Shown here: one piece after another, positions 1 through 64,000 of the stretch
How the letters are laid out: each line of letters opens with the position of its first letter
Position numbering within the stretch: the first letter of the stretch is position 1
Assembly: GCA_903870165.1 (NCBI GenBank)
Contig: CAIQBW010000033.1
Coordinates: 124,001 to 188,000, forward strand
Origin: an uncultured Methylophilaceae bacterium
GTDB lineage: Bacteria > Pseudomonadota > Gammaproteobacteria > Burkholderiales > Methylophilaceae
DNA length: 64,000 bases
Reading direction: 5' to 3'
Translations under genes and position numbers: made by a program
The notes under the pieces: model-generated
Databases searched by the model: none
Seen by the model: only the letters and a program-made list of their open reading frames with translations
Told to the model about the DNA's origin: nothing

Positions 1-30
1 CAGTTTTAAAGGGTATTTATTTGTCAGGTG

Positions 31-277
31 ATAAATATTTGTGCGAGTTGCTTAGGTGGCTACTAAGTTGAAGTCGCAGAAATAAAAAAGAAGTTGCTGT
101 TACTAGGTGTAGTTGCTACTAATCAAGCAACTAGTAACAAGTGGTACAAATGAGAAGCCATGAGTAGCAACTACACAGGCAACGAAAATCACAGTGACTC
201 TCTTTTTTCTTCTTCTGCAACCTCAACTCCAAGGCGACTTAGCGACAAGCGCAACTTAACAATTGGAGAAACTAAAC
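31..277 (+). ncRNA. Structured 5' leader / candidate ncRNA upstream of the MKEREIAVRG gene (element 1)
   Basis: Begins with ATAAATATTTGTGCGAGTTGCT; perfect 14-bp inverted repeat GTGTAGTTGCTACT (107-120) / AGTAGCAACTACAC (163-176); homologous leader precedes the paralogue at 15154 (-). Confidence 0.5.
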
Positions 278-751
278 ATGAAGGAAAGAGAAATTGCAGT
301 AAGAGGTTTTATTAATGAAAAGTTTGGCAGTACATATGGAAAAGGGCTATTTCATCGTGCCATCTATAACGGATCAGTTGAGCTTCGCGATCCCTATACC
401 AAGTACTTAATTGATCTATTTGAATATGGTCGTTGGGATAGAACAGCGAGTACCCCAGAACAATTAGCTTGGAGTAAAAAGCTCATTCAATCTGAAATAG
501 ATAAAGCACCTGAAGCACTGGTGTCATGGATACAACATTACGATCCCATCACTAAGTCAAAAAACCCCGTTGATGGTGTATGTGTTTATCTGCCGATGAG
601 CCAAGAGTTATTCATCAGTATTAATGATCCACAACATGCAGTATCAGATGAATGGACATTGCAGTCTAGGAATTGCCTTAAGACAGGCAGCAACAAACCT
701 GTGTTTATCGCAACAAATGTAGACTTGAATCAACAGCTATCGGCATCTTAG
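278..751 (+). CDS. Conserved element protein, MKEREIAVRG family, unknown function
   Basis: ORF 263..751; ATG at 278; paralogue at 14705..15154 (-) shares REIAVRGF.NEKF..T.GKGLF and KPVFIA.NVDLN. Confidence 0.75.
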   Translation: MKEREIAVRGFINEKFGSTYGKGLFHRAIYNGSVELRDPYTKYLIDLFEYGRWDRTASTPEQLAWSKKLIQSEIDKAPEALVSWIQHYDPITKSKNPVDGVCVYLPMSQELFISINDPQHAVSDEWTLQSRNCLKTGSNKPVFIATNVDLNQQLSAS

Positions 752-805
752 ATTAACGCTAGGGCATCAAATAGCTGAGATCTTTTTGATTGAGTACATT
801 TGAAT

Positions 806-828
806 AACCGTCCTGATTCAGGACGGTT
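806..828. repeat. Element-1 palindrome AACCGTCCTGA-T-TCAGGACGGTT
   Basis: 11-bp arms with one central base; related copy at 3489-3510. Confidence 0.7.
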
Positions 829-844
829 AAACAGCGGATTAAAA

Positions 845-866
845 AAAGCAGCCCGAAGGCTGCTTT
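845..866. terminator. Hairpin terminator AAAGCAGCC-CGAA-GGCTGCTTT
   Basis: 9-bp stem, tetraloop, flanking A/T tracts, just 3' of the AAA+ gene. Confidence 0.6.
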
Positions 867-876
867 CCTTTTGCTA

Positions 877-1614
877 CTAAATTGCTAAGAGTGGATTAAC
901 AACGGGCGCTTTTGGCTTGGGTGTTTTTGGTGGTACTAGATCTTTAATAGATTTAGTCACGACCAACGTTTTAGGATTTTTAACATCCCAAACCAATGCT
1001 TCAAGCTGTTCTAGTAACTTACGATTGCTAGAGCTGACCGCAAGCTGTTTAGTTAAGAAATTCAAAAGCTGTGCGTCTTTCAACTTCACGCCCTCTTCTT
1101 TCAAAATAAACTTAGCTCGAGGCAACCAATCCCTAGCACTGACAGGTGGAATGTTTAGGCAAATACTACGATCCTGCAATCCTTTATCAATACTCGCTAG
1201 ATTGTTTGTTGTGAAGATGAACTGTGTGTGCTCCTGCAACTCATCAATGACATCACGAAATGCCAACGCTGCTTTGACTGTAAAGTTAAATTCATTGCTG
1301 ACCATGTAGTTACGGTTTTGACCATTAGTGGTAAACAACTTATAAAACATAGGCGGCGCATTAAACAATGCCGACACATCGTAGACCGTATTAAACTCAA
1401 CTGCCTTTAACTTCTCAATTAGTGCAGGCTTACCCTCAATCGCACTTGGTAATAGGTTAGCAATGGTTGTTTTACCTGTACCAAACTCTCCATGCAAAAT
1501 TAAAGGCTGCTTCAATTCACCTGCTACATACGCAGCTAATTTGTCTTTTACATTCGCGTTAGCAATCACCACATCTGCCAATACCTTTGGCGCATATTTC
1601 AATACATAACTCAT
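877..1614 (-). CDS. RFC/gp44-like AAA+ ATPase (core module, element 1)
   Basis: Walker A GEFGTGKT, sensor-1 FIFTTNN; Walker B reads NYMVSNE. Confidence 0.7.
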   Translation of the reverse strand: MSYVLKYAPKVLADVVIANANVKDKLAAYVAGELKQPLILHGEFGTGKTTIANLLPSAIEGKPALIEKLKAVEFNTVYDVSALFNAPPMFYKLFTTNGQNRNYMVSNEFNFTVKAALAFRDVIDELQEHTQFIFTTNNLASIDKGLQDRSICLNIPPVSARDWLPRAKFILKEEGVKLKDAQLLNFLTKQLAVSSSNRKLLEQLEALVWDVKNPKTLVVTKSIKDLVPPKTPKPKAPVVNPLLAI

Positions 1615-1664
1615 TTGATTCTCCTGTTCTTTAAAAGAGCGAGGGCAAAAGCCCCCGCGTTTGA

Positions 1665-2441
1665 TTAAGCAACTTCTTCCAACATTTCTGCATCGTTAGC
1701 TGCTAAGTTTTTTGCATCTTCAAGTGCTTGAGCAGCCTGCTCTTGTGCAATACGATCAGCGGTATCAATTAACGCCTGTGCAATCTTTTTAATTGCCGCA
1801 TCAATCATTGCGCTTGTTGAGTTAGGCACAACACTTAACACTTTGGTCTTGCCATTTGCCTGCATCTTACCAATGAGCAATGTGTATTCCCCTGTGTCAG
1901 CAGCGTTAACTAAGTAAGTCTTATTAACGGTAGCCAATGGCGTTTCAATTGCACCAACTAGCAAGTCTTTTACTTCGTCTACTTTGGCTTCAAGCAGAGC
2001 TCGCTTTTTAAGTGTTTCGTCTGTTGCCCCTTTAACGCGAGCCACATCTTCAATACCCCCAAAGTCAGCTACCCAATCTGCAAACTTAGCCACTTCAATC
2101 TTTTCATTTGCAGCAACACGCAAAGCTCGTGCGTAGTTGTGAGCACGGCGACGATCTGTATCAAACACATAACGCACTAACAAAGTCATCACAGGTGTGC
2201 TTTCTTGAATCTTTACCTTGCGTCCTTTAAGCGCAACCTTAATACCGTCCAAGATTTCCTTTTCAGCTGTCGTGCCTTTAATCTCGTAAAACGATTCCAA
2301 GCAACCTGCTAATAATGTGTAAAGACCTTTGTTAGTACGATCAAACTCCACCTGCCAAGTCGTGCGTTTTTTAGCAAGTTCATCCAACTTAGCGATTACA
2401 GAAGTTGTTACAGCGATTTTTTGTGATTTAGATAATTTCAT
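1665..2441 (-). CDS. Core-module ~260-aa protein, unknown function (element 1)
   Basis: Paralogous to ORFs 6695..7534 and 27455..28261; shared RRRAHNYA-like and GGIE/GGVQ segments; ORF track start is TTG at 2468, ATG at 2441 more likely. Confidence 0.7.
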   Translation of the reverse strand: MKLSKSQKIAVTTSVIAKLDELAKKRTTWQVEFDRTNKGLYTLLAGCLESFYEIKGTTAEKEILDGIKVALKGRKVKIQESTPVMTLLVRYVFDTDRRRAHNYARALRVAANEKIEVAKFADWVADFGGIEDVARVKGATDETLKKRALLEAKVDEVKDLLVGAIETPLATVNKTYLVNAADTGEYTLLIGKMQANGKTKVLSVVPNSTSAMIDAAIKKIAQALIDTADRIAQEQAAQALEDAKNLAANDAEMLEEVA

Positions 2442-2479
2442 TTTTTTAGTACTTTCTGCCCATGGCAATATTTAAAAAA

Positions 2480-2535
2480 GTTGTTAGGCGGAATGCTTAA
2501 CAACATAGTGACTAACGGAGTTGTTTGTTAATCAC
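2480..2535. promoter_or_regulatory. Two tandem hairpins in the divergent core-module intergenic region (element 1)
   Basis: GTTGTTAGGC-GGAAT-GCTTAACAAC (2480-2504) and GTGACTAAC..GTTAATCAC (2508-2535); near-identical DNA at 28273-28328. Confidence 0.6.
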
Positions 2536-2617
2536 CATAAGTCGCATTGTGAAGAAAGTTTGAGAGCATGTAATTTATATGAAATAATGATGTTATTAAT
2601 TTATATAAAGTATTTGT

Positions 2618-3502
2618 ATGAAAAACTTGTTTGGATTTGGCTCTGGATGGCGCCAAGTGACAGGTAATGCGAATTACAAACATGAGTACATGTTTTATTA
2701 CTTGATGGTAAGTCCCAGCTATTGGCTAGCGCATCGTCAAGTACATTTGAATGAAATCATCCCAGAAAGTGAACTGCCCGAAGACTTTGATCAGGTATTA
2801 GAGGTATATAAAAAGTTTGGTGATATTTACTCAACACACTTTATTAAATGGTGGGATCAAACAGGTAAGGATTTGTTTGCGGGTAAGGCGACTAAAGATC
2901 GTATTTTGATCAGCATTGATCCAACGAAACCTAAACAAGAGTTGTTGGATGACTTTATGGAATTGTTGGCAAAGCTTGATAGCAGAGAGAAGAAAACACC
3001 ATCGAGCAAGATTCAGTTTGAAGTGAATAAGATCAGAGTCACATCACTTCATAACCGCTTTCAGTTGGTATTAGCGAAAGCAGAGTTCTTTCAAAACAAA
3101 ATCAAAAAAGAACAGTTATGGAAGCTGGCGAAATACATTGGGATTAATTCAACCAAGACTAAAGAGATTAGACTTAATAGCAAAAAGACATCAGCAAACT
3201 TAGAAACGAGAACTTACTTAAGTATCTTGGCTAGTAAGAATCTAAGTGATGCGCTATGTCTTGCTGAGAATGCTGCTAGAGGTAAGTTTCCTAGCCTTGA
3301 GCCAATCAAAAGTGGATTAAAGTTTGATTACGTTACAATCAAGAAGCAACAAGATCTATACGCCAAAAGAACTTGGGCGCTATTGGTTGAGGAGGAAAAG
3401 AACAAGCAAGATTACGAGAAAATTCTGTCACCATCGAATTCAACAAGAAAGATTAAACCTATTAATGAGAGAGAAATGATTGAGATAGACCGTCCTGATT
3501 AA
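2618..3502 (+). CDS. Core-module ~294-aa protein, unknown function (element 1)
   Basis: Shares MKN[LI]FGFGSGWR, SPSY.LAHR, LP.DF..V...YKK.GD with ORF 28411..29283. Confidence 0.75.
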   Translation: MKNLFGFGSGWRQVTGNANYKHEYMFYYLMVSPSYWLAHRQVHLNEIIPESELPEDFDQVLEVYKKFGDIYSTHFIKWWDQTGKDLFAGKATKDRILISIDPTKPKQELLDDFMELLAKLDSREKKTPSSKIQFEVNKIRVTSLHNRFQLVLAKAEFFQNKIKKEQLWKLAKYIGINSTKTKEIRLNSKKTSANLETRTYLSILASKNLSDALCLAENAARGKFPSLEPIKSGLKFDYVTIKKQQDLYAKRTWALLVEEEKNKQDYEKILSPSNSTRKIKPINEREMIEIDRPD

Positions 3503-3510
3503 GGACACTT
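3489..3510. repeat. Element-1 palindrome, degenerate copy ACCGTCCTGATTAAGGACACTT
   Basis: Matches 806-828; overlaps the stop codon of the upstream ORF. Confidence 0.55.
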
Positions 3511-3511
3511 A

Positions 3512-4078
3512 ATGAAAGAATTTCAAAAAATGACTGACCCAATAAAAATTCAACGCATCGCAAGATGGACACTTCATTGCATATCCAATATTGCCTGTTA
3601 TAGAGCTGGGTGGAACGAAACACCGCATCCCAAAACCTTAAGAAATAATGATGATTTTTGGGCTAGAGCAAATGGCAACTTTTTAGATGCAGCTGTCCTA
3701 AACTGGTGTATTTTATTTGCTGAGGCAGATGGCAAACATTACTGGCTAAAGGCATTTGAAACAAAAGTTCACTTAGCTAATGATCTTTACCAAGCAATCG
3801 GTATGACCGAAAGCGCATTTAATGATGAGTTATTGGAAGTAAAAAGGTATAGAGACAAATATCTAGCACATTTGGACAACCCTCCATCTCAGGAACTTTT
3901 TTATCCAGAAACTGAGTTCATGCTAAAAAGTACCAAACATCTTTTTGAAACATTAAAGTCTAATGAGCAAACAAAAGATGCCCTGATTGGAGTATATCTT
4001 GATGCAGATGAGCACTACAACGAGAAATACGAAGAAGCTAAAACTGAAATTTTAGCTTCTATAAGGTCGCCAAGTTAA
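3512..4078 (+). CDS. AbiU2/HEPN-like protein
   Basis: YRDKYLAHLD matches the HEPN R-x(4-6)-H motif; helical composition. Confidence 0.45.
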   Translation: MKEFQKMTDPIKIQRIARWTLHCISNIACYRAGWNETPHPKTLRNNDDFWARANGNFLDAAVLNWCILFAEADGKHYWLKAFETKVHLANDLYQAIGMTESAFNDELLEVKRYRDKYLAHLDNPPSQELFYPETEFMLKSTKHLFETLKSNEQTKDALIGVYLDADEHYNEKYEEAKTEILASIRSPS

Positions 4079-4185
4079 GCCATTTTCCAACAGAATCACC
4101 ACAGATTTACGATTTAAGGATGCCACAATAGATTTAGTTTGCTATAATGCCGGTCTTTCGTGATGTGCAAACATCAAGAAATGAT

Positions 4186-4261
4186 GGCTGGGTAGCTCAG
4201 TTGGTAGAGCAGCGGATTGAAAATCCGCGTGTCGGCGGTTCGATTCCGCCCCCAGCCACCA
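4186..4261 (+). tRNA. tRNA-Phe(GAA)
   Basis: Acceptor GGCTGGG/CCCAGCC, anticodon loop TTGAAAA, T-loop TTCGATT, encoded CCA; TATAAT at 4143. Confidence 0.95.
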
Positions 4262-4281
4262 GTACTTTATTATTTTAAATT

Positions 4282-4308
4282 AACGACTTAGATGAAAATC
4301 AAGTCGTT
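4282..4308 (+). terminator. Terminator downstream of tRNA-Phe
   Basis: AACGACTT..AAGTCGTT stem followed by T-run. Confidence 0.6.
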
Positions 4309-4605
4309 TTTTTCGCCTAAAATCTCGCCACACACCGGTTGCGCATTTCACACTTTGAAAACACACTATTTCCATTGTTTATAAAAAGTGGAAATTAAGC
4401 TATATCGCAACTATCTGAAAATTCAATACAAATACTCGACGGTGACATAACTTTAACCAAGCGTCCTCGCAGCTCTGCTTGGCAATGCCGATACAAAATT
4501 GGCAGGCATTGGGTACGGATTACAACTAAGCAAAAGGATTTAGAAAAAGCCAAAAAAACAGCTAAAGACGCTTATCTACGAGCCAAGTTTAGAGAAGAAG
4601 AAGGC

Positions 4606-5607
4606 TTGCCTATCGTTAATAAGCGTTTCGATGTTGTCGCCAGCTTAACAAAGCGCAAGCTAATAGAAGCACTTGAAGCAGGCGAAGGCAAAGTCATTTA
4701 TAAAGACTACATTACTGCTATCGACAAGTACCTCATTCCATTTTTCGGCAACTACAACATATCGAGTATTACCTACGCACTTATCAGTCAGTTTGCTGAA
4801 TGGCGAGACAAGCGGCTAGGGCGCAAAACAAAAGCCAGCACTATCAACACCCACAACTCCACATTAAACAGAATATTTGAACAGGGTTTAATGTTGGGCT
4901 ACTTGGTTAAATCACAAATCCCAATGCTACAAAACAAAGGCATTAAAAGTGAGCGCCGCCCTGCTTTTACATTAGAAGAATATAAGCAATTAAGTAGATT
5001 TATGCGGCGTTGGATTGATAGCGGCAAAGAAGGTAAAAGCAGAGATATGCGTTACCTGTTGCGCGACTATGTATTGATATTAGCCAACACTGGTATGAGG
5101 CACGGCACTGAAGCATATGGCATTAAATGGAAGCATTTAAGTTGGCATATGAACGACGGCGTTCGAGTATTAATGATTAGTGTAGACGGCAAAACAGGAC
5201 AGCGAGAATTGGTAGCAAGGCATAGTGCTGTTCGATACTTTAAGCGCATACATAGTTACGCTGCGGATTTGAAACATATGAGTTTTGAAGACTTAATTAA
5301 ACGCGGCATTAATGAGTATGTATTTAGATTAGCCGACGGCACAAAGACTGAAAACTTGGGACATACATTTACAGCTTTATTAGAAGACGCTGAGCTATTA
5401 GTAGATAGAAGAACAGACACAAATCGTTCTTTGTATAGCCTGCGACATACTTATGCGACATTCGCTTTGCTGTATAACAAAACGCCCATTTTTGATTTAG
5501 AAATACAAATGGGCACTAGCGTAGAAATGATTAGAAAACATTACTCACATTTAACAACGAGAAATGTTGCGAGGCAGTTAGCAGGTGGACAGCAAAAGAA
5601 ACGGTAG
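4606..5607 (+). CDS. Tyrosine recombinase / integrase (element 2)
   Basis: C-terminal SLRHTYATFAL...MGTSVEMIRKHYSH; homologous to ORF 29981..31195. Confidence 0.85.
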   Translation: MPIVNKRFDVVASLTKRKLIEALEAGEGKVIYKDYITAIDKYLIPFFGNYNISSITYALISQFAEWRDKRLGRKTKASTINTHNSTLNRIFEQGLMLGYLVKSQIPMLQNKGIKSERRPAFTLEEYKQLSRFMRRWIDSGKEGKSRDMRYLLRDYVLILANTGMRHGTEAYGIKWKHLSWHMNDGVRVLMISVDGKTGQRELVARHSAVRYFKRIHSYAADLKHMSFEDLIKRGINEYVFRLADGTKTENLGHTFTALLEDAELLVDRRTDTNRSLYSLRHTYATFALLYNKTPIFDLEIQMGTSVEMIRKHYSHLTTRNVARQLAGGQQKKR

Positions 5608-5680
5608 CGTAGATTGGCGTAAGGCAGTCTAAAACACGAGATTAGAATTTATTGCTAACGCACTAGCGGATATTAACAAA

Positions 5681-5695
5681 GTCGTTTTAAACGAC
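5681..5695. repeat. Element-2 palindrome GTCGTTTTAAACGAC
   Basis: Exact copy 1 of 7. Confidence 0.8.
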
Positions 5696-5884
5696 TTTTG
5701 TATGTGTACCCATAAAAAATTACTGCGCAATTTTCAGCGCATACGGAGAACCTAACCCCCACCACTTTTAATCTACTACCCCACCATTTCCACTAAAACC
5801 AGCCATTTTTAGGCGATTTTTATTCAAAAATTAGCAGTAGCAAAAGAGAGAGTTGAGAGGAAGGCAGGTATAGCTAAAATGAAA

Positions 5885-5910
5885 AAAGCCTACTGTAAAA
5901 AGTAGGCTTT
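5885..5910. terminator. Hairpin terminator AAAGCCTACT..AGTAGGCTTT
   Basis: 10-bp stem beside the AAA+ gene, separate from the palindrome. Confidence 0.6.
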
Positions 5911-5917
5911 GTTAGTT

Positions 5918-5932
5918 GTCGTTTTAAACGAC
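5918..5932. repeat. Element-2 palindrome GTCGTTTTAAACGAC
   Basis: Exact copy 2 of 7. Confidence 0.8.
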
Positions 5933-5936
5933 TTTG

Positions 5937-6671
5937 TTAAGCAGCACGCTTTAATAAACGCTCAGCAATTAACATTCTCACTGCCATTAAAATCTTGCGT
6001 GCGCTGCCCTCGCAAGGTTCAATAATGTTTAACAGCAGTTTGTCCTCAATGCCTGTTATGCCATAGTCCGCTAAAATGCCGCGCACTTTTGGTAGCCAAT
6101 CTTTACTAGCCGCAGCATTAAACTCAACGACTGCGCAGCGATTAATTACGCCGCCTTCAACTTTAGACAAGTTATTTGTAGTAAGAATAAAAATACTATT
6201 GTTAACGCCTGTGTTCATTGCTACTTTAAGTGAAGACATACTCTCGCTGCGCAAATTGTCTACCTCGTCTAGTACAAAGTAGTGATAAGCGTTAGCGAAT
6301 GGAACGAGTTGTGTTTGTGACTTAATGCGTTCAATCACAGTCGCGCCGTTATCCCCGCCCTGCGCTACATTGACATAAGTGACATACGCATCCTCACCCC
6401 CATTATTCACTTCAAAAACTTGAGGCAGTATTTTAGCGAGTGCGCTTTTGCCAGTGCCATAAGTGCCGTGTAGCAAAATGCCATTAACGCCAGTCGAAGG
6501 AAAACCAAAACTACCATTCGTTAAACTTTCCATTTTGTTTCTTGCTTGCGCTGTGTGAAACACAATGTCGTTAAGTGTTTTTGGTTCGTACTTGCTATCA
6601 AACTCTTTAAAAATATTGTTCATATATTCATTCCTTTTATAAAAAATAAAGACAAAAAAAGTGCGCAACAT
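5937..6671 (-). CDS. RFC/gp44-like AAA+ ATPase (core module, element 2)
   Basis: GTYGTGKS Walker A, FVLDEVDN Walker B, FILTTNN sensor 1. Confidence 0.8.
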   Translation of the reverse strand: MLRTFFVFIFYKRNEYMNNIFKEFDSKYEPKTLNDIVFHTAQARNKMESLTNGSFGFPSTGVNGILLHGTYGTGKSALAKILPQVFEVNNGGEDAYVTYVNVAQGGDNGATVIERIKSQTQLVPFANAYHYFVLDEVDNLRSESMSSLKVAMNTGVNNSIFILTTNNLSKVEGGVINRCAVVEFNAAASKDWLPKVRGILADYGITGIEDKLLLNIIEPCEGSARKILMAVRMLIAERLLKRAA

Positions 6672-6694
6672 TTCTGCTGCGCACAGTTGTTAAA

Positions 6695-7534
6695 TTAAGC
6701 TGCTGCTTTAATAGCGCTATCAATCGCAGCGTCGTTAGCCGCAGCTTTTTGCTCTACTTTCTTATTACTAATTTTTGTTTTGTTAACGCTATAGCAAGCA
6801 GCTAGTGCTGTATTAACTGCGCCCGTGCTATTAGTCACAGCGTTAATTACAAACTTGCCGTTAGCTTTTTGTGTCGCAACAAACACCACTTGTTGCCCTA
6901 CTTTGCTAGCGTCTAATGTTTCAGCTATGCCTTCGCTACTTACTTCAGCTAATACTTTTTTAGCTAAAAACTTTTGTACTGCTTCAGCTTTTGCTTTAGC
7001 TGTTAACGCATTGCCTTTAGCTAGCTTAATTTCTTGTACACCGCCGCTGTCTTTAATAAACGCAGCAATATCTTTAGCTTTTAAGCCTTTAGCAAATGCT
7101 GTGCGTAACACAATGCCGTAAGTGCTAATGCGTCGTTTGTCTGTGTCGCCAAATACGCACTTAACAATCTTTACTAAAGTGTGCGTACTTTTATTAAACA
7201 CCAACTTGTTAGCGTTAATGTAACTGTCTAGCTGTTCACGCATATCTTTTGCTTTAGCGTTATCTGCGCACATTGCTAAGTAGCTCTCGTAGCACTCAGC
7301 TAACAACTTATAAAGCTCGTTGTTGCTTTTTGTGTATGCGTTTTTCTGCCATTCTTTGTGTGCGAAAGCTAAAGAGCTAACAAAATTAACAACGCTTTTT
7401 GCGCTTTTAGTTTGTTTAACATTGTCGTTTAAAACGACTTTAGTTTTAGCGGTTACTTTAAGTGCTGCTGAAGTTGCTGCTGTGTCAATTGCTGGTACTG
7501 CTAAAGTTACTGTAGTCATAATATTTTCTTTCAT
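6695..7534 (-). CDS. Core-module ~270-aa protein, unknown function (element 2)
   Basis: Paralogue of 1665..2468 and 27455..28261 (NNELYKLLAECYESY, FGDTDKRR, GGVQEIK). Confidence 0.7.
   Translation of the reverse strand: MKENIMTTVTLAVPAIDTAATSAALKVTAKTKVVLNDNVKQTKSAKSVVNFVSSLAFAHKEWQKNAYTKSNNELYKLLAECYESYLAMCADNAKAKDMREQLDSYINANKLVFNKSTHTLVKIVKCVFGDTDKRRISTYGIVLRTAFAKGLKAKDIAAFIKDSGGVQEIKLAKGNALTAKAKAEAVQKFLAKKVLAEVSSEGIAETLDASKVGQQVVFVATQKANGKFVINAVTNSTGAVNTALAACYSVNKTKISNKKVEQKAAANDAAIDSAIKAAA
7424..7438. repeat. Element-2 palindrome GTCGTTTAAAACGAC inside a CDS
   Basis: Exact copy 3 of 7; encodes VVLND. Confidence 0.8.
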
Positions 7535-7550
7535 ATAAAATTAAAAAAAT

Positions 7551-7588
7551 GTGATTAAGTTGTTAATGAATTACTATCTCTTAATCAC
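7551..7588. promoter_or_regulatory. Hairpin in divergent core-module intergenic region (element 2)
   Basis: GTGATTAAG..CTTAATCAC, like the second hairpin of elements 1 and 3. Confidence 0.45.
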
Positions 7589-7662
7589 TGTAAACATTAT
7601 ATAATTTTATCTACTTTTACTCTTTCTCTAGCAAATACTGCCAATTTGGATGTTAATAAAAT

Positions 7663-8391
7663 ATGAAAGTATCTTTCCCTGCCATATACCCTGTGTTTGG
7701 CACTAAAAACAACAGAAAATCTTTGTCCTACCAACAGCGCAGTCCTTACTATTGGTGGTGGACTTATCTGCGTAAAAATGAGCGATACATTGCTTGTTGC
7801 GACTGTGGTGGTGAAGGTGAATTAGCCGAGTTGTATAAAGACTTTGGGGATGTGAGAGGTGAAGAGTTTAGGTTGTGGTGGAATGAAAAAGGAGCGCAGT
7901 TATTTGCTGACTTTACTACACCAGAAATAACAGAATTGAAGGATAAAGCAGAGTGGCAGAATGACTGGGCGCCAAATGAAATGCTGGTGTTGGCAGTGCC
8001 GTTAACTGAAAACAAGCGAGACTTACAACGCCAATTTGCCAAGTTGCTCAAAAAAAGACACGGCGCTAAAAGTGGGCGTAAAAAAGCTGAATGGAATGTG
8101 GGCAACGCCAAATATAAAATTAATCGTAACTTTACGATTGATAGTCTGCGCACTGCCTTTACAGTTTACGAGGAATATATTGAAAACCTCAAAAGAGAAA
8201 AGAAAGAGCAACTGACTTTTTGGCAAATGGGAGAAAAGCTGAAATTAGTTTCAACAGCTCTGGCAAAAGCTAACGACACACGCGAAGATAAAATACTTAA
8301 ACGCAATAGTATGGCAGTCAGTGTTAATCGATATATTAAGCAAGCCAAGCGTATCGTTGAAGGAACAGCTTTAGGTAAGTTTCCACTTTAG
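7663..8391 (+). CDS. Core-module 242-aa protein (element 2)
   Basis: Same position and orientation as 2618 and 28411 ORFs; shares spacing of YYWWW/ELYKDFGDV../FRLWWNEKGAQLF. Confidence 0.65.
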   Translation: MKVSFPAIYPVFGTKNNRKSLSYQQRSPYYWWWTYLRKNERYIACCDCGGEGELAELYKDFGDVRGEEFRLWWNEKGAQLFADFTTPEITELKDKAEWQNDWAPNEMLVLAVPLTENKRDLQRQFAKLLKKRHGAKSGRKKAEWNVGNAKYKINRNFTIDSLRTAFTVYEEYIENLKREKKEQLTFWQMGEKLKLVSTALAKANDTREDKILKRNSMAVSVNRYIKQAKRIVEGTALGKFPL

Positions 8392-8405
8392 TCGTTTAAA
8401 ACGAC
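8391..8405. repeat. Element-2 palindrome GTCGTTTAAAACGAC
   Basis: Exact copy 4 of 7; overlaps stop codon. Confidence 0.8.
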
Positions 8406-8472
8406 TAATTTTATTTTTAATAATAAGAAGCGTATAGAATAATCATACGATATTTTGAAGTTAGGGATATTT

Positions 8473-9084
8473 ATGAATGTATGGATAAAAGCAGTGCTTT
8501 ATGTAGTTTTAGGAATTGTTCTAAGTAAACTGATTAATAATTTTCTTTTTGCGTCTCTTAATACAAAAGGAGGTGGTGTTAATTTATTGATAGCCACTGT
8601 CGCAGGTTTATTGGGCTCAGCTGTTTTAGCTCATTTCGTTTTCAAAGCTACTAGTGAAGTAAAAAATAAAGACAAAATACCCTCTGCTGAAAAAGAAGAT
8701 TTAAGTGTTTATGCTGAAGCAATTAGTGAGATAAATTCAAACAATAGAAATGAAGGTTTGTGGGCTAAATGTTACGCAGACGCTAATGGAGAAAAGTTTA
8801 AAGCAGAAGCTGCTTATATTAAAGTTCGAGCCAAAGAGTTAGCTAAAACAAAAGAAGAGTTGAAAGAAAAGCTTAAGCTAGATAACGCAGAATACTTATT
8901 TAGAAATAAAATGTATACAACAAAAAATTATGGAGAAAGAAAATACTTACTTTTGGACAATCAAAATGTAGCCATTATTTATGACGGTGTTGTTCACATT
9001 TATATTTGCGAAAGAGATTTTTTTAATGCGATTGATATTGGCGACTTACAGCACAGATGTAAATTAACATTCAATTCTAATTAA
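8473..9084 (+). CDS. Predicted membrane protein, unknown
   Basis: ORF 8455..9084, N-terminal hydrophobic segments; ATG at 8473. Confidence 0.55.
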   Translation: MNVWIKAVLYVVLGIVLSKLINNFLFASLNTKGGGVNLLIATVAGLLGSAVLAHFVFKATSEVKNKDKIPSAEKEDLSVYAEAISEINSNNRNEGLWAKCYADANGEKFKAEAAYIKVRAKELAKTKEELKEKLKLDNAEYLFRNKMYTTKNYGERKYLLLDNQNVAIIYDGVVHIYICERDFFNAIDIGDLQHRCKLTFNSN

Positions 9085-9097
9085 AAAGGAAATATGA

Positions 9098-9274
9098 GTG
9101 AGTTACATTTTCGGTTTTTTTGGTTCTATTTTAGTTGGCTTGTCACAACAATATGGATTAGGGGCTGCGTGGGGAGGAGTAATGGTTTTTAAATCCAATC
9201 AATGGCGTTTATGTAATGCGTTAGGTTGGGTTATGCTAGGCTTGAGTTTTCCACTAAATTATTTTTACAATTAA
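9098..9274 (+). CDS. Small membrane protein (58 aa, GTG start)
   Basis: Read directly: VSYIFGFFGSILVGLSQQYGLGAAWGG..., below ORF-track cutoff. Confidence 0.4.
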   Translation: MSYIFGFFGSILVGLSQQYGLGAAWGGVMVFKSNQWRLCNALGWVMLGLSFPLNYFYN

Positions 9275-9307
9275 GATTTAGTAAAAACATTTTGTTTAAC
9301 GCAAAAT

Positions 9308-10018
9308 CTAAATCAACTCTACTGCCGCACGCTTCATATCACTTGTTACATTAATATAGCGCATCGTTGTCTGCGCTTGCCTGTGTCCAGCCAACTCCAT
9401 TAATACTTTAAGTGGTACTGACTTAGAACTTAGCTCTGTTAAAAAACTTCTGCGTCCACTGTGTGAGCTACAACCTTCCAACCCAGCTGCTTTGTACAAC
9501 ATATGAAAGTGATAGCAAGCTGTGTTGGCATTAAAGCCGTCGCTCTTTTGTGTACAGAACAAAGGCTTTTCTTTTGTGCTGCTATATTGAAGCGCAATTA
9601 ATTCAGCTTTAGTAAAGCGTGTAAGTAAATAAGCCATTATCTCTTTGCGTAGTTTGTCGTTTAAAACGACTGTGCGTGAATACCTCCCTTTTGTTTGTTC
9701 TGCGGTTAAGTTAATTTCTTGCTTAATAGTGTCGTCGCTAGCCAACACATCTTTAATTTTTGTAGCGGCAGTTTCTCCAATACGCATACCACCCCAATAT
9801 GTCATTAACAGCATAGCTCTATCTCGCTGAGCATACTTGCGTGTATTCACATAAAGTAAAAGTAAGTTAAGCTCCTTGTCGTTGAGTGTTCGTGCTTGTT
9901 TCATTTCTTCCTCTGTTAACAAATGATTATCAGTGTTAGCAGCGTAATTTCTTTGTTTTATTTTTCCTACCATTTTTGCCAAAGTATCCCTTATGTCCAT
10001 TTTTAAACCATAATTCAA
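9308..10018 (-). CDS. Small tyrosine recombinase (element 2)
   Basis: GGMRIGE, HSGRRSF, LAGHRQAQTTMRYI; paralogue of ORF 24016..24582. Confidence 0.85.
   Translation of the reverse strand: MNYGLKMDIRDTLAKMVGKIKQRNYAANTDNHLLTEEEMKQARTLNDKELNLLLLYVNTRKYAQRDRAMLLMTYWGGMRIGETAATKIKDVLASDDTIKQEINLTAEQTKGRYSRTVVLNDKLRKEIMAYLLTRFTKAELIALQYSSTKEKPLFCTQKSDGFNANTACYHFHMLYKAAGLEGCSSHSGRRSFLTELSSKSVPLKVLMELAGHRQAQTTMRYINVTSDMKRAAVELI
9656..9670. repeat. Element-2 palindrome GTCGTTTAAAACGAC inside recombinase CDS
   Basis: Exact copy 5 of 7; encodes VVLND. Confidence 0.8.
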
Positions 10019-10132
10019 TTAGTTAAGTTGTTCGCTAGTGCCTAAACAAAGCTTTTATGTAATATCTTTGTTTTTTATTTAGCCGCTGTACAATTACTTA
10101 TCAAAGTAAAAACCAGTCAGAAAGGATATGAA

Positions 10133-10513
10133 ATGAGAAAAATATTCGTATTAATACTTACTACTTTTTGGATAACAAATAGTCACGCTTTTGTTAAAGA
10201 AGAGGCGGAGGCATTTTGTTCTTCTTATAAAAAGGGTGTTGAGTCGCAGCCATTACCTGTAAAAGCTGCCGATGGTTCAATAGTATTTAAGTATGATATT
10301 TCGTGTAGCACACTTATAGCTAAGCACTATAGAGAAATACCTAATCAATATATTTCAGCTTTGAAAACAAACACTAAAGCTAATAGCATTCACTTCTACT
10401 GCGATGCGATGGGCTCTTCGCGTCATTATGGAATGACATTTAGTGACATTTATTACGATATGAATATGAAATACTTAACTACAATTACTGTTACTCCAAA
10501 TGATTGTAAGTAA
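10133..10513 (+). CDS. Secreted small protein, unknown
   Basis: Signal peptide-like MRKIFVLILTTFWITNSHA. Confidence 0.55.
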   Translation: MRKIFVLILTTFWITNSHAFVKEEAEAFCSSYKKGVESQPLPVKAADGSIVFKYDISCSTLIAKHYREIPNQYISALKTNTKANSIHFYCDAMGSSRHYGMTFSDIYYDMNMKYLTTITVTPNDCK

Positions 10514-10579
10514 AGTTAATAGCGAACTAAAGTTCGCTTGTTGTTTCGCTTAACAGCTCACAACAACTTTTCTTCTTTA

Positions 10580-10594
10580 GTCGTTTTAAACGAC
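10580..10594. repeat. Element-2 palindrome GTCGTTTTAAACGAC
   Basis: Exact copy 6 of 7. Confidence 0.8.
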
Positions 10595-10639
10595 TTTTAC
10601 TTAAATGAATGAAAGAGAGAAATGGTTGGTTTTGGAGGT

Positions 10640-10870
10640 ACACGACGGCTATGTCTTTTGTATAAACAAAAAAACATAACCGCCGAGTGTCTGTTGGTTC
10701 AGTATGGCAGACACGACTGTAACAAGAATTTTATGTAAGACAATCGTATTAAAACTTACAACCTACATATAGCAGGAAATCTTGCGGCATTTACTCTTTT
10801 TACTTGTGCTCGCTTACAGACTTACACAATGAGTGCGGGCGCATTAGCCGTCATATTTCAACCCGCGTTT
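10640..10870 (+). ncRNA. Candidate structured ncRNA locus (element 2); strand uncertain
   Basis: ORF-free; hairpins GTGTCTG/CAGACAC (10687-10714), TGTAAG/CTTACA, GCGGG/CCCGC. Confidence 0.35.
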
Positions 10871-10880
10871 TTATCCTTTT

Positions 10881-11195
10881 TTATAGCAGTGACTTATCTG
10901 CTGCTTTATATGCCTTAAATACTTCCCTATTAATTTTTTTACCTATGTTTAGTATTGCGTAAGCCTTTTTGTCAGTTAGTTTTTTTTGTAGTTTTTTATT
11001 GTTGAGTTGTATTAAGTAATCGTTAAGTATCGTTGCCTGTTCATTAGTTAATAGTGTTATGTGATATTTGAGTAGATTATGAGCTGCTTGTTGTGCGCGG
11101 ACTAACAACAAGTCAATTTTGTCGAATTGCTTTATTTTCATTCCATTGTCTTTAACCCAACTTGCCGTTAGTTTTTCTGCTTTGTAATTGTTCAT
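10881..11195 (-). CDS. Small conserved-type protein, unknown
   Basis: ORF; ATAAATATTTAT immediately upstream of ATG. Confidence 0.45.
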   Translation of the reverse strand: MNNYKAEKLTASWVKDNGMKIKQFDKIDLLLVRAQQAAHNLLKYHITLLTNEQATILNDYLIQLNNKKLQKKLTDKKAYAILNIGKKINREVFKAYKAADKSLL

Positions 11196-11319
11196 ATAAA
11201 TATTTATGCCTAAACCAAACTTGTTTGATTTTTTATGATTTTCTTTTGTTTGGTAGTGATAGGTAGGAAAAGCCTAAAAGAGAATTTAGTGTGTGGCTTT
11301 AGGTTGAGGATAAATAGGA

Positions 11320-11487
11320 ATGAATACTTACAAATGCTTAGTAAAACTTGAAGTTACTAAAACGATTAAGACTACTACTAATGTGGTTTTACAGGCGCAG
11401 GACGCTTACAAAGCGAAACTACAATTAGAAGCTATGTATGGGAAAGGGAATATTGTTAGCTATCCAACTCTTGTTTATAGCAAATGA
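11320..11487 (+). CDS. Small protein MNTYKCLVKLEVTKTIKTTTNVVLQAQDAYKAKLQLEAMYGKGNIV...
   Basis: Read directly; ATAAATA just upstream; resembles MHRYQV protein at 16264. Confidence 0.5.
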   Translation: MNTYKCLVKLEVTKTIKTTTNVVLQAQDAYKAKLQLEAMYGKGNIVSYPTLVYSK

Positions 11488-11497
11488 TTGTTCTAAA

Positions 11498-11686
11498 TTA
11501 TTTGAAGATTTTTATTAAAAATATTAGAGCATAACAAACCACAATTGTGACAATAAGTCCCAAAAAAAAGCTGCTACCGTCTTTATCTTCGAAATCTCTG
11601 CTAACTGCTTTTCCTATAAAAGAAAATACATAAACAAAAATCACTAAAATTAAAAGCATTAACGCCAGATTTAATATTTCACTCAT
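11498..11686 (-). CDS. Small membrane protein
   Basis: ORF, two hydrophobic segments. Confidence 0.35.
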   Translation of the reverse strand: MSEILNLALMLLILVIFVYVFSFIGKAVSRDFEDKDGSSFFLGLIVTIVVCYALIFLIKIFK

Positions 11687-11793
11687 TTTAATTTCTCACC
11701 AACCAACACATTAAAAAGCAAACTAGTGGCATATTGACAATTAAATTTGTTTAAAGGATTATAAACTCTCATACTAATTATTAAGTATAAATT

Positions 11794-12063
11794 ATGAAAA
11801 ACTACATACTAATAGCCTTTTTATCTGTTTTACTAGTTGGTTGCGAGGGTGGAGCTACTACGGACAGAAGAATTTCTGCTGGGCAGTGGACTGTGCCACA
11901 AAGTGTAGGAAATAACTCTTTCTTAGTACAAGGTTACAGCACACAAGACGCTTTAGACGGAGCAAATTCTCATTGCGCTCAGCTTGGCAGACAAATGAAT
12001 ATGTTACAGCTAACGCCTAGCAGCTCTCGTGCCAGAGCAACAATCACATACAGTTGTTATTAA
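11794..12063 (+). CDS. Small lipoprotein
   Basis: Lipobox LLVGC. Confidence 0.6.
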   Translation: MKNYILIAFLSVLLVGCEGGATTDRRISAGQWTVPQSVGNNSFLVQGYSTQDALDGANSHCAQLGRQMNMLQLTPSSSRARATITYSCY

Positions 12064-12077
12064 TTGATTTTGGGGAA

Positions 12078-12092
12078 GTCGTTTAAAACGAC
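12078..12092. repeat. Element-2 palindrome GTCGTTTAAAACGAC
   Basis: Exact copy 7 of 7. Confidence 0.8.
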
Positions 12093-12105
12093 TTTTCAAA
12101 AAAGC

Positions 12106-12117
12106 ATAAATACTCAT
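12106..12117 (+). promoter_or_regulatory. T4-late-promoter-like ATAAATACTCAT
   Basis: ATAAATA with 5-nt spacer to ATG at 12118. Confidence 0.4.
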
Positions 12118-12303
12118 ATGCGCTTTTATGAATTTAAAACAATAAAACCACTTACGCCCGAACAAAGTCGTATCAACAGCCTTAAACAACAAAAAGAGCG
12201 AGCTTCAACAGCTTTGAAGACAGAGCGTGAACGCCAACAGACAGCTAAACAGCTTGGGAAAATACAACAGGCTAATCAAGTGTTAAACAAAATTAGAAGC
12301 TAA
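12118..12303 (+). CDS. MRFYEF small protein (element 2)
   Basis: MRFYEFKTIKPLTPEQSRINSLKQQ; homologue at 16415. Confidence 0.6.
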   Translation: MRFYEFKTIKPLTPEQSRINSLKQQKERASTALKTERERQQTAKQLGKIQQANQVLNKIRS

Positions 12304-12308
12304 TACTC

Positions 12309-12872
12309 TTAACCTAATCCAAAAAATCTCATAATTTCGAATATCAATAAACTTATAAGCGTTGACGCTCCAATTATTATTAGAACCCAAAGAACAAACA
12401 CAACCCACCTTTGTGGCTTAATTGTTGGAACAACATTGACATATTTTGCCAGCCCCTCATCTGATTTAGTGTAAGAATTAATTACACTCCACACCAATGG
12501 GTAGAAATATAAATATGAAATTGTAATTTCCTCATTCGGCACTAATGTCGGAATCAATAATTCCGTGCCATTGTTTTGGTTTGGGAGAATCTGATAACTG
12601 ACATTGGGATTCAATTGAAAATTAGGTAATACAAAATGTCCTATTCTCAAATTATGTGCCGTTTTCCTACCGATATTTCTTATAACAATACTATGACTAT
12701 TAACCTGAGTATTAACTTGAGGATTGTCTGGTATACCTGACAAAGGAATTGCGGATGCGTGAATTAAATAAGTTATTAACTTCGGCTTAGCTTCAGCGTA
12801 ACGCTTTATTAAAAAACTGCTAATAGCAGCTATTAATGGAGAAACTACATACTTAATTAGCAAGGCAGTCAT
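12309..12872 (-). CDS. Membrane protein, unknown
   Basis: ORF with N- and C-terminal hydrophobic segments. Confidence 0.5.
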   Translation of the reverse strand: MTALLIKYVVSPLIAAISSFLIKRYAEAKPKLITYLIHASAIPLSGIPDNPQVNTQVNSHSIVIRNIGRKTAHNLRIGHFVLPNFQLNPNVSYQILPNQNNGTELLIPTLVPNEEITISYLYFYPLVWSVINSYTKSDEGLAKYVNVVPTIKPQRWVVFVLWVLIIIGASTLISLLIFEIMRFFGLG

Positions 12873-13039
12873 AGTAATTAACCTAAGTTTTTCTAAATAC
12901 TACTCCTTATTGCTTATCAACTACAAAAACAATTTGTGCGGTTGAAAACTTTGGTTTTGCGTTACACACTCTGACTAACACATAATTTTAACCCTGCTAA
13001 AACCGCCAGCAGTATGGAGCACAGGTAGGAACAGCGTCG

Positions 13040-13084
13040 TTGAAAATCCGCGTGTCGGCGGTTCGATTCCGCCCCCAGCCACCA
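13040..13084 (+). repeat. att copy 2: exact 45-bp duplicate of tRNA-Phe 3' half
   Basis: TTGAAAATCCGCGTGTCGGCGGTTCGATTCCGCCCCCAGCCACCA. Confidence 0.95.
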
Positions 13085-13242
13085 CTATTAAAGGCTCACA
13101 GAAATGTGGGCTTTTTTTATGTCTAGAACTTCCACAATATTCTCACCGTATTTTACAGAGCAAATAGCTAGCTTATCCTTGAAGTGGGGATACTTAAATC
13201 TACTTCCACCTGTGTTCGATACTGTCTTATCATGTGCGACCA

Positions 13243-13260
13243 GCGTCGCGTTTCACGACG
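13243..13260. repeat. Element-3 palindrome, degenerate copy
   Basis: GCGTCGCGTTTCACGACG. Confidence 0.6.
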
Positions 13261-13310
13261 GTCAATATTAAGTTATGATTAAACTTATTTAAGATCAAAA
13301 GCTGATATCT

Positions 13311-14624
13311 GTGGATAAAAACGCCGCACTTTGGAATCTAAAAAAACAATTAGAGAAGCAAAATTCAGTTACTTTGAATTTGCCAAATAGATTTTCATTT
13401 AAAGAACATGATGTATTTGAGTTTGAAGAAGCTCTTGGTTTTTTTGATTGGTCACTTAAAGACAGACAAGTAAAGATTGATTTATCTACATGTAAATCTG
13501 CAAACTACCAAACTCTATCGCTCTTAGTTTTATACCAGTGGCACTTGAAGAATCAAGGTTGCACCGCTTCTGTTATCTTGGATAATGAAGAGCAAGGCGC
13601 TAGTGCAATGTGGAAAACTTTGGGAGGGCTAGGTACTTTCCCTGTCCTTTTTAACCCAAATCAAACCTTTGTTGGCAGGGCGTTTTCTTCAAAACCATTA
13701 ATCCCTTTAAGAGGCAGTGACGACTTTAAGAAAACCATCAATGAAATTGAAAAATTTTCTGAAGAATTCAATGTCAAATACACTGAAACATTAAGGTATG
13801 TTGTAAGTGAGCTACTTTATAACACATTGGAGCACGGGAAGAAATTTGGTGGCAGTCATCTAAGAAATATTAGAATACCTTCAATCATAAATTTCTCTTG
13901 GTACGAAAGTAGACGTGCCATACATATATTAATTGGGGATATTGGCGTTGGTATCAAAAGCCATATTGAACAAGCTTATCCTGGTCTCGAAAATGATATC
14001 GAAGCTATTCAATTAGCTATTAAGCCTCAAAAATCTGGCACCTTTGGAAAAGCTGATCCATATACCGATAAAAATAATGCAGGTATGGGCCTCTACATAT
14101 CGTCAAACATTATTAAAAGACTAAATGCAGACATGCATATTATCTCTGGAAATGGTTTGCTACATATTTCACCCAGAGATATTACCGAGAGAACTTTAAA
14201 AAATAGCTGGCTTGGTACGTTGGTACTTGTAACCTTAAATTTAGAGGACGAACCTACATTCGTATTACACAGCCTAATGCAAGAGTTTAGAGATCTTGCG
14301 AAGCAAGAGCAAAGTAACGCTGATCAAGCCGAAAGCGATCACAAGTTTTACTTTAGTGTTGAAGATTATTTTGGAAAGTATGCCGAAGATAAAGAAGCGG
14401 CAATTAAGTTTAAAGAAAAATATATATTTCCAGCAATACAGGAAGAAAAATTAGTTGTTGTTGATTTTAATTTTGTTGTTAGTAGCCCGCATAGCTTTCT
14501 TAGTGCTTTATTAGCATCTCCAATAAAGAGACTTGGAATGAGTGCGTATAAAAAAATTAAAATAATTAATGCTTCGCCAGAAATCAGAGAAACTATAGAT
14601 TTTATTTTTGATGACAATACATAA
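13311..14624 (+). CDS. GHKL-type ATPase with C-terminal STAS-like (DUF4325-type) domain
   Basis: N-box ELLYNTLEHG, GDIGVGI, GMGLYISSNII; C-terminal VVVDFNFVVSSPHSF... Confidence 0.65.
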   Translation: MDKNAALWNLKKQLEKQNSVTLNLPNRFSFKEHDVFEFEEALGFFDWSLKDRQVKIDLSTCKSANYQTLSLLVLYQWHLKNQGCTASVILDNEEQGASAMWKTLGGLGTFPVLFNPNQTFVGRAFSSKPLIPLRGSDDFKKTINEIEKFSEEFNVKYTETLRYVVSELLYNTLEHGKKFGGSHLRNIRIPSIINFSWYESRRAIHILIGDIGVGIKSHIEQAYPGLENDIEAIQLAIKPQKSGTFGKADPYTDKNNAGMGLYISSNIIKRLNADMHIISGNGLLHISPRDITERTLKNSWLGTLVLVTLNLEDEPTFVLHSLMQEFRDLAKQEQSNADQAESDHKFYFSVEDYFGKYAEDKEAAIKFKEKYIFPAIQEEKLVVVDFNFVVSSPHSFLSALLASPIKRLGMSAYKKIKIINASPEIRETIDFIFDDNT

Positions 14625-14644
14625 GCGTCGCTTTACACGACGCT
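14624..14644. repeat. Element-3 palindrome AGCGTCGCTTTACACGACGCT
   Basis: Starts at last base of the upstream stop codon. Confidence 0.75.
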
Positions 14645-14704
14645 TAACTTTAAAAGATCTCAGCTTTAAGGTGTCCTAGCGCAAGTCTAAGACACCGATT
14701 TCTG

Positions 14705-15154
14705 CTAATTCAAGTCTACATTCGCAGCAATAAACACAGGCTTGTGATGACCTAGGTTATTACAGTTGTGAACATCTAAAGTCCAATTTTCAGCAATTTG
14801 ATTATTGAGATCATTGATTTCGATATACAACTCTTTGGTATCGGGTGAGTAAACTGAATACCCTTCGACTTTGGTTTTTGTCTTGGTTAGTGGATCGTAA
14901 TGTACTAGCCAACTAAACAATAAATCTTTGTTTTCTGGCATTCCTGATCCATCTAGCTTATTGATTACATCCATTTGTTGATGATCTTTGGCTAGTGCTT
15001 CCCACTCTGGATATTGATAGTAGTCCACTAGATATTTAAGACTTGGATTTCTTAATTCCACACTGCCATTAAACACAGCTCGTCTAAATAATCCTTTACC
15101 AAATGTTGTGTTGAATTTCTCGTTAGTAAAACCTCTTACCGCTATTTCTCTCAT
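14705..15154 (-). CDS. MKEREIAVRG-family protein (element 3)
   Basis: Paralogue of 278..751. Confidence 0.7.
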   Translation of the reverse strand: MREIAVRGFTNEKFNTTFGKGLFRRAVFNGSVELRNPSLKYLVDYYQYPEWEALAKDHQQMDVINKLDGSGMPENKDLLFSWLVHYDPLTKTKTKVEGYSVYSPDTKELYIEINDLNNQIAENWTLDVHNCNNLGHHKPVFIAANVDLN

Positions 15155-15406
15155 TTCCTTTCTCCTGTTTTAAGTTTCTTAGTTGCGAGGTTGTGCTGGT
15201 TACAAGAGGAGTCAGATCAGAAAAGATCGTTGCTTCGAGTTAGTCGCAAAAGACAAGAGAAAGAAGTTGCTTCGTGTGTTGCTTGGTCAGAGTTACTCAT
15301 TTGTAACCCCTAGTGACTTAAGTAACTAACTCACTTAACTCAACAGCAACTTCTTTTTTCTTTATGCGACCTAACTTTGTAACCTAGCAACTCGCAAAAG
15401 TATTTA
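15155..15406 (-). ncRNA. Structured leader / candidate ncRNA (element 3)
   Basis: Minus strand begins GCATAAATACTTTTGCGAGTTGCTAGG; nested inverted repeats TTGCGAG/CTCGCAA, GTCGCA/TGCGAC, AGAAGTTGC/GCAACTTCT, AGTTACT/AGTAACT. Confidence 0.5.
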
Positions 15407-15539
15407 TGCCTGTATAAGAAAAACCACTTAAAACTGGTAAAAAATGAGTCAAAACGAAAGATCACCAATAAATCGATTGTCCATCTGCCGAATCTGACAT
15501 TAACTTACTGAGTGCCCATTCACTAAAAGGAGAAATTAA

Positions 15540-15980
15540 ATGAGCACATTAGGTACTTTAAAATTAACAGCAGAAACTAAACCACAACATATTGCCCCAG
15601 TTCAGCAGCGCAGAAATAAATTATCGCATCGCCTATGGGAACAGATCCAATTAGCTAAAAGCCAAATTGAAGGCACTGAGTTTGTTGTGAAGAAATACCG
15701 ATCATTTAAAGATCAAGAAACAGGCTTACGAAAACAACTAGAAGTACCAAAACGCATTAGACCTTGGTGGTTTGTCTCAGCGAATGGGAAAGTGTGTATT
15801 TCTATCAAATACGGCACTAGCGTATTGGAGCTAGCAAAAGGAAAACCTAGCGTTGAAGTTGACAGTCCGCACCACTTAGTCAAAGCCTTAGAGACGATTA
15901 AGCTAGCAGTGGAAAGTGGCGAATTAGATAGCCAGATAGAACTAGCGAGTACTAACTTAAGGGCAGGTTTCCAGCACTAG
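15540..15980 (+). CDS. Conserved small protein, DUF6641-like (tentative)
   Basis: PVQQRRNKL..LWEQIQLAK, VPKRIRPWWF. Confidence 0.5.
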   Translation: MSTLGTLKLTAETKPQHIAPVQQRRNKLSHRLWEQIQLAKSQIEGTEFVVKKYRSFKDQETGLRKQLEVPKRIRPWWFVSANGKVCISIKYGTSVLELAKGKPSVEVDSPHHLVKALETIKLAVESGELDSQIELASTNLRAGFQH

Positions 15981-16014
15981 CGAAGAAGGAAAAACTAAAA
16001 GTTTTTTAAATAAC

Positions 16015-16035
16015 AGCGTCGCGTAACCCGACGCT
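16015..16035. repeat. Element-3 palindrome AGCGTCGCGTAACCCGACGCT
   Basis: Copy of element-3 family. Confidence 0.75.
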
Positions 16036-16043
16036 TTAATAAC

Positions 16044-16200
16044 GCGGGGCAGTGCCCCGCCCATAGTCGGCTAGCTTGCCGACGTAAGGGGAGTGAGGCA
16101 TAAGCATCATCTTGTGCTCTAGCTAGAGCTGCTTTTAAAGATGATGCGAGCTCACTTTGAACAGTTGCGTGAACTGGCGCTTTGAAAAGTGAGATATGCC
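16044..16200 (+). ncRNA. Candidate multibranched structured RNA
   Basis: GCGGGGC/GCCCCGC; GTCGGC/GCCGAC; GGCATA/TATGCC enclosing GCATCATCTT/AAGATGATGC and CTCACTTT/AAAGTGAG (with CAGTT/AACTG). Confidence 0.55.
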
Positions 16201-16251
16201 GAACCTGAAGTGCCGTGTCAGCTAGACGAAAGGCACGAAGACCGATTAAAG

Positions 16252-16263
16252 ATAAATACTTTT
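16252..16263 (+). promoter_or_regulatory. T4-late-promoter-like ATAAATACTTTT
   Basis: 5-nt spacer to ATG at 16264. Confidence 0.4.
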
Positions 16264-16410
16264 ATGCATCGATATCAAGTACAAGCGAGAGTAAATGGGA
16301 CATGGGTAAAGACAGTGATTTTTGCTGATAATGATCTACACGCTCGCTTGATCGCACAGTATCAATTTGGACACAGTAATGTGCCATTCGCCCCTACTAA
16401 AATTGGATAA
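16264..16410 (+). CDS. Small protein MHRYQVQARVNGTWVKTVIFADNDLHARLIAQYQFGHSNV...
   Basis: In frame with ORF 16189..16410; resembles 11320..11487. Confidence 0.5.
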   Translation: MHRYQVQARVNGTWVKTVIFADNDLHARLIAQYQFGHSNVPFAPTKIG

Positions 16411-16414
16411 AATT

Positions 16415-16591
16415 ATGCGTTTTTATGAGTTCGCTAGTGCGATTAAAAAACCACTAACACCTGATCAAGCTCGTATTCAGGGTATGAAGAATCAAGTTAA
16501 GACCACACAGAAAGCTATCAAGGCTGAGAAGGCTCGTCAGAAAATCAAGGCTGGGCAGCAGCAGTTAGCACAAAGCGGAAGTATTCTTTAA
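16415..16591 (+). CDS. MRFYEF small protein (element 3)
   Basis: MRFYEFASAIKKPLTPDQARIQGMKNQ; homologue of 12118..12303. Confidence 0.6.
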   Translation: MRFYEFASAIKKPLTPDQARIQGMKNQVKTTQKAIKAEKARQKIKAGQQQLAQSGSIL

Positions 16592-16663
16592 TTGGCATAT
16601 CAATAGTTAGCCGAAATCGATACGACATGCCTTTTAAGGTACATTTATAAAAATAATTGAAAG

Positions 16664-19600
16664 TTAAATTTTGATGGCATCATATTCAGCTTCTGATAAA
16701 AGAAAATCTGGGTCGATAATTTTGACTGCATCAAATGAAAGCTCATAAAGTTTATAAACCATAATATCAATTTTTTGCTCAAGATCTTTAGTATCAGCAT
16801 TAAAATTTACTTTTTTATAGCTAACAATATCATTAACAATCTTTTCAAACTTTGAAACGCATTCAGCATCTTTAAGTAGTTTCTTATGAATGGGTATTTG
16901 TTCAAGAGGGCTTTTATAGTATTCAATTATTTTCCCTTTTCTCTTACCTCTATTTTTTAAATGATAAAGAATTAGCGACGAGTTAAGGAATCCCAGAAGC
17001 GCTCTATTAGAAAATGGTTGTTTTACAGATATGTAATACACATCACCAGAACCAAAAATATCTTGCTCGCACATCGAGAAGCGACTCGACTGAGCTCTAT
17101 AGGGCACTACAATAAAATCGTTTCGGTAAAAAAATGAGCTTCTTTTTGAACCCCTAATCCAGTACCAGTTATGTTCATCTGTAACAGCTTGTTCGCGAGC
17201 AGATAGCAATGGGCGAAATTTCTGTAAGTGTTTTTTTATGTTTGGATATAAATTAATATCTGTTGAACTATCTACATATAAAAGGTAGCGATGGTTTTTT
17301 GGCGGTGTAACGTAGCGAAAAATATCAGAGTTTTTATAAAATGGCTTTAAACAATCTTGTTTTTCAATTGCTGTGAGAGATAGCGATTCGAGCTCGCTTT
17401 CTGACAAAACATAAATTCCTGTCCCAACATTCCAATTATCTACTTCTGATTGAGAAATTAGCTTTTTCTCTAATGCTGCTTCAATTAGTTCTTTTCTGAC
17501 AACATCACATCCAGTTTCAACACCTCTAAAAATACTCTCGACATAATTTATTAGAGGTAATGAGTATGAATCTACCCTAGCTAGAATGTCTGAATCATTT
17601 CGATTGGCATCGTTAGTTAATTTCAAGTGGATTTGATTGTTAGGCCCATCATAAAGTTTATTCTGTTCAATGTTCGAATAAATCGTATGTGAATCATTGC
17701 CTGATAATATTGAATTAATAAGTATTGAGTTAGTTTCTCCAGTTCGCTCTGAAAAAAGTATGTCCACTGATGTCGCTAATTTACATTTAGACATTTGCGT
17801 GATCATGTTGTGCTGGCCTTGGGCTGCAGAGAATAGTCTTAACTCTCCAAAATTTAATAATTTTAGAATGGTCGCTCTTTGATTTAGATCACTGCGGAGT
17901 TTATAGGCGCCGTCAGCAGTTACCCAATAACTTGTAGTTATGAAGCAGACCGTCCCTTTCTCCTTTACAAGGTCAAGTGCAAGGTGAAAGAAAAAATAAA
18001 ATAAATCCATATTTCGATTGTAATAACGCTCTCCAAACTTACTGGATGCGATCAATCGAAAGGTTTCTTTGTTGCCCTTTTCACCTACATAAGGTGGATT
18101 TCCAATAACAATATCAAATCCAGCTTTGCCATCTTCCCTCACATCAGAATTCAATACATCAGCAAAATTGAGTTGCCAATCAAAAAACTCTAGCGGTTTG
18201 TCTTGTTGTGTTTTAAGTTGCTGAAGTTTCTTTATCTGCGATTTCCAACCCTCTGTCAGAAAAAATCGCTCAGTTTGCGCTAAGGTAGCCTTGCTGTTTC
18301 CAATTGGTTTAGATCCTACACCTTTACTATTAACCATTAAATTCAATTGCTCAATAAGCAACTCAATTTTTAAATCACGAATGTTTGTTGCTTGATCTTT
18401 TTTACGGGCATTAGGATTAAAAAATTCCTTTTGTAAGCTGGCGATTTGTTTAAGTATATTTTGAATGCTTTTAGTTTCTTGTTCCCCAAAAATATCAAAA
18501 GTAGTGTTTTTCTTAACATCCCAATCAATCTCAATTACATCATCACCTAGCTTACTAATTAAGCTGTTACCCACTACAATTTTGTAATCTAAATTTGGCA
18601 AAGCATGCGGTGCTGGCTCATCAACTACTAAACTAAGCCAGAAGCGCAAACGTGCAATATCTACAGCGCCGCGTTCAATATCTACACCATAAATACTATT
18701 TTGAATGATATTAAGTTTTACTTTAGCTGGATCAAAGCTGACTAAATTACCATTTATAAAATTATGAATAGTTTGTTTGGCTGTAAAAATTTCTTGCAAC
18801 AAACCCATAGGGAAAGCACCTGAGCCGATCGCAGGATCGCAAATCTTAACTATATCTAATGCTTTATTGAAATTATCTGCATGTTTAATGACAGCTTGTT
18901 TATCATGATCGCCTAATTTCTTTTTAAGCAATCTTTCAATAATACTGCGGCTAATGCTAAGGTTCGATTGATCAGCCGCTAGCTGCTGTGACGTTTGAAC
19001 AATCTCCAATACACTTTGCCCAGTTCGTCCTTCGTTAGCTGACATAAAGCTAGTTTGCTCGGTGTTATCAAAGCTGATGAAGCTATCTTGCTGTACGGCG
19101 AAGCCTTGGTCTTCAAACCATTTAGCGAGGTACTCAATCAAACTTTCTTGGCACATATAGTGCACAATCTCTTTAGGCGTGTAATATGCCCCTTTGTCTT
19201 TATTGTCTTCTAGCAGGTTTTCAAAAATATGGCCCAGCATTTCAGGGTCAACGGCTACAGTGTGGTCGTTTGGATCGTCTTCATAAATAGTGAAGTTGTA
19301 TTGATCAAAAAAATCAAATAGATTTTTAAATAAGCGGGCTTCCAGCACTAAGTTACGATGATTAGCGTTGTCTTCTTCAAACAAACCGCCATTTAAATAC
19401 GGAATGCGGCATGGTTCTCCTGGGATAATTTCAATAACATCGTTAGGGCGTTGTTGATTTAATGTGTCGAAAAATAACTTACTCAGATATTCACTATAGA
19501 AAATGGCGGAATTGCGGCAGTTTTTAAATAAATCACTTAAGTAATTGTAATTACCTTTGCCCCAGTCATCTGTTACAGGGACTCCAAGCCAACCTTTCTT

Positions 19601-20386
19601 TTGTATGAAATACAAAAATACTATGCGTCCAAGTAACTTTTTACAGAAGTCGCGAACGTCTTTTTCATTCTTATTAAAAATGGTTATAAACTGAGTATCG
19701 GGCGCATGTTTAACGACCTCTTCCCATTTACCAGAGACCTTCTCTAAACGCTTACCTGTTATAAATTGCGCAAAGTCTTGATAGTGCTCTTTGTATTCAG
19801 AAAAAAATTCTTTTGATAACTTTTCTACAGAGAATGCTTCCTTTACATCATCTAATGTCGCATTGCTGGCTTTAACTTGTAGTTGATAAAACTGCAATGC
19901 TGCCGTGCGGCAAGACTCATTTTTACCCAATACATAGGTGTAACGTTTTGGCTCAGTATTGTTAGGGACGTAGCCATTTTCAGTAAAGATTCGCAATTCC
20001 GATACGTAGCTAAAGCGCCATTTTTCAGCTTCAGGATGCTTGGTGTCGGGTTGGTAATAAACAATAAATGCTGCATCTTGCTCTTTCCAATGCGGCTTTA
20101 ATAAATTACGTAAGCCAACACGGTTGCGTTCTAACACTATATTTTCTGCAAGTTTCACTTCATACACAGCGATGCTACGGTTTATACCATTGTCAGTAAG
20201 AGTAATGTTGCCGATGTGAAATGCTTGACTGGCAACAACATCATTAATGCCCATGAGTGGGGTAGGGCTGCTATAAAAATTACTACTTGTAAACAACTCG
20301 CTTAAAAATGCTTTCCAACGTGAGCTATTATATTCAGACTTTAAAATATGCTGTATTGCGGCAATTTTTTCTACTTGATTGGCCAT
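16664..20386 (-). CDS. Eco57I/type IIG-like DNA N6-adenine methyltransferase (R-M component)
   Basis: GAYYTPKEIV, CDPAIGSGAFP, FDIVIGNPPYVG. Confidence 0.85.
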   Translation of the reverse strand: MANQVEKIAAIQHILKSEYNSSRWKAFLSELFTSSNFYSSPTPLMGINDVVASQAFHIGNITLTDNGINRSIAVYEVKLAENIVLERNRVGLRNLLKPHWKEQDAAFIVYYQPDTKHPEAEKWRFSYVSELRIFTENGYVPNNTEPKRYTYVLGKNESCRTAALQFYQLQVKASNATLDDVKEAFSVEKLSKEFFSEYKEHYQDFAQFITGKRLEKVSGKWEEVVKHAPDTQFITIFNKNEKDVRDFCKKLLGRIVFLYFIQKKGWLGVPVTDDWGKGNYNYLSDLFKNCRNSAIFYSEYLSKLFFDTLNQQRPNDVIEIIPGEPCRIPYLNGGLFEEDNANHRNLVLEARLFKNLFDFFDQYNFTIYEDDPNDHTVAVDPEMLGHIFENLLEDNKDKGAYYTPKEIVHYMCQESLIEYLAKWFEDQGFAVQQDSFISFDNTEQTSFMSANEGRTGQSVLEIVQTSQQLAADQSNLSISRSIIERLLKKKLGDHDKQAVIKHADNFNKALDIVKICDPAIGSGAFPMGLLQEIFTAKQTIHNFINGNLVSFDPAKVKLNIIQNSIYGVDIERGAVDIARLRFWLSLVVDEPAPHALPNLDYKIVVGNSLISKLGDDVIEIDWDVKKNTTFDIFGEQETKSIQNILKQIASLQKEFFNPNARKKDQATNIRDLKIELLIEQLNLMVNSKGVGSKPIGNSKATLAQTERFFLTEGWKSQIKKLQQLKTQQDKPLEFFDWQLNFADVLNSDVREDGKAGFDIVIGNPPYVGEKGNKETFRLIASSKFGERYYNRNMDLFYFFFHLALDLVKEKGTVCFITTSYWVTADGAYKLRSDLNQRATILKLLNFGELRLFSAAQGQHNMITQMSKCKLATSVDILFSERTGETNSILINSILSGNDSHTIYSNIEQNKLYDGPNNQIHLKLTNDANRNDSDILARVDSYSLPLINYVESIFRGVETGCDVVRKELIEAALEKKLISQSEVDNWNVGTGIYVLSESELESLSLTAIEKQDCLKPFYKNSDIFRYVTPPKNHRYLLYVDSSTDINLYPNIKKHLQKFRPLLSAREQAVTDEHNWYWIRGSKRSSFFYRNDFIVVPYRAQSSRFSMCEQDIFGSGDVYYISVKQPFSNRALLGFLNSSLILYHLKNRGKRKGKIIEYYKSPLEQIPIHKKLLKDAECVSKFEKIVNDIVSYKKVNFNADTKDLEQKIDIMVYKLYELSFDAVKIIDPDFLLSEAEYDAIKI

Positions 20387-20389
20387 GGC

Positions 20390-23300
20390 TTAATTAAATG
20401 ACTCTGAAAGAATTAATTGCGGTTTAGCAAACTTAACTGGGGATTCATTATTTACTTCATGATCTTTTACATTGTATTCAGTTGCGATCTGATCAACAGC
20501 TTTTAAAAGCTCTGCTGGATTCAGCGTACCTTTTTTTGCACTCTTTAATACTTTATCGAGCTTGTCTGGCAGCTTGGTAAAGCGGCCTATTTCAATTAAT
20601 GCGACTAGCTTTTTAATGCGATCTTGCTGCTGATTAGTTGCAATCGGCAACTTGGCTAAATCAGCAAGAAATTTCTTAACTCTTTGCGCTTTACCGCCCA
20701 GAGCTGTAGGCTCATCACGTTCAAGTGCATAGTCTTGCTCGACTTGTTCAAAATGATTGAGTGCTAGTTGCACTTGCAGATGATGCTGTTCTATCAAAGC
20801 TGTCGGCTTTTCAGCTTGGTCTGCTTTAAAGAATTTAAAAGCCTCAAGGGGTGTAATTTCCATAGGAACAGAATCATGCACCCAGTAAAACTCTAGCTTC
20901 TGCGATGTTTTTAAAAATGCCGCTGTACCATCTTTTAGTTCTGGACGTTGGATAGCATCAGCAGCTCGTCCTGCACGACTTTTCATGGGTAATTTTTTAA
21001 TTTTTTCAAACCAAGCACGATTATCTTTTTTAAATTGACGCAGCTCATGCAAGTATTTAAGGCGCTCATCTTCAGCTTCTTTATAATCCCCGCTAAACAG
21101 CATACTTTCATCCATGATTTCTTCTGTTGAAAATATTTGATTATCTTCACCAAATGCAGCATGGAAAGCTTGAATTTTCATCAATGCTGTTTTAGTCAGC
21201 TTGATTTGTGCATTGCCTTGAGCTGATGGATAAAATACGTAGTTATAGATTTGCGTTGCTGTCGTACCAATACGATTTACCCGTCCGATACGTTGCATCA
21301 ACTTTGTAGAGTTCCAAGGTGTATCGTAATGCACCACAACATTAGCGCGATGCAAGTTAACACCTTCAGCTAATACTTCAGTAGTCACAATGATGTTGTA
21401 ATCATTCTTTTGAGACTTGCCTTTTTGAATATCTATTTGTGATGGGTAGTTTGCATCGAAGTTTTCAACAATCGCATCATATTTGTCATTGCGATTCTCA
21501 CTGCTAATCACCAGCACATCATTGCGACCTGCCTTCTCTAACTTATCTTTTAAATAGTTTACGGTGTCTTTTGATTCTGAAAAAATCACCAACTTACCAT
21601 TGAGATTAGTTGAAGAATTAAGAAAGTCAGCACCTAGCCTAGCAAGAAATTCTTTTAGTTTTGGATCTTCATGAACTGCATCCCAAGCTACAACCAACTC
21701 ATTAAGCAGCAACGCATCATGTTCTAGCGCAGCCAAAAATTCAGGTGTAAAGTCTTCAGCTTTAAAGTGTTGGTTTTTTGGATTATCAACATTCAATTTA
21801 TCGACTGTAGCTGCAATCTCTTCATCACTTAAGCCTTTATCTATTAGCTTATTTATATCAAGGTCTGGCGCAATAAAAATCTGGTCTTTAGCAAACATAT
21901 CAATCATGCGAGCATTGGCAGTTTGAAACGTCTTTAATGAAGACTTAAAAGCATAAAAGCTACTTTCGATCCGTTTTACCAACTGAGTTTTAATAATAAA
22001 TGCCAGAGACTTTGAAACACGCTCTGCGTTTTCATAATGCTCTTGATGGTCGGGCTTTAAACTCGCTATAGCTTGATAACGTGCATAACTTAATTTAGCC
22101 GGATCAGTAAGGTAATCTACAGTTTTGAAAAATAAGGCGGATAGTGCAGCATCCATAAAATACTCCACTTTTTTAGGTGGATTAACTTTAGGGAAAGTAA
22201 TGCCTTGCTCGGCCAAATCCAATTTGTAAGCAGGTATATTTTCAAGGTCGGTACGTGATCGACGAATAGTGATCGGCTGAATAATATTCTTTCGGATATC
22301 AGCATACATTTCTCGTAGCTTTTCTACATCCAGAGCATCGTCTCTTTTAAGTTCTTTATATTTGGTAGTATGCCTATTGAAAAAAGACGTTAAGTTTGTC
22401 ACTGGCAACGTAGATTGGCGAGGTTCTTGAAACATGGTGATTTGATGTAGGATGTCATCAGGACGATTGTTTAGTGGTGTCGCTGAGACTAATATGACCT
22501 TCTTCTTTTCTCCCTCAATCAAGCCTTTATTGCCACGCGGGGTCTTACATATTTTTTGTAATTGATCAAATGCACCTGAAGTGTGGTTTCTGAACTTGTG
22601 GGCCTCATCCACAATGATTAAGTCGTAATCTTCTTTTAACCAGAAGTCCTCATGGGAATCTAGGATTTTTTGTAGGCTGCCATTACTAATAAATTTTGTA
22701 TAGCGATCTAGCTGAAAATCTCTAAAAGTATTTTTCCAGTTTTTTTCTACTGCTGGAGGATAAACTACTAAAATCTTTGTGTAATCACGACCATTTTGCA
22801 TTAGGAATTTTTTCGCTACTAAAGTAGCAATGACAGTTTTGCCTAAGCCGACCACATCAGCCAGAATAAACCCATTGTGCTTTAATAACATATTAAAGCC
22901 CTCATTTACCGCATCTATCTGGTAGCTTAATTTCTTGAAGTTATCAGGCAGGTCGCCTAATGCATCTGGATCATAATCAATATTCTTGCCAAAGTATTCT
23001 GTAAGCACTTTAATGTAAAGCTCGAATGGCGTTACTGTGTCGCTTAGGTGTGTTTGCTTTTTAATGTCTTGCACATCGACGGGCAATAGTTGAATGGACT
23101 CTGCCCAAAGCTTTTCAAATTCATCCGTAGCAAACTTTATATCTTCATAGTCATTAAGTTGTACGTTGAATTCATAATTATATATATTGCCAGAACCCAG
23201 ACCTGCATCAGTAAAATTTGAAGATCCTGTTATTACTGAAGCCTGTGTATGCTCATTAAAGGGATTGGGTCGAAATATATAGACTTTTGCGTGTATCTTT

Positions 23301-23704
23301 TTATCAGGATGAGCGCGAACTTCTATTTTCTTTGTAATTAAATCATCAATAAATTGAAGTATTCCAATTTCTGTATTTTTATCATAATTAGCAGAAGATA
23401 TATCTCTCTTGATTTCATCAATAAACTCATCTTTTGTTTTTTCACTGTTTTTGAAAAAATCTAGGCCTTTATCATTGGCTTGAGCTAAAAGCTTATCTAC
23501 ATTTATGCCTACTAGTATCCTGATATTAGGAACGTTAGCTAAAAATGGTCGAACTTTAAAGTAACCTGAAGAACGAAAGTAGCCAACTAAGCTATCAAAA
23601 AACTCAATATTCTGGTTGTATTTCAATACCCCTTCAAATTTATTGATTAGGGTATTTTCATTTTCATTAGTGAAAAATTTAGTTGTCATGTTTTTCTTAT
23701 TCAT
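20390..23704 (-). CDS. SNF2-like helicase with N-terminal PLD-family nuclease domain
   Basis: HAKVYIF..GSSNFTDAGLGSGNIYNYEFN; DVVGLGKTVIA, DLIIVDEAHKFRN, LVSATPLNN, QRIGRVNRIGT. Confidence 0.85.
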   Translation of the reverse strand: MNKKNMTTKFFTNENENTLINKFEGVLKYNQNIEFFDSLVGYFRSSGYFKVRPFLANVPNIRILVGINVDKLLAQANDKGLDFFKNSEKTKDEFIDEIKRDISSANYDKNTEIGILQFIDDLITKKIEVRAHPDKKIHAKVYIFRPNPFNEHTQASVITGSSNFTDAGLGSGNIYNYEFNVQLNDYEDIKFATDEFEKLWAESIQLLPVDVQDIKKQTHLSDTVTPFELYIKVLTEYFGKNIDYDPDALGDLPDNFKKLSYQIDAVNEGFNMLLKHNGFILADVVGLGKTVIATLVAKKFLMQNGRDYTKILVVYPPAVEKNWKNTFRDFQLDRYTKFISNGSLQKILDSHEDFWLKEDYDLIIVDEAHKFRNHTSGAFDQLQKICKTPRGNKGLIEGEKKKVILVSATPLNNRPDDILHQITMFQEPRQSTLPVTNLTSFFNRHTTKYKELKRDDALDVEKLREMYADIRKNIIQPITIRRSRTDLENIPAYKLDLAEQGITFPKVNPPKKVEYFMDAALSALFFKTVDYLTDPAKLSYARYQAIASLKPDHQEHYENAERVSKSLAFIIKTQLVKRIESSFYAFKSSLKTFQTANARMIDMFAKDQIFIAPDLDINKLIDKGLSDEEIAATVDKLNVDNPKNQHFKAEDFTPEFLAALEHDALLLNELVVAWDAVHEDPKLKEFLARLGADFLNSSTNLNGKLVIFSESKDTVNYLKDKLEKAGRNDVLVISSENRNDKYDAIVENFDANYPSQIDIQKGKSQKNDYNIIVTTEVLAEGVNLHRANVVVHYDTPWNSTKLMQRIGRVNRIGTTATQIYNYVFYPSAQGNAQIKLTKTALMKIQAFHAAFGEDNQIFSTEEIMDESMLFSGDYKEAEDERLKYLHELRQFKKDNRAWFEKIKKLPMKSRAGRAADAIQRPELKDGTAAFLKTSQKLEFYWVHDSVPMEITPLEAFKFFKADQAEKPTALIEQHHLQVQLALNHFEQVEQDYALERDEPTALGGKAQRVKKFLADLAKLPIATNQQQDRIKKLVALIEIGRFTKLPDKLDKVLKSAKKGTLNPAELLKAVDQIATEYNVKDHEVNNESPVKFAKPQLILSESFN

Positions 23705-23981
23705 TGAAACTATTTGTTAGTTATTCTAGTGCATTATTAGACTTAAAAAGTGTTTTTAATTAATGAATATTAGTGAGAGAAAATTAAGGAGGGGTCTTTA
23801 AGCGATTTTCGTTACGACACAAAGCAAGTTCAGTTAATTAAGATTTAAATAATATAAATCCTAATAATAATCAGAATAAGAAAATTACACTTTTCTTAAC
23901 CAAAAGCATAACCAATTGATTTTATTGGTTCTTCGCTAGTGCCTTTTTCGGTTGTCCATTTAAGCCTAAGAAAACACAATG

Positions 23982-23993
23982 TATAAATACTTT
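23982..23993 (+). promoter_or_regulatory. T4-late-promoter-like TATAAATACTTT
   Basis: Upstream of small recombinase (start 24016). Confidence 0.4.
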
Positions 23994-24015
23994 TCTTTAT
24001 CGGAGATATTTATAT

Positions 24016-24582
24016 ATGGCACAAGCAAAGACATTTACTCAATCAGAACTAGATCAAGTTCTTCGTTTCATCAGTACTAAAAAATATGCATTAAGAGATC
24101 GCGCAATGATATTGACTAGTTTCTGGTCGGGAATGCGTGTAGGTGAAATCGCCAACTTGAGAATGCGCGATGTATTAAACGATGATGGTAGTTTGAAAAA
24201 CGAAGTGCGCTTAAGTGCCGCCCAGACCAAAGGTGATAAAGGGCGTTTAGTGTTCATTCCACAAAAGCTCAAAGATGAATGGGCTAGTTACTTAACGACA
24301 AGAAAGGTACAGCATTTAGATGTGCCTTTATTTCATACTGAGAACCGATTAGGGTTTAGTCCTAATGGATTATGTCAGTGGTTCTTTTGGACTTATAAGC
24401 GAGCAGGGATTAATGGGGCTAGTAGTCACAGTGGAAGAAGAAGCTTTATTACAAGCCTAGCTAGCAAAGGTATTGGTGTGCGTGTATTAGCAAGTCTGGC
24501 AGGTCACAAATCAATTATGGTCACACAACAATATATTGATGTGAACGATGATATGAAGCGTAACGCTGTTGAATTAATCTAA
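24016..24582 (+). CDS. Small tyrosine recombinase (element 3)
   Basis: SGMRVGEIANL, SHSGRRSFITSL, LAGHKSIMVTQQYI. Confidence 0.85.
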   Translation: MAQAKTFTQSELDQVLRFISTKKYALRDRAMILTSFWSGMRVGEIANLRMRDVLNDDGSLKNEVRLSAAQTKGDKGRLVFIPQKLKDEWASYLTTRKVQHLDVPLFHTENRLGFSPNGLCQWFFWTYKRAGINGASSHSGRRSFITSLASKGIGVRVLASLAGHKSIMVTQQYIDVNDDMKRNAVELI

Positions 24583-24588
24583 GTTAGA

Positions 24589-24614
24589 CAAGCGTCGCGT
24601 TACGCGACACTTGT
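24589..24614. repeat. Element-3 palindrome, 26-bp copy flanking TA cassette 1
   Basis: CAAGCGTCGCGTTACGCGACACTTGT; identical to 25436-25461. Confidence 0.85.
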
Positions 24615-24624
24615 CAGTTATGTA

Positions 24625-25059
24625 TTAAGCAGCTTTTTTCCAGCCAGAAGATGTAGCTTCAATTTCCATTTTTGAATGGTCATCGCGATCAGTTTCATTA
24701 ATTCTATCAATGAAACTTTGAATTTTGACATTCTCGTTAATGCTTTCTAGATAAAGCAAGCGAATGAAGCGATCAGCTGTTTTGGGGACTCGTCCAGTTT
24801 TTTCCCATTTAGCAAGCGCTTGATCCGTAACTCCAAGCGTTTTACCTAATCCACTTTGAGACAAGCCCATTTCTTTTCTGATGAAACGAAACTCCGCACC
24901 AGTGAGATGTTTTTTTCTACATAAGCTAGAGCCAATTAGTTTGTGTAGCCCTTCAACATCGACAATAGACGTAGCTTTTCCATATGGAGTTTCAACAACT
25001 TCATATCCATTTAATAAGTAGATACTTTTTAAGCCTGATTCTGTGTAATGATATTTCAT
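24625..25059 (-). CDS. HTH antitoxin (MqsA/HigA-like)
   Basis: FRFIRKEMGLSQSGLGKTLGVTDQALAKWEKTGRVP; overlaps upstream DUF4258-like gene. Confidence 0.7.
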   Translation of the reverse strand: MKYHYTESGLKSIYLLNGYEVVETPYGKATSIVDVEGLHKLIGSSLCRKKHLTGAEFRFIRKEMGLSQSGLGKTLGVTDQALAKWEKTGRVPKTADRFIRLLYLESINENVKIQSFIDRINETDRDDHSKMEIEATSSGWKKAA

Positions 25060-25376
25060 ATAATCACCGTAATAACCACGATAAGTTCGCCTTTTTCATC
25101 TTTAGAAATTGCTGTAGCTACTTTGATATAGTCGCCGCCAGTAAAGTAACCAACGGTAGCAGACCAATCTCCATGTGCGGTAATGTGCGCGGGTTCTTCT
25201 ATTACACCTTTAGCAACACAATCGTGAATTTGTTTACTTGATACTTTTCGTAACTTCATTCTTCCTTTTGCATGATCTGTAAGGAACAAAGACCTATTAG
25301 CCAATACTGCTCTCATTTTTGAGAGATAGTTGGTGTCGTTAAGTACCAGTGGCAAAGGTTTAATTTTCGAAGTCAC
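25056..25376 (-). CDS. DUF4258-like putative toxin
   Basis: LTDHAKGRMKLRKVSSKQI..; adjacent HTH gene. Confidence 0.65.
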   Translation of the reverse strand: MTSKIKPLPLVLNDTNYLSKMRAVLANRSLFLTDHAKGRMKLRKVSSKQIHDCVAKGVIEEPAHITAHGDWSATVGYFTGGDYIKVATAISKDEKGELIVVITVII

Positions 25377-25435
25377 CTATACATTATATAGGTCGTTGAT
25401 TTAATGTCAACGCATTAGGAATAGTGCCTTTAATG

Positions 25436-25461
25436 CAAGCGTCGCGTTACGCGACACTTGT
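25436..25461. repeat. Element-3 palindrome, 26-bp copy flanking TA cassette 1
   Basis: Identical to 24589-24614. Confidence 0.85.
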
Positions 25462-25468
25462 GATTGAA

Positions 25469-25759
25469 TTATCTTCTTTTGCTGGCTTTGATATATGCGA
25501 ACAACCCATCTCTACGACCAACAGATAGGACAATGACCACCAAGCGATTATCAATAACATCGTAAACTAAGCGATAGCCAATTTTTTGAAGTTTGATTTT
25601 GTAACAGCCTTCAAGATCATTACCTAATCTTGCAGAGGGCACATGCGGGTTTTCCAAGCGTTTTTCTAATTGCTTTTTAAACTGCGCCTTAATTGATCCA
25701 TCTAAATCATTCCACTCTTTTAGAGCTTCTTCGTTAAACTCTAACTCATAGATCATCAA
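25469..25759 (-). CDS. RelE/StbE-type toxin
   Basis: YELEFNEEALKEWNDLD..., CYKIKLQKIGYRLVYDV, VLSVGRRDG. Confidence 0.85.
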   Translation of the reverse strand: MMIYELEFNEEALKEWNDLDGSIKAQFKKQLEKRLENPHVPSARLGNDLEGCYKIKLQKIGYRLVYDVIDNRLVVIVLSVGRRDGLFAYIKASKRR

Positions 25760-25994
25760 GCGATACTTTCACTGTTCTACCACCGCGACGCTCTCTCACG
25801 ATCTTGCTTAGTTCAACATTCTCGACTTGATCAAGTAAAGCTTCATAGTAGTTTGCTGACAGCAAATAAGCTGCAGGCTTGTTATGGTTTAACACGGCTA
25901 CTGGTGAATCACTGACAATATCAGCAATGCTGGCACGACGTAAATCGGTCATGCTAACAGTAGCAGGCGCATAGATTTTATGTGTAATAGTCAT
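25746..25994 (-). CDS. Phd/StbD-type antitoxin
   Basis: VSMTDLRRASIADIV, PVAVLNHNKPAAYLLS. Confidence 0.8.
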   Translation of the reverse strand: MTITHKIYAPATVSMTDLRRASIADIVSDSPVAVLNHNKPAAYLLSANYYEALLDQVENVELSKIVRERRGGRTVKVSLDDL

Positions 25995-26080
25995 AATATT
26001 ATCGTGTCTTATAATGTGTAAATTAGTGTGTATTATTATATGTAATAATATCGATGTCAAGAACATGCAGATCAACAACA

Positions 26081-26101
26081 AGCGCCGCGTTAAGCGACGC
26101 T
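26081..26101. repeat. Element-3 palindrome AGCGCCGCGTTAAGCGACGCT
   Basis: Copy of element-3 family. Confidence 0.75.
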
Positions 26102-26113
26102 TGTATTAGTCCG

Positions 26114-26635
26114 CTAAACTGAAAAATTCAAATTAATAAACTCAGTTATTGCCATTTTTGCTAGGTGTAAAAAGCAATACTGTCCTCCTTCAAACTCCTC
26201 AAATGCCAGCTCTAATTTCTTTTTAAGATCACTAGCTTTGTTTAATTTTGTTTGCTGGCAAAAATCTCTGCTGATCAGTCTTGATTGATAGCACAAATCA
26301 TCAATCTCTATAAAACGATATAACTGCTTGCTGTAACGTTGTAACTTTTGACTATCAGCTGAGCTGGCAATTTTAAAACATGGCCCAAACGTATATAGCC
26401 TATGGAGAGTTAGCCCTTTTTCATTAAAGTGATAAACAATCCGAGCCTGTTTATACTCTTTATCGAAATAAGAAACATAATCATGCAGAATGCTCGCTTC
26501 TTCGCAAAACCTAAGTGCGGTGGGCTGAGTTAAATCATACTCTTCAACCATACCCTCTAGCCAATCAGGCAAGTTTTCACTAAATTCATCACCAAATAAA
26601 ATCAGCTTTGCTGGATAGTTTTTAGCCTTCTTCAT
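26114..26635 (-). CDS. Unknown 173-aa protein occupying its own palindrome-bounded cassette
   Basis: ORF between palindromes at 26081 and 26661. Confidence 0.5.
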   Translation of the reverse strand: MKKAKNYPAKLILFGDEFSENLPDWLEGMVEEYDLTQPTALRFCEEASILHDYVSYFDKEYKQARIVYHFNEKGLTLHRLYTFGPCFKIASSADSQKLQRYSKQLYRFIEIDDLCYQSRLISRDFCQQTKLNKASDLKKKLELAFEEFEGGQYCFLHLAKMAITEFINLNFSV

Positions 26636-26660
26636 TTGTATCCCTTTCTTTGTTGATACA

Positions 26661-26681
26661 AGCGTCGCGTAACGCGACGCT
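26661..26681. repeat. Element-3 palindrome AGCGTCGCGTAACGCGACGCT
   Basis: Copy of element-3 family. Confidence 0.8.
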
Positions 26682-26696
26682 TTTAGTTAGATGGTG

Positions 26697-27395
26697 TTAA
26701 GCCTTTTTCTTAACGACTGAAAGTGAGGGTTTAATAGGCTGAGGTGCTGAAGCTATAGGCAAACCGTTATTGTTCAGAAATAACAATTCGTCTAAACAGC
26801 GCAGATACTTCCGTAAACTGCCAAACTTCTCCCATTGCGCTAGGTGATACTCCACTTGATAGCCAGGCAAAACTAAGCCTTCTGCTTTTAAGATATATTG
26901 AGCACGTGGTAGAAATGATTTTGCTGTAACGGCAGGCAAGCTAATAACATCACAACGATCACGTACACTTTTATGAATATTCGTTGGCTCATTGGTGGTG
27001 ATAATCACCATGAACATATCGCCCAAGTCATCCATCGCAGTCCATAACTTATGTAGCTTTGAACTGTTGTTATCAAACTCGTGGAATACCATATAAAACT
27101 TCGGCGCATTAACTGACCACTGATTAATAGAACAAGCATTACGCAGATAATCTTTTAAGTTCTTTTGACCCAATACCTCTTCAAAATCCTTGTCCTCAAT
27201 CACTGCGTGTTGCCCATCAATTGCGTATGGCAATAAATTAGCAATTGTTGTTTTGCTAGTGCCGTTAGGCCCATGTAATAAAATATGGCCTTCCAAACTT
27301 TTGTTCGCATAAGCTTTAATGCGACGCTCAACTGCCGTACTTGGATAAAGCACCTCATTTAAGTTTTGGGGTGCGTACTTTTCTTCACACTTCAT
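26697..27395 (-). CDS. RFC/gp44-like AAA+ ATPase (core module, element 3)
   Basis: GPNGTSKTTIANLLP, FYMVFHEFDN, MVIITTNE. Confidence 0.7.
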   Translation of the reverse strand: MKCEEKYAPQNLNEVLYPSTAVERRIKAYANKSLEGHILLHGPNGTSKTTIANLLPYAIDGQHAVIEDKDFEEVLGQKNLKDYLRNACSINQWSVNAPKFYMVFHEFDNNSSKLHKLWTAMDDLGDMFMVIITTNEPTNIHKSVRDRCDVISLPAVTAKSFLPRAQYILKAEGLVLPGYQVEYHLAQWEKFGSLRKYLRCLDELLFLNNNGLPIASAPQPIKPSLSVVKKKA

Positions 27396-27454
27396 AATGT
27401 TTCTCCAAAAAATGAATATAAAAGGGGCACAGAACGTGCCCCTTGTTTGCTTAA

Positions 27455-28234
27455 TTAAGCAGCGAGTTGTTCAACTAAAGTGCTGTCATTGCTAGGTACA
27501 TCTAGCAAGTCATTCACTTCTGTTGCCATTGCTGTTTTTTCAGCAGTTACTTCTACGTGCTGTTTAGCTAGTTTTTTCAACAAAGCGTTGTAGAGTGCCT
27601 CATTCACATCGCCTAATACTCCAATGATGTCTGTGTCGCCATTTACGTTAGGTTTAGCAACCAATACAGCGTAGTCACCTTTGATGTTGCCAAGCTTTAC
27701 ACTAGCAAGTGGTTTAATCTTAGCTACTTCCAAATCAGCAACAACCGCCTCTTGTGCTTTAGCAAGCTCAGCACGTTTTTGTAGTGTCTCTTCCTTAACT
27801 ACCATCTTGCGTTTGATTTCTTCAATGCCACCTTCATCCGCAATGTAAGTAGCAAGATCTGCAGCTTTTACATCATGCGAAATCGCGGCTTTAATTACGT
27901 AGGTGTAAGCGTGAGCACGTTTGCGATCGTTACCAAACACATAACGTACAAACATCGTTAGTGTTGTTGTATTACGTTGTACTTTTAAGCCATCTGCTTT
28001 TAGCTTAGCTTCCAAGTCGCTTCGTAATGTTTTGCGATCGTCATCTTCTGCTGTTACAAATTTGCTATTAAACAAATCCAAGCAATCTGCCAATAAAGCA
28101 TAGAGGCCTTCGTTTGCTTTTTTATAGTCAGTTGCTTCCCACGTAATACGGCGCTCACGCAAACCATTTAGTGTTGCTAATGCTGAGTTAGAGAAAGCTA
28201 CGTTAGTAGTTGATGCAATAAAAACTGTTTTCAT
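27455..28234 (-). CDS. Core-module ~260-aa protein (element 3)
   Basis: Paralogue of 1665..2441; ORF track TTG start at 28261, ATG at 28234. Confidence 0.7.
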   Translation of the reverse strand: MKTVFIASTTNVAFSNSALATLNGLRERRITWEATDYKKANEGLYALLADCLDLFNSKFVTAEDDDRKTLRSDLEAKLKADGLKVQRNTTTLTMFVRYVFGNDRKRAHAYTYVIKAAISHDVKAADLATYIADEGGIEEIKRKMVVKEETLQKRAELAKAQEAVVADLEVAKIKPLASVKLGNIKGDYAVLVAKPNVNGDTDIIGVLGDVNEALYNALLKKLAKQHVEVTAEKTAMATEVNDLLDVPSNDSTLVEQLAA

Positions 28235-28272
28235 TTTTTTAGTACTTTCTGCCCAAGGCAATATTTAAAAAA

Positions 28273-28328
28273 GTTGTTAGGCCGAATGCTTAACAACATA
28301 GTGACTAACTGAGTTGTTTGTTAATCAC
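28273..28328. promoter_or_regulatory. Two tandem hairpins in divergent core-module intergenic region (element 3)
   Basis: GTTGTTAGGC-CGAAT-GCTTAACAAC and GTGACTAAC..GTTAATCAC. Confidence 0.6.
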
Positions 28329-28410
28329 CATGGATCGAATTTTTTCATAGATTTGTGGATGCGTAATTTATACAAAATATAGATATACTTATTTGGTATA
28401 ATATTTTTAT

Positions 28411-29283
28411 ATGAAAAACATATTCGGATTTGGCTCTGGATGGCGCTTGCTTCAGGATGAGGCAAGCTATAAGCATGAGTATCTGTTCTATTACCTTCAA
28501 ATAAGTCCAAGCTATCAGCTGGCACATCGCATCATCGGTTTAGATGAAAAAGTAGACGAAAAAGAACTACCCAAGGACTTCTCTAAAGTAATAGATACCT
28601 ATAAGAAGCTAGGTGACGTTTATACAAAGCACTTTGTGGAATGGTGGAAAGATATTGGTAAGGATGCTTTTGAAGAAAAGAAGAATGAACGCATCTGGAT
28701 TGGCATAGATCCATCAAAATCTAAAGCAGAATTGCTGAATGATTTTCAGGTATTTTTGAATAAGCTAGAAACTAAGAAAAATGAGCCAATAAGTAATAAA
28801 GTTAAATTTGAGGTAAATAAAATCAGATTAACTTCTTTAACAAAAAGGCACAGCCTAGTTCTAGAAAGAGCCATGTTTAATGGCAAGAATGGATTTAAGA
28901 AAGAGCAACTGTGGAAACTACTTAAGGCGGCAGAATATCCATCTTCAAGATCAAAAGAAGTAAGACTCAATAGTAAGAAAACAGCCAAGAACCACGAAGC
29001 AAGAACTTACTTGAGCATTCTAGCCAGCAAGAATATCAAACAAGCCTTTTATATCGCAGAGAATGCGGCTAGAGGAAGATTTCCCTGCCAAGAACCCATC
29101 ACAACTGGGCTAAAGTTTGATTTCGAGAAGATCAACGCAGTGGCAAATACTTATACAAAGAAGGCTATGGAGCTAGCTATTCAAGCTGAAAAAGCCAATG
29201 AGGACTACATGAAGATGATCAGCCCTACAAAGTCATATAAGAAGATTAAGAAAGTTGATGTTGGTCAGATGTTAGAGGAGTAA
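28411..29283 (+). CDS. Core-module ~290-aa protein (element 3)
   Basis: Paralogue of 2618..3502. Confidence 0.75.
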   Translation: MKNIFGFGSGWRLLQDEASYKHEYLFYYLQISPSYQLAHRIIGLDEKVDEKELPKDFSKVIDTYKKLGDVYTKHFVEWWKDIGKDAFEEKKNERIWIGIDPSKSKAELLNDFQVFLNKLETKKNEPISNKVKFEVNKIRLTSLTKRHSLVLERAMFNGKNGFKKEQLWKLLKAAEYPSSRSKEVRLNSKKTAKNHEARTYLSILASKNIKQAFYIAENAARGRFPCQEPITTGLKFDFEKINAVANTYTKKAMELAIQAEKANEDYMKMISPTKSYKKIKKVDVGQMLEE

Positions 29284-29317
29284 ACTTTTATGCGAGCAGC
29301 TTATAAGAAGGGGCAAT

Positions 29318-29524
29318 ATGAAATATCTTAAACTTACAATTGAAGTGCTAACCTACGTTCTTATACTGTTAGCTTCTTTATTTGTATGGGGCTTATCACT
29401 AGATCCTTATGCACCCCCAGAACGAAACTTCGCTCTTTTCTTATTCGCAATTCTGATATTTATGTATGGAGTTTGGCGTTTCATGACCAGAAAAGAAAAA
29501 CTTTGGATTTGGCAGATTTTCTAA
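29318..29524 (+). CDS. Small membrane protein
   Basis: Two hydrophobic helices. Confidence 0.5.
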   Translation: MKYLKLTIEVLTYVLILLASLFVWGLSLDPYAPPERNFALFLFAILIFMYGVWRFMTRKEKLWIWQIF

Positions 29525-29908
29525 ATGAAATTTAAAAAAACATTTTGGATGAACGTAGTGATTGCTATCGCTTGGCTTGGACTTAGCTGGTTAATGCTAA
29601 GTATGTATATATCTGAGCATGGCCTTGAACATCACTTTGATGTCGTCGCGCTTCAATACCTATGTATAGTTGCCGCTCCCATTGTTACTGCGCTCGCCAT
29701 TTATTATACAAACAAAAAACCTTTACGATACTTGGCACTGTTTGCAAATTATGCGGCCTTGGTTTGCTGTGTACTTCTTTCTGTTTTGTTCTTTTATATG
29801 AATCCAAATATTCTTTTTAGTTGGGATTTATTGGCAATTCCTATCACTTTTGTGATGTTTGGATTACCGGCATTTATAAATCTAAAAGCATTAAAGCTAG
29901 TGCAATAG
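29525..29908 (+). CDS. Membrane protein, four predicted TM segments
   Basis: Hydrophobic ORF directly after previous stop. Confidence 0.5.
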   Translation: MKFKKTFWMNVVIAIAWLGLSWLMLSMYISEHGLEHHFDVVALQYLCIVAAPIVTALAIYYTNKKPLRYLALFANYAALVCCVLLSVLFFYMNPNILFSWDLLAIPITFVMFGLPAFINLKALKLVQ

Positions 29909-29955
29909 GCTGATAACTTTTCGATCGCTCTTTACCTAATCAGAAAACATAATTA

Positions 29956-29978
29956 AGCGTCGCGTAACACGACGCTTA
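29956..29978. repeat. Element-3 palindrome flanking integrase cassette
   Basis: AGCGTCGCGTAACACGACGCTTA; identical to 33239-33261. Confidence 0.85.
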
Positions 29979-29980
29979 AT

Positions 29981-31195
29981 ATGCAAAACTTAAACAGCTT
30001 ATTTCAGACCAATTCTTTATCAACACCCCAAACCATCAAATTCCACGATGGCAAAATCACGCTCTTCAAAAGACCAGATTCCCATCAATGGCAATGTCGT
30101 TTTAAATTACCGACTGGTCAGTGGCATCAAGCATCTACTGGGAAGAATAGTGTTGATGCAGCCAAATCCCAAGCAGCCATTATTTACGAAACTGCCAAAA
30201 TTAATATCAATCAAGGCTTGTCATTAAGCACAAGGACATTCGCTCAGATTGCCAGAGATGTCGTGAATGAAATGGAGCGAACCAAAGCTGCTAGGAAGTG
30301 GAAAAAAACCTATAACGATTACGAAATAGTACTCAGAAAATATCTAGTCCCGTTCTTTGGATCAATAGAAGTGAGTGCTATCAATTCTAAACACATCGCA
30401 GATTTTGAAGCTTGGCGGTTAACGCAGATGCCATCAGAACCAAAAGGCAGCACACTGCGCAATCATGCTAGCGCATACAATCGCGTGATCAAAACAGCCC
30501 GTCAACAAGGCTATATTCACGACAACAAACCTGTGCCCATATTAAGTGCTGTGGGCGAAAAAGGGAGTCCGCGGCCTGCTTTTAATAAAGAGGAAATTGA
30601 ATACCTATTAGCCTTTATGCCTGAATGGGAGAAAGGTGGGTTTATGCCTATCTTTAGTGATTTCAGAAAGCTCTGTCGGTGCTATGTAGAATTCTTACTC
30701 TATACGGGGATTAGACAAGGTACTGAATCATTGCCTTTAAGATGGCTACATTTTCAGTGGCACTGGATTGGAGAAAAGAGATATTTGAGAATATGGGTAT
30801 CGGGCAAAACAGGACCACGCTATCTAATTGCTAGGCCTGCTGTGATTGATACATTGAATAGGCTGATTCAAATTCAAAAACTACCTTATCAAAATCTAGA
30901 TGAAGTTATTGCAGCTAGATTAGACAAGCCTATATTTGTAACACATGAAGGTCATAAGCCAAGAAGCTTTGAAAGCGTATTTAGGAACTTGATGAATTCT
31001 TCTGGATTACGAAAAGACATGGCTGGCAAGTTCAGGTCTTTATATAGCTTACGTCATACCTATGCGACTTTTGCTCTTACAGAAGGTATAGATATCCACA
31101 CACTAGCTAAACAGATGGGCACATCAATCGCAATGATTGAACGCCACTACTCCAAGATTACGCCAATGCTTAGTGCTGAGAAGTTGGCTTATTAA
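29981..31195 (+). CDS. Tyrosine recombinase / integrase (element 3)
   Basis: LLYTGIRQGTE, SLRHTYATFAL, MGTSIAMIERHYSK. Confidence 0.9.
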   Translation: MQNLNSLFQTNSLSTPQTIKFHDGKITLFKRPDSHQWQCRFKLPTGQWHQASTGKNSVDAAKSQAAIIYETAKININQGLSLSTRTFAQIARDVVNEMERTKAARKWKKTYNDYEIVLRKYLVPFFGSIEVSAINSKHIADFEAWRLTQMPSEPKGSTLRNHASAYNRVIKTARQQGYIHDNKPVPILSAVGEKGSPRPAFNKEEIEYLLAFMPEWEKGGFMPIFSDFRKLCRCYVEFLLYTGIRQGTESLPLRWLHFQWHWIGEKRYLRIWVSGKTGPRYLIARPAVIDTLNRLIQIQKLPYQNLDEVIAARLDKPIFVTHEGHKPRSFESVFRNLMNSSGLRKDMAGKFRSLYSLRHTYATFALTEGIDIHTLAKQMGTSIAMIERHYSKITPMLSAEKLAY

Positions 31196-31320
31196 ACTCT
31201 GCATTAACGAAAAAGAGGCTCTAAATTAATACTCATTTACTAGGACAAAAAATGTAATATTATCAATATGCCAATTACTATCTTTCACCTTTCAGCACTA
31301 AAAACTAACAAAGGATTTAT

Positions 31321-32085
31321 ATGTACGAAATAAATGCGAGCGAAGTTAGCGCTGAGTTCGCTGAGTGCTGGAAAGCTGCAGGGCTTCACATTCAAAATCA
31401 AGCGCAAGGGGGACTCCGAAGTTGGCTTAGAGCGCACTTAAATCCACCATTCTTAGAGCACTTGTCATTTAGATTAGGCAATCAACTTTTCTTTATTCAA
31501 ATCATTGATGTTGATGGCAAGCTAGAAACCCCAGGTAATCCTAATGGACTAAAAATGATTGCGAAAGCCTGTAATGGCCACGCATGTTTTATGCCTATGC
31601 GAAAGATCAATGGCCAATGGACGGTTTTAGAAAGCGGTTGGGGGTTGGTTGATGTTGAAACTATAAAGCCCATTCATCCAGTAGACTTGATCAGTGAGGA
31701 AAAAATTGTAATGACCGACTGGGAACTACAAGACTTTGCAGTTCAAATCGTCAAAGACAATCTGATTGCTCAAGGTAAAGAATTGACTTCATGGCACGGC
31801 AACCCCAACGTAAATCCTTCCATCTGGTTTGTTGGTGATAACAGTTTAGAATGGGTATTAGTAAAAGCCGCAAGATGGCCAGAAAGAGAGTGTGAAGTTC
31901 CAGAAAACATTAACGAAATTGCAAAGAGTTTTGAGCAAGTCAGTACAAAAGGGCATTTTGCTGCTGTGAAAGTTGCTAGTGCCAATGACCCCTTCGATCC
32001 CATGGCGAAAGAAAATGGCAATTTCAGCGAACTTTATCGTGGCGAAGCACTTACTGCTTCTTATCACGGACTGACTGATCTTTAA
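31321..32085 (+). CDS. Unknown 254-aa cargo protein
   Basis: Intact ORF. Confidence 0.5.
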   Translation: MYEINASEVSAEFAECWKAAGLHIQNQAQGGLRSWLRAHLNPPFLEHLSFRLGNQLFFIQIIDVDGKLETPGNPNGLKMIAKACNGHACFMPMRKINGQWTVLESGWGLVDVETIKPIHPVDLISEEKIVMTDWELQDFAVQIVKDNLIAQGKELTSWHGNPNVNPSIWFVGDNSLEWVLVKAARWPERECEVPENINEIAKSFEQVSTKGHFAAVKVASANDPFDPMAKENGNFSELYRGEALTASYHGLTDL

Positions 32086-32099
32086 TGGAAAAATAAGCA

Positions 32100-32624
32100 A
32101 TGACCGATTCAGTAGCCTCAAATCCAGACTTGGCAGAAACACTATTAGGCGAATTTTGTCAGTGGTTTAGCAACCTAGCAATACAAGGAACGGTTTTGCC
32201 AAAAGCTTTTAGTGGAGTCAATCCTGACGGCAAACAATTTATAATAATATTATCTGATCTCGGATTAGATACGATGGAGCACTTAGATTTTATGAGGTAT
32301 GTACTACATGCTGAAAAATCTATTGCCTTTGTATTCAAGATGCGAATGATTGCCCAGCTTAGCAAAGAGCCTGAAATATTGCAGGAGCAACATCAATTTA
32401 TATCTGGCCAACAAGGCTCATATCACAACATAGGCTTAACCTCGAAAGATGGAGAATCTTGGGAGTCTGGGACAATGATTTGTAATGAATCGCATTCAAA
32501 AGAGCCTGAGATGTTTTTTCAAGAACTACTACAAAATCCATATTCGCCAAGTGAAAATGATGAGAAGTACGCATCAATCTGGAATTCAGTTCGAGATCGC
32601 ATAAAGTGGCAATCTAGAATTTAA
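32100..32624 (+). CDS. Unknown 174-aa cargo protein
   Basis: Intact ORF. Confidence 0.45.
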   Translation: MTDSVASNPDLAETLLGEFCQWFSNLAIQGTVLPKAFSGVNPDGKQFIIILSDLGLDTMEHLDFMRYVLHAEKSIAFVFKMRMIAQLSKEPEILQEQHQFISGQQGSYHNIGLTSKDGESWESGTMICNESHSKEPEMFFQELLQNPYSPSENDEKYASIWNSVRDRIKWQSRI

Positions 32625-33187
32625 AAATCGGATGCCACCACTTTAAGATTATTCAAATAGTCTTCTGTTTCATTATAAATTTTGGTAGTAGACGTTTTAA
32701 TTTGATTTAGCGTTAGAAAAAACTTCTGGAAATCCTCAGCGCTCATTTCACGATACTCGTTAAGCGCTTTTTCCATTTGAATTTCTAATTGCCTTACTGC
32801 GGATGTTAGGTGCATTACGTTCGTAACTAATTTTGCTGATGGTAAGTCTTTAAGAGGTATTTGTTTTAGGGAGTCAAGTACTTCTGTTAGGCAATCCAAG
32901 TCAAAGTGCACTGTTTTGTTGATAACGTTATCAAGAGCTTCTCTACTAGACAATCTCTCTTCAACATATTTAACTCTTTGATCAGTGTTTTTGATTATTT
33001 CTGTCACTGCATCAGTTAAAACAATTTCTTGATTTCTGGCCTCTTGTTTTTGAAGTTTTCTACTGTTTTTGTATTGAGCTTTTGATTGATCTCTTCCGAA
33101 TTTTGCTGAGAAATAAATAGCGGCAGTTGCAGCTATTGCTTGCGCCCAAGCAGCCCAATCACTAGGACTCCACGATTTTAAGCACAT
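32621..33187 (-). CDS. Unknown coiled-coil protein with N-terminal hydrophobic segment
   Basis: WAQAIAATAAIYFSAKFG then helical region. Confidence 0.45.
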   Translation of the reverse strand: MCLKSWSPSDWAAWAQAIAATAAIYFSAKFGRDQSKAQYKNSRKLQKQEARNQEIVLTDAVTEIIKNTDQRVKYVEERLSSREALDNVINKTVHFDLDCLTEVLDSLKQIPLKDLPSAKLVTNVMHLTSAVRQLEIQMEKALNEYREMSAEDFQKFFLTLNQIKTSTTKIYNETEDYLNNLKVVASDF

Positions 33188-33238
33188 TTTACCATCCTCA
33201 AATTAACAATAAATTCGAGCATACATTAAAACACTCAG

Positions 33239-33261
33239 AGCGTCGCGTAACACGACGCTTA
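33239..33261. repeat. Element-3 palindrome flanking integrase cassette
   Basis: Identical to 29956-29978. Confidence 0.85.
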
Positions 33262-33425
33262 TCCTTCCTAGTTCGATGCCTAATTTGGGAGTCGACCATC
33301 TGTCGATGAATCACAGCCGCCAAAAGGCGCCAGATCAAGCCAGTAAAGTCGCTGCTTATATCGCGGGAAAATTGACGTAGAATTAATACAATGAAAAAAC
33401 TGTTTATTTACAGTCACTTAGAGCT

Positions 33426-33470
33426 TTGAAAATCCGCGTGTCGGCGGTTCGATTCCGCCCCCAGCCACCA
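33426..33470 (+). repeat. att copy 3: exact 45-bp duplicate of tRNA-Phe 3' half
   Basis: Same 45-bp core, followed by terminator AAGCCCACAAATGTGGGCTTTTTTT. Confidence 0.95.
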
Positions 33471-33717
33471 CTAATTAAGCCCACAAATGTGGGCTTTTTT
33501 TATATCTTCAAGTTTGTAGAATTCCTACAACTTCTCACTGTGTTCAAGAGCCTCTAAGGTACCGAAAATACAAAGTGGGAATGCTTAAATCTAGTCCTAC
33601 CTCTGCTCGATACTAGTTGTATCCTGTTGATGCTGTTTAAAACAACAATCCGAAACTATTGATACAGTCTTATGTATAGGAAATTATAAAATCACTAAAT
33701 TTCAATTGTATGACTGT

Positions 33718-35100
33718 TTAGCCTAAAGTCTCAGATCGGAGATTCTTGATTTTGCGATTCTCAAATGCTCGCAAACCAAAGAAAGTTAATATCCCAATTA
33801 GAATCATGACCACAACAAAACTGCCATAAGCAATAGGCCATGGAATACCGCTCGTCATCATTGAGAACTCTGACATACCACCAATACCAGCCAAGATATT
33901 AACTGGCATAAAAACTACACTTATGATGGTTAATCTCTTGAGGTCAATATTCTGGTTAACGTTCAAGAAACCAACCGTTGCATCCATTTGGAAATTAATC
34001 TTATTAAACAAGAAGGAAGTGTGGCCATCTAACGATTCAATATCTCGCAGAATTTCACGAACATCATCATGCTGTTCGCTAGACAAAAGTCTACCACGCA
34101 TCAAGAATGACAATGCATTTCGTGTATCTAAGACGTTGCGTCGAATCCGACCATTTAAATCCTCTTCTTCAGAGATCGCGGTCAAGATTTTTGCAGCTTG
34201 ATTATTGGTGATATGAGATTTGAATACTTGTTTGCCAACTTTTTCTAGGTTTGAATAAATATCTTCTAAAGCATTAGCTGAATATTCAACATCAGCTGCA
34301 TATAGATCGAGTAGAACGTCTTTGGCTTCCGATACGTAACCTGCTTGGGCTCTAGCACGAAGTCGTTGAAGTCTAAAAACAGGCAACTCTTCATTTCTGA
34401 CTGAGAATAAGGTATTTCCTGTAAGTACAAATGCAACAGTAATGTTTCGAGACTCATCACTGCGGTCTAACAAGAAATCTGAATGCAAATGAACTTCACC
34501 ATTATCTTCAACATAAAAACGAGCACTGGTCTCAAGGTCAGTTAAATCTTTGGGATTTGGAACATCAACACCAAAAATTTCTCTTGCCCACTCTAGTTGT
34601 TCGTCTTCAGGAGTTACTAAGTCAACCCATATGGGATTCGCCTTAGCTAGATCCTTTTTGCTATAAATTGGGATTTGGCGTAAACGACCTTCGTGTAAAT
34701 CAAAAACTCTTAGTACAGTGCTTTGAACAGGCGGCTTTGATTCTGTAACTAGCTCAACACGCATATCATCAGACACATCCAATAAAACTTCGTCTCTTCG
34801 TTCATCAGCGACTAACTCCCAAACTACATTTCGTTCGCTCTCGGTAAGCACTTCTAGTGCATTCGCCACCTCTTTATTTGAAAGTTTCCCAATAAACTTT
34901 TGCAAATCAACAGCGTTCTGCTTATGAACAATCGACTCAACCAATTCTTGACGAGGCATATCTTGACGATGAACCAAACCCTCAACAAGCTTTTGTCGCG
35001 AAAGTAAGTTTCTAATGGCCATTAGTTGATTTTCTGTTTGGCTTTTATCAGTCATTGTATTAATTTCGATTAAGGGATTTTTAGCTTTGGATGTTGCCAT
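33718..35100 (-). CDS. corA: CorA-family Mg2+/cation transporter with N-terminal MgtE_N-like region
   Basis: Two C-terminal TMs; GIGGMSEF at the GMN position; N-terminal LVHRQDMPRQELVESIVHKQN. Confidence 0.75.
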   Translation of the reverse strand: MATSKAKNPLIEINTMTDKSQTENQLMAIRNLLSRQKLVEGLVHRQDMPRQELVESIVHKQNAVDLQKFIGKLSNKEVANALEVLTESERNVVWELVADERRDEVLLDVSDDMRVELVTESKPPVQSTVLRVFDLHEGRLRQIPIYSKKDLAKANPIWVDLVTPEDEQLEWAREIFGVDVPNPKDLTDLETSARFYVEDNGEVHLHSDFLLDRSDESRNITVAFVLTGNTLFSVRNEELPVFRLQRLRARAQAGYVSEAKDVLLDLYAADVEYSANALEDIYSNLEKVGKQVFKSHITNNQAAKILTAISEEEDLNGRIRRNVLDTRNALSFLMRGRLLSSEQHDDVREILRDIESLDGHTSFLFNKINFQMDATVGFLNVNQNIDLKRLTIISVVFMPVNILAGIGGMSEFSMMTSGIPWPIAYGSFVVVMILIGILTFFGLRAFENRKIKNLRSETLG

Positions 35101-35412
35101 TGTAATTCTTTGAACTGAAAAATAGGATGTTGATTGGGAGCTATTTTCAAAATTTATTAAATGACATTTTAATAATAATTTGTAATAAATAATTCTGGGT
35201 GATGTTCTGAAAAGGTCATTAATATTCAGCTACTTTTTATCTACAACTTTTAGCGATAAATTAAATGCATATAAAAAAGCAAACGAAATATACCTCGATC
35301 AAGTAAAGCAACTTGAATTAGAAGATGAACATCTTCAAGAATGGCGTACAAAATTTTCTCAAATTAGAGGGAAGTTTAACGAGAAAAACAAGGGAAAATA
35401 ACAATCTCAAAG

Positions 35413-35428
35413 CGTCGTTTAAACGACG
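35413..35428. repeat. Palindrome CGTCGTTTAAACGACG
   Basis: Perfect 16-bp palindrome related to element-2 family. Confidence 0.6.
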
Positions 35429-35543
35429 GTTAAAGGCCAGTTCAATCACACACTTTCCCTTAGAAATTTCCAGTGAATTTTGCGTCATTTTTGACTTCCC
35501 TGATCATTCAGTGGAATGCTGAGCAGCCTTTTTATTGCTTATT

Positions 35544-36545
35544 TTAGCTGGCTATATATTCAGCCAATCTAATCATATTGCAAGTGTAGCCATATTCGTT
35601 GTCGTACCATGCAATGACTTTTACAAAGTTAGGGTCTAGCATGATGCCTGCTTCTGCATCGAAGATTGAAGCATATTTTTCACCACGAAAATCAGTAGAC
35701 ACAACTTTATCATTTGTAAAACCTAGTACGCTCTTTAATTCGCCACTTGTTGAAGCTCTACTCATGGCTGTGATAATTTCTTCGTAGCTTGTGTCTTTAT
35801 CTAGCTCACAAGTTAAATCAACTACGGAGACATCAGAAGTGGGCACTCGAAAAGCCATCCCAGTAATTTTCTTGTTTAACCCTGGAATTACTTTGCCGAC
35901 GGCTTTCGCGGCTCCAGTGGAAGATGGAATGATGTTCTCTAAGATGCCTCGCCCACCTCGCCAGTCTTTAGCGGATAACCCATCAACAGTATTTTGTGAT
36001 GCAGTGGTGGCGTGCACGGTCGTCATCAAGCCACGCTTGATTCCAAAGTTATCGTTTAGCACCTTAGCAATTGGCGCTAAGGCATTGGTGGTACATGAAG
36101 CTGCAGATATGATGGCTTCATTTTGGTATGTTTGATGATTAACACCATAAACAAAAATAGGTGTTTGGTCTTTTGCTGGAGCTGATTGCACTACCTTTTT
36201 TGCCCCCGCGGTGATGTGTTTTTGGCAAGACTCTTGGGTTAAAAATATACCTGTACATTCCAGCACAACATCTACACCCAAAGCCTTCCAATCAACTAAT
36301 GCCGGGTCTCTTTCGGAGGTGAGCCTAATCTGTTTGCCATTAATGATTAAGTTGTCATTTTCGATTAAGACCTCGCCTGTAAAGCGACCATGAACTGAAT
36401 CGTATTTAAGCATGTAAGCCAAGTAGTCTGGTGTGAGCAGGTCGTTAATACCAACAACCTCAATTTTATTAAAGTCTTGAATAGCTGCTCGAAGTGCCAT
36501 TCGGCCAATACGCCCAAATCCATTAATTGCTAACCTAATCGCCAT
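35544..36545 (-). CDS. gap: Glyceraldehyde-3-phosphate dehydrogenase
   Basis: [29 protein letters not shown]. Confidence 0.95.
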
Positions 36546-36561
36546 GATTTATTGTCCCTTA

Positions 36562-39321
36562 TTAGCCTGTATTTCTAAGGCCGGATGCGATGCCATTAAT
36601 TGAAAGTTGAATCGCAATTTTTGTATCTTCTGTTGCTTGTCCGTGCCGATACTTTTTGAGTAAAGCAATTTGTGAGTAGTTAAGTGAGTCAAGGTAAGGC
36701 AGCCGATTCTGAATGGATTTGGCTAAAACAAGATTGCTAGTCAAGCGCTTATCTGTATTCATAATCAGATTGATGGCATTGAGTGTCTTTAAATATTCAC
36801 GCTCTATCTTAGAGAAAATCTCTTCTCTTAATGTTTCATCATTTACTAAGTAAGAATATTGCTTGGCGATTACTAAGTCTGTTTTTGCCAGCACCATATC
36901 AAGGTTGGCAATCAGCGTTTTAAATAGCGGCCATTCTTGATACATTTCGCGCATCAACTCTATTTTTGTAGCTTGATTACCTGAGTTCAAGAAATCTTCA
37001 ATGGCTGAGCCGACTCCGTACCAGCCTGGCAAAAGCAAACGACATTGTCCCCAAGAGAAGCCCCAAGGGATAGCACGTAAATCTTCAATTTTCTGTGTGG
37101 CTTTTCTTGAGGTTGGACGGCTGCCAATATTTAACTGCGCAATTTCATTTAACGGTGTGGCTGAAAAGAAGTAGTCAGCAAAACCCGGCGTTTCATAAAC
37201 AAGATGTCTATATGCCGTCATGGCTGAAGTTGAGAATCCTTCCATGACGATTTCGTAAGATCGTCTTTTGCGGGCAACTAACTCATCCTGCGGAAACAAG
37301 CTTGCGTCTATTGTTGCTGCGACTAATGTTTCCAAATGTGGCTTGCCTGTTTTAGCGCTGGAGTATTTGTTCGCAATAATCTCGCCTTGTTCGGTGACGC
37401 GAATTTGTCCGTTGACAGTCCCATGTGGTTGACTGAGTATCGCATCGTAAGATGGTCCACCACCCCTGCCGACAGTTCCGCCTCGACCATGAAATAGTCT
37501 TAGTTTTACTTTGGCTTGATTAAATAATTCCACAAGTGAGATCTCAGCTTTATATAACTCCCAGTTTGAAGTCAGAAATCCACCATCTTTATTACTATCC
37601 GAGTAGCCCAACATAATTTCTTGTTGATTACCTTGATGACGAATGAGATGGCGAATACCCATTAAGCTAAGCCACTCGCCCATAATCGGCGGCGCGTTTC
37701 TTAGGTCTGTAATAGTCTCGAACAATGGAACAATATTGAGATCCATTTGAATTTTGGCTGAGCCCCAAACACCCCTTAATAAACCGGTTTCTTTTTGGAG
37801 TAAGGCGACCTCTAATAAATCGGAAAGGGTTTCTGTATGTGAAATGATGTAATGGCGAATAGCGTATTTGCCAAAAATGCTTCGGATATCTCTTGCGCTG
37901 TTCAGAATATCCATTTCAGATTGGACAAGCTCGGAATAACTTTGGAATTGCGAAAATAAAAGTCGAGGCTGTTTGAGCTCGGATAAAAGTAGTTCTACTT
38001 TCTCAGCTTCACTTAATTTAGCGTATTCAAATTCAAAACCAGCTTTAAGCAGAAGTTCGCCAATGACTTGCTCGTGCACGTCCGATGACTGCCTTAAATC
38101 AACTGTGGCAAGATGAAATTGGAATGTGCCAACCGCTTTGATGAGCTTGCCTAAACGAGGATAAATCATCTCTTCGCCCTGATTTACTCTTAATGAGCGT
38201 GCGATGACGTTTAAATCAGTCAATAATTCTTCAGCTTCTGAGTAAGGCTTGCACTCATCGTGTGCTATACCAAGTTCGCCGGTGATGACAGTTTTTGTCG
38301 CCATCACCCGCATGTATATTTTTTTCAAAGCCAAGCGATAGTATTCATCACTTCGGTGTTGTGGAAGCTGATGATCGAACTTTGTTAAGTTAATGACTTC
38401 TTCACTTATATTCGCCCTGAGGGAAGAAACCGCAAGCTCTCGGCCTAGGCTATCAATCTCTTGAAGGTAGAAATTAAGCACTTTAGTAGACTGCTTATCG
38501 AAAGCTGTTGCTAATGTGCTGGAGTTAACAAATGGGTTCCCATCTCTGTCTCCGCCAATCCATGAACCCATTTGAATAAAATTTGGTAATTCGTAATCTG
38601 GCTTTTGCATTACTGCTTTAAGGTCTAGTTCGAGGTCTTGCAGTATTTCAGGAATCGCATTGAGGAACGTTTTTTCATAAAAGCTTAGAGCATTATCTAT
38701 TTCATTCGAGACTGTGAGCCTGGAGAAGCGCAACATGCGGGCTTGCCACAATGCTGAAATTAAGCCTTGAATAATTAGGTCGTGACGTTTAATTTCTTTT
38801 TTTGAAGTGAGTGTGACGCGCTGAGCGAGGTGCTCGGCAATTTGATCCTCAATATCTAAAATGCTCTTTCTTTGAACTTCTGTAGGGTGTGCAGTAAGCA
38901 CCGGTGAAATTAAAGCTTCTTGGAAAAACGTTTCAATCTTATCAATACTTAATTCATTTTCTAGAATTTTTGAAAGGCTGAATGAGAGCTTGCCCTCGGA
39001 AGCTTCATCTTCAGCAAGTCTTGCTAATTGTTGTGCATATAAATCTTCGGCTATATTGAATAAATGAATGAAATAGCTAAATGAGCGAACGATACAAACA
39101 ATTTGATCGGATGTTTGTTCATTTAAGACTCCCATAAGGCTTTCACTGGAGTTCTTATTGCTCTTACCGTTGAGACTTTCAACTTTGTACTGAACACTTT
39201 TTATGAGGTTGAATGTTTCTTCACCATCTTTTGTGAGGATTGCTTTGTCCAATACCCTAGCAAAATAGCGTATATTTTCTTGCATCATCAATTCATAGTT
39301 GGTGCCCATATCAAACCCCAT
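36562..39321 (-). CDS. ppc: Phosphoenolpyruvate carboxylase
   Basis: VLTAHPTEVQRKS, GGDRDGNPFVN, FHGRGGTVGRGGGP, C-terminal RNTG. Confidence 0.95.
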   Translation of the reverse strand: MGFDMGTNYELMMQENIRYFARVLDKAILTKDGEETFNLIKSVQYKVESLNGKSNKNSSESLMGVLNEQTSDQIVCIVRSFSYFIHLFNIAEDLYAQQLARLAEDEASEGKLSFSLSKILENELSIDKIETFFQEALISPVLTAHPTEVQRKSILDIEDQIAEHLAQRVTLTSKKEIKRHDLIIQGLISALWQARMLRFSRLTVSNEIDNALSFYEKTFLNAIPEILQDLELDLKAVMQKPDYELPNFIQMGSWIGGDRDGNPFVNSSTLATAFDKQSTKVLNFYLQEIDSLGRELAVSSLRANISEEVINLTKFDHQLPQHRSDEYYRLALKKIYMRVMATKTVITGELGIAHDECKPYSEAEELLTDLNVIARSLRVNQGEEMIYPRLGKLIKAVGTFQFHLATVDLRQSSDVHEQVIGELLLKAGFEFEYAKLSEAEKVELLLSELKQPRLLFSQFQSYSELVQSEMDILNSARDIRSIFGKYAIRHYIISHTETLSDLLEVALLQKETGLLRGVWGSAKIQMDLNIVPLFETITDLRNAPPIMGEWLSLMGIRHLIRHQGNQQEIMLGYSDSNKDGGFLTSNWELYKAEISLVELFNQAKVKLRLFHGRGGTVGRGGGPSYDAILSQPHGTVNGQIRVTEQGEIIANKYSSAKTGKPHLETLVAATIDASLFPQDELVARKRRSYEIVMEGFSTSAMTAYRHLVYETPGFADYFFSATPLNEIAQLNIGSRPTSRKATQKIEDLRAIPWGFSWGQCRLLLPGWYGVGSAIEDFLNSGNQATKIELMREMYQEWPLFKTLIANLDMVLAKTDLVIAKQYSYLVNDETLREEIFSKIEREYLKTLNAINLIMNTDKRLTSNLVLAKSIQNRLPYLDSLNYSQIALLKKYRHGQATEDTKIAIQLSINGIASGLRNTG

Positions 39322-39761
39322 AAAAAGCTTTTGTTTGCTCAGGCATATATAAGCAACAACCAGACCAAATAGATTTTTAGTTGATATTTTGATTTTTTCT
39401 TTTTGAAGTGCATTACTAACTTGGGTGGTTCTTGATTAGCTATGTGAGCTAGATATTGCCACATCAAAAGTTCAGGATAATTTGGCACCTTTTTAGAACA
39501 AAAAGGATTCCTTGGTGCATATAGCTCTAAATGGAATCTAGGATTTTCAAAAGAGTTGATGCGAAATAGATCGGTAAAGCTTGCGCTTGAGGTTTTGAAT
39601 TAGCGTAAAAGCTTCTTAGGTAAGGATTCGCATACCAAGTATTACAATAGAGTTGCGTGAAAAAGTAGCTATTTTTTCGTCCGAAATTTCAATTCAGACC
39701 TGATGCGTGGCTTTAACTCAAAAGGTCTCAGATCAAGAAGGTTGACAATCCCAAATATTTA

Positions 39762-39780
39762 AATGATAATCATTATCATT
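39762..39780. promoter_or_regulatory. Fur box
   Basis: AATGATAATCATTATCATT, close to the classical 19-bp Fur consensus. Confidence 0.85.
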
Positions 39781-39814
39781 AAGTGAAGTAAAAAAATCCA
39801 GAAAGTTATTTTTA

Positions 39815-41167
39815 ATGCGTTTGAAAAACAAAATAAAGCTATTGATTTTTATGGTATTAATTTATTTGCCATTAATTGTTTTTGCTCATAATTTTGACTC
39901 TGAAGATGCTTTGCCTAACGAAAACTCTTCTAACGTCGAGTCTTGGAATATTCATGCTCAGTTCACGCATACTACACAATGGCATCCGACTTTTGATACA
40001 AAGTGTGATGCAAATCAATTTTACTGCATGTCTGGAAGGGTTCAGCGCAAACAAACAAATGACGCTACTATTTATTTTGGGGCTAGATTATGGAGTGACG
40101 CTGAACTCTATATCAACACTGAGGTAGATGAAGGATTCGGACTAGGAGATACTCACGGGATTGCTGGATTCTCAAGCGGGGAATCTTATAAATTAGGTAA
40201 GCCTTATCCTTATATTCGAACCCAGCGATTTTTTATTCGCCAAACAATTAACTTAGGAGGAGAGGATCAGCATCTTGATTCACTTGCTAACCAGTTAGCT
40301 GGCAACCGTCAATCTGACAACCTTATATTAACTGTTGGTAAGTTCTCATTGGTAGATATATTCGATAGTAATACTTATTCACATGATCCAAGAAACGACT
40401 TTCTTAATTGGTCGATTGTTGATGCTGGTGCTTTTGATTACGCTGGTGACGCATGGGGTTATGTGTATGGAGTTGCAGGGGAGTTGAATAAAGGCGAATG
40501 GTCTTTTAGGGGGGCATTTGTAAATTTGTCGACTGAACCAGGTGCTGTTCATACTGATATGACCTTTAATCAATGGTCTACTGTTGGGGAGGTCGAAAAA
40601 AGATATGTTTATGAAGGTCATGAAGGAAAAATAAAGGTATTGGGATTTTTAAATCATGGCAGGATGGCAGATTATCGAGATGCCCTCGCACTTGGTGGGG
40701 TGCCAGACTTAAGCCTTGTTCGACATGATACTTCTAAAATTGGTATAGCAATTAATCTTGAACAATCTATATCATCAAATATTGGTCTATTTGCTCGTTT
40801 CAGTGTTAATGATGGAAAAAAAGAAACATGGGATTTCACTGATATCAATAAATCCTTTTCATTTGGGGCGTCTTTTAAAGGGGAAATATGGGGGCGCACC
40901 CTAGATAAAGTGGGCTTGGCATTAGCGAATAATGATCTCTCTGATGCAGCAAAAGATTTCTTTGAAAAGGGTGGAATGGGCGTACTTATTGGTGAAGGGC
41001 CTCATCTTAGGTACAGCTCCGAAAGAATTATGGAGGCATACTATTCAATCCATATGAAAGATTGGTGTAATGTAACTGTTGATTATCAGTACATTCAAAA
41101 TCCTGCTTATAACCCCCAAAATCAAGATATATCTATCTTTGGGGTGAGAGTGCATTTTGCAATTTAG
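39815..41167 (+). CDS. Carbohydrate porin (OprB-like)
   Basis: Signal peptide; SVDAGAFDYAGDAWGY-type beta-barrel motifs; terminal aromatic-rich strand. Confidence 0.7.
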   Translation: MRLKNKIKLLIFMVLIYLPLIVFAHNFDSEDALPNENSSNVESWNIHAQFTHTTQWHPTFDTKCDANQFYCMSGRVQRKQTNDATIYFGARLWSDAELYINTEVDEGFGLGDTHGIAGFSSGESYKLGKPYPYIRTQRFFIRQTINLGGEDQHLDSLANQLAGNRQSDNLILTVGKFSLVDIFDSNTYSHDPRNDFLNWSIVDAGAFDYAGDAWGYVYGVAGELNKGEWSFRGAFVNLSTEPGAVHTDMTFNQWSTVGEVEKRYVYEGHEGKIKVLGFLNHGRMADYRDALALGGVPDLSLVRHDTSKIGIAINLEQSISSNIGLFARFSVNDGKKETWDFTDINKSFSFGASFKGEIWGRTLDKVGLALANNDLSDAAKDFFEKGGMGVLIGEGPHLRYSSERIMEAYYSIHMKDWCNVTVDYQYIQNPAYNPQNQDISIFGVRVHFAI

Positions 41168-41306
41168 AAAATAAGTTTCAAAAAGTTAGAAGGCTTTTAG
41201 AAGTGAAAATTTTTTATATTTTAGTTGCTAATGCACCAACCATCTTTTAAGTTACTACACATCCAAATTACTCCATTGATTTTAGAGCGCTTTCAACAGC
41301 ATATTT

Positions 41307-41350
41307 AACTGTTAATCCGTTTGTCGTGGGTTCGATCCCCGCACAGCCAA
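41307..41350 (+). pseudogene. tRNA-Asn 3'-half remnant
   Basis: AACTGTTAATCCGTTTGTCGTGGGTTCGATCCCCGCACAGCCAA; no 5' half present. Confidence 0.6.
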
Positions 41351-41533
41351 ACAACTATTACAAAAGGGTTACGTGAAAACCTAGTTTTTTCGTCCACTCC
41401 TAAAAGTAGACTCAACTAACTTTTAATTGATACGGCAAATATGGAACAGGTCATAACCTATCTTATTTAAACGTCAAATTGTAGCCATCAAAAAAGCGCC
41501 CTTAAGGCGCCTCTTTGATCTTAACAACAAGAA

Positions 41534-42028
41534 TTACTTGCCGACTGCTGCAATAACCTTGTCGGTAATATTAATTTTCTTGCTTGTGAATGCTGCGCCA
41601 TTATACAAAATCAGGTCATAGCCTTCAGTCTGAGCAATTGAATCAATCACTTTATTAATTTGATCCTGAAATTTTTTCATTTCTTCATTTTTTCTAAGTG
41701 AGGCATCTTCATTCAATTCACGTTGTTTTCTCTCAAACTCTATTGAAAGATCTGAGATTTCTTTGGACTTAGTCTTTAAGTCAGCATCAGATAAGTTTTT
41801 AGCATCTTTATCTAAGGCACTTTGTTTATCACTGATTTTCTTTTTGGCTTGCTCAATTTGTGAAATGCGCGTTGAAAATTCGGATTGTAATTTCTTACCA
41901 ATATCTAAAGCAGGCTGTGATTGCATAATTTGATTCAATTCAACGTAGCCAATTTTTAGATCTGCTGAAGCATTAAAAGAAATTAGTAAGGTACCTGCTA
42001 CCAGAACTAACTTAATAAGTTTTTTCAT
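41534..42028 (-). CDS. OmpH/Skp-family periplasmic chaperone
   Basis: Signal peptide, KIGYVELNQIMQSQPA, coiled coil. Confidence 0.85.
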   Translation of the reverse strand: MKKLIKLVLVAGTLLISFNASADLKIGYVELNQIMQSQPALDIGKKLQSEFSTRISQIEQAKKKISDKQSALDKDAKNLSDADLKTKSKEISDLSIEFERKQRELNEDASLRKNEEMKKFQDQINKVIDSIAQTEGYDLILYNGAAFTSKKINITDKVIAAVGK

Positions 42029-42196
42029 TATTACCTCTATATTTAAATGGTTTTTTAGTGCTCTATCGTAACTTAGTCTAAGTCTATAGCGACAGATGCT
42101 TTAAACCTCATTGAATAAAATCTTTGTAAATACAAACTTTCTTGCTGTATTTACAATATCAAAAGCGCCCTAAGGCGCTTTGGGATTAACTACGAA

Positions 42197-42376
42197 TTAC
42201 TTAGCGGTTTTTTTGTGAGCTTGTTTTTTAGCATGATGTGCTTTGGCATGATGCGCTTTGGCTGGGGCAGTTTTAGCTGCTGTTTCAGTTGGAGCTGCTG
42301 GTTCGTCTGCTGCCAAAGCTGTAAAAGATACAGCCGAAAAAATACCTGCCGTTAGAATTGCTAATAATTTCTTCAT
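42197..42376 (-). CDS. Small secreted Ala/His/Lys-rich protein
   Basis: Read directly: MKKLLAILTAGIFSAVSFTALAADEPAAPTETAAKTAPAKAHHAKAHHAKKQAHKKTAK. Confidence 0.55.
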   Translation of the reverse strand: MKKLLAILTAGIFSAVSFTALAADEPAAPTETAAKTAPAKAHHAKAHHAKKQAHKKTAK

Positions 42377-42652
42377 TTATTGCCCCTTGTAATTAGAAAT
42401 GACACTGCCCACTTATATTAACGGATTTGTAATGAATTGGGTTGACATGAGTCAATCACTTTAAACCAGCCGTCATTGTTGTGAAGGTTAGGCTGATTTT
42501 ATACTTGTTCTATGTCACAGCCTCGCACAATAGGTTTACCATTCAGCTAATGGAGAAAATGCCGGATCGGCAATTAAGCAACGCTTACACAAAATCCAGG
42601 ATATCCTCTTATCTAAACACAATATAAACCCAAACTAATTTGAAGATTAAAC

Positions 42653-43555
42653 ATGACCGAACACAATCACAGCCATACGCATCATCACCACAGCATTCCA
42701 AATGACTTCAGTAAGGCGTTTCTTATTGGCATACTATTAAATATCATCTTTGTAGCCATTGAGTCTTTTTACGGATTTAAGATTAACTCTCTAGCTTTAT
42801 TGGCAGATGCAGGTCATAACTTTTCTGATGTGGTTGGACTTGTTCTTGGACTCGTTGGAGTATTCGCTGGAAAACTTAGATCAAATGATAGACATACCTA
42901 CGGTTGGAATCGAGTAACCATTCTTGCCGCTTTTGCCAACGCATTACTATTGCTTGTTGCGATCGGATCATTAATATCTGAAGCCATAACGAGACTGAAT
43001 AGTCCACTAGAAACTCAGGGGATGACTATCATGGCAGTAGCAGGAGTTGGCATCCTGATTAACGGAGCTACGGCCATGTTGTTTATGCATGGACGATCAA
43101 CTGATTTGAATGTTCGCGGAGCTTTTATACACATGGCTGCAGATGCGTTAGTCTCAGCAGGTGTTCTTATTGCTGGAGCACTTTCCCTATGGTTTGGTTG
43201 GAGCCTGCTAGATCCAATCGCAAGTTTGTTGATTGCAGCTGTAATACTTATTAGTACATGGTCTCTGTTTCAGGAATCTCTTCACCTTCTTTTTGATGGC
43301 GTTCCAAAACAGGTTGAACTGCGCAAAGTAAGAAGCTTTTTAGAGTCTCTTGAAGGCGTAACTAATGTTCACGATTTGCACATATGGGCAATGAGCACTT
43401 CTCAAATAGCAATGACGGTGCATCTTGTCATGCCTAAAGGCTCTTCTGGAGATCATTTTTTAGAAGACATCGCCCATGAGCTACATCATAGATTTGAAAT
43501 CGTGCACCCCACTATTCAAATAGAGCTAAATCAAGTTGAACACGGATGTCACTAG
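42653..43555 (+). CDS. Cation diffusion facilitator (CzcD/ZitB-like)
   Basis: His-rich N-terminus, LLADAGHNFSDVVGL, DLHIWAMS. Confidence 0.9.
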   Translation: MTEHNHSHTHHHHSIPNDFSKAFLIGILLNIIFVAIESFYGFKINSLALLADAGHNFSDVVGLVLGLVGVFAGKLRSNDRHTYGWNRVTILAAFANALLLLVAIGSLISEAITRLNSPLETQGMTIMAVAGVGILINGATAMLFMHGRSTDLNVRGAFIHMAADALVSAGVLIAGALSLWFGWSLLDPIASLLIAAVILISTWSLFQESLHLLFDGVPKQVELRKVRSFLESLEGVTNVHDLHIWAMSTSQIAMTVHLVMPKGSSGDHFLEDIAHELHHRFEIVHPTIQIELNQVEHGCH

Positions 43556-43562
43556 GGATTTA

Positions 43563-43620
43563 ATTCCGCCCCCAGCCACCACTAATTAAGCCCACAAAAG
43601 TGGGGGGGGGTTACGTCTAA
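43563..43620 (+). repeat. Decayed att/tRNA-Phe 3' end plus terminator remnant
   Basis: ATTCCGCCCCCAGCCACCACTAATTAAGCCCACAAAAGTGGG matches flank of att copy 3. Confidence 0.8.
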
Positions 43621-43624
43621 ACTT

Positions 43625-44086
43625 TTACTGCTTAACTTCTTGCCCGTTCATGTAAGTACTTTTGTATTTAACACTGCCATCCTTATTCCACGCAGTTTCT
43701 GTGCCCTCTTTTTTGCCATCGATGAACTCACTTTGCACGCGCATTTGCCCATTTTCATACCACTGCGTGAAGCTTCCGTGCTCGCGCCCACCTTTGTAGT
43801 TGGCTTCTAGCTTTAGCTGGCCGCTTTCATACCACTGCTTCCAAACACCATCCTCTTTATCATCTGCATAGTTAGTTTGGATATATAGCGCACCACTTGC
43901 GTACCAAAAAGTTTCGAGCCCCTGCTTTTTACCTTTCTCAATGTGCACTTCATATTTAGGCTTGCCATCAGCATAATGTTCTTTTTGAGTGCCAGTAAAA
44001 TTTTTATCGTAGACTGGTTGCGCGATTGCTGTAACTGCATAAGTAATAAAAACTAGCCAGCTTAATATTGCGTTGAATATTTTCAT
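43625..44086 (-). CDS. YwqK-like MORN-variant repeat protein
   Basis: Repeats G.....W...G.L....Y..G. Confidence 0.75.
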   Translation of the reverse strand: MKIFNAILSWLVFITYAVTAIAQPVYDKNFTGTQKEHYADGKPKYEVHIEKGKKQGLETFWYASGALYIQTNYADDKEDGVWKQWYESGQLKLEANYKGGREHGSFTQWYENGQMRVQSEFIDGKKEGTETAWNKDGSVKYKSTYMNGQEVKQ

Positions 44087-44206
44087 AAAATTTTTTGTTT
44101 TATTGAGGATGTTCTTTTGATGGCAAATACACTTTTTTGTTCCACGTTAGCTCGGAACAACAAAAAAGCCACACTAGGTGGCTTTTTATTTGTTATTCAA
44201 ACAGAC

Positions 44207-44356
44207 TTATTCAGCTGGCACAAAATCTGGCAATGGCGCTACGCCTTCAGGTAATGCTTCAGCAGAAATTGTTTCTGAAGCAGGTTCATCAGCATAAACA
44301 ACAGGAACAGCATTTAAAGCAAATACAGCAATTAACAAAGCTAATACTTTCTTCAT
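44207..44356 (-). CDS. Small secreted protein (49 aa)
   Basis: Read directly: MKKVLALLIAVFALNAVPVVYADEPASETISAEALPEGVAPLPDFVPAE. Confidence 0.5.
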   Translation of the reverse strand: MKKVLALLIAVFALNAVPVVYADEPASETISAEALPEGVAPLPDFVPAE

Positions 44357-44474
44357 TCTTTTCTCCCAAAACTGTTTAAATGATTTTTTAAAAAACGCTC
44401 GAATAAGTCATAAGCGAACTAAATATTGCACCTATTTTTAGATATTGGCAATGATTCCTGAAGGAATCAAAAGC

Positions 44475-44906
44475 CTACCTTTTAAATGCGATTACCATCA
44501 ACCCGCAGACCACCAAAGCAATTCCCAACCAGTCTTTAGTTACCGGCTTTTCACCTAAAAAAACAAATGCCAATATAGCAACGAAAACGATGCTAAATTT
44601 ATCGACAACAAGCACTTTTGAAGCCTCTCCAATTTGAAGAGCACGGTAAAAACAAACCCAAGATGCCCCAGTAGCTAACCCTGATAAAAACAAAAAGAGC
44701 CAATTGTATTTACTGAGATTAAATGGATTGGCCCACTTACCAGTAAATTGGACAAACAGTGTTAAAAGCAGCAACACAATTGCCGTTCTAATCAACGTGG
44801 CCAAATCAGAATCAACCCCTTGAATGCCTACTTTAGCAAATATGGTGGTGAGTGCTGCAAATATCGCGGATAAGACAGCCCAAAATATCCATGATGATGC
44901 AACCAT
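44475..44906 (-). CDS. EamA/DMT-type transporter (single repeat)
   Basis: Four hydrophobic helices; SSWIFWAVLSAIFAALTTIFAKVG. Confidence 0.8.
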   Translation of the reverse strand: MVASSWIFWAVLSAIFAALTTIFAKVGIQGVDSDLATLIRTAIVLLLLTLFVQFTGKWANPFNLSKYNWLFLFLSGLATGASWVCFYRALQIGEASKVLVVDKFSIVFVAILAFVFLGEKPVTKDWLGIALVVCGLMVIAFKR

Positions 44907-45517
44907 TATTCAACCTCCAGCATTACCTCATTGCGTCTTAAAAATGGGAGTGTCCAAGGCGGGTTGTATCTTGCCAGCTCTGGATTGCCGAGCACTTTTA
45001 GCTTCTTGTTATCAGTCCACTGTTTTAATTCAGCCACTTTTTTTTCCATCTTTTCTTCATCCACCAAGCCCGAAAATCGAATCACTGCAAACTTTTGACT
45101 CGATCTTTGCTTGATACTGACAAGCGGACTCTTGGGCTTGGGCAGTGTCTCTAAAGTATATTGGCTGGGCATCACAAAATATACTTTCCAGCCCTTACTC
45201 GCGTGCTGAACACCAACAGGTGAGGTCATGGATATTTTCTCGCTTTGCGGCTCTACTGATACTGGTGCTGTCATGCTTATTTTTTCAGACTTGCCAGACT
45301 GCACAGTGTTATTCCCAAAAATGAAGTCGGCGATGAGCCTAAAGCCTTTACTAGAGGCTTCACGCATATTGCCATCCACTACTACCTCAGCAATTATTTT
45401 GGGCGCATAGGCTCGCAACTCAAAAGCTTTATCTTTTTCAAGCAGTGTAAATTTCGGTTCTTCAATCGCCATGGCAGTGTTAGAAAAAACAAGTAAGGTA
45501 AAAAACCATAATATCAT
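44906..45517 (-). CDS. SOUL heme-binding family protein
   Basis: FELRAYAPKIIAEV, ISMTAPV, FVMPSQYTLETLP. Confidence 0.85.
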   Translation of the reverse strand: MILWFFTLLVFSNTAMAIEEPKFTLLEKDKAFELRAYAPKIIAEVVVDGNMREASSKGFRLIADFIFGNNTVQSGKSEKISMTAPVSVEPQSEKISMTSPVGVQHASKGWKVYFVMPSQYTLETLPKPKSPLVSIKQRSSQKFAVIRFSGLVDEEKMEKKVAELKQWTDNKKLKVLGNPELARYNPPWTLPFLRRNEVMLEVE

Positions 45518-45583
45518 TCTATTTCTCGCTAATTTTTAATAAAAAAGGCAGCCTAAGCTGCCTTTATATAAACCAACTATTTT

Positions 45584-46036
45584 TTATTTCGTTTTATGCA
45601 TGAAGTCATGCACTTCATCACGACTTACTGTGCCGTCTTTATCGGCGTCAATTACATCAAAGTTTTTATGCACTTTTTTCAATTTCTTCGCTTCACTTTT
45701 GGTCAAAGTGCCATCTCCATCTTTGTCTGCGGCCGCAAATTCCTTTGAGCGCTTTTCATGTAGTTTGTCATGTGCATTGTGTTTTTTACGCCCACAAACA
45801 TTAAGCTCTTCTTTCGTTAAAGTGCCGTCTTTATCTGTGTCCATCACTTCAAATTTCTCGCCACAGACTACTTTAGCTTCTTCGCGGTCTAATGTGCCAT
45901 CCTTATCTTTGTCGGCTTGTTCAAACGTTACTTTAGAATGCATTTTGCAATGCTCACCCATCCCATCATGGTCAGCAAAGGCTGTACTAGCTGTTGTAAA
46001 CATCGCTGCAATCAATAATGTTTGGATTTTCTTCAT
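45584..46036 (-). CDS. EF-hand protein
   Basis: Four DxDxDG(T) loops. Confidence 0.9.
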   Translation of the reverse strand: MKKIQTLLIAAMFTTASTAFADHDGMGEHCKMHSKVTFEQADKDKDGTLDREEAKVVCGEKFEVMDTDKDGTLTKEELNVCGRKKHNAHDKLHEKRSKEFAAADKDGDGTLTKSEAKKLKKVHKNFDVIDADKDGTVSRDEVHDFMHKTK

Positions 46037-46245
46037 TGCTTAATCTCCTGTAAATAAGTCACATCATTACGACTACACTTTACCATAGCAAGTTCAAACA
46101 AAATTGATACAAATCAATTGCTAGCAATTATGCTAACTAGGTAAATTTAAATCAAAACTTGACTTGAATAGTGGAAATGAATCTCCATTATTATCATATA
46201 ATTCATTTTTTATATTTTGCATCAATTTACACAAAGAGGCAGTTT

Positions 46246-46590
46246 ATGGCTAACTTCAAGCTGATTTATCAAAAATTTTTAAATCTTGCCAATGCGGTTG
46301 AAGAGCTCTCTGAGTTCCCAACCTTAGATCCAGTTGAACAAAAGATGTTAGCGCTACTTAGCAAATATTGGTCCGACAAACAAAAAATTACTGTAGTTGA
46401 AGCAATGCACATGACCACAGAAATCTCAACATCAACTATTTTTCGTTACCTAAAAAAATTACGTCAAAAGGGCTATATTGAGCTTGTTGTAGACGAAATG
46501 GACAACCGTGTTAAATATGTTTCAGCAACCGCTCAAACAGATAGTTACTTTAATAAAATGGGTAAGCTCATGCTTAAAGCCTCAAGCTAA
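46246..46590 (+). CDS. Winged-helix / MarR-like regulator
   Basis: ISTSTIFRYLKKLRQKGYIELVVDE. Confidence 0.7.
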   Translation: MANFKLIYQKFLNLANAVEELSEFPTLDPVEQKMLALLSKYWSDKQKITVVEAMHMTTEISTSTIFRYLKKLRQKGYIELVVDEMDNRVKYVSATAQTDSYFNKMGKLMLKASS

Positions 46591-46614
46591 AAGCTTTGAG
46601 TTGAACTAGGTCCG

Positions 46615-47193
46615 ATGCATCAATTTTTCAATCACGCCAGAAATTCGGCGCTTTGTATTGCTGGCGTAGCGCTTGGATGGGTGTTGTTTTTTAAACTCAA
46701 TGCTTATGTTTTCTCCTACTTTGAAAAAACAGAGTTCGTAAGTCTCGTTTTTATTCCTGCTGGCCTTCGTTTAGTTTCAGTACTTTTGTTTGATGAGCTG
46801 GGCGTATTAGGCTTATTTTTTGGCTCGCTTATCACTAGCCCAAGTTTTTCAACGAACATTAACGAAGCGATCTTGATTAGTTTGGTATCTGCACTCAACC
46901 CATACCTAGCGGTTCACATTACTAGGCGCTTATTAAAAGTAGATCATCTACTAACGCAACTTAGTGCAAAAGAGCTTGTATTGATGGGACTATTTTCTTC
47001 ACTATTTAACTGCTTGAGTCATCACTTTTATTTCGAATTTGCAAACCTTAGAGCCTCATGGGCGGACTGTGAAAATATGTTTATTGGTGACATATTTGGC
47101 ATCGGGATCATACTCACGCTCTTTGTGATTTGTTTAAAACTTATTAGAAAGTGTTCAGTGCAACCAGTAGAGCAGAAAAGTAACCAAATATAA
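46615..47193 (+). CDS. Integral membrane protein (MASE1-like)
   Basis: Multiple TMs, FIPAGLRLVSVLLF. Confidence 0.55.
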   Translation: MHQFFNHARNSALCIAGVALGWVLFFKLNAYVFSYFEKTEFVSLVFIPAGLRLVSVLLFDELGVLGLFFGSLITSPSFSTNINEAILISLVSALNPYLAVHITRRLLKVDHLLTQLSAKELVLMGLFSSLFNCLSHHFYFEFANLRASWADCENMFIGDIFGIGIILTLFVICLKLIRKCSVQPVEQKSNQI

Positions 47194-47195
47194 CT

Positions 47196-47519
47196 ATGCG
47201 AAAATATAAAGACATTGAAGCAACTGAGCTCCAACCAATACTAGAAACCCAAAAAATATATCTTATTGATGTTCGTAATGACGATGAGATCGCCCGAGGC
47301 GTAATTCCAGGTGCAATCTATCTTACATTGTCATCTATTCCTTCTGTTGACTTATCGCCGCTTGAAAATCAAACTCTGGTTTTTTATTGCCACGCTGGGG
47401 TCCGTTCTGCAGAAGCGGCTGCATTTGTTGCTGACCAAATAGACGCCAACATTTATAACCTTCGCGGTGGTATCTTAGCTTGGGCGAATGCCGGTTTCGA
47501 ACTGACCGATCTTAAATAA
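47196..47519 (+). CDS. Rhodanese-domain protein
   Basis: IDVRNDDE, FYCHAGVRS, LRGGILAW. Confidence 0.9.
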   Translation: MRKYKDIEATELQPILETQKIYLIDVRNDDEIARGVIPGAIYLTLSSIPSVDLSPLENQTLVFYCHAGVRSAEAAAFVADQIDANIYNLRGGILAWANAGFELTDLK

Positions 47520-47526
47520 AACCATC

Positions 47527-47772
47527 ATGATTTTTGACCAAGAACTCAACACGCGCGGTCTTAAGTGCCCGCTCCCAATTTTGCGTTGCAAAAAGGCACT
47601 CTCAGAATTACAGGCGGGCCAAATTCTCAAGGCATTTGCTACTGATCCAGGCGCGGTAAAAGACTTTCAAGCTTTTTGCAAACAAACAGGACACATCATG
47701 CTTTCACTAGAGGAAACAAAAGAAGGAGAGATGCCCGTGTTTGTTTTTCACATACAAAAAAAGGCGGGCTAG
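47527..47772 (+). CDS. TusA/SirA-family sulfurtransferase
   Basis: LNTRGLKCPLPILR, FATDPGA. Confidence 0.9.
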   Translation: MIFDQELNTRGLKCPLPILRCKKALSELQAGQILKAFATDPGAVKDFQAFCKQTGHIMLSLEETKEGEMPVFVFHIQKKAG

Positions 47773-47812
47773 TTCTCACTAGACCGCCTTTCTGCAATTC
47801 ACTTCACGAAAC

Positions 47813-50662
47813 TTATTTAGCTAATTTTGCCAATTGTGCGCTGAGCTTATCTAAGCTCGCTGTAAATTCTGCAACACGAGCTTTTTCTTGCTCAACTACC
47901 GCCACTGGAGCGCGAGCCACAAAACTCTCATTAGTTAACTTTCCATTTGCCTTAGCAATTTCACCTGACAAACGTGCTATCTCTTTACCCAAACGATCTT
48001 TTTCAGCAGCGACATCAATCTCTATTTTAAGCATTAATCTAAAATCACCTGCCAAAGCCACTGGTGCATCTGCTTCAGGCAAATCAGCCACAATTTCAAC
48101 ATCTACAAGCTTAGCCAAGGCTTTTAAGTGCGGCGCATAGGCTAGTAACTTAGCTTCATCCCCCGCCGCAATCAATGGCACTTTAGTCGCAGGAGAAATA
48201 TTCATCTCGCCACGCAAGCTACGACAAGCGTCAACAGACTCTTTTAACAATGCCACCCAGGATTCTGCGTCTTCATCAATCTTTTCAGGCTGAGCTTTAG
48301 GATAGGCTTCCAGCATAATACTCGGACCAGTGCGGCCACTCATTTTGCCGATAGTTTGCCAAATTTCTTCAGTAATGAATGGCATCACGGGGTGAGCCAG
48401 TCGAAGAATGGTTTCCATCACGCGAAGTAACGTACGACGTGTTGCACGTTTTTCAGCATCTGACCCTTGCTGAATTTGTACTTTCGCAAGTTCTAGATAC
48501 CAATCGCAATACTCATCCCAGACAAACTTATAAATGCTTTGTGCGACGTTATCGAAACGGTAATCTGCAAAGCCTTTTTCAATATCAGCTTCCACACGTT
48601 GCAATAAACTCACAATCCAACGATCCGCTTGCGAGAAGCTCAAATAGCCTTCTGGCTGAGTACTACATTGCTCTAAACCACAGTCTTGACCTTCAGTGTT
48701 CATCAACACAAAGCGGGTTGCATTCCATAATTTATTACAGAAGTTACGGTAGCCTTCGCAGCGTTGCATATCAAACTTGATATCACGACCAGGGCTGGCA
48801 AGGCTAGCGAAAGTAAAACGTAATGCATCTGTACCAAAAGCAGAAATACCGTCAGGAAATTCTTTACGCGTTTTCTTTTCAATGCTTTCTGCTTGTTTAG
48901 GATTCATCAAGCCAGTCGTACGTTTCTTTAATAACTCTTCAAGCGAAATGCCATCAATCAAATCAATTGGATCAAGCACGTTTCCTTTTGATTTAGACAT
49001 TTTTTGGCCCTCTGCATCGCGGATTAAGCCATGTACGTAAACATCTTTGAACGGAATTTTTCCTGTGATGTGCTTGGTCATCATCACCATACGCGCCACC
49101 CAGAAGAAAATAATGTCGAATCCGGTCACCAGCACAGACGAAGGCAAGTATTGTTGAAGCGCAATATTGGCCGCGTCTTTCACTTCGTCGCCCGTCCAAT
49201 CTAATGTTGAGAAAGGCCAAAGTGCTGATGAGTACCAGGTATCGAGTACATCATCGTCACGTTTTAGATTGCCTGTGTAACCACCTTTAGCGGCCAAAGC
49301 TTTTGCTTCGGCTTCGTCATGTGCAACATACACTTTGCCATCATCACTGTACCAAGCTGGGATTTGATGTCCCCACCATAATTGGCGAGAAATACACCAG
49401 TCTTGAATATTGTTAAGCCATTGGTTATAAGTATTGACCCAGTTTTCTGGGTAAAACTTAATCTCACCAGAAGCCACAACATCAACCGCTTTTTGCGTGA
49501 TGCTTTTGCCATCTGCAGAGGGCTTACTCATTGCCACAAACCATTGGTCTGTCAGCATCGGCTCAATCACGACACCAGTACGGTCGCCGCGCGGTACTTT
49601 TAGTTTATGTTTATCAACCTTGACTAAATAACCTTGTGCTTCTAAATCAGCAACAATTTGTTTACGTGCAGCAAAGCGCTCTAAGCCTTGATATTTTTTA
49701 GGTGCTGCCTCGTTTACAAAACCTTCTAGGTTCAAAATACCAATCATCGGCAAGCCATGACGTTGACCAACCGCATAGTCGTTAAAGTCATGTGCTGGCG
49801 TGACTTTTACCACACCGGTACCAAATTCTTTATCCACATAATCATCAGCAATAATCGGGATTTCACGGTCGCATAAAGGTAGTTTTACTTGCTGACCAAT
49901 GAGATGCTTATAGCGCTCATCCTCAGGATGGACCATGACAGCGACGTCACCCAACATAGTTTCTGGGCGCGTTGTTGCAACGGTTAGTTGGCCAGAGCCG
50001 TCCGCTAATGGATAATTAATGTGCCACATTGAGCCATCTTCTTCTTCAGAGATGACTTCCAAATCAGAAACAGCTGTACCAAGTTTCGGGTCCCAATTCA
50101 CCAAGCGCTTACCGCGGTAAATCAAGCCTTCGTTATACAAACGCACGAAACTTTCAGTGACTACTTTATTGAGGCCCGCATCCATGGTGAAGCGCTCACG
50201 CGACCAGTCAGGCGACGTGCCTAAACGACGCATTTGCTTAGTGATTGTGCCGCCTGAGTATTCTTTCCACTCCCAAACTTTTTCTAAGAATTTCTCACGG
50301 CCTAAATCATGGCGGCTAACGCCTTGCGCATCTAATTGACGCTCAACAACGATTTGCGTGGCAATCCCTGCATGGTCAGTACCTGGTTGCCAAAGGGTGT
50401 TGTCGCCGCGCATACGATGATAACGCGTTAAGGCATCCATAATGGTTTGGTTAAAACCATGGCCCATGTGCAAAGTGCCAGTCACATTGGGTGGAGGAAG
50501 CAGGATACAGAAATTATCTTGCTTTGTAGTGTCTAATCCCGCGGCGTAATAGCCTTGGCTTTCCCAAAACTCATACCACTTACTTTCAAGGGTTTTTGGG
50601 TCAAAAGATTTTGCAAGTTCGCTGCCTGTCGCCGTATTGTTTTGTTGGGTGTCTGTATTCAT
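47813..50662 (-). CDS. valS: Valyl-tRNA synthetase
   Basis: [28 protein letters not shown]. Confidence 0.97.
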
Positions 50663-50736
50663 GCTGCAATTTTAACATAAGGCCTTGTATCAGCCATATC
50701 CGCTTTAGGGCGCCACTCAAAAATTAGGATGTTTGG

Positions 50737-51486
50737 TTAGTGCGTGCCGCAGACTGGGCACTTTTGATCTTGACTAAGTTTAATCGTGCGCCACTCCATC
50801 GCGAGCGCATCCAGTAGCAGCAATCGCCCCTCTAGGCTCGTACCGATATTTATTAATAATTTCATCGCTTCAGCAGCTTGCGCTGTGCCTATCATGCCGA
50901 CAAGCGGTGCGAAGACGCCATTCTCTGAGCAGCGCATCTCCGCATCGGTACCATCGTCTGGGAACAGGCAGTGGTAACAGGGGCTCGTCTGATGCCTAAA
51001 ATCAAATACGGTGACCTGGCCCTCAAAACCAATCGCCGCGCCTGAGACCAGCGGCTTTTTATGTTCATGACATAGTCTATTAAGGGCATAGCGCGTCGCA
51101 AAGTTATCTGAACAATCTAGCACCACGTCCGCACCTAGAATCAAGGCCGACATGCTTGCCTCGGTTGATTTTTCTTGTACCGTATTGACGACCACTTCAG
51201 GGTTGATCGCCTTAATGGTCTGCTGAGCGGAAGCAGCTTTATTCATGCCCACTGAGGACGTGGTATGGATGATTTGACGCTGCAGATTAGTTAAATCCAC
51301 CTCATCAAAGTCACAAATGGTTAAAGTGCCAACACCGCCCGCGGCCATGTATAAAGCTGCTGGCGAGCCTAGTCCGCCAGCACCAACGATCAGCGCATCG
51401 CTTTTAGTTAGGGCCTCTTGTCCTTCATAAGCGATAGAAGGGAGCAGGATGTGGCGGCTATAGCGGAGGAGCTGATTGTCGTTCAT
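50737..51486 (-). CDS. moeB: MoeB/ThiF-family adenylyltransferase
   Basis: GAGGLGSPAALYMAAGGVGTL, CYHCLFP, CPVCGTH. Confidence 0.9.
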   Translation of the reverse strand: MNDNQLLRYSRHILLPSIAYEGQEALTKSDALIVGAGGLGSPAALYMAAGGVGTLTICDFDEVDLTNLQRQIIHTTSSVGMNKAASAQQTIKAINPEVVVNTVQEKSTEASMSALILGADVVLDCSDNFATRYALNRLCHEHKKPLVSGAAIGFEGQVTVFDFRHQTSPCYHCLFPDDGTDAEMRCSENGVFAPLVGMIGTAQAAEAMKLLINIGTSLEGRLLLLDALAMEWRTIKLSQDQKCPVCGTH

Positions 51487-51542
51487 GTGCTGAATTTTAC
51501 CAGCAAGCGTTAACCATACTAAGCACTAATCTTTGACGTTAT

Positions 51543-51720
51543 AAAAATATCGCTGAGAGCCAAGCCAGGCATGGCTTAGAGCAAGATTGGGTTTGTTTTG
51601 TAGAATCGGCATATTTTTAGATCTACCGAACTCAAAAATATCGCTGTAAGCCAATAGTAGTCTTTGATTCCAAAGGTTTGGCTTTGTTTTGTAAAAACGG
51701 TTATTTTTTACTATCTGAAT
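51543..51720. repeat. Imperfect ~91-bp tandem duplication
   Basis: AAAAATATCGCTG..AGCCAA recurs at 51634, with GATT..GTTTG..TTTTGTA.AA.CGG in both. Confidence 0.5.
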
Positions 51721-51976
51721 CTGCAATATATTCAAATAAGTCCTGTATCCCACAATCCAAAAAAGCACAAAGCTTATCTATAGTGTCCATATCCACTCGA
51801 GTAGCTGTCTCTTCATAAAGCAACGTAATTGCATTCCGATGAACACCTATAGCTCTAGCCACATCAGCTATTCTTAATTTTTTCTCGCCCATGATGCGAG
51901 ACAAATGACATTTAATCAAAAAGACTCCTTTTTCATCCTGGATGAAAAAAAGTATTGCTGAGTGCAATATTTTCAT
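51701..51976 (-). CDS. Cro/CI-type HTH regulator (start uncertain)
   Basis: LRIADVARAIGVHRNAITLLYEETATRVDMDTIDKLCAFLDC. Confidence 0.8.
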   Translation of the reverse strand: MKILHSAILFFIQDEKGVFLIKCHLSRIMGEKKLRIADVARAIGVHRNAITLLYEETATRVDMDTIDKLCAFLDCGIQDLFEYIADSDSKK

Positions 51977-52061
51977 CTAGAATTGCATTTAGAATGAGAT
52001 TTGTTTATGCAAAGTAACAATTATTCATTCTACATTAATTCTAATAACCAAGGAGAACGAG

Positions 52062-52355
52062 ATGGGAAAGAATCGTGCAAGAAACTATGAGTGGGCAACG
52101 GTGGAGTATGAACAGGGTTCGTATGATGTATGTGTCTGCATGGTGTTTGAACAGGTGGATGAGATAAGACCGGTAGATAGTGAGATCAATATTATTGAGC
52201 TCATGGATAGAAAGAGTATTGAGTGGATGTATGAGAAAGCGATGGAAGAGATTCATGCGAATTTAAATGCACCCCACTTCAAGGATATGTCTCAGATTGA
52301 GTACTTGATTGATGAGGGAATTGAAGGTCCTGTTCTAGATGAGAAGGCAGCTTGA
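52062..52355 (+). CDS. Phage-type small protein, unknown
   Basis: Divergent from HTH gene, upstream of SSAP gene. Confidence 0.5.
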   Translation: MGKNRARNYEWATVEYEQGSYDVCVCMVFEQVDEIRPVDSEINIIELMDRKSIEWMYEKAMEEIHANLNAPHFKDMSQIEYLIDEGIEGPVLDEKAA

Positions 52356-52371
52356 GGCGGAGGGATTGAAT

Positions 52372-53049
52372 ATGCATTACACAGAGCTGAGGAAGATTAA
52401 CGTCAATGACTATATCGAGCGTAAGAACGGCTTAGCGTATCTGTCATGGTCTTGGGCGGTGGATCAGTTATTACAGTTAGATGAGAGTGCTTCTTGGGAG
52501 TATGCAGAGCCTAAAGTGTTTGGAGAGACCATGATGGTGTTCTGTACGGTGCATGCGTTTGGTAAATCTAGAACAGCGCAATTACCTGTGATGGACTTTA
52601 GAAATAAAGCGATAAATAACCCAGATGCGTTCTCAGTCAATACAGCCATGCAAAGATGCTTAGCGAAAGCGATATCACTGCATGGACTTGGGATGTATAT
52701 CTATGCAGGAGAAGATCTGCCCATGGTGGAGATGAAAGAAAGTGAAGCAAAGGAAAAGAGCGAAGTAATAAAGAAAGATAAAGCAGCAAACGAAGATCAA
52801 ATAAAAGCAATCGTCAAAGCCCCTAAAGAATCGATCACACCAACGGCAGGCGCACTTGAAGCATTCAACACGGATGAAAAAGACTTGCTAAATAGAATCG
52901 CAGAGGAAGTCACAGAGCTTGTACAACTCGAAGAATTAAGGCTCGCGCATGAGCGCTGCGAACAGCTCTCGAACGATGAGAAAGTCGCGCTATGGAGCTT
53001 GCTTGATAGCAGGACGAGAAGTGCACTTAAGAAATACAAGAGGGTTTAA
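52372..53049 (+). CDS. DUF1071/Sak-like phage single-strand annealing protein
   Basis: LAYLSWSWAVDQLL, VNTAMQRCLAKAISLHGLGMYIYAGEDLP. Confidence 0.75.
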   Translation: MHYTELRKINVNDYIERKNGLAYLSWSWAVDQLLQLDESASWEYAEPKVFGETMMVFCTVHAFGKSRTAQLPVMDFRNKAINNPDAFSVNTAMQRCLAKAISLHGLGMYIYAGEDLPMVEMKESEAKEKSEVIKKDKAANEDQIKAIVKAPKESITPTAGALEAFNTDEKDLLNRIAEEVTELVQLEELRLAHERCEQLSNDEKVALWSLLDSRTRSALKKYKRV

Positions 53050-53252
53050 TGCCCAGCTTTTTCTTCTGCAAGCGCCTTCAACATGTCGGCGATCTCCCAC
53101 TCGCAGCCACCGCAGCCCGAGAGCGCACCCGTCCGCCGAGAGATGGCCTCGGCATCTAGGCCCTGCTCCAATAGAGAGCGGACCTTTGCACGCGTGGTGC
53201 CACTGCACATGCAAACCACCTCGTCCTCATCGTTAATTTTTTCTGCACACAT
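53046..53252 (-). CDS. BFD-like [2Fe-2S] protein
   Basis: VVCMCSGTTRAKV, SGCGGCEWEIADML. Confidence 0.75.
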   Translation of the reverse strand: MCAEKINDEDEVVCMCSGTTRAKVRSLLEQGLDAEAISRRTGALSGCGGCEWEIADMLKALAEEKAGH

Positions 53253-53399
53253 GCGGTTGAATTCTATATGCAAAACACTTGCCAATCCAATAGCATTTCT
53301 TAATTATTAGCTACATTCTTTAGATGGTTGGCTAGCCGAAAGTCGCGCCTATAAACACCAAGATATGCGCGATTAACTTCCTGAAATAATTTGAAAAGT

Positions 53400-53476
53400 T
53401 GGGGTGGCTGATGGGGCTCGAACCCACGACAACTGGAATCACAATCCAGGGCTCTACCAACTGAGCTACAGCCACC
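53400..53476 (-). tRNA. tRNA-His(GTG)
   Basis: Cloverleaf read on minus strand, anticodon loop TTGTGAT. Confidence 0.95.
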
Positions 53477-53494
53477 ATAAAGCTGGATTTGTAT

Positions 53495-53570
53495 GGCCTG
53501 CCCGACAGGAATCGAACCTGTAACCCCCAGCTTAGAAGGCTGGTGCTCTATCCGGTTGAGCTACGGGCAG
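53495..53570 (-). tRNA. tRNA-Arg(TCT)
   Basis: Cloverleaf on minus strand, anticodon TCT. Confidence 0.95.
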
Positions 53571-53610
53571 ATTGTCGGACAATCTTAATACAAATTATTG
53601 GGACAAAAAC

Positions 53611-53687
53611 TGGTCGGGGTGGAGAGATTTGAACTCCCGACATCCTGCTCCCAAAGCAGGCGCGCTACCAGGCTACGCTACACCCCG
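53611..53687 (-). tRNA. tRNA-Pro(TGG)
   Basis: Cloverleaf on minus strand, anticodon TGG. Confidence 0.95.
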
Positions 53688-53790
53688 AGGGGCGAGATTA
53701 TCTCGCATATTATTCTAAAGGTCAATTCTAAAATTGACGAATAGCCTGTTAAAATAGTATTTTTTTAGATATCCACAAAATATATATCAT

Positions 53791-54645
53791 ATGTCGGCTC
53801 AAATCATTAGCGGTAAAGCAATTGCTGAGGACATGCTTAACAGCATTAAATCGCGCATCGATCAACTTGTGAGTGCTGGCAAGCGCGCACCATCTCTCGC
53901 GGTCATCTTAGTTGGTGCTGATCCAGCATCTAGAATTTATGTGCGCAACAAACGATTGGCGTGTGAAAAAGTTGGCATTCATTCGATTGCTTACGACCTA
54001 AGCCCTGACATTAAAGAAGCTGAGCTATTTGCACTTATTCAAAAGCTTAATGATGATGATTCAATTGACGGCATTCTTGTGCAGTCTCCTTTGCCATCAC
54101 ATATTGATGAAAAATTGATTATTGAACATATCAGTGCCAGCAAAGATGTGGATGGTTTCCACCCATACAATATCGGTCGCTTAGCAGTCCGTCAGCCAAC
54201 ACTTCGCTCATGCACACCATTTGGTGTCATTAAAATGCTCAACAGCGCCAACATCCCTCTTAAAGGTCTAGATGCAGTCGTGGTAGGCGTATCTAATCAT
54301 GTTGGCCGCCCAATGGCATTAGAACTCCTACTAGCAGGTTGTACGGTGACTTGTTGCCATCGTCATACCAAAGACTTACAAGGCAATATTGCTCGCGCTG
54401 ATTTGGTGGTCGCTGCGGCAGGAAAAGCAGGCCTCATTAAGGGTGAATGGATTAAGCCTGGCGCGATTGTTATAGATATAGGTATTAATCGTTTAGATAA
54501 CGGTACAATTTGTGGTGATGTCGATTTTGAGGCGGCCAAAGAACGTGCCGGCTGGATCACGCCTGTACCAGGCGGTGTTGGACCAATGACTGTCGCAACG
54601 TTGATGGAAAATACTTTATTAGCCATGGAGTTACGTGGCGCATAA
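53791..54645 (+). CDS. folD: Methylenetetrahydrofolate dehydrogenase/cyclohydrolase
   Basis: [41 protein letters not shown]. Confidence 0.97.
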
Positions 54646-54767
54646 ATAACATTAATGATTGATTTAACATCTTTGCATACATGATGCAATGCGTGTACAC
54701 TTTGCACCGCCTTAATTTTATGTTAATGGCAATTAAGTCAACCATCATTTAAATCTTCAAGGTATAC

Positions 54768-55187
54768 ATGGCTGAAATCACAAAACAATTTGTTCCTTAT
54801 GTAGCAACAGCTGATGAGGAATACATGAATGATAAGCAACTTGCTCATTTCACGACTATTCTGAATGACTGGAAAAATGAGTTAAGTCAAGATATCGACC
54901 GCACCGTCCACACTATGCAAGACGAAGTGACGATGTTTGCTGATCCCAATGATCGCGCAAGCCAAGAGTCAGACATGACTTTAGAACTTCGCAACCGTGA
55001 CCGCGAACGCAAACTGATTAAAAAAATCGAAAGCACCTTGAGAAAAATTCAAGAGCATGAGTATGGCTATTGCAACGGCTGCGGCATTGAGATTGGTCTG
55101 AAACGTCTCGAAGCTCGCCCTACCGCGACACTCTGTATCGACTGCAAAACGCTAGATGAAATGCGTGAAAAACAAGTCGCCAAATAA
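54768..55187 (+). CDS. dksA: DksA-family RNA polymerase-binding factor
   Basis: [43 protein letters not shown]. Confidence 0.95.
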
Positions 55188-55258
55188 TCAGTGTCGTTAA
55201 GTAAAAACAAAAAGGCCCGAGCAATCGGGCCTTTTTTTATTAACTACCGTACGACGAA

Positions 55259-57379
55259 TTACTCGGCAGCTGGTGCTTCTGTCGTTGCAGGTGGATCAAT
55301 CAAAGCCTTCATGCTCAAACGCACACGACCTTTCTCGTCCGCTTCAACCACTTTCACTTTTACAATTTGACCTTCTTTTAAGAAGTCACCCACAGCATTC
55401 ACACGTTCGTGTGCGATTTGTGAGATATGCAATAAGCCATCTTTACCTGGTAACAATGAAACAATTGCACCAAAGTCTAATAACTTAATGACTGGACCTT
55501 CATATACTTGGCCAATTTCAACTTCCGCAGTAATCGCTTCGATGCGTTTTTTAGCTTCTTCGCCGGCTTCAGCACTTACGCAACCAATTTTGATGGTGCC
55601 GTCATCTTCAATATCGATCGTTGCGCCAGTTTCTTCAGTCAACGCACGAATCACAGCGCCGCCTTTACCAATCACATCACGAATCTTCTCTGGATTGATC
55701 TTCATTGTGATGATACGTGGTGCAAATGCTGACAACTCAGTACGTGAAGTATCCATAGATGACTTCATGATGCCCAAGATGTGCATACGGCCTTCTTTTG
55801 CTTGTGACAATGCCACTTGCATAATTTCAGCCGTAATACCTGTGATCTTGATGTCCATTTGAAGTGCAGTAATACCATCTTCCGTACCGGCTACTTTAAA
55901 GTCCATATCGCCCAAGTGATCTTCATCACCCAAGATGTCGGTTAGCACAGCAACGCGGTTGCCTTCTTTAATTAAACCCATTGCGATACCAGCAACGTGT
56001 GATTTCACTGGCACGCCAGCATCCATCAACGCCAAGCAACCGCCACAGACTGAAGCCATTGAGCTTGAGCCGTTAGATTCTGTAATTTCAGAAACGATAC
56101 GGATGGTGTAACCGAAGTCCTCTTGTGAAGGTAATGCAGCAATCAAAGCACGTTTAGCTAAACGGCCATGACCAATTTCACGACGTTTTGGTGTACCAAC
56201 GCGACCGGTTTCACCAGTAGCGTATGGAGGCATGTTGTAATGCAACATGAAACGGTCGTTGTAAGCACCTTCAAGCGCATCAATTGTTTGCTCATCGCGA
56301 CCTGTGCCCAATGTTGCTACAACCAACGCTTGTGTCTCACCACGCGTAAATAATGCTGAGCCATGGGTACGTGGCAATACACCTGTACGGATTGTAATAG
56401 GACGCACTGTGCGTGTATCACGGCCATCAATACGTGGCTCACCATTCAAGATTTGGCTACGAACAACTTTCGCTTCTAAATCAAAGAATGCTGATTTAAT
56501 TTCGTTTGCTTCTTGAGTAGAGGTCTCTTCAGTAATTAATTCTGAGATCACGCGATTTTTGATTTCATCTAGCTTGGTTGAGCGCGCGCCTTTTGATTTG
56601 ATTTGGTAAGCTGCATTAATATCAGCATTCGCCAATGCAGTAACTTTTTCAATCACAGCTGTGTTTGGCTCTGGTGGTGTCCAGTCCCAAGCTTCCTTAC
56701 CAACTTCTGCTGACAATTCGTTGATCATGTTGATCACCGCTTGCATTTGCTCGTGGCCGTAGACAACCGCACCCAACATCACATCTTCTGGCAATTCTTT
56801 CGCTTCTGACTCAACCATCATCACCGCGCTTGCTGTAGCAGCAACAACTAAATCTAACTCAGTGTCTTTCATTTGTGTTGCTGATGGATTGATGATGTAT
56901 TCACCATCAATGTAACCAACACGTGCCGCACCTAATGGGCCGTAGAACGGAATACCTGAAATTGCCATCGCTGCTGATGCACCGATAATGGCAGGAATAT
57001 CTGGATCAATTTCGCTGTCTGATGACATAACAGTCGCAACAACTTGTACTTCATTGTAAAACGCTTCTGGGAATAAAGGACGTAGTGGACGATCGATTAA
57101 ACGTGATGTCAGTGTTTCTTTCTCTGAAGGACGGCCTTCACGCTTAAAGAAACCGCCTGGGATTTTACCTGCAGCGTATGTACGTTCTTGGTAGTCAACA
57201 GTCAAAGGGAAGAAGTCTTGACCCGCTTTAACTTCAGTTTTACCGACAACAGTCACCAAAACCGCTGTGTCGCCATAAGTTACCATCACAGCGCCGTCTG
57301 CTTGGCGTGCAATTTCACCTGTTTCGATGGTGAGCTCATGCGCACCGTATTGAATACTCTTTTTTACTTTATTAAACAT
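55259..57379 (-). CDS. pnp: Polynucleotide phosphorylase
   Basis: Full-length PNPase with C-terminal KH and S1. Confidence 0.97.
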
Positions 57380-57551
57380 TTGTCTTCCTTTTTCACATTA
57401 ATGTTCATTATTTACAACCCTAATAATGAACAACGATAGATGGCATGACGCCACTTTGGTACAACAAAAAAGCCAAAAGCACTACGCTGATACGTAATGC
57501 TTCTGGCTTTTTATTCAACTGCAAAAATCGTATATCGCTTTTTGCAAAAAC

Positions 57552-57821
57552 TTATTTACGAATACCTAAGCGTTCAATCAAAACTTGATAACGGCTTAGA
57601 TCTTTGCCTTTTAAATAGTCTAACAAACGACGGCGTTGGCTAACCAAAGCTAGCAAACCACGACGTGAGTGATTGTCTTTTTTGTTAGATTTAAAGTGTT
57701 CTGTTAGGTAAGTGATACGTGCAGTTAACAATGCAACTTGCACTTCTGGACTACCTGTATCAGCTGGAGCGCGTTGAAAGTCTGCGACGATCTTAGCGGT
57801 ATCTTGCGTGGTCATTGCCAT
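57552..57821 (-). CDS. rpsO: 30S ribosomal protein S15
   Basis: [37 protein letters not shown]. Confidence 0.98.
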
Positions 57822-57933
57822 CTTTATATTTCCTTTTAGTTAGCGTCAATGCAAAAGCAGGGAATCCGCGAATGCATTCATTTACGACTCGGACGCGCAT
57901 TTTATCCGTAAGCTAGTGATTTATCAAGCAGAA

Positions 57934-58854
57934 TTAAGAAAAATCTCGCATTAATCGTTTAGGTGCGATTTTTCCATCATCTTGTAAAAAGCCCAAACCT
58001 AAAAAACGCGCGTCTTCATCAAACAATCGCATTTCACCATGTGGGACTCTGCCTGAAACCCAGACTGCTTGGCCTTGCATCAAGTAATGCGCTGCGTCAG
58101 CATTAAGCGTCACCGATGGCAAATAGGCGATAGCCGAGTCGATGGGCAACAGTAATGACTGAAGCGCTTCAACTGGCGTATCTTTTATCTTTTCTTCTAA
58201 CTGCTCGATTGTGATGGCATCGGCTAATTCGTAGCCAGCAGTTTCTATTCTTCGCAAACCAATCAAATGCGCGCCTGAGCCAAGCGTATTACCAATATCT
58301 TCGGCGAGGGTACGGATATATGTCCCCTTGCTACACTTCACAGTGATGGATGCGACATCATTTTCAAAGTGCGTAATGGTGATATCAGAAATCGTGACTA
58401 AACGGGATTGCCGTTCAATATCGACACCTTCACGCGCGTATTCGTATAAGGCCTTTCCTTCGAATTTCAGTGCCGAGTACATTGGAGGGACTTGGCTAAT
58501 TTCACCCAAAAATGATTGGCAAGTTAATTCAAGTTGCAGGCGCGTAAATCTTACATCGCTCGTCTCGATGACTTCGCCTTCGGCATCACCGGTGGTGGTA
58601 GTTGCACCAAATTTGATTGTAGCAATATAAGTTTTATCGGCATCAGTGACATATTGTGCAAACTTGGTCGCCTCTCCTAAGCAAATCGGAAGCAATCCTG
58701 TCGCCAATGGATCTAATGTTCCGGTATGACCTGCTTTGGCTGCTTGAAATAGCCATTTAACTTTTTGGAGGGCTTGATTAGAGGAAAAGCCAAGCGGCTT
58801 GTCTAGCAACAACACGCCGTTGATATTGCGTTTAACTCTTTTGAATTGCGCCAT
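57934..58854 (-). CDS. truB: tRNA pseudouridine(55) synthase
   Basis: LDKPLGFSSNQALQ, GHTGTLDPLATGLLP. Confidence 0.97.
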   Translation of the reverse strand: MAQFKRVKRNINGVLLLDKPLGFSSNQALQKVKWLFQAAKAGHTGTLDPLATGLLPICLGEATKFAQYVTDADKTYIATIKFGATTTTGDAEGEVIETSDVRFTRLQLELTCQSFLGEISQVPPMYSALKFEGKALYEYAREGVDIERQSRLVTISDITITHFENDVASITVKCSKGTYIRTLAEDIGNTLGSGAHLIGLRRIETAGYELADAITIEQLEEKIKDTPVEALQSLLLPIDSAIAYLPSVTLNADAAHYLMQGQAVWVSGRVPHGEMRLFDEDARFLGLGFLQDDGKIAPKRLMRDFS

Positions 58855-58880
58855 GTGGCAGATTTAACTTCTGAGGAGGT

Positions 58881-59246
58881 TTATTCTTTAGGACTATCTG
58901 CCAAGGCTTGATTGATAAGACGTGTTAGTTTCATGCCATTATCAATCGAAGCGTCGTAGACAAAATGTAGCTGAGGCACTGTGCGAAGCAACATGCGCTT
59001 AGAAAGCTGACTACGTAGGAAGCCTGCTGTTTTTTCTAAGCCTTTTTGCAACTCAGCGGCTGATTTCGCATCTTGTTCTGCCGTGCTGTAATAAATCTTC
59101 GCGTGCGCCATATCACCGGTCACCTCAACCTCAGTCACGGTTACCATACCAACACGTGGATCTTTTACTTCAAACTGAAGCAAATCCGCCAACTCACGGC
59201 GCATTTGCTCAGCAACACGATCACTTCTTGCGAAATCTTTAGCCAT
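58881..59246 (-). CDS. rbfA: Ribosome-binding factor A
   Basis: RSDRVAEQMRRELADLLQ. Confidence 0.95.
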   Translation of the reverse strand: MAKDFARSDRVAEQMRRELADLLQFEVKDPRVGMVTVTEVEVTGDMAHAKIYYSTAEQDAKSAAELQKGLEKTAGFLRSQLSKRMLLRTVPQLHFVYDASIDNGMKLTRLINQALADSPKE

Positions 59247-61852
59247 TAGAGCGTTCTAGCAACTTCAACAACTTCGTAAACTTCTAACAAATCGCCCACT
59301 TCAATGTCGTTGTAGTTCTTCAATGACAAGCCGCATTCGAAGTTAGATTTAACTTCTTTAACGTCATCTTTGAAGCGCTTGAGTGAATCGAGCTCGCCTG
59401 TGTGGATAATCACATCGCCGCGAAGCACACGAATCTTAGAGTTACGTTTAATGACCCCATCTTGAACGTAACAGCCTGCCACCGCACCCACTTTAGAAAT
59501 ACGGTAAACCTCACGAATTTCCACCAAACCAATCGCGCTTTCTTTCTTCTCTGGGGCGAGCATGCCACCAAGCGCTGCTTTGATTTCATCGACTGCTTCA
59601 TAGATGATGTTGTAGTAACGAACATCCACGCCTGAGCTTTCAATCAATTTACGCGCGCCAGCATCTGCACGCACGTTAAAGCCGATCAATACCGCTTTAG
59701 ATGCTACGCTCAAGTTCACATCAGATTCAGTCACTGCACCAACGCCAGTGTGAATAATGTTAACTTTCACTTCATCGGTTGATAATTTTTGCAATGAAGT
59801 CGCTAGCGCTTCGTATGAACCTTGAACATCTGATTTGATGATCAATGGCAAGCTCTTCACTTCGCCTTCGCCCATATTTTCAAACATGTTTTCAAGCTTA
59901 GCGGCTTGTTGTTTTGCTAGTTTCACATCACGGAACTTACCTTGGCGGAAGAGTGCAATCTCACGCGCTTTACGCTCGTCGTTCAAGACGATGACTTCTT
60001 CACCTGAGTTAGGCACATCTGATAGGCCCAAAATCTCAACAGGAATTGAAGGGCCTGCTTCTTTAATATCATTACCCGCTTCATCCAACATCGCACGAAC
60101 ACGACCAAATGAACTACCAGCAAGCAACATGTCGCCGCGCTTCAATGTGCCTGATTGCACCAAGATGGTTGAAACTGGGCCGCGGCCTTTGTCCAAACGA
60201 CCTTCAATCACCAAACCTTTAGCAGGGGTATTCTTAGGCGCTCTTAGTTCAAGCACTTCAGCCTGCAACAGTACCGCTTCTAATAATTCATCAATACCTT
60301 TACCTGTTTTCGCTGAAACTTCTACGAACATGGTGTCGCCACCCCAATCTTCTGGGACCACTTCTTCCGCCACAAGCTCTTGTTTAACACGTTCAGAGTT
60401 GGCTTCAGGTTTATCAATCTTATTCACTGCAACCACCAATGGCACACCTGCTGCTTTTGCATGGTGAACCGCTTCAATGGTTTGTGGCATCACGCCGTCA
60501 TCGGCAGCAACCACCAAAATCACAATGTCTGTTGCTTTAGCACCACGAGCACGCATCGCTGTAAAGGCTTCATGGCCAGGAGTATCTAAGAAGGTGACCA
60601 TGCCACGCTCTGTCTCAACGTGATATGCACCGATATGTTGGGTAATCCCGCCAGCCTCGCCTGAAGCTACACGACTGCGACGAATATAATCTAGCAATGA
60701 CGTTTTACCATGGTCAACGTGACCCATCACGGTCACCACAGGTGGACGTGCTTCAAGGATCGCTTCAGCGTGTTCCGCATCATCCAAGAATGTTTCTGGA
60801 TCGTTAGCTGCTGCTGCTTTCGCAGTGTGGCCCATTTCTTCAACAATAATAATTGCTGTTTCTTGATCGAGCACTTGGTTAATTGTCACCATCATGCCCA
60901 TTTTCATGAGCGCTTTAATCACTTCGCCAGCTTTAACCGCCATTTTATGTGCCAAGTCAGCAACGCTGATTGTTTCAGGCACTAACACCTCATGCACAAT
61001 CGGCTCTGTTGGTGCATTAAATGCATGTTCTGCATCGCTGTCTTTATTCGATTTTGACTTAGTCTTCTGACCACGCCAGCCTTGATTCATGCCGGTGTCG
61101 CCACGTGTTTTGATGCCACGTTTTTTATTCTCAGCATCAGCCCACTCTTTATTCTTATTACCTTTTTTAGCTGTCTTATCTTCAGCCTTTGCGTCTTCTT
61201 TAGGTGCTGGTTTATGCAATGTACCTTCAGATAATTTTGTAGCAGCGGCCCCAGCTTCAGCCGCTTTCTTCGCTTCATCATCTAGACGTTTTTGGGCAAG
61301 CTCTTGCTTCTTGCGCAAGTCTTCCATCTGCATAGCCATCAATGCGGCATGACGCTTCGCTTCGTTTGCACGTTGCGCAATTTGCTCTGGTGACAACAAA
61401 CTAGGTTTGACTGATTTCGTTGAAGGCGTCGCTTCTTCAGCAACTACCGGCGCTTCTTCAATGACTTCTGGCGCTGCAACTACTTCAACTTCAGCAACTA
61501 CCGGCACTTCTTCAATGACTTCAACTGGCGGCAACTCTTGTTCAGCTGTCGCTTCTTCGTTACGCACTAAAACACGTTTTTTACGCACTTCAACTTGAAT
61601 CGTTCTCGCTTTACCAGAACTATCAGTTTTTTTGATTTCTGTATTTTGCTTACGCGTTAAAGTAATTTTGTTTTTAGGTGCTTGGCCGCCGTGCTCTTTA
61701 CGGAGGTAATCTAGCAACAAAGTTTTGTCTTGTTCAGTCAACTGGTCACTTGATGCAACTTTACTGACGCCAGCACTTTTCAACTGCTCCAGCAGTAGCT
61801 CGGCTGGCAAGCCTAACTCACTCGCAAATTGTAATACGCTTGTCTGTCCCAT
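59246..61852 (-). CDS. infB: Translation initiation factor IF-2
   Basis: [35 protein letters not shown]. Confidence 0.98.
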
Positions 61853-61937
61853 CTGTTACTCCAGTCTATTCTTTTCGCAACTACTCAAAATACTCATTAC
61901 TTCAGCGATAATTTCTGATACTAGTCTTTAGAAAACC

Positions 61938-63413
61938 TTAAGCAAACCAAGGTGCACGTGCAGTCATAATCAATGTTTTCGCACGTTCTGCATCCATGTT
62001 AGTTAATTCAACTAAATCATCTACTGCAAGATCTGCTAAATCATCCATGGTTGAAACACCCTTAGATGCCAACAAGTGTGCTGTTTCTTCGTCCATGCCT
62101 TCCATACCAAGCAAATCTGCAGAAGCTTCTTCAACCTTCTCTTCTTTTGCAATCGCATCGGTGAGCAAAGCAGCTCTTGCACGTTTACGTAGTTCATTGA
62201 TGGTGTCTTCATCAAAGGCTTCGATTTCTGACATTTCAGCCAAAGGCACGTAAGCAATTTCTTCTAATGTGCCAAAACCTTCTTGTACCAAGATGTCTGC
62301 CACTTCTTCATCCACGTCCAATTTCTCGATAAACAATTGACGTGTTTTTGTGTATTCCGCTTCGTTTTTCTGAGCAGCTTCATCGATTGTTAGGATATTT
62401 AATGTCCAGCCTGTCAGCTCTGAAGCTAAACGTACGTTTTGACCATTACGGCCAATCGCCTGCGCTAATTGTTCTTCATCAACCACAACGTCCATGCTAT
62501 GTGCATCTTCATCCACTACGATGCTTGAAACTTCAGCGGGCGCCATTGCATTGATTACGAACTGTGCTGGCTCCATCGACCACAAGACGATATCTACACG
62601 CTCGCCTGCAAGCTCACCTGTGACAGCCTGCACACGTGAACCGCGCATACCCACGCAAGTACCTACTGGATCTAAACGTTGATCATTCGCTTTTACAGCA
62701 ATCTTAGAACGTAAACCAGGGTCACGCGCAGCCGCTCTAATTTCCAGCAAGCCATCTTCAATTTCCGGCACTTCTAGTTCAAATAAGCGTGTAATGAACT
62801 CAGGCGCAATACGTGAAAGAATCAATTGTGGACCGCGACCACTACGCTCTACGCGAAGTAAGTAAGCACGTACACGATCGCCTACACGTAGGTTCTCTTT
62901 TGGAATCATTTGATCGCGTGGCAATAGAGATTCGATACGACCCACTTCGATAATCGCATTGCCTTTTTCCATCCGTTTGATCACGCCAGTGACCAAGAAT
63001 TCTTTACGCGCTAAGAAATCATCAAGAATTTGTTCACGTTCTGCTTCACGGACTTTTTGCAAAATCACTTGTTTCGCTGCTTGCGCACCAATACGTCCAA
63101 ATTCAACTGACTCCAATGGCTCTTCAAATGTATTGGCTTCAGAAATCACTTTACCTTCAGCACGCTCATCATCGACATACATTTGTGCGCCTGGGTTTTC
63201 CAAGGCTTCATCGTCGGTTAATAGCGTCCAACGTCTAAATGAATCATATTCGCCGGTTTCACGATCAATCTGAACGCGTACATCTGCGTCATCAGCAAAA
63301 CGTTTTTTGGTTGCAGATGCTAATGCGTATTCAAGGGCGCTAAATACCACCTCTTTATCCACGTTTTTTTCGTGTGCAAGTGCATCTACTAATAATAAAA
63401 TTTCGCGACTCAT
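61938..63413 (-). CDS. nusA: Transcription termination/antitermination factor NusA
   Basis: S1/KH architecture, [24 protein letters not shown]. Confidence 0.97.
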
Positions 63414-63456
63414 CTTAATCTCCGCTTATAAATTCGATCGAACGACAACAAATAAA

Positions 63457-63894
63457 TTATTTAAACTCTGGTGCCAAACGGGCTTTATCGATATTGGTTA
63501 TCGCAATTTTGAAAATAACGCCTTCCACATCAATCAATAAATCTCCGTCATCAACACCCTTAAGTGTGCCCAGAAAGTTTTTTCTACCTTCAATTGGCAT
63601 TCTTACTTTTACATTCGCACGCGATTCGGCAAATTTAATAAAATCCGCTTCTTTCTTAAGTGCTCGATCAAGACCGGGAGAGGAAACCTCTAAACGGTCA
63701 TAATCAATATCATTTTCTACAGCTAACACGTTACCCAATTGATTGCTGACTAACACGCAATCATCGATTGTGATCCCATCAGGCTTATCGATGAATAGAC
63801 GTAGCAATTTACCTCGGTTAGAAACTTCCAAATCCACGAGTTCATAATCAAGCTGCGTTACTGTTTTCTCAATTAATCCGTACAAATCTGCCAA
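63457..63894 (-). CDS. rimP: Ribosome maturation factor RimP
   Basis: Upstream of nusA; LFIDKPDGITIDDC, EVSSPGLDRAL. Confidence 0.95.
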   Translation of the reverse strand: MADLYGLIEKTVTQLDYELVDLEVSNRGKLLRLFIDKPDGITIDDCVLVSNQLGNVLAVENDIDYDRLEVSSPGLDRALKKEADFIKFAESRANVKVRMPIEGRKNFLGTLKGVDDGDLLIDVEGVIFKIAITNIDKARLAPEFK

Positions 63895-64000
63895 TTAATA
63901 TCTACCCTGTGCTAACAAGCATCTTCTATCAGAAACAAAAAATGGGCTTAACGCCCATTTTCTTATTATATCAACCATTTAGCGCAATGGTCTGCGTTTG

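What the first reader, a model, noticed from the sequence alone, without database searches (positions are those of the whole stretch)
806..33261. Element-specific palindromes partition three related mobile elements into gene cassettes
Directly seen: element 1 carries CCGTCCTGA-T-TCAGGACGG (806-828; degenerate 3489-3510). Element 2 carries seven exact GTCGTTT(T/A)AAACGAC (5681, 5918, 7424, 8391, 9656, 10580, 12078). Element 3 carries nine AGCGTCGCGTWACRCGACRCT variants (13243, 14624, 16015, 24591, 25438, 26081, 26661, 29956, 33239). Most sit just after stop codons and separate functional blocks in element 3: HATPase/STAS | MKERE+DUF6641-like | ncRNA+R-M+recombinase | TA1 | TA2 | 173-aa ORF | core module | integrase+cargo. 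The core module is bracketed in all three elements by that element's own palindrome (806/3489, 5918/8391, 26661/29956). Same architecture with a different sequence per element suggests a co-evolving recognition factor (small recombinase or a core-module protein). Possible roles: pdif-like cassette recombination sites, replication or packaging sites, or boundary terminators. Separate hairpin terminators lie beside the palindromes at 845-866 and 5885-5910, and two element-2 copies lie inside CDSs, so a pure terminator role is insufficient.
Basis: partly seen in the sequence, partly recalled or inferred. Interest (0 to 1): 0.88.

Follow-up and report, generated by a model that had tools for sequence, protein, structure and literature searches.

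The report
Palindromes bounding cassettes in integrative elements
Three mobile DNA elements lying in a row in this bacterium are built from swappable gene blocks whose edges carry short mirror-symmetric DNA sequences; each element has its own sequence version, and comparison with relatives suggests that a pair of uncharacterised proteins in the element's core, not its recombinases, recognises it.

Summary
All listed palindromes exist. In the host genome they lie only in a few element-like loci, and in a complete relative genome each type is confined to one 5-11 kb element. Across loci from many Betaproteobacteria, palindromes of one architecture (N3-GTC-paired core-GAC-N3) number 148 against 5.8 expected. 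They mark cassette edges: 108 of 630 homology breakpoints lie within 25 bp of one (8 expected), as do 9 of 13 clean presence/absence junctions (0.26 expected). Elements integrate in tandem at tRNA-Phe.

Palindrome sequence tracks two core proteins, A2 (~270 aa, no known family) and A3 (RFC/T4-gp44-type AAA+ ATPase): rho 0.67 and 0.72. It does not track A1 or the integrase, and tracks the small recombinase only weakly. The effect persists for palindromes more than 1 kb from the core. The small recombinase has its own candidate dif-like 11-6-11 site upstream of its gene, at which homology also breaks.

Best reading: element-specific double-stranded sites recognised by A2/A3 that delimit exchangeable cassettes. 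Recognition is supported by covariation only. That A2/A3 drives exchange, rather than silencing or partition, is inference. No match was found in the literature searched.

The parts
1..4180 (.). Element 1, right part (left part at C33:~113,150-124,000, locus L004)
   Evidence: Broken 5' half of tRNA-Phe at L004:1093-1153 and intact tRNA at window 4186-4261
4186..4261 (+). tRNA-Phe, integration target
   Evidence: ARAGORN and Rfam
4262..13039 (.). Element 2
   Evidence: Flanked by tRNA-Phe 3'-end repeats 4217-4261 and 13040-13084
13040..13084 (+). att repeat (3' 45 bp of tRNA-Phe)
   Evidence: Read directly
13085..33425 (.). Element 3
   Evidence: Flanked by tRNA-Phe 3'-end repeats 13040-13084 and 33426-33470
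33426..33470 (+). att repeat (3' 45 bp of tRNA-Phe)
   Evidence: Read directly
807..827 (.). Element-1 palindrome ACCGTCCTGATTCAGGACGGT
3489..3509 (.). Element-1 palindrome, degenerate
5681..5695 (.). Element-2 palindrome GTCGTTTTAAACGAC; homology to L086/L092 ends here
5918..5932 (.). Element-2 palindrome, left core bracket
7424..7438 (.). Element-2 palindrome inside the first ~35 codons of A2 (encodes VVLND)
   Evidence: same region in most A2 clades
8391..8405 (.). Element-2 palindrome, right core bracket, overlaps A1 stop
9656..9670 (.). Element-2 palindrome inside small recombinase CDS
10580..10594 (.). Element-2 palindrome
12078..12092 (.). Element-2 palindrome; homology to L002 ends here
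13242..13262 (.). Element-3 palindrome variant (left end of element)
14624..14644 (.). Element-3 palindrome; left edge of DUF6641/MKERE cassette shared with L037
16015..16035 (.). Element-3 palindrome; right edge of that cassette and junction of a ~214-bp insertion absent from L037
24591..24611 (.). Element-3 palindrome just after small recombinase stop
25438..25458 (.). Element-3 palindrome; left junction of the 1.2-kb block absent from L037
26081..26101 (.). Element-3 palindrome
26661..26681 (.). Element-3 palindrome; right junction of the 1.2-kb block, left core bracket
29956..29976 (.). Element-3 palindrome, right core bracket
33239..33259 (.). Element-3 palindrome near right end
26697..27395 (-). 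A3 of element 3: RFC-small/T4 gp44-type AAA+ ATPase
   Evidence: PDB 2chg E 7.7e-30; phrog_168 clamp loader E 5e-22
27455..28261 (-). A2 of element 3: unknown family, proposed palindrome-binding protein
   Evidence: No Pfam or NCBIfam hit, only a marginal PHROGs hit of unknown function, no fold match; covaries with palindrome
28411..29283 (+). A1 of element 3, unknown; does not covary with palindrome
877..1614 (-). A3 of element 1
1665..2468 (-). A2 of element 1
2618..3502 (+). A1 of element 1
5937..6671 (-). A3 of element 2
6695..7534 (-). A2 of element 2
7663..8391 (+). A1 of element 2
24016..24582 (+). Small catalytic-domain-only tyrosine recombinase, element 3
   Evidence: Pfam Phage_integrase E 5.7e-20; RKHRHY residues invariant
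23874..23901 (.). dif-like 11-6-11 inverted repeat, candidate core site of the small recombinase
   Evidence: GAATAAGAAAA-TTACAC-TTTTCTTAACC; homology ends here in comparisons with other loci
9308..10018 (-). Small tyrosine recombinase, element 2
29981..31195 (+). Large integrase, element 3
   Evidence: Pfam/PHROGs integrase
4606..5607 (+). Large integrase, element 2 (open frame begins at about 4399)

Best explanation
The palindromes are element-specific double-stranded DNA recognition sites for the core pair A2 (probably the sequence-specific, dimeric binder) and A3 (an RFC/gp44-type AAA+ ATPase partner). They sit at the edges of gene blocks and are the points at which blocks have been gained, lost or exchanged between related tRNA-integrated elements, so an element stays modular while keeping its own site 'address'. 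Shown here: position at cassette edges, confinement to elements, exact presence/absence junctions at palindromes, and covariation of site sequence with A2/A3 but not A1 or the integrase, and only weakly with the small recombinase. Inferred: that A2 physically binds the sites, that it binds as a dimer, and that the A2/A3-bound site promotes exchange. The small recombinase probably acts at its own separate dif-like site next to its gene, and the large integrase at tRNA-Phe.
For: Breakpoints: 108/630 within 25 bp of a palindrome vs 8.0 expected; 57/123 palindromes vs 22/164 palindrome-free gene junctions have a breakpoint (Fisher p 6e-10); 9/13 clean insertions/deletions at palindromes vs 0.26 expected, e.g. 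a 1.2-kb two-cassette block present in element 3 and absent from L037, where one palindrome joins the two flanks. Covariation (Mantel, 30 elements): A2 0.67, A3 0.72 (p 0.001), A1 0.10 ns, integrase 0.16 (p 0.08), small recombinase 0.35 overall but 0.13 (p 0.07) for the inner bases; non-redundant set A2 0.69 (p 0.0005), small recombinase 0.21 (p 0.06). Sites more than 1 kb from the core still track A2 (0.44) and A3 (0.56), not A1 or the small recombinase. Natural swaps: small recombinase 99% identical in L035 and element 3, and A1 91% identical in element 1 and L037, yet the palindromes differ as A2/A3 do. Held-out elements: nearest A2 gives palindrome similarity 4.13 vs 2.51 background; nearest integrase 1.46, nearest small recombinase 3.42. 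Confinement: in complete genome G103 six TAGT-type sites lie within 11.4 kb, and all GTTT-type sites but one two-mismatch match lie within 5 kb. Departures from consensus are mostly one-sided (61 vs 13 compensated), which favours a double-stranded site over a hairpin.
Against: No binding or recombination is shown. A2 has no recognisable DNA-binding fold. A2 and A3 are co-inherited, so which one reads the site cannot be separated. Breakpoints from many pairs are not independent events, and short repeats could recombine without any dedicated factor. Several A2-bearing loci (L061, L067, L089, L127-L129, L133, L134) show no clear palindrome family with my detector. An AAA+ plus DNA-binding pair with dispersed sites fits silencing, partition or replication as well. 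In the sites more than 1 kb away the integrase also reaches 0.23 (p 0.048).
Confidence: 0.58

Rival explanations
1. The palindromes are core sites of the small tyrosine recombinase (pdif-like or integron-like cassette recombination).
For: In many loci the palindrome lies 3-30 bp after the recombinase stop codon; the recombinase keeps all catalytic residues; the outer three bases correlate with it in the redundant set (0.465).
Against: Inner bases do not covary (0.13, p 0.07) and recombinases 92-99% identical occur with CTGA, GCGT and TAGT sites. A separate 11-6-11 inverted repeat with variable 6-bp centre sits at a fixed place upstream of the recombinase and homology ends there, which looks like its real site.
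Confidence: 0.12
2. The palindromes are dispersed operators of an element-encoded repressor or silencer (A2/A3), like mycobacteriophage stoperators; breakpoints cluster there because exchanges that keep operators at block ends survive.
For: Dispersed intergenic sites with element-specific sequence tracking one regulator-like gene; a palindrome lies within or near the start of A2 in most clades, as expected for autoregulation.
Against: Many sites follow stop codons rather than precede promoters; cargo such as restriction-modification and toxin-antitoxin genes should be expressed; an RFC-type AAA+ partner is unusual for a repressor; cassettes in mixed arrays carry several site types side by side, which fits mobility better than silencing.
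Confidence: 0.2
3. A2/A3 and the palindromes form a partition, replication or packaging system of the excised element.
For: Clamp-loader-type AAA+; dispersed palindromic sites resembling a centromere array.
Against: No relatives of A2 in 72,556 plasmids or 50,697 phages; no ParA/ParB-type gene in the core; does not by itself explain exact cassette junctions at sites.
Confidence: 0.12
4. The palindromes are hairpin terminators or RNA elements.
For: They fold well as RNA (-7.7 to -15.8 kcal/mol) and often follow stop codons.
Against: Most lack a U-tract, some lie inside CDSs, within-element changes are mostly one-sided rather than compensated, and the sequence tracks a protein pair.
Confidence: 0.04

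Closest known systems
pdif (xrs) modules of Acinetobacter plasmids
   Same: Gene blocks flanked by short two-armed sites, exchange between co-resident elements through compatible sites (PMC11705084)
   Different: pdif sites bind host XerCD in arms around a central region; here the sites are odd-centred palindromes that track A2/A3, and the element's own dif-like site is a different sequence
Mycobacteriophage L5/Cluster A stoperators
   Same: Many dispersed copies of an element-specific site tracking an element-encoded protein
   Different: Stoperators are asymmetric and bound by a monomeric repressor (PMC4557955); here sites are palindromic, mark block junctions, and the candidate factor is an unknown protein with an AAA+ partner
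Integrons
   Same: Recombinase gene with an adjacent fixed site (candidate attI analogue) beside variable cargo
   Different: Small recombinase scores far below the integron integrase cut-off; the palindromes do not follow the recombinase
Tycheposons and other tRNA-targeting tyrosine-recombinase islands
   Same: Large cargo islands integrated at a tRNA gene; tycheposons have been reported in Methylophilaceae (PMC10872708)
   Different: The Methylophilaceae paper mentions no palindromes or cassettes in its main text; the A1/A2/A3 core was not compared with Prochlorococcus tycheposons
RFC small subunit / T4 gp44 clamp loaders
   Same: A3 AAA+ domain (E 7.7e-30 to archaeal RFC small)
   Different: A3 is only ~230 aa, shorter than most full-length clamp-loader subunits (about 315-360 aa), and paired with A2

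Membership tests
pdif/Xer modules | Two 11-bp arms around a ~6-bp central region | tested here: not met
   Palindromes are symmetric about a single W base, with stems from the centre outwards; the separate 11-6-11 repeat does have that form
pdif/Xer modules | Site recognised by a Xer-type recombinase | tested here: inconclusive
   Inner bases do not follow the element's small recombinase; host XerCD was not examined and binding is not testable here
Integron | IntI-type integrase | tested here: not met
   Small recombinase scores 48 bits against an integron integrase cut-off of 265
Integron | attC sites folding as single strands | not tested
   No attC model was searched
Stoperator immunity system | Asymmetric site oriented with transcription | tested here: not met
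   Sites are palindromic
Stoperator immunity system | Bound by a repressor that blocks transcription | not testable with these tools
   No expression data
ParABS partition | ParA Walker ATPase and ParB-type protein in the core | tested here: not met
   A3 is RFC-type AAA+, A2 has no family hit
Plasmid or phage | Relatives among plasmids or phages | tested here: not met
   A2 of element 3: no tblastn match in either collection
tRNA-targeting integrative element (genomic island) | Integrase and tRNA-derived direct repeats at the ends | tested here: met
   Three tandem elements bounded by tRNA-Phe sequence; integrases
Clamp loader AAA+ | Sequence similarity to RFC small/gp44 with P-loop | tested here: met
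Clamp loader AAA+ | Loads a sliding clamp | not testable with these tools
   No clamp gene was looked for

The most novel reading that the evidence does not exclude
A new cassette-exchange system of bacterial integrative elements: an unknown DNA-binding protein (A2) and a clamp-loader-type ATPase (A3) recognise element-specific palindromes and drive block exchange there, while mobile cassettes collect several site types side by side ('polyglot' ends) and can so enter several element families.
Probability: 0.35. Interest if true: 0.92.

Novelty: categorically new. Interest (0 to 1): 0.8.

Why it matters
It would explain how defence and toxin-antitoxin genes are shuffled among genomic islands of small-genome freshwater bacteria without an integron or transposase. 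It also gives a naturally diversified protein-DNA specificity system (A2/A3 and its palindromes) in which about thirty protein/site pairs can be compared. The question is directly testable: does A2 read the palindrome, and does it cause exchange?

Tried and rejected
Small recombinase as palindrome reader: rejected by covariation, by natural swaps and by its own candidate site. Large integrase and A1 as readers: no covariation with core palindromes. RNA hairpin or terminator: changes mostly one-sided. Plasmid or phage origin: no A2 match; a viral-contig scan with the recombinase gave only six relatives at 24-29% identity. Structure of A2 and A1: usable models (pLDDT ~79) but no fold match. Literature searches found no description of these palindromes. 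A possible confound, mere linkage of core-flanking palindromes to A2, was tested with sites more than 1 kb away and did not explain the result.
Full report
Observation. Element 2 has seven perfect GTCGTTTWAAACGAC; element 3 has nine AGCGTCGCGTWACRCGACRCT variants with 0-3 mismatches; element 1 has two in the window and three more to the left, because it begins about 11 kb upstream of the window. All share the form N3-GTC-paired core around a central W-GAC-N3. Genome-wide scans find exact or near-exact copies only in C33 and in three recombinase-bearing arrays on C11, C12 and C18.

Anatomy. The three elements lie in tandem at tRNA-Phe. The last 45 bp of the tRNA recur at 13040-13084 and 33426-33470, and a broken 5' half of the tRNA lies at the left end of element 1. 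Each has a large integrase, a small catalytic-domain-only tyrosine recombinase with all catalytic residues, and a core of A1, A2 and A3. A3 is an RFC-small/T4 gp44-type AAA+ ATPase (PDB 2chg, E 7.7e-30). A1 and A2 match no family in Pfam (at its cut-offs) or NCBIfam (PHROGs gives A2 only a marginal hit to a family of unknown function, E 0.0085) and no solved fold. Cargo includes type IIG-like and type I restriction-modification, AbiL-like and toxin-antitoxin genes.

Relatives. The small recombinase occurs in 19 of 187 family genomes and in 59 loci of GTDB genomes, nearly all Betaproteobacteria by their titles. In long loci, sites of the general form number 148 against 5.8 expected. Of 11 family genomes with A2, 10 also have the small recombinase. 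In the single-contig genome G103, six TAGT-type sites lie in 122,084-133,486; GTTT-type sites lie in 1,602,060-1,607,110, apart from one two-mismatch match elsewhere.

Cassette edges. Homology between loci ends within 25 bp of a palindrome for 108 of 630 breakpoints (8.0 expected). Of palindromes, 57 of 123 carry a breakpoint, against 22 of 164 palindrome-free gene junctions (p 6e-10). Of 13 clean presence/absence junctions, 9 are at palindromes (0.26 expected). The clearest is a 1.2-kb block between 25438 and 26661, absent from L037, where a single palindrome joins the two flanks. Pairs share history, so these counts overstate the number of independent events.

Who reads the site. Palindrome similarity follows A2 and A3 identity (Mantel rho 0.67 and 0.72) but not A1 (0.10) or the integrase (0.16). 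The small recombinase gives 0.35 in the full set, 0.21 (p 0.06) in a non-redundant set, and 0.13 (p 0.07) for the inner bases. The pattern holds for sites more than 1 kb from the core (A2 0.44, A3 0.56, recombinase 0.13, integrase 0.23 at p 0.048) and in seven held-out elements. Natural swaps agree: small recombinases 99% identical in L035 and element 3 go with different palindromes, as do A1 proteins 91% identical in element 1 and L037. Departures from an element's consensus are mostly one-sided (61 vs 13 compensated positions), as expected for a double-stranded site bound by a symmetric dimer.

The small recombinase has its own candidate site. A GGTTAAGAAAA-N6-TTTTCTTAACC repeat, or a related inverted repeat, lies about 115-145 bp upstream of its start in many loci, with a variable 6-bp centre. 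In the Methylophilaceae set homology ends there in comparison after comparison, with different cargo beyond. Inverted repeats of this general shape occur in 27 of 85 upstream regions against 61 of 600 control regions.

Mixed arrays. On C11, C12, C18 and in L038, cassette ends carry several palindrome types about 20-50 bp apart, including one of the type found in the C17 element. This fits cassettes usable by several element families (inference).

Most likely mechanism. A2 binds each palindrome of its own element, A3 acts with it, and the bound sites are where blocks are exchanged; the large integrase moves the whole element at tRNA-Phe and the small recombinase works at its own site. Only the positions, junctions and covariation are shown. 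The active role of A2/A3 in exchange is inference, and silencing or partition through the same sites remains open.

Novelty. None of the families tested (pdif, integron, stoperator, ParABS) has all its tested defining features met, and no paper found describes these sites. The rating concerns the recognition system; the host elements themselves are ordinary tRNA-targeting islands.

Limits. Binding, exchange and function are not shown. The detector is built on GTC/GAC and misses other types (for example AACTCTCATTTTGAGAGTT in L065). Thirteen regions were fetched after the first analysis and only the seven with a readable palindrome family were used as the held-out set. A2 and A3 are co-inherited, so their roles cannot be separated here. 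Core palindromes for the Mantel test were picked by hand. Many loci are MAG contigs.

Noticed in passing
window 23874-23901; L004:5363-5390 and about 25 other loci: A dif-like 11-6-11 inverted repeat with variable 6-bp centre lies upstream of the small recombinase, and homology ends there: a candidate attI-like site.
   Followed up: partly
L001 8650-8740 and 10790-10920; L002 9410-9580 and 12689-12815; L038 478-1434: Cassette ends carry several palindrome types side by side, about 20-50 bp apart.
   Followed up: partly
window 7424-7438 and the equivalent region in many relatives: A palindrome lies within the first part of A2 in most clades, suggesting autoregulation or a junction inside the gene.
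   Followed up: partly
No Rfam hit in the window.
   Followed up: no
window 35411-35430: One palindrome-like AGCGTCGTTTAAACGACGGT lies outside element 3, beyond its right end.
   Followed up: no
G000:C17 (L138): A further element with a divergent A1/A2 core and a GTCAAAA...TTTTGAC palindrome, a type also present in the C11 and C12 arrays.
   Followed up: partly
L065:10572-10598, 14884, 16590: A Limnohabitans locus with a repeated palindrome AACTCTCATTTTGAGAGTT that lacks GTC/GAC.
   Followed up: no
L136:14988, L002:2847, L038:508: Another palindrome, about GTCGGGAWTCCCGAC, occurs near these elements.
   Followed up: no
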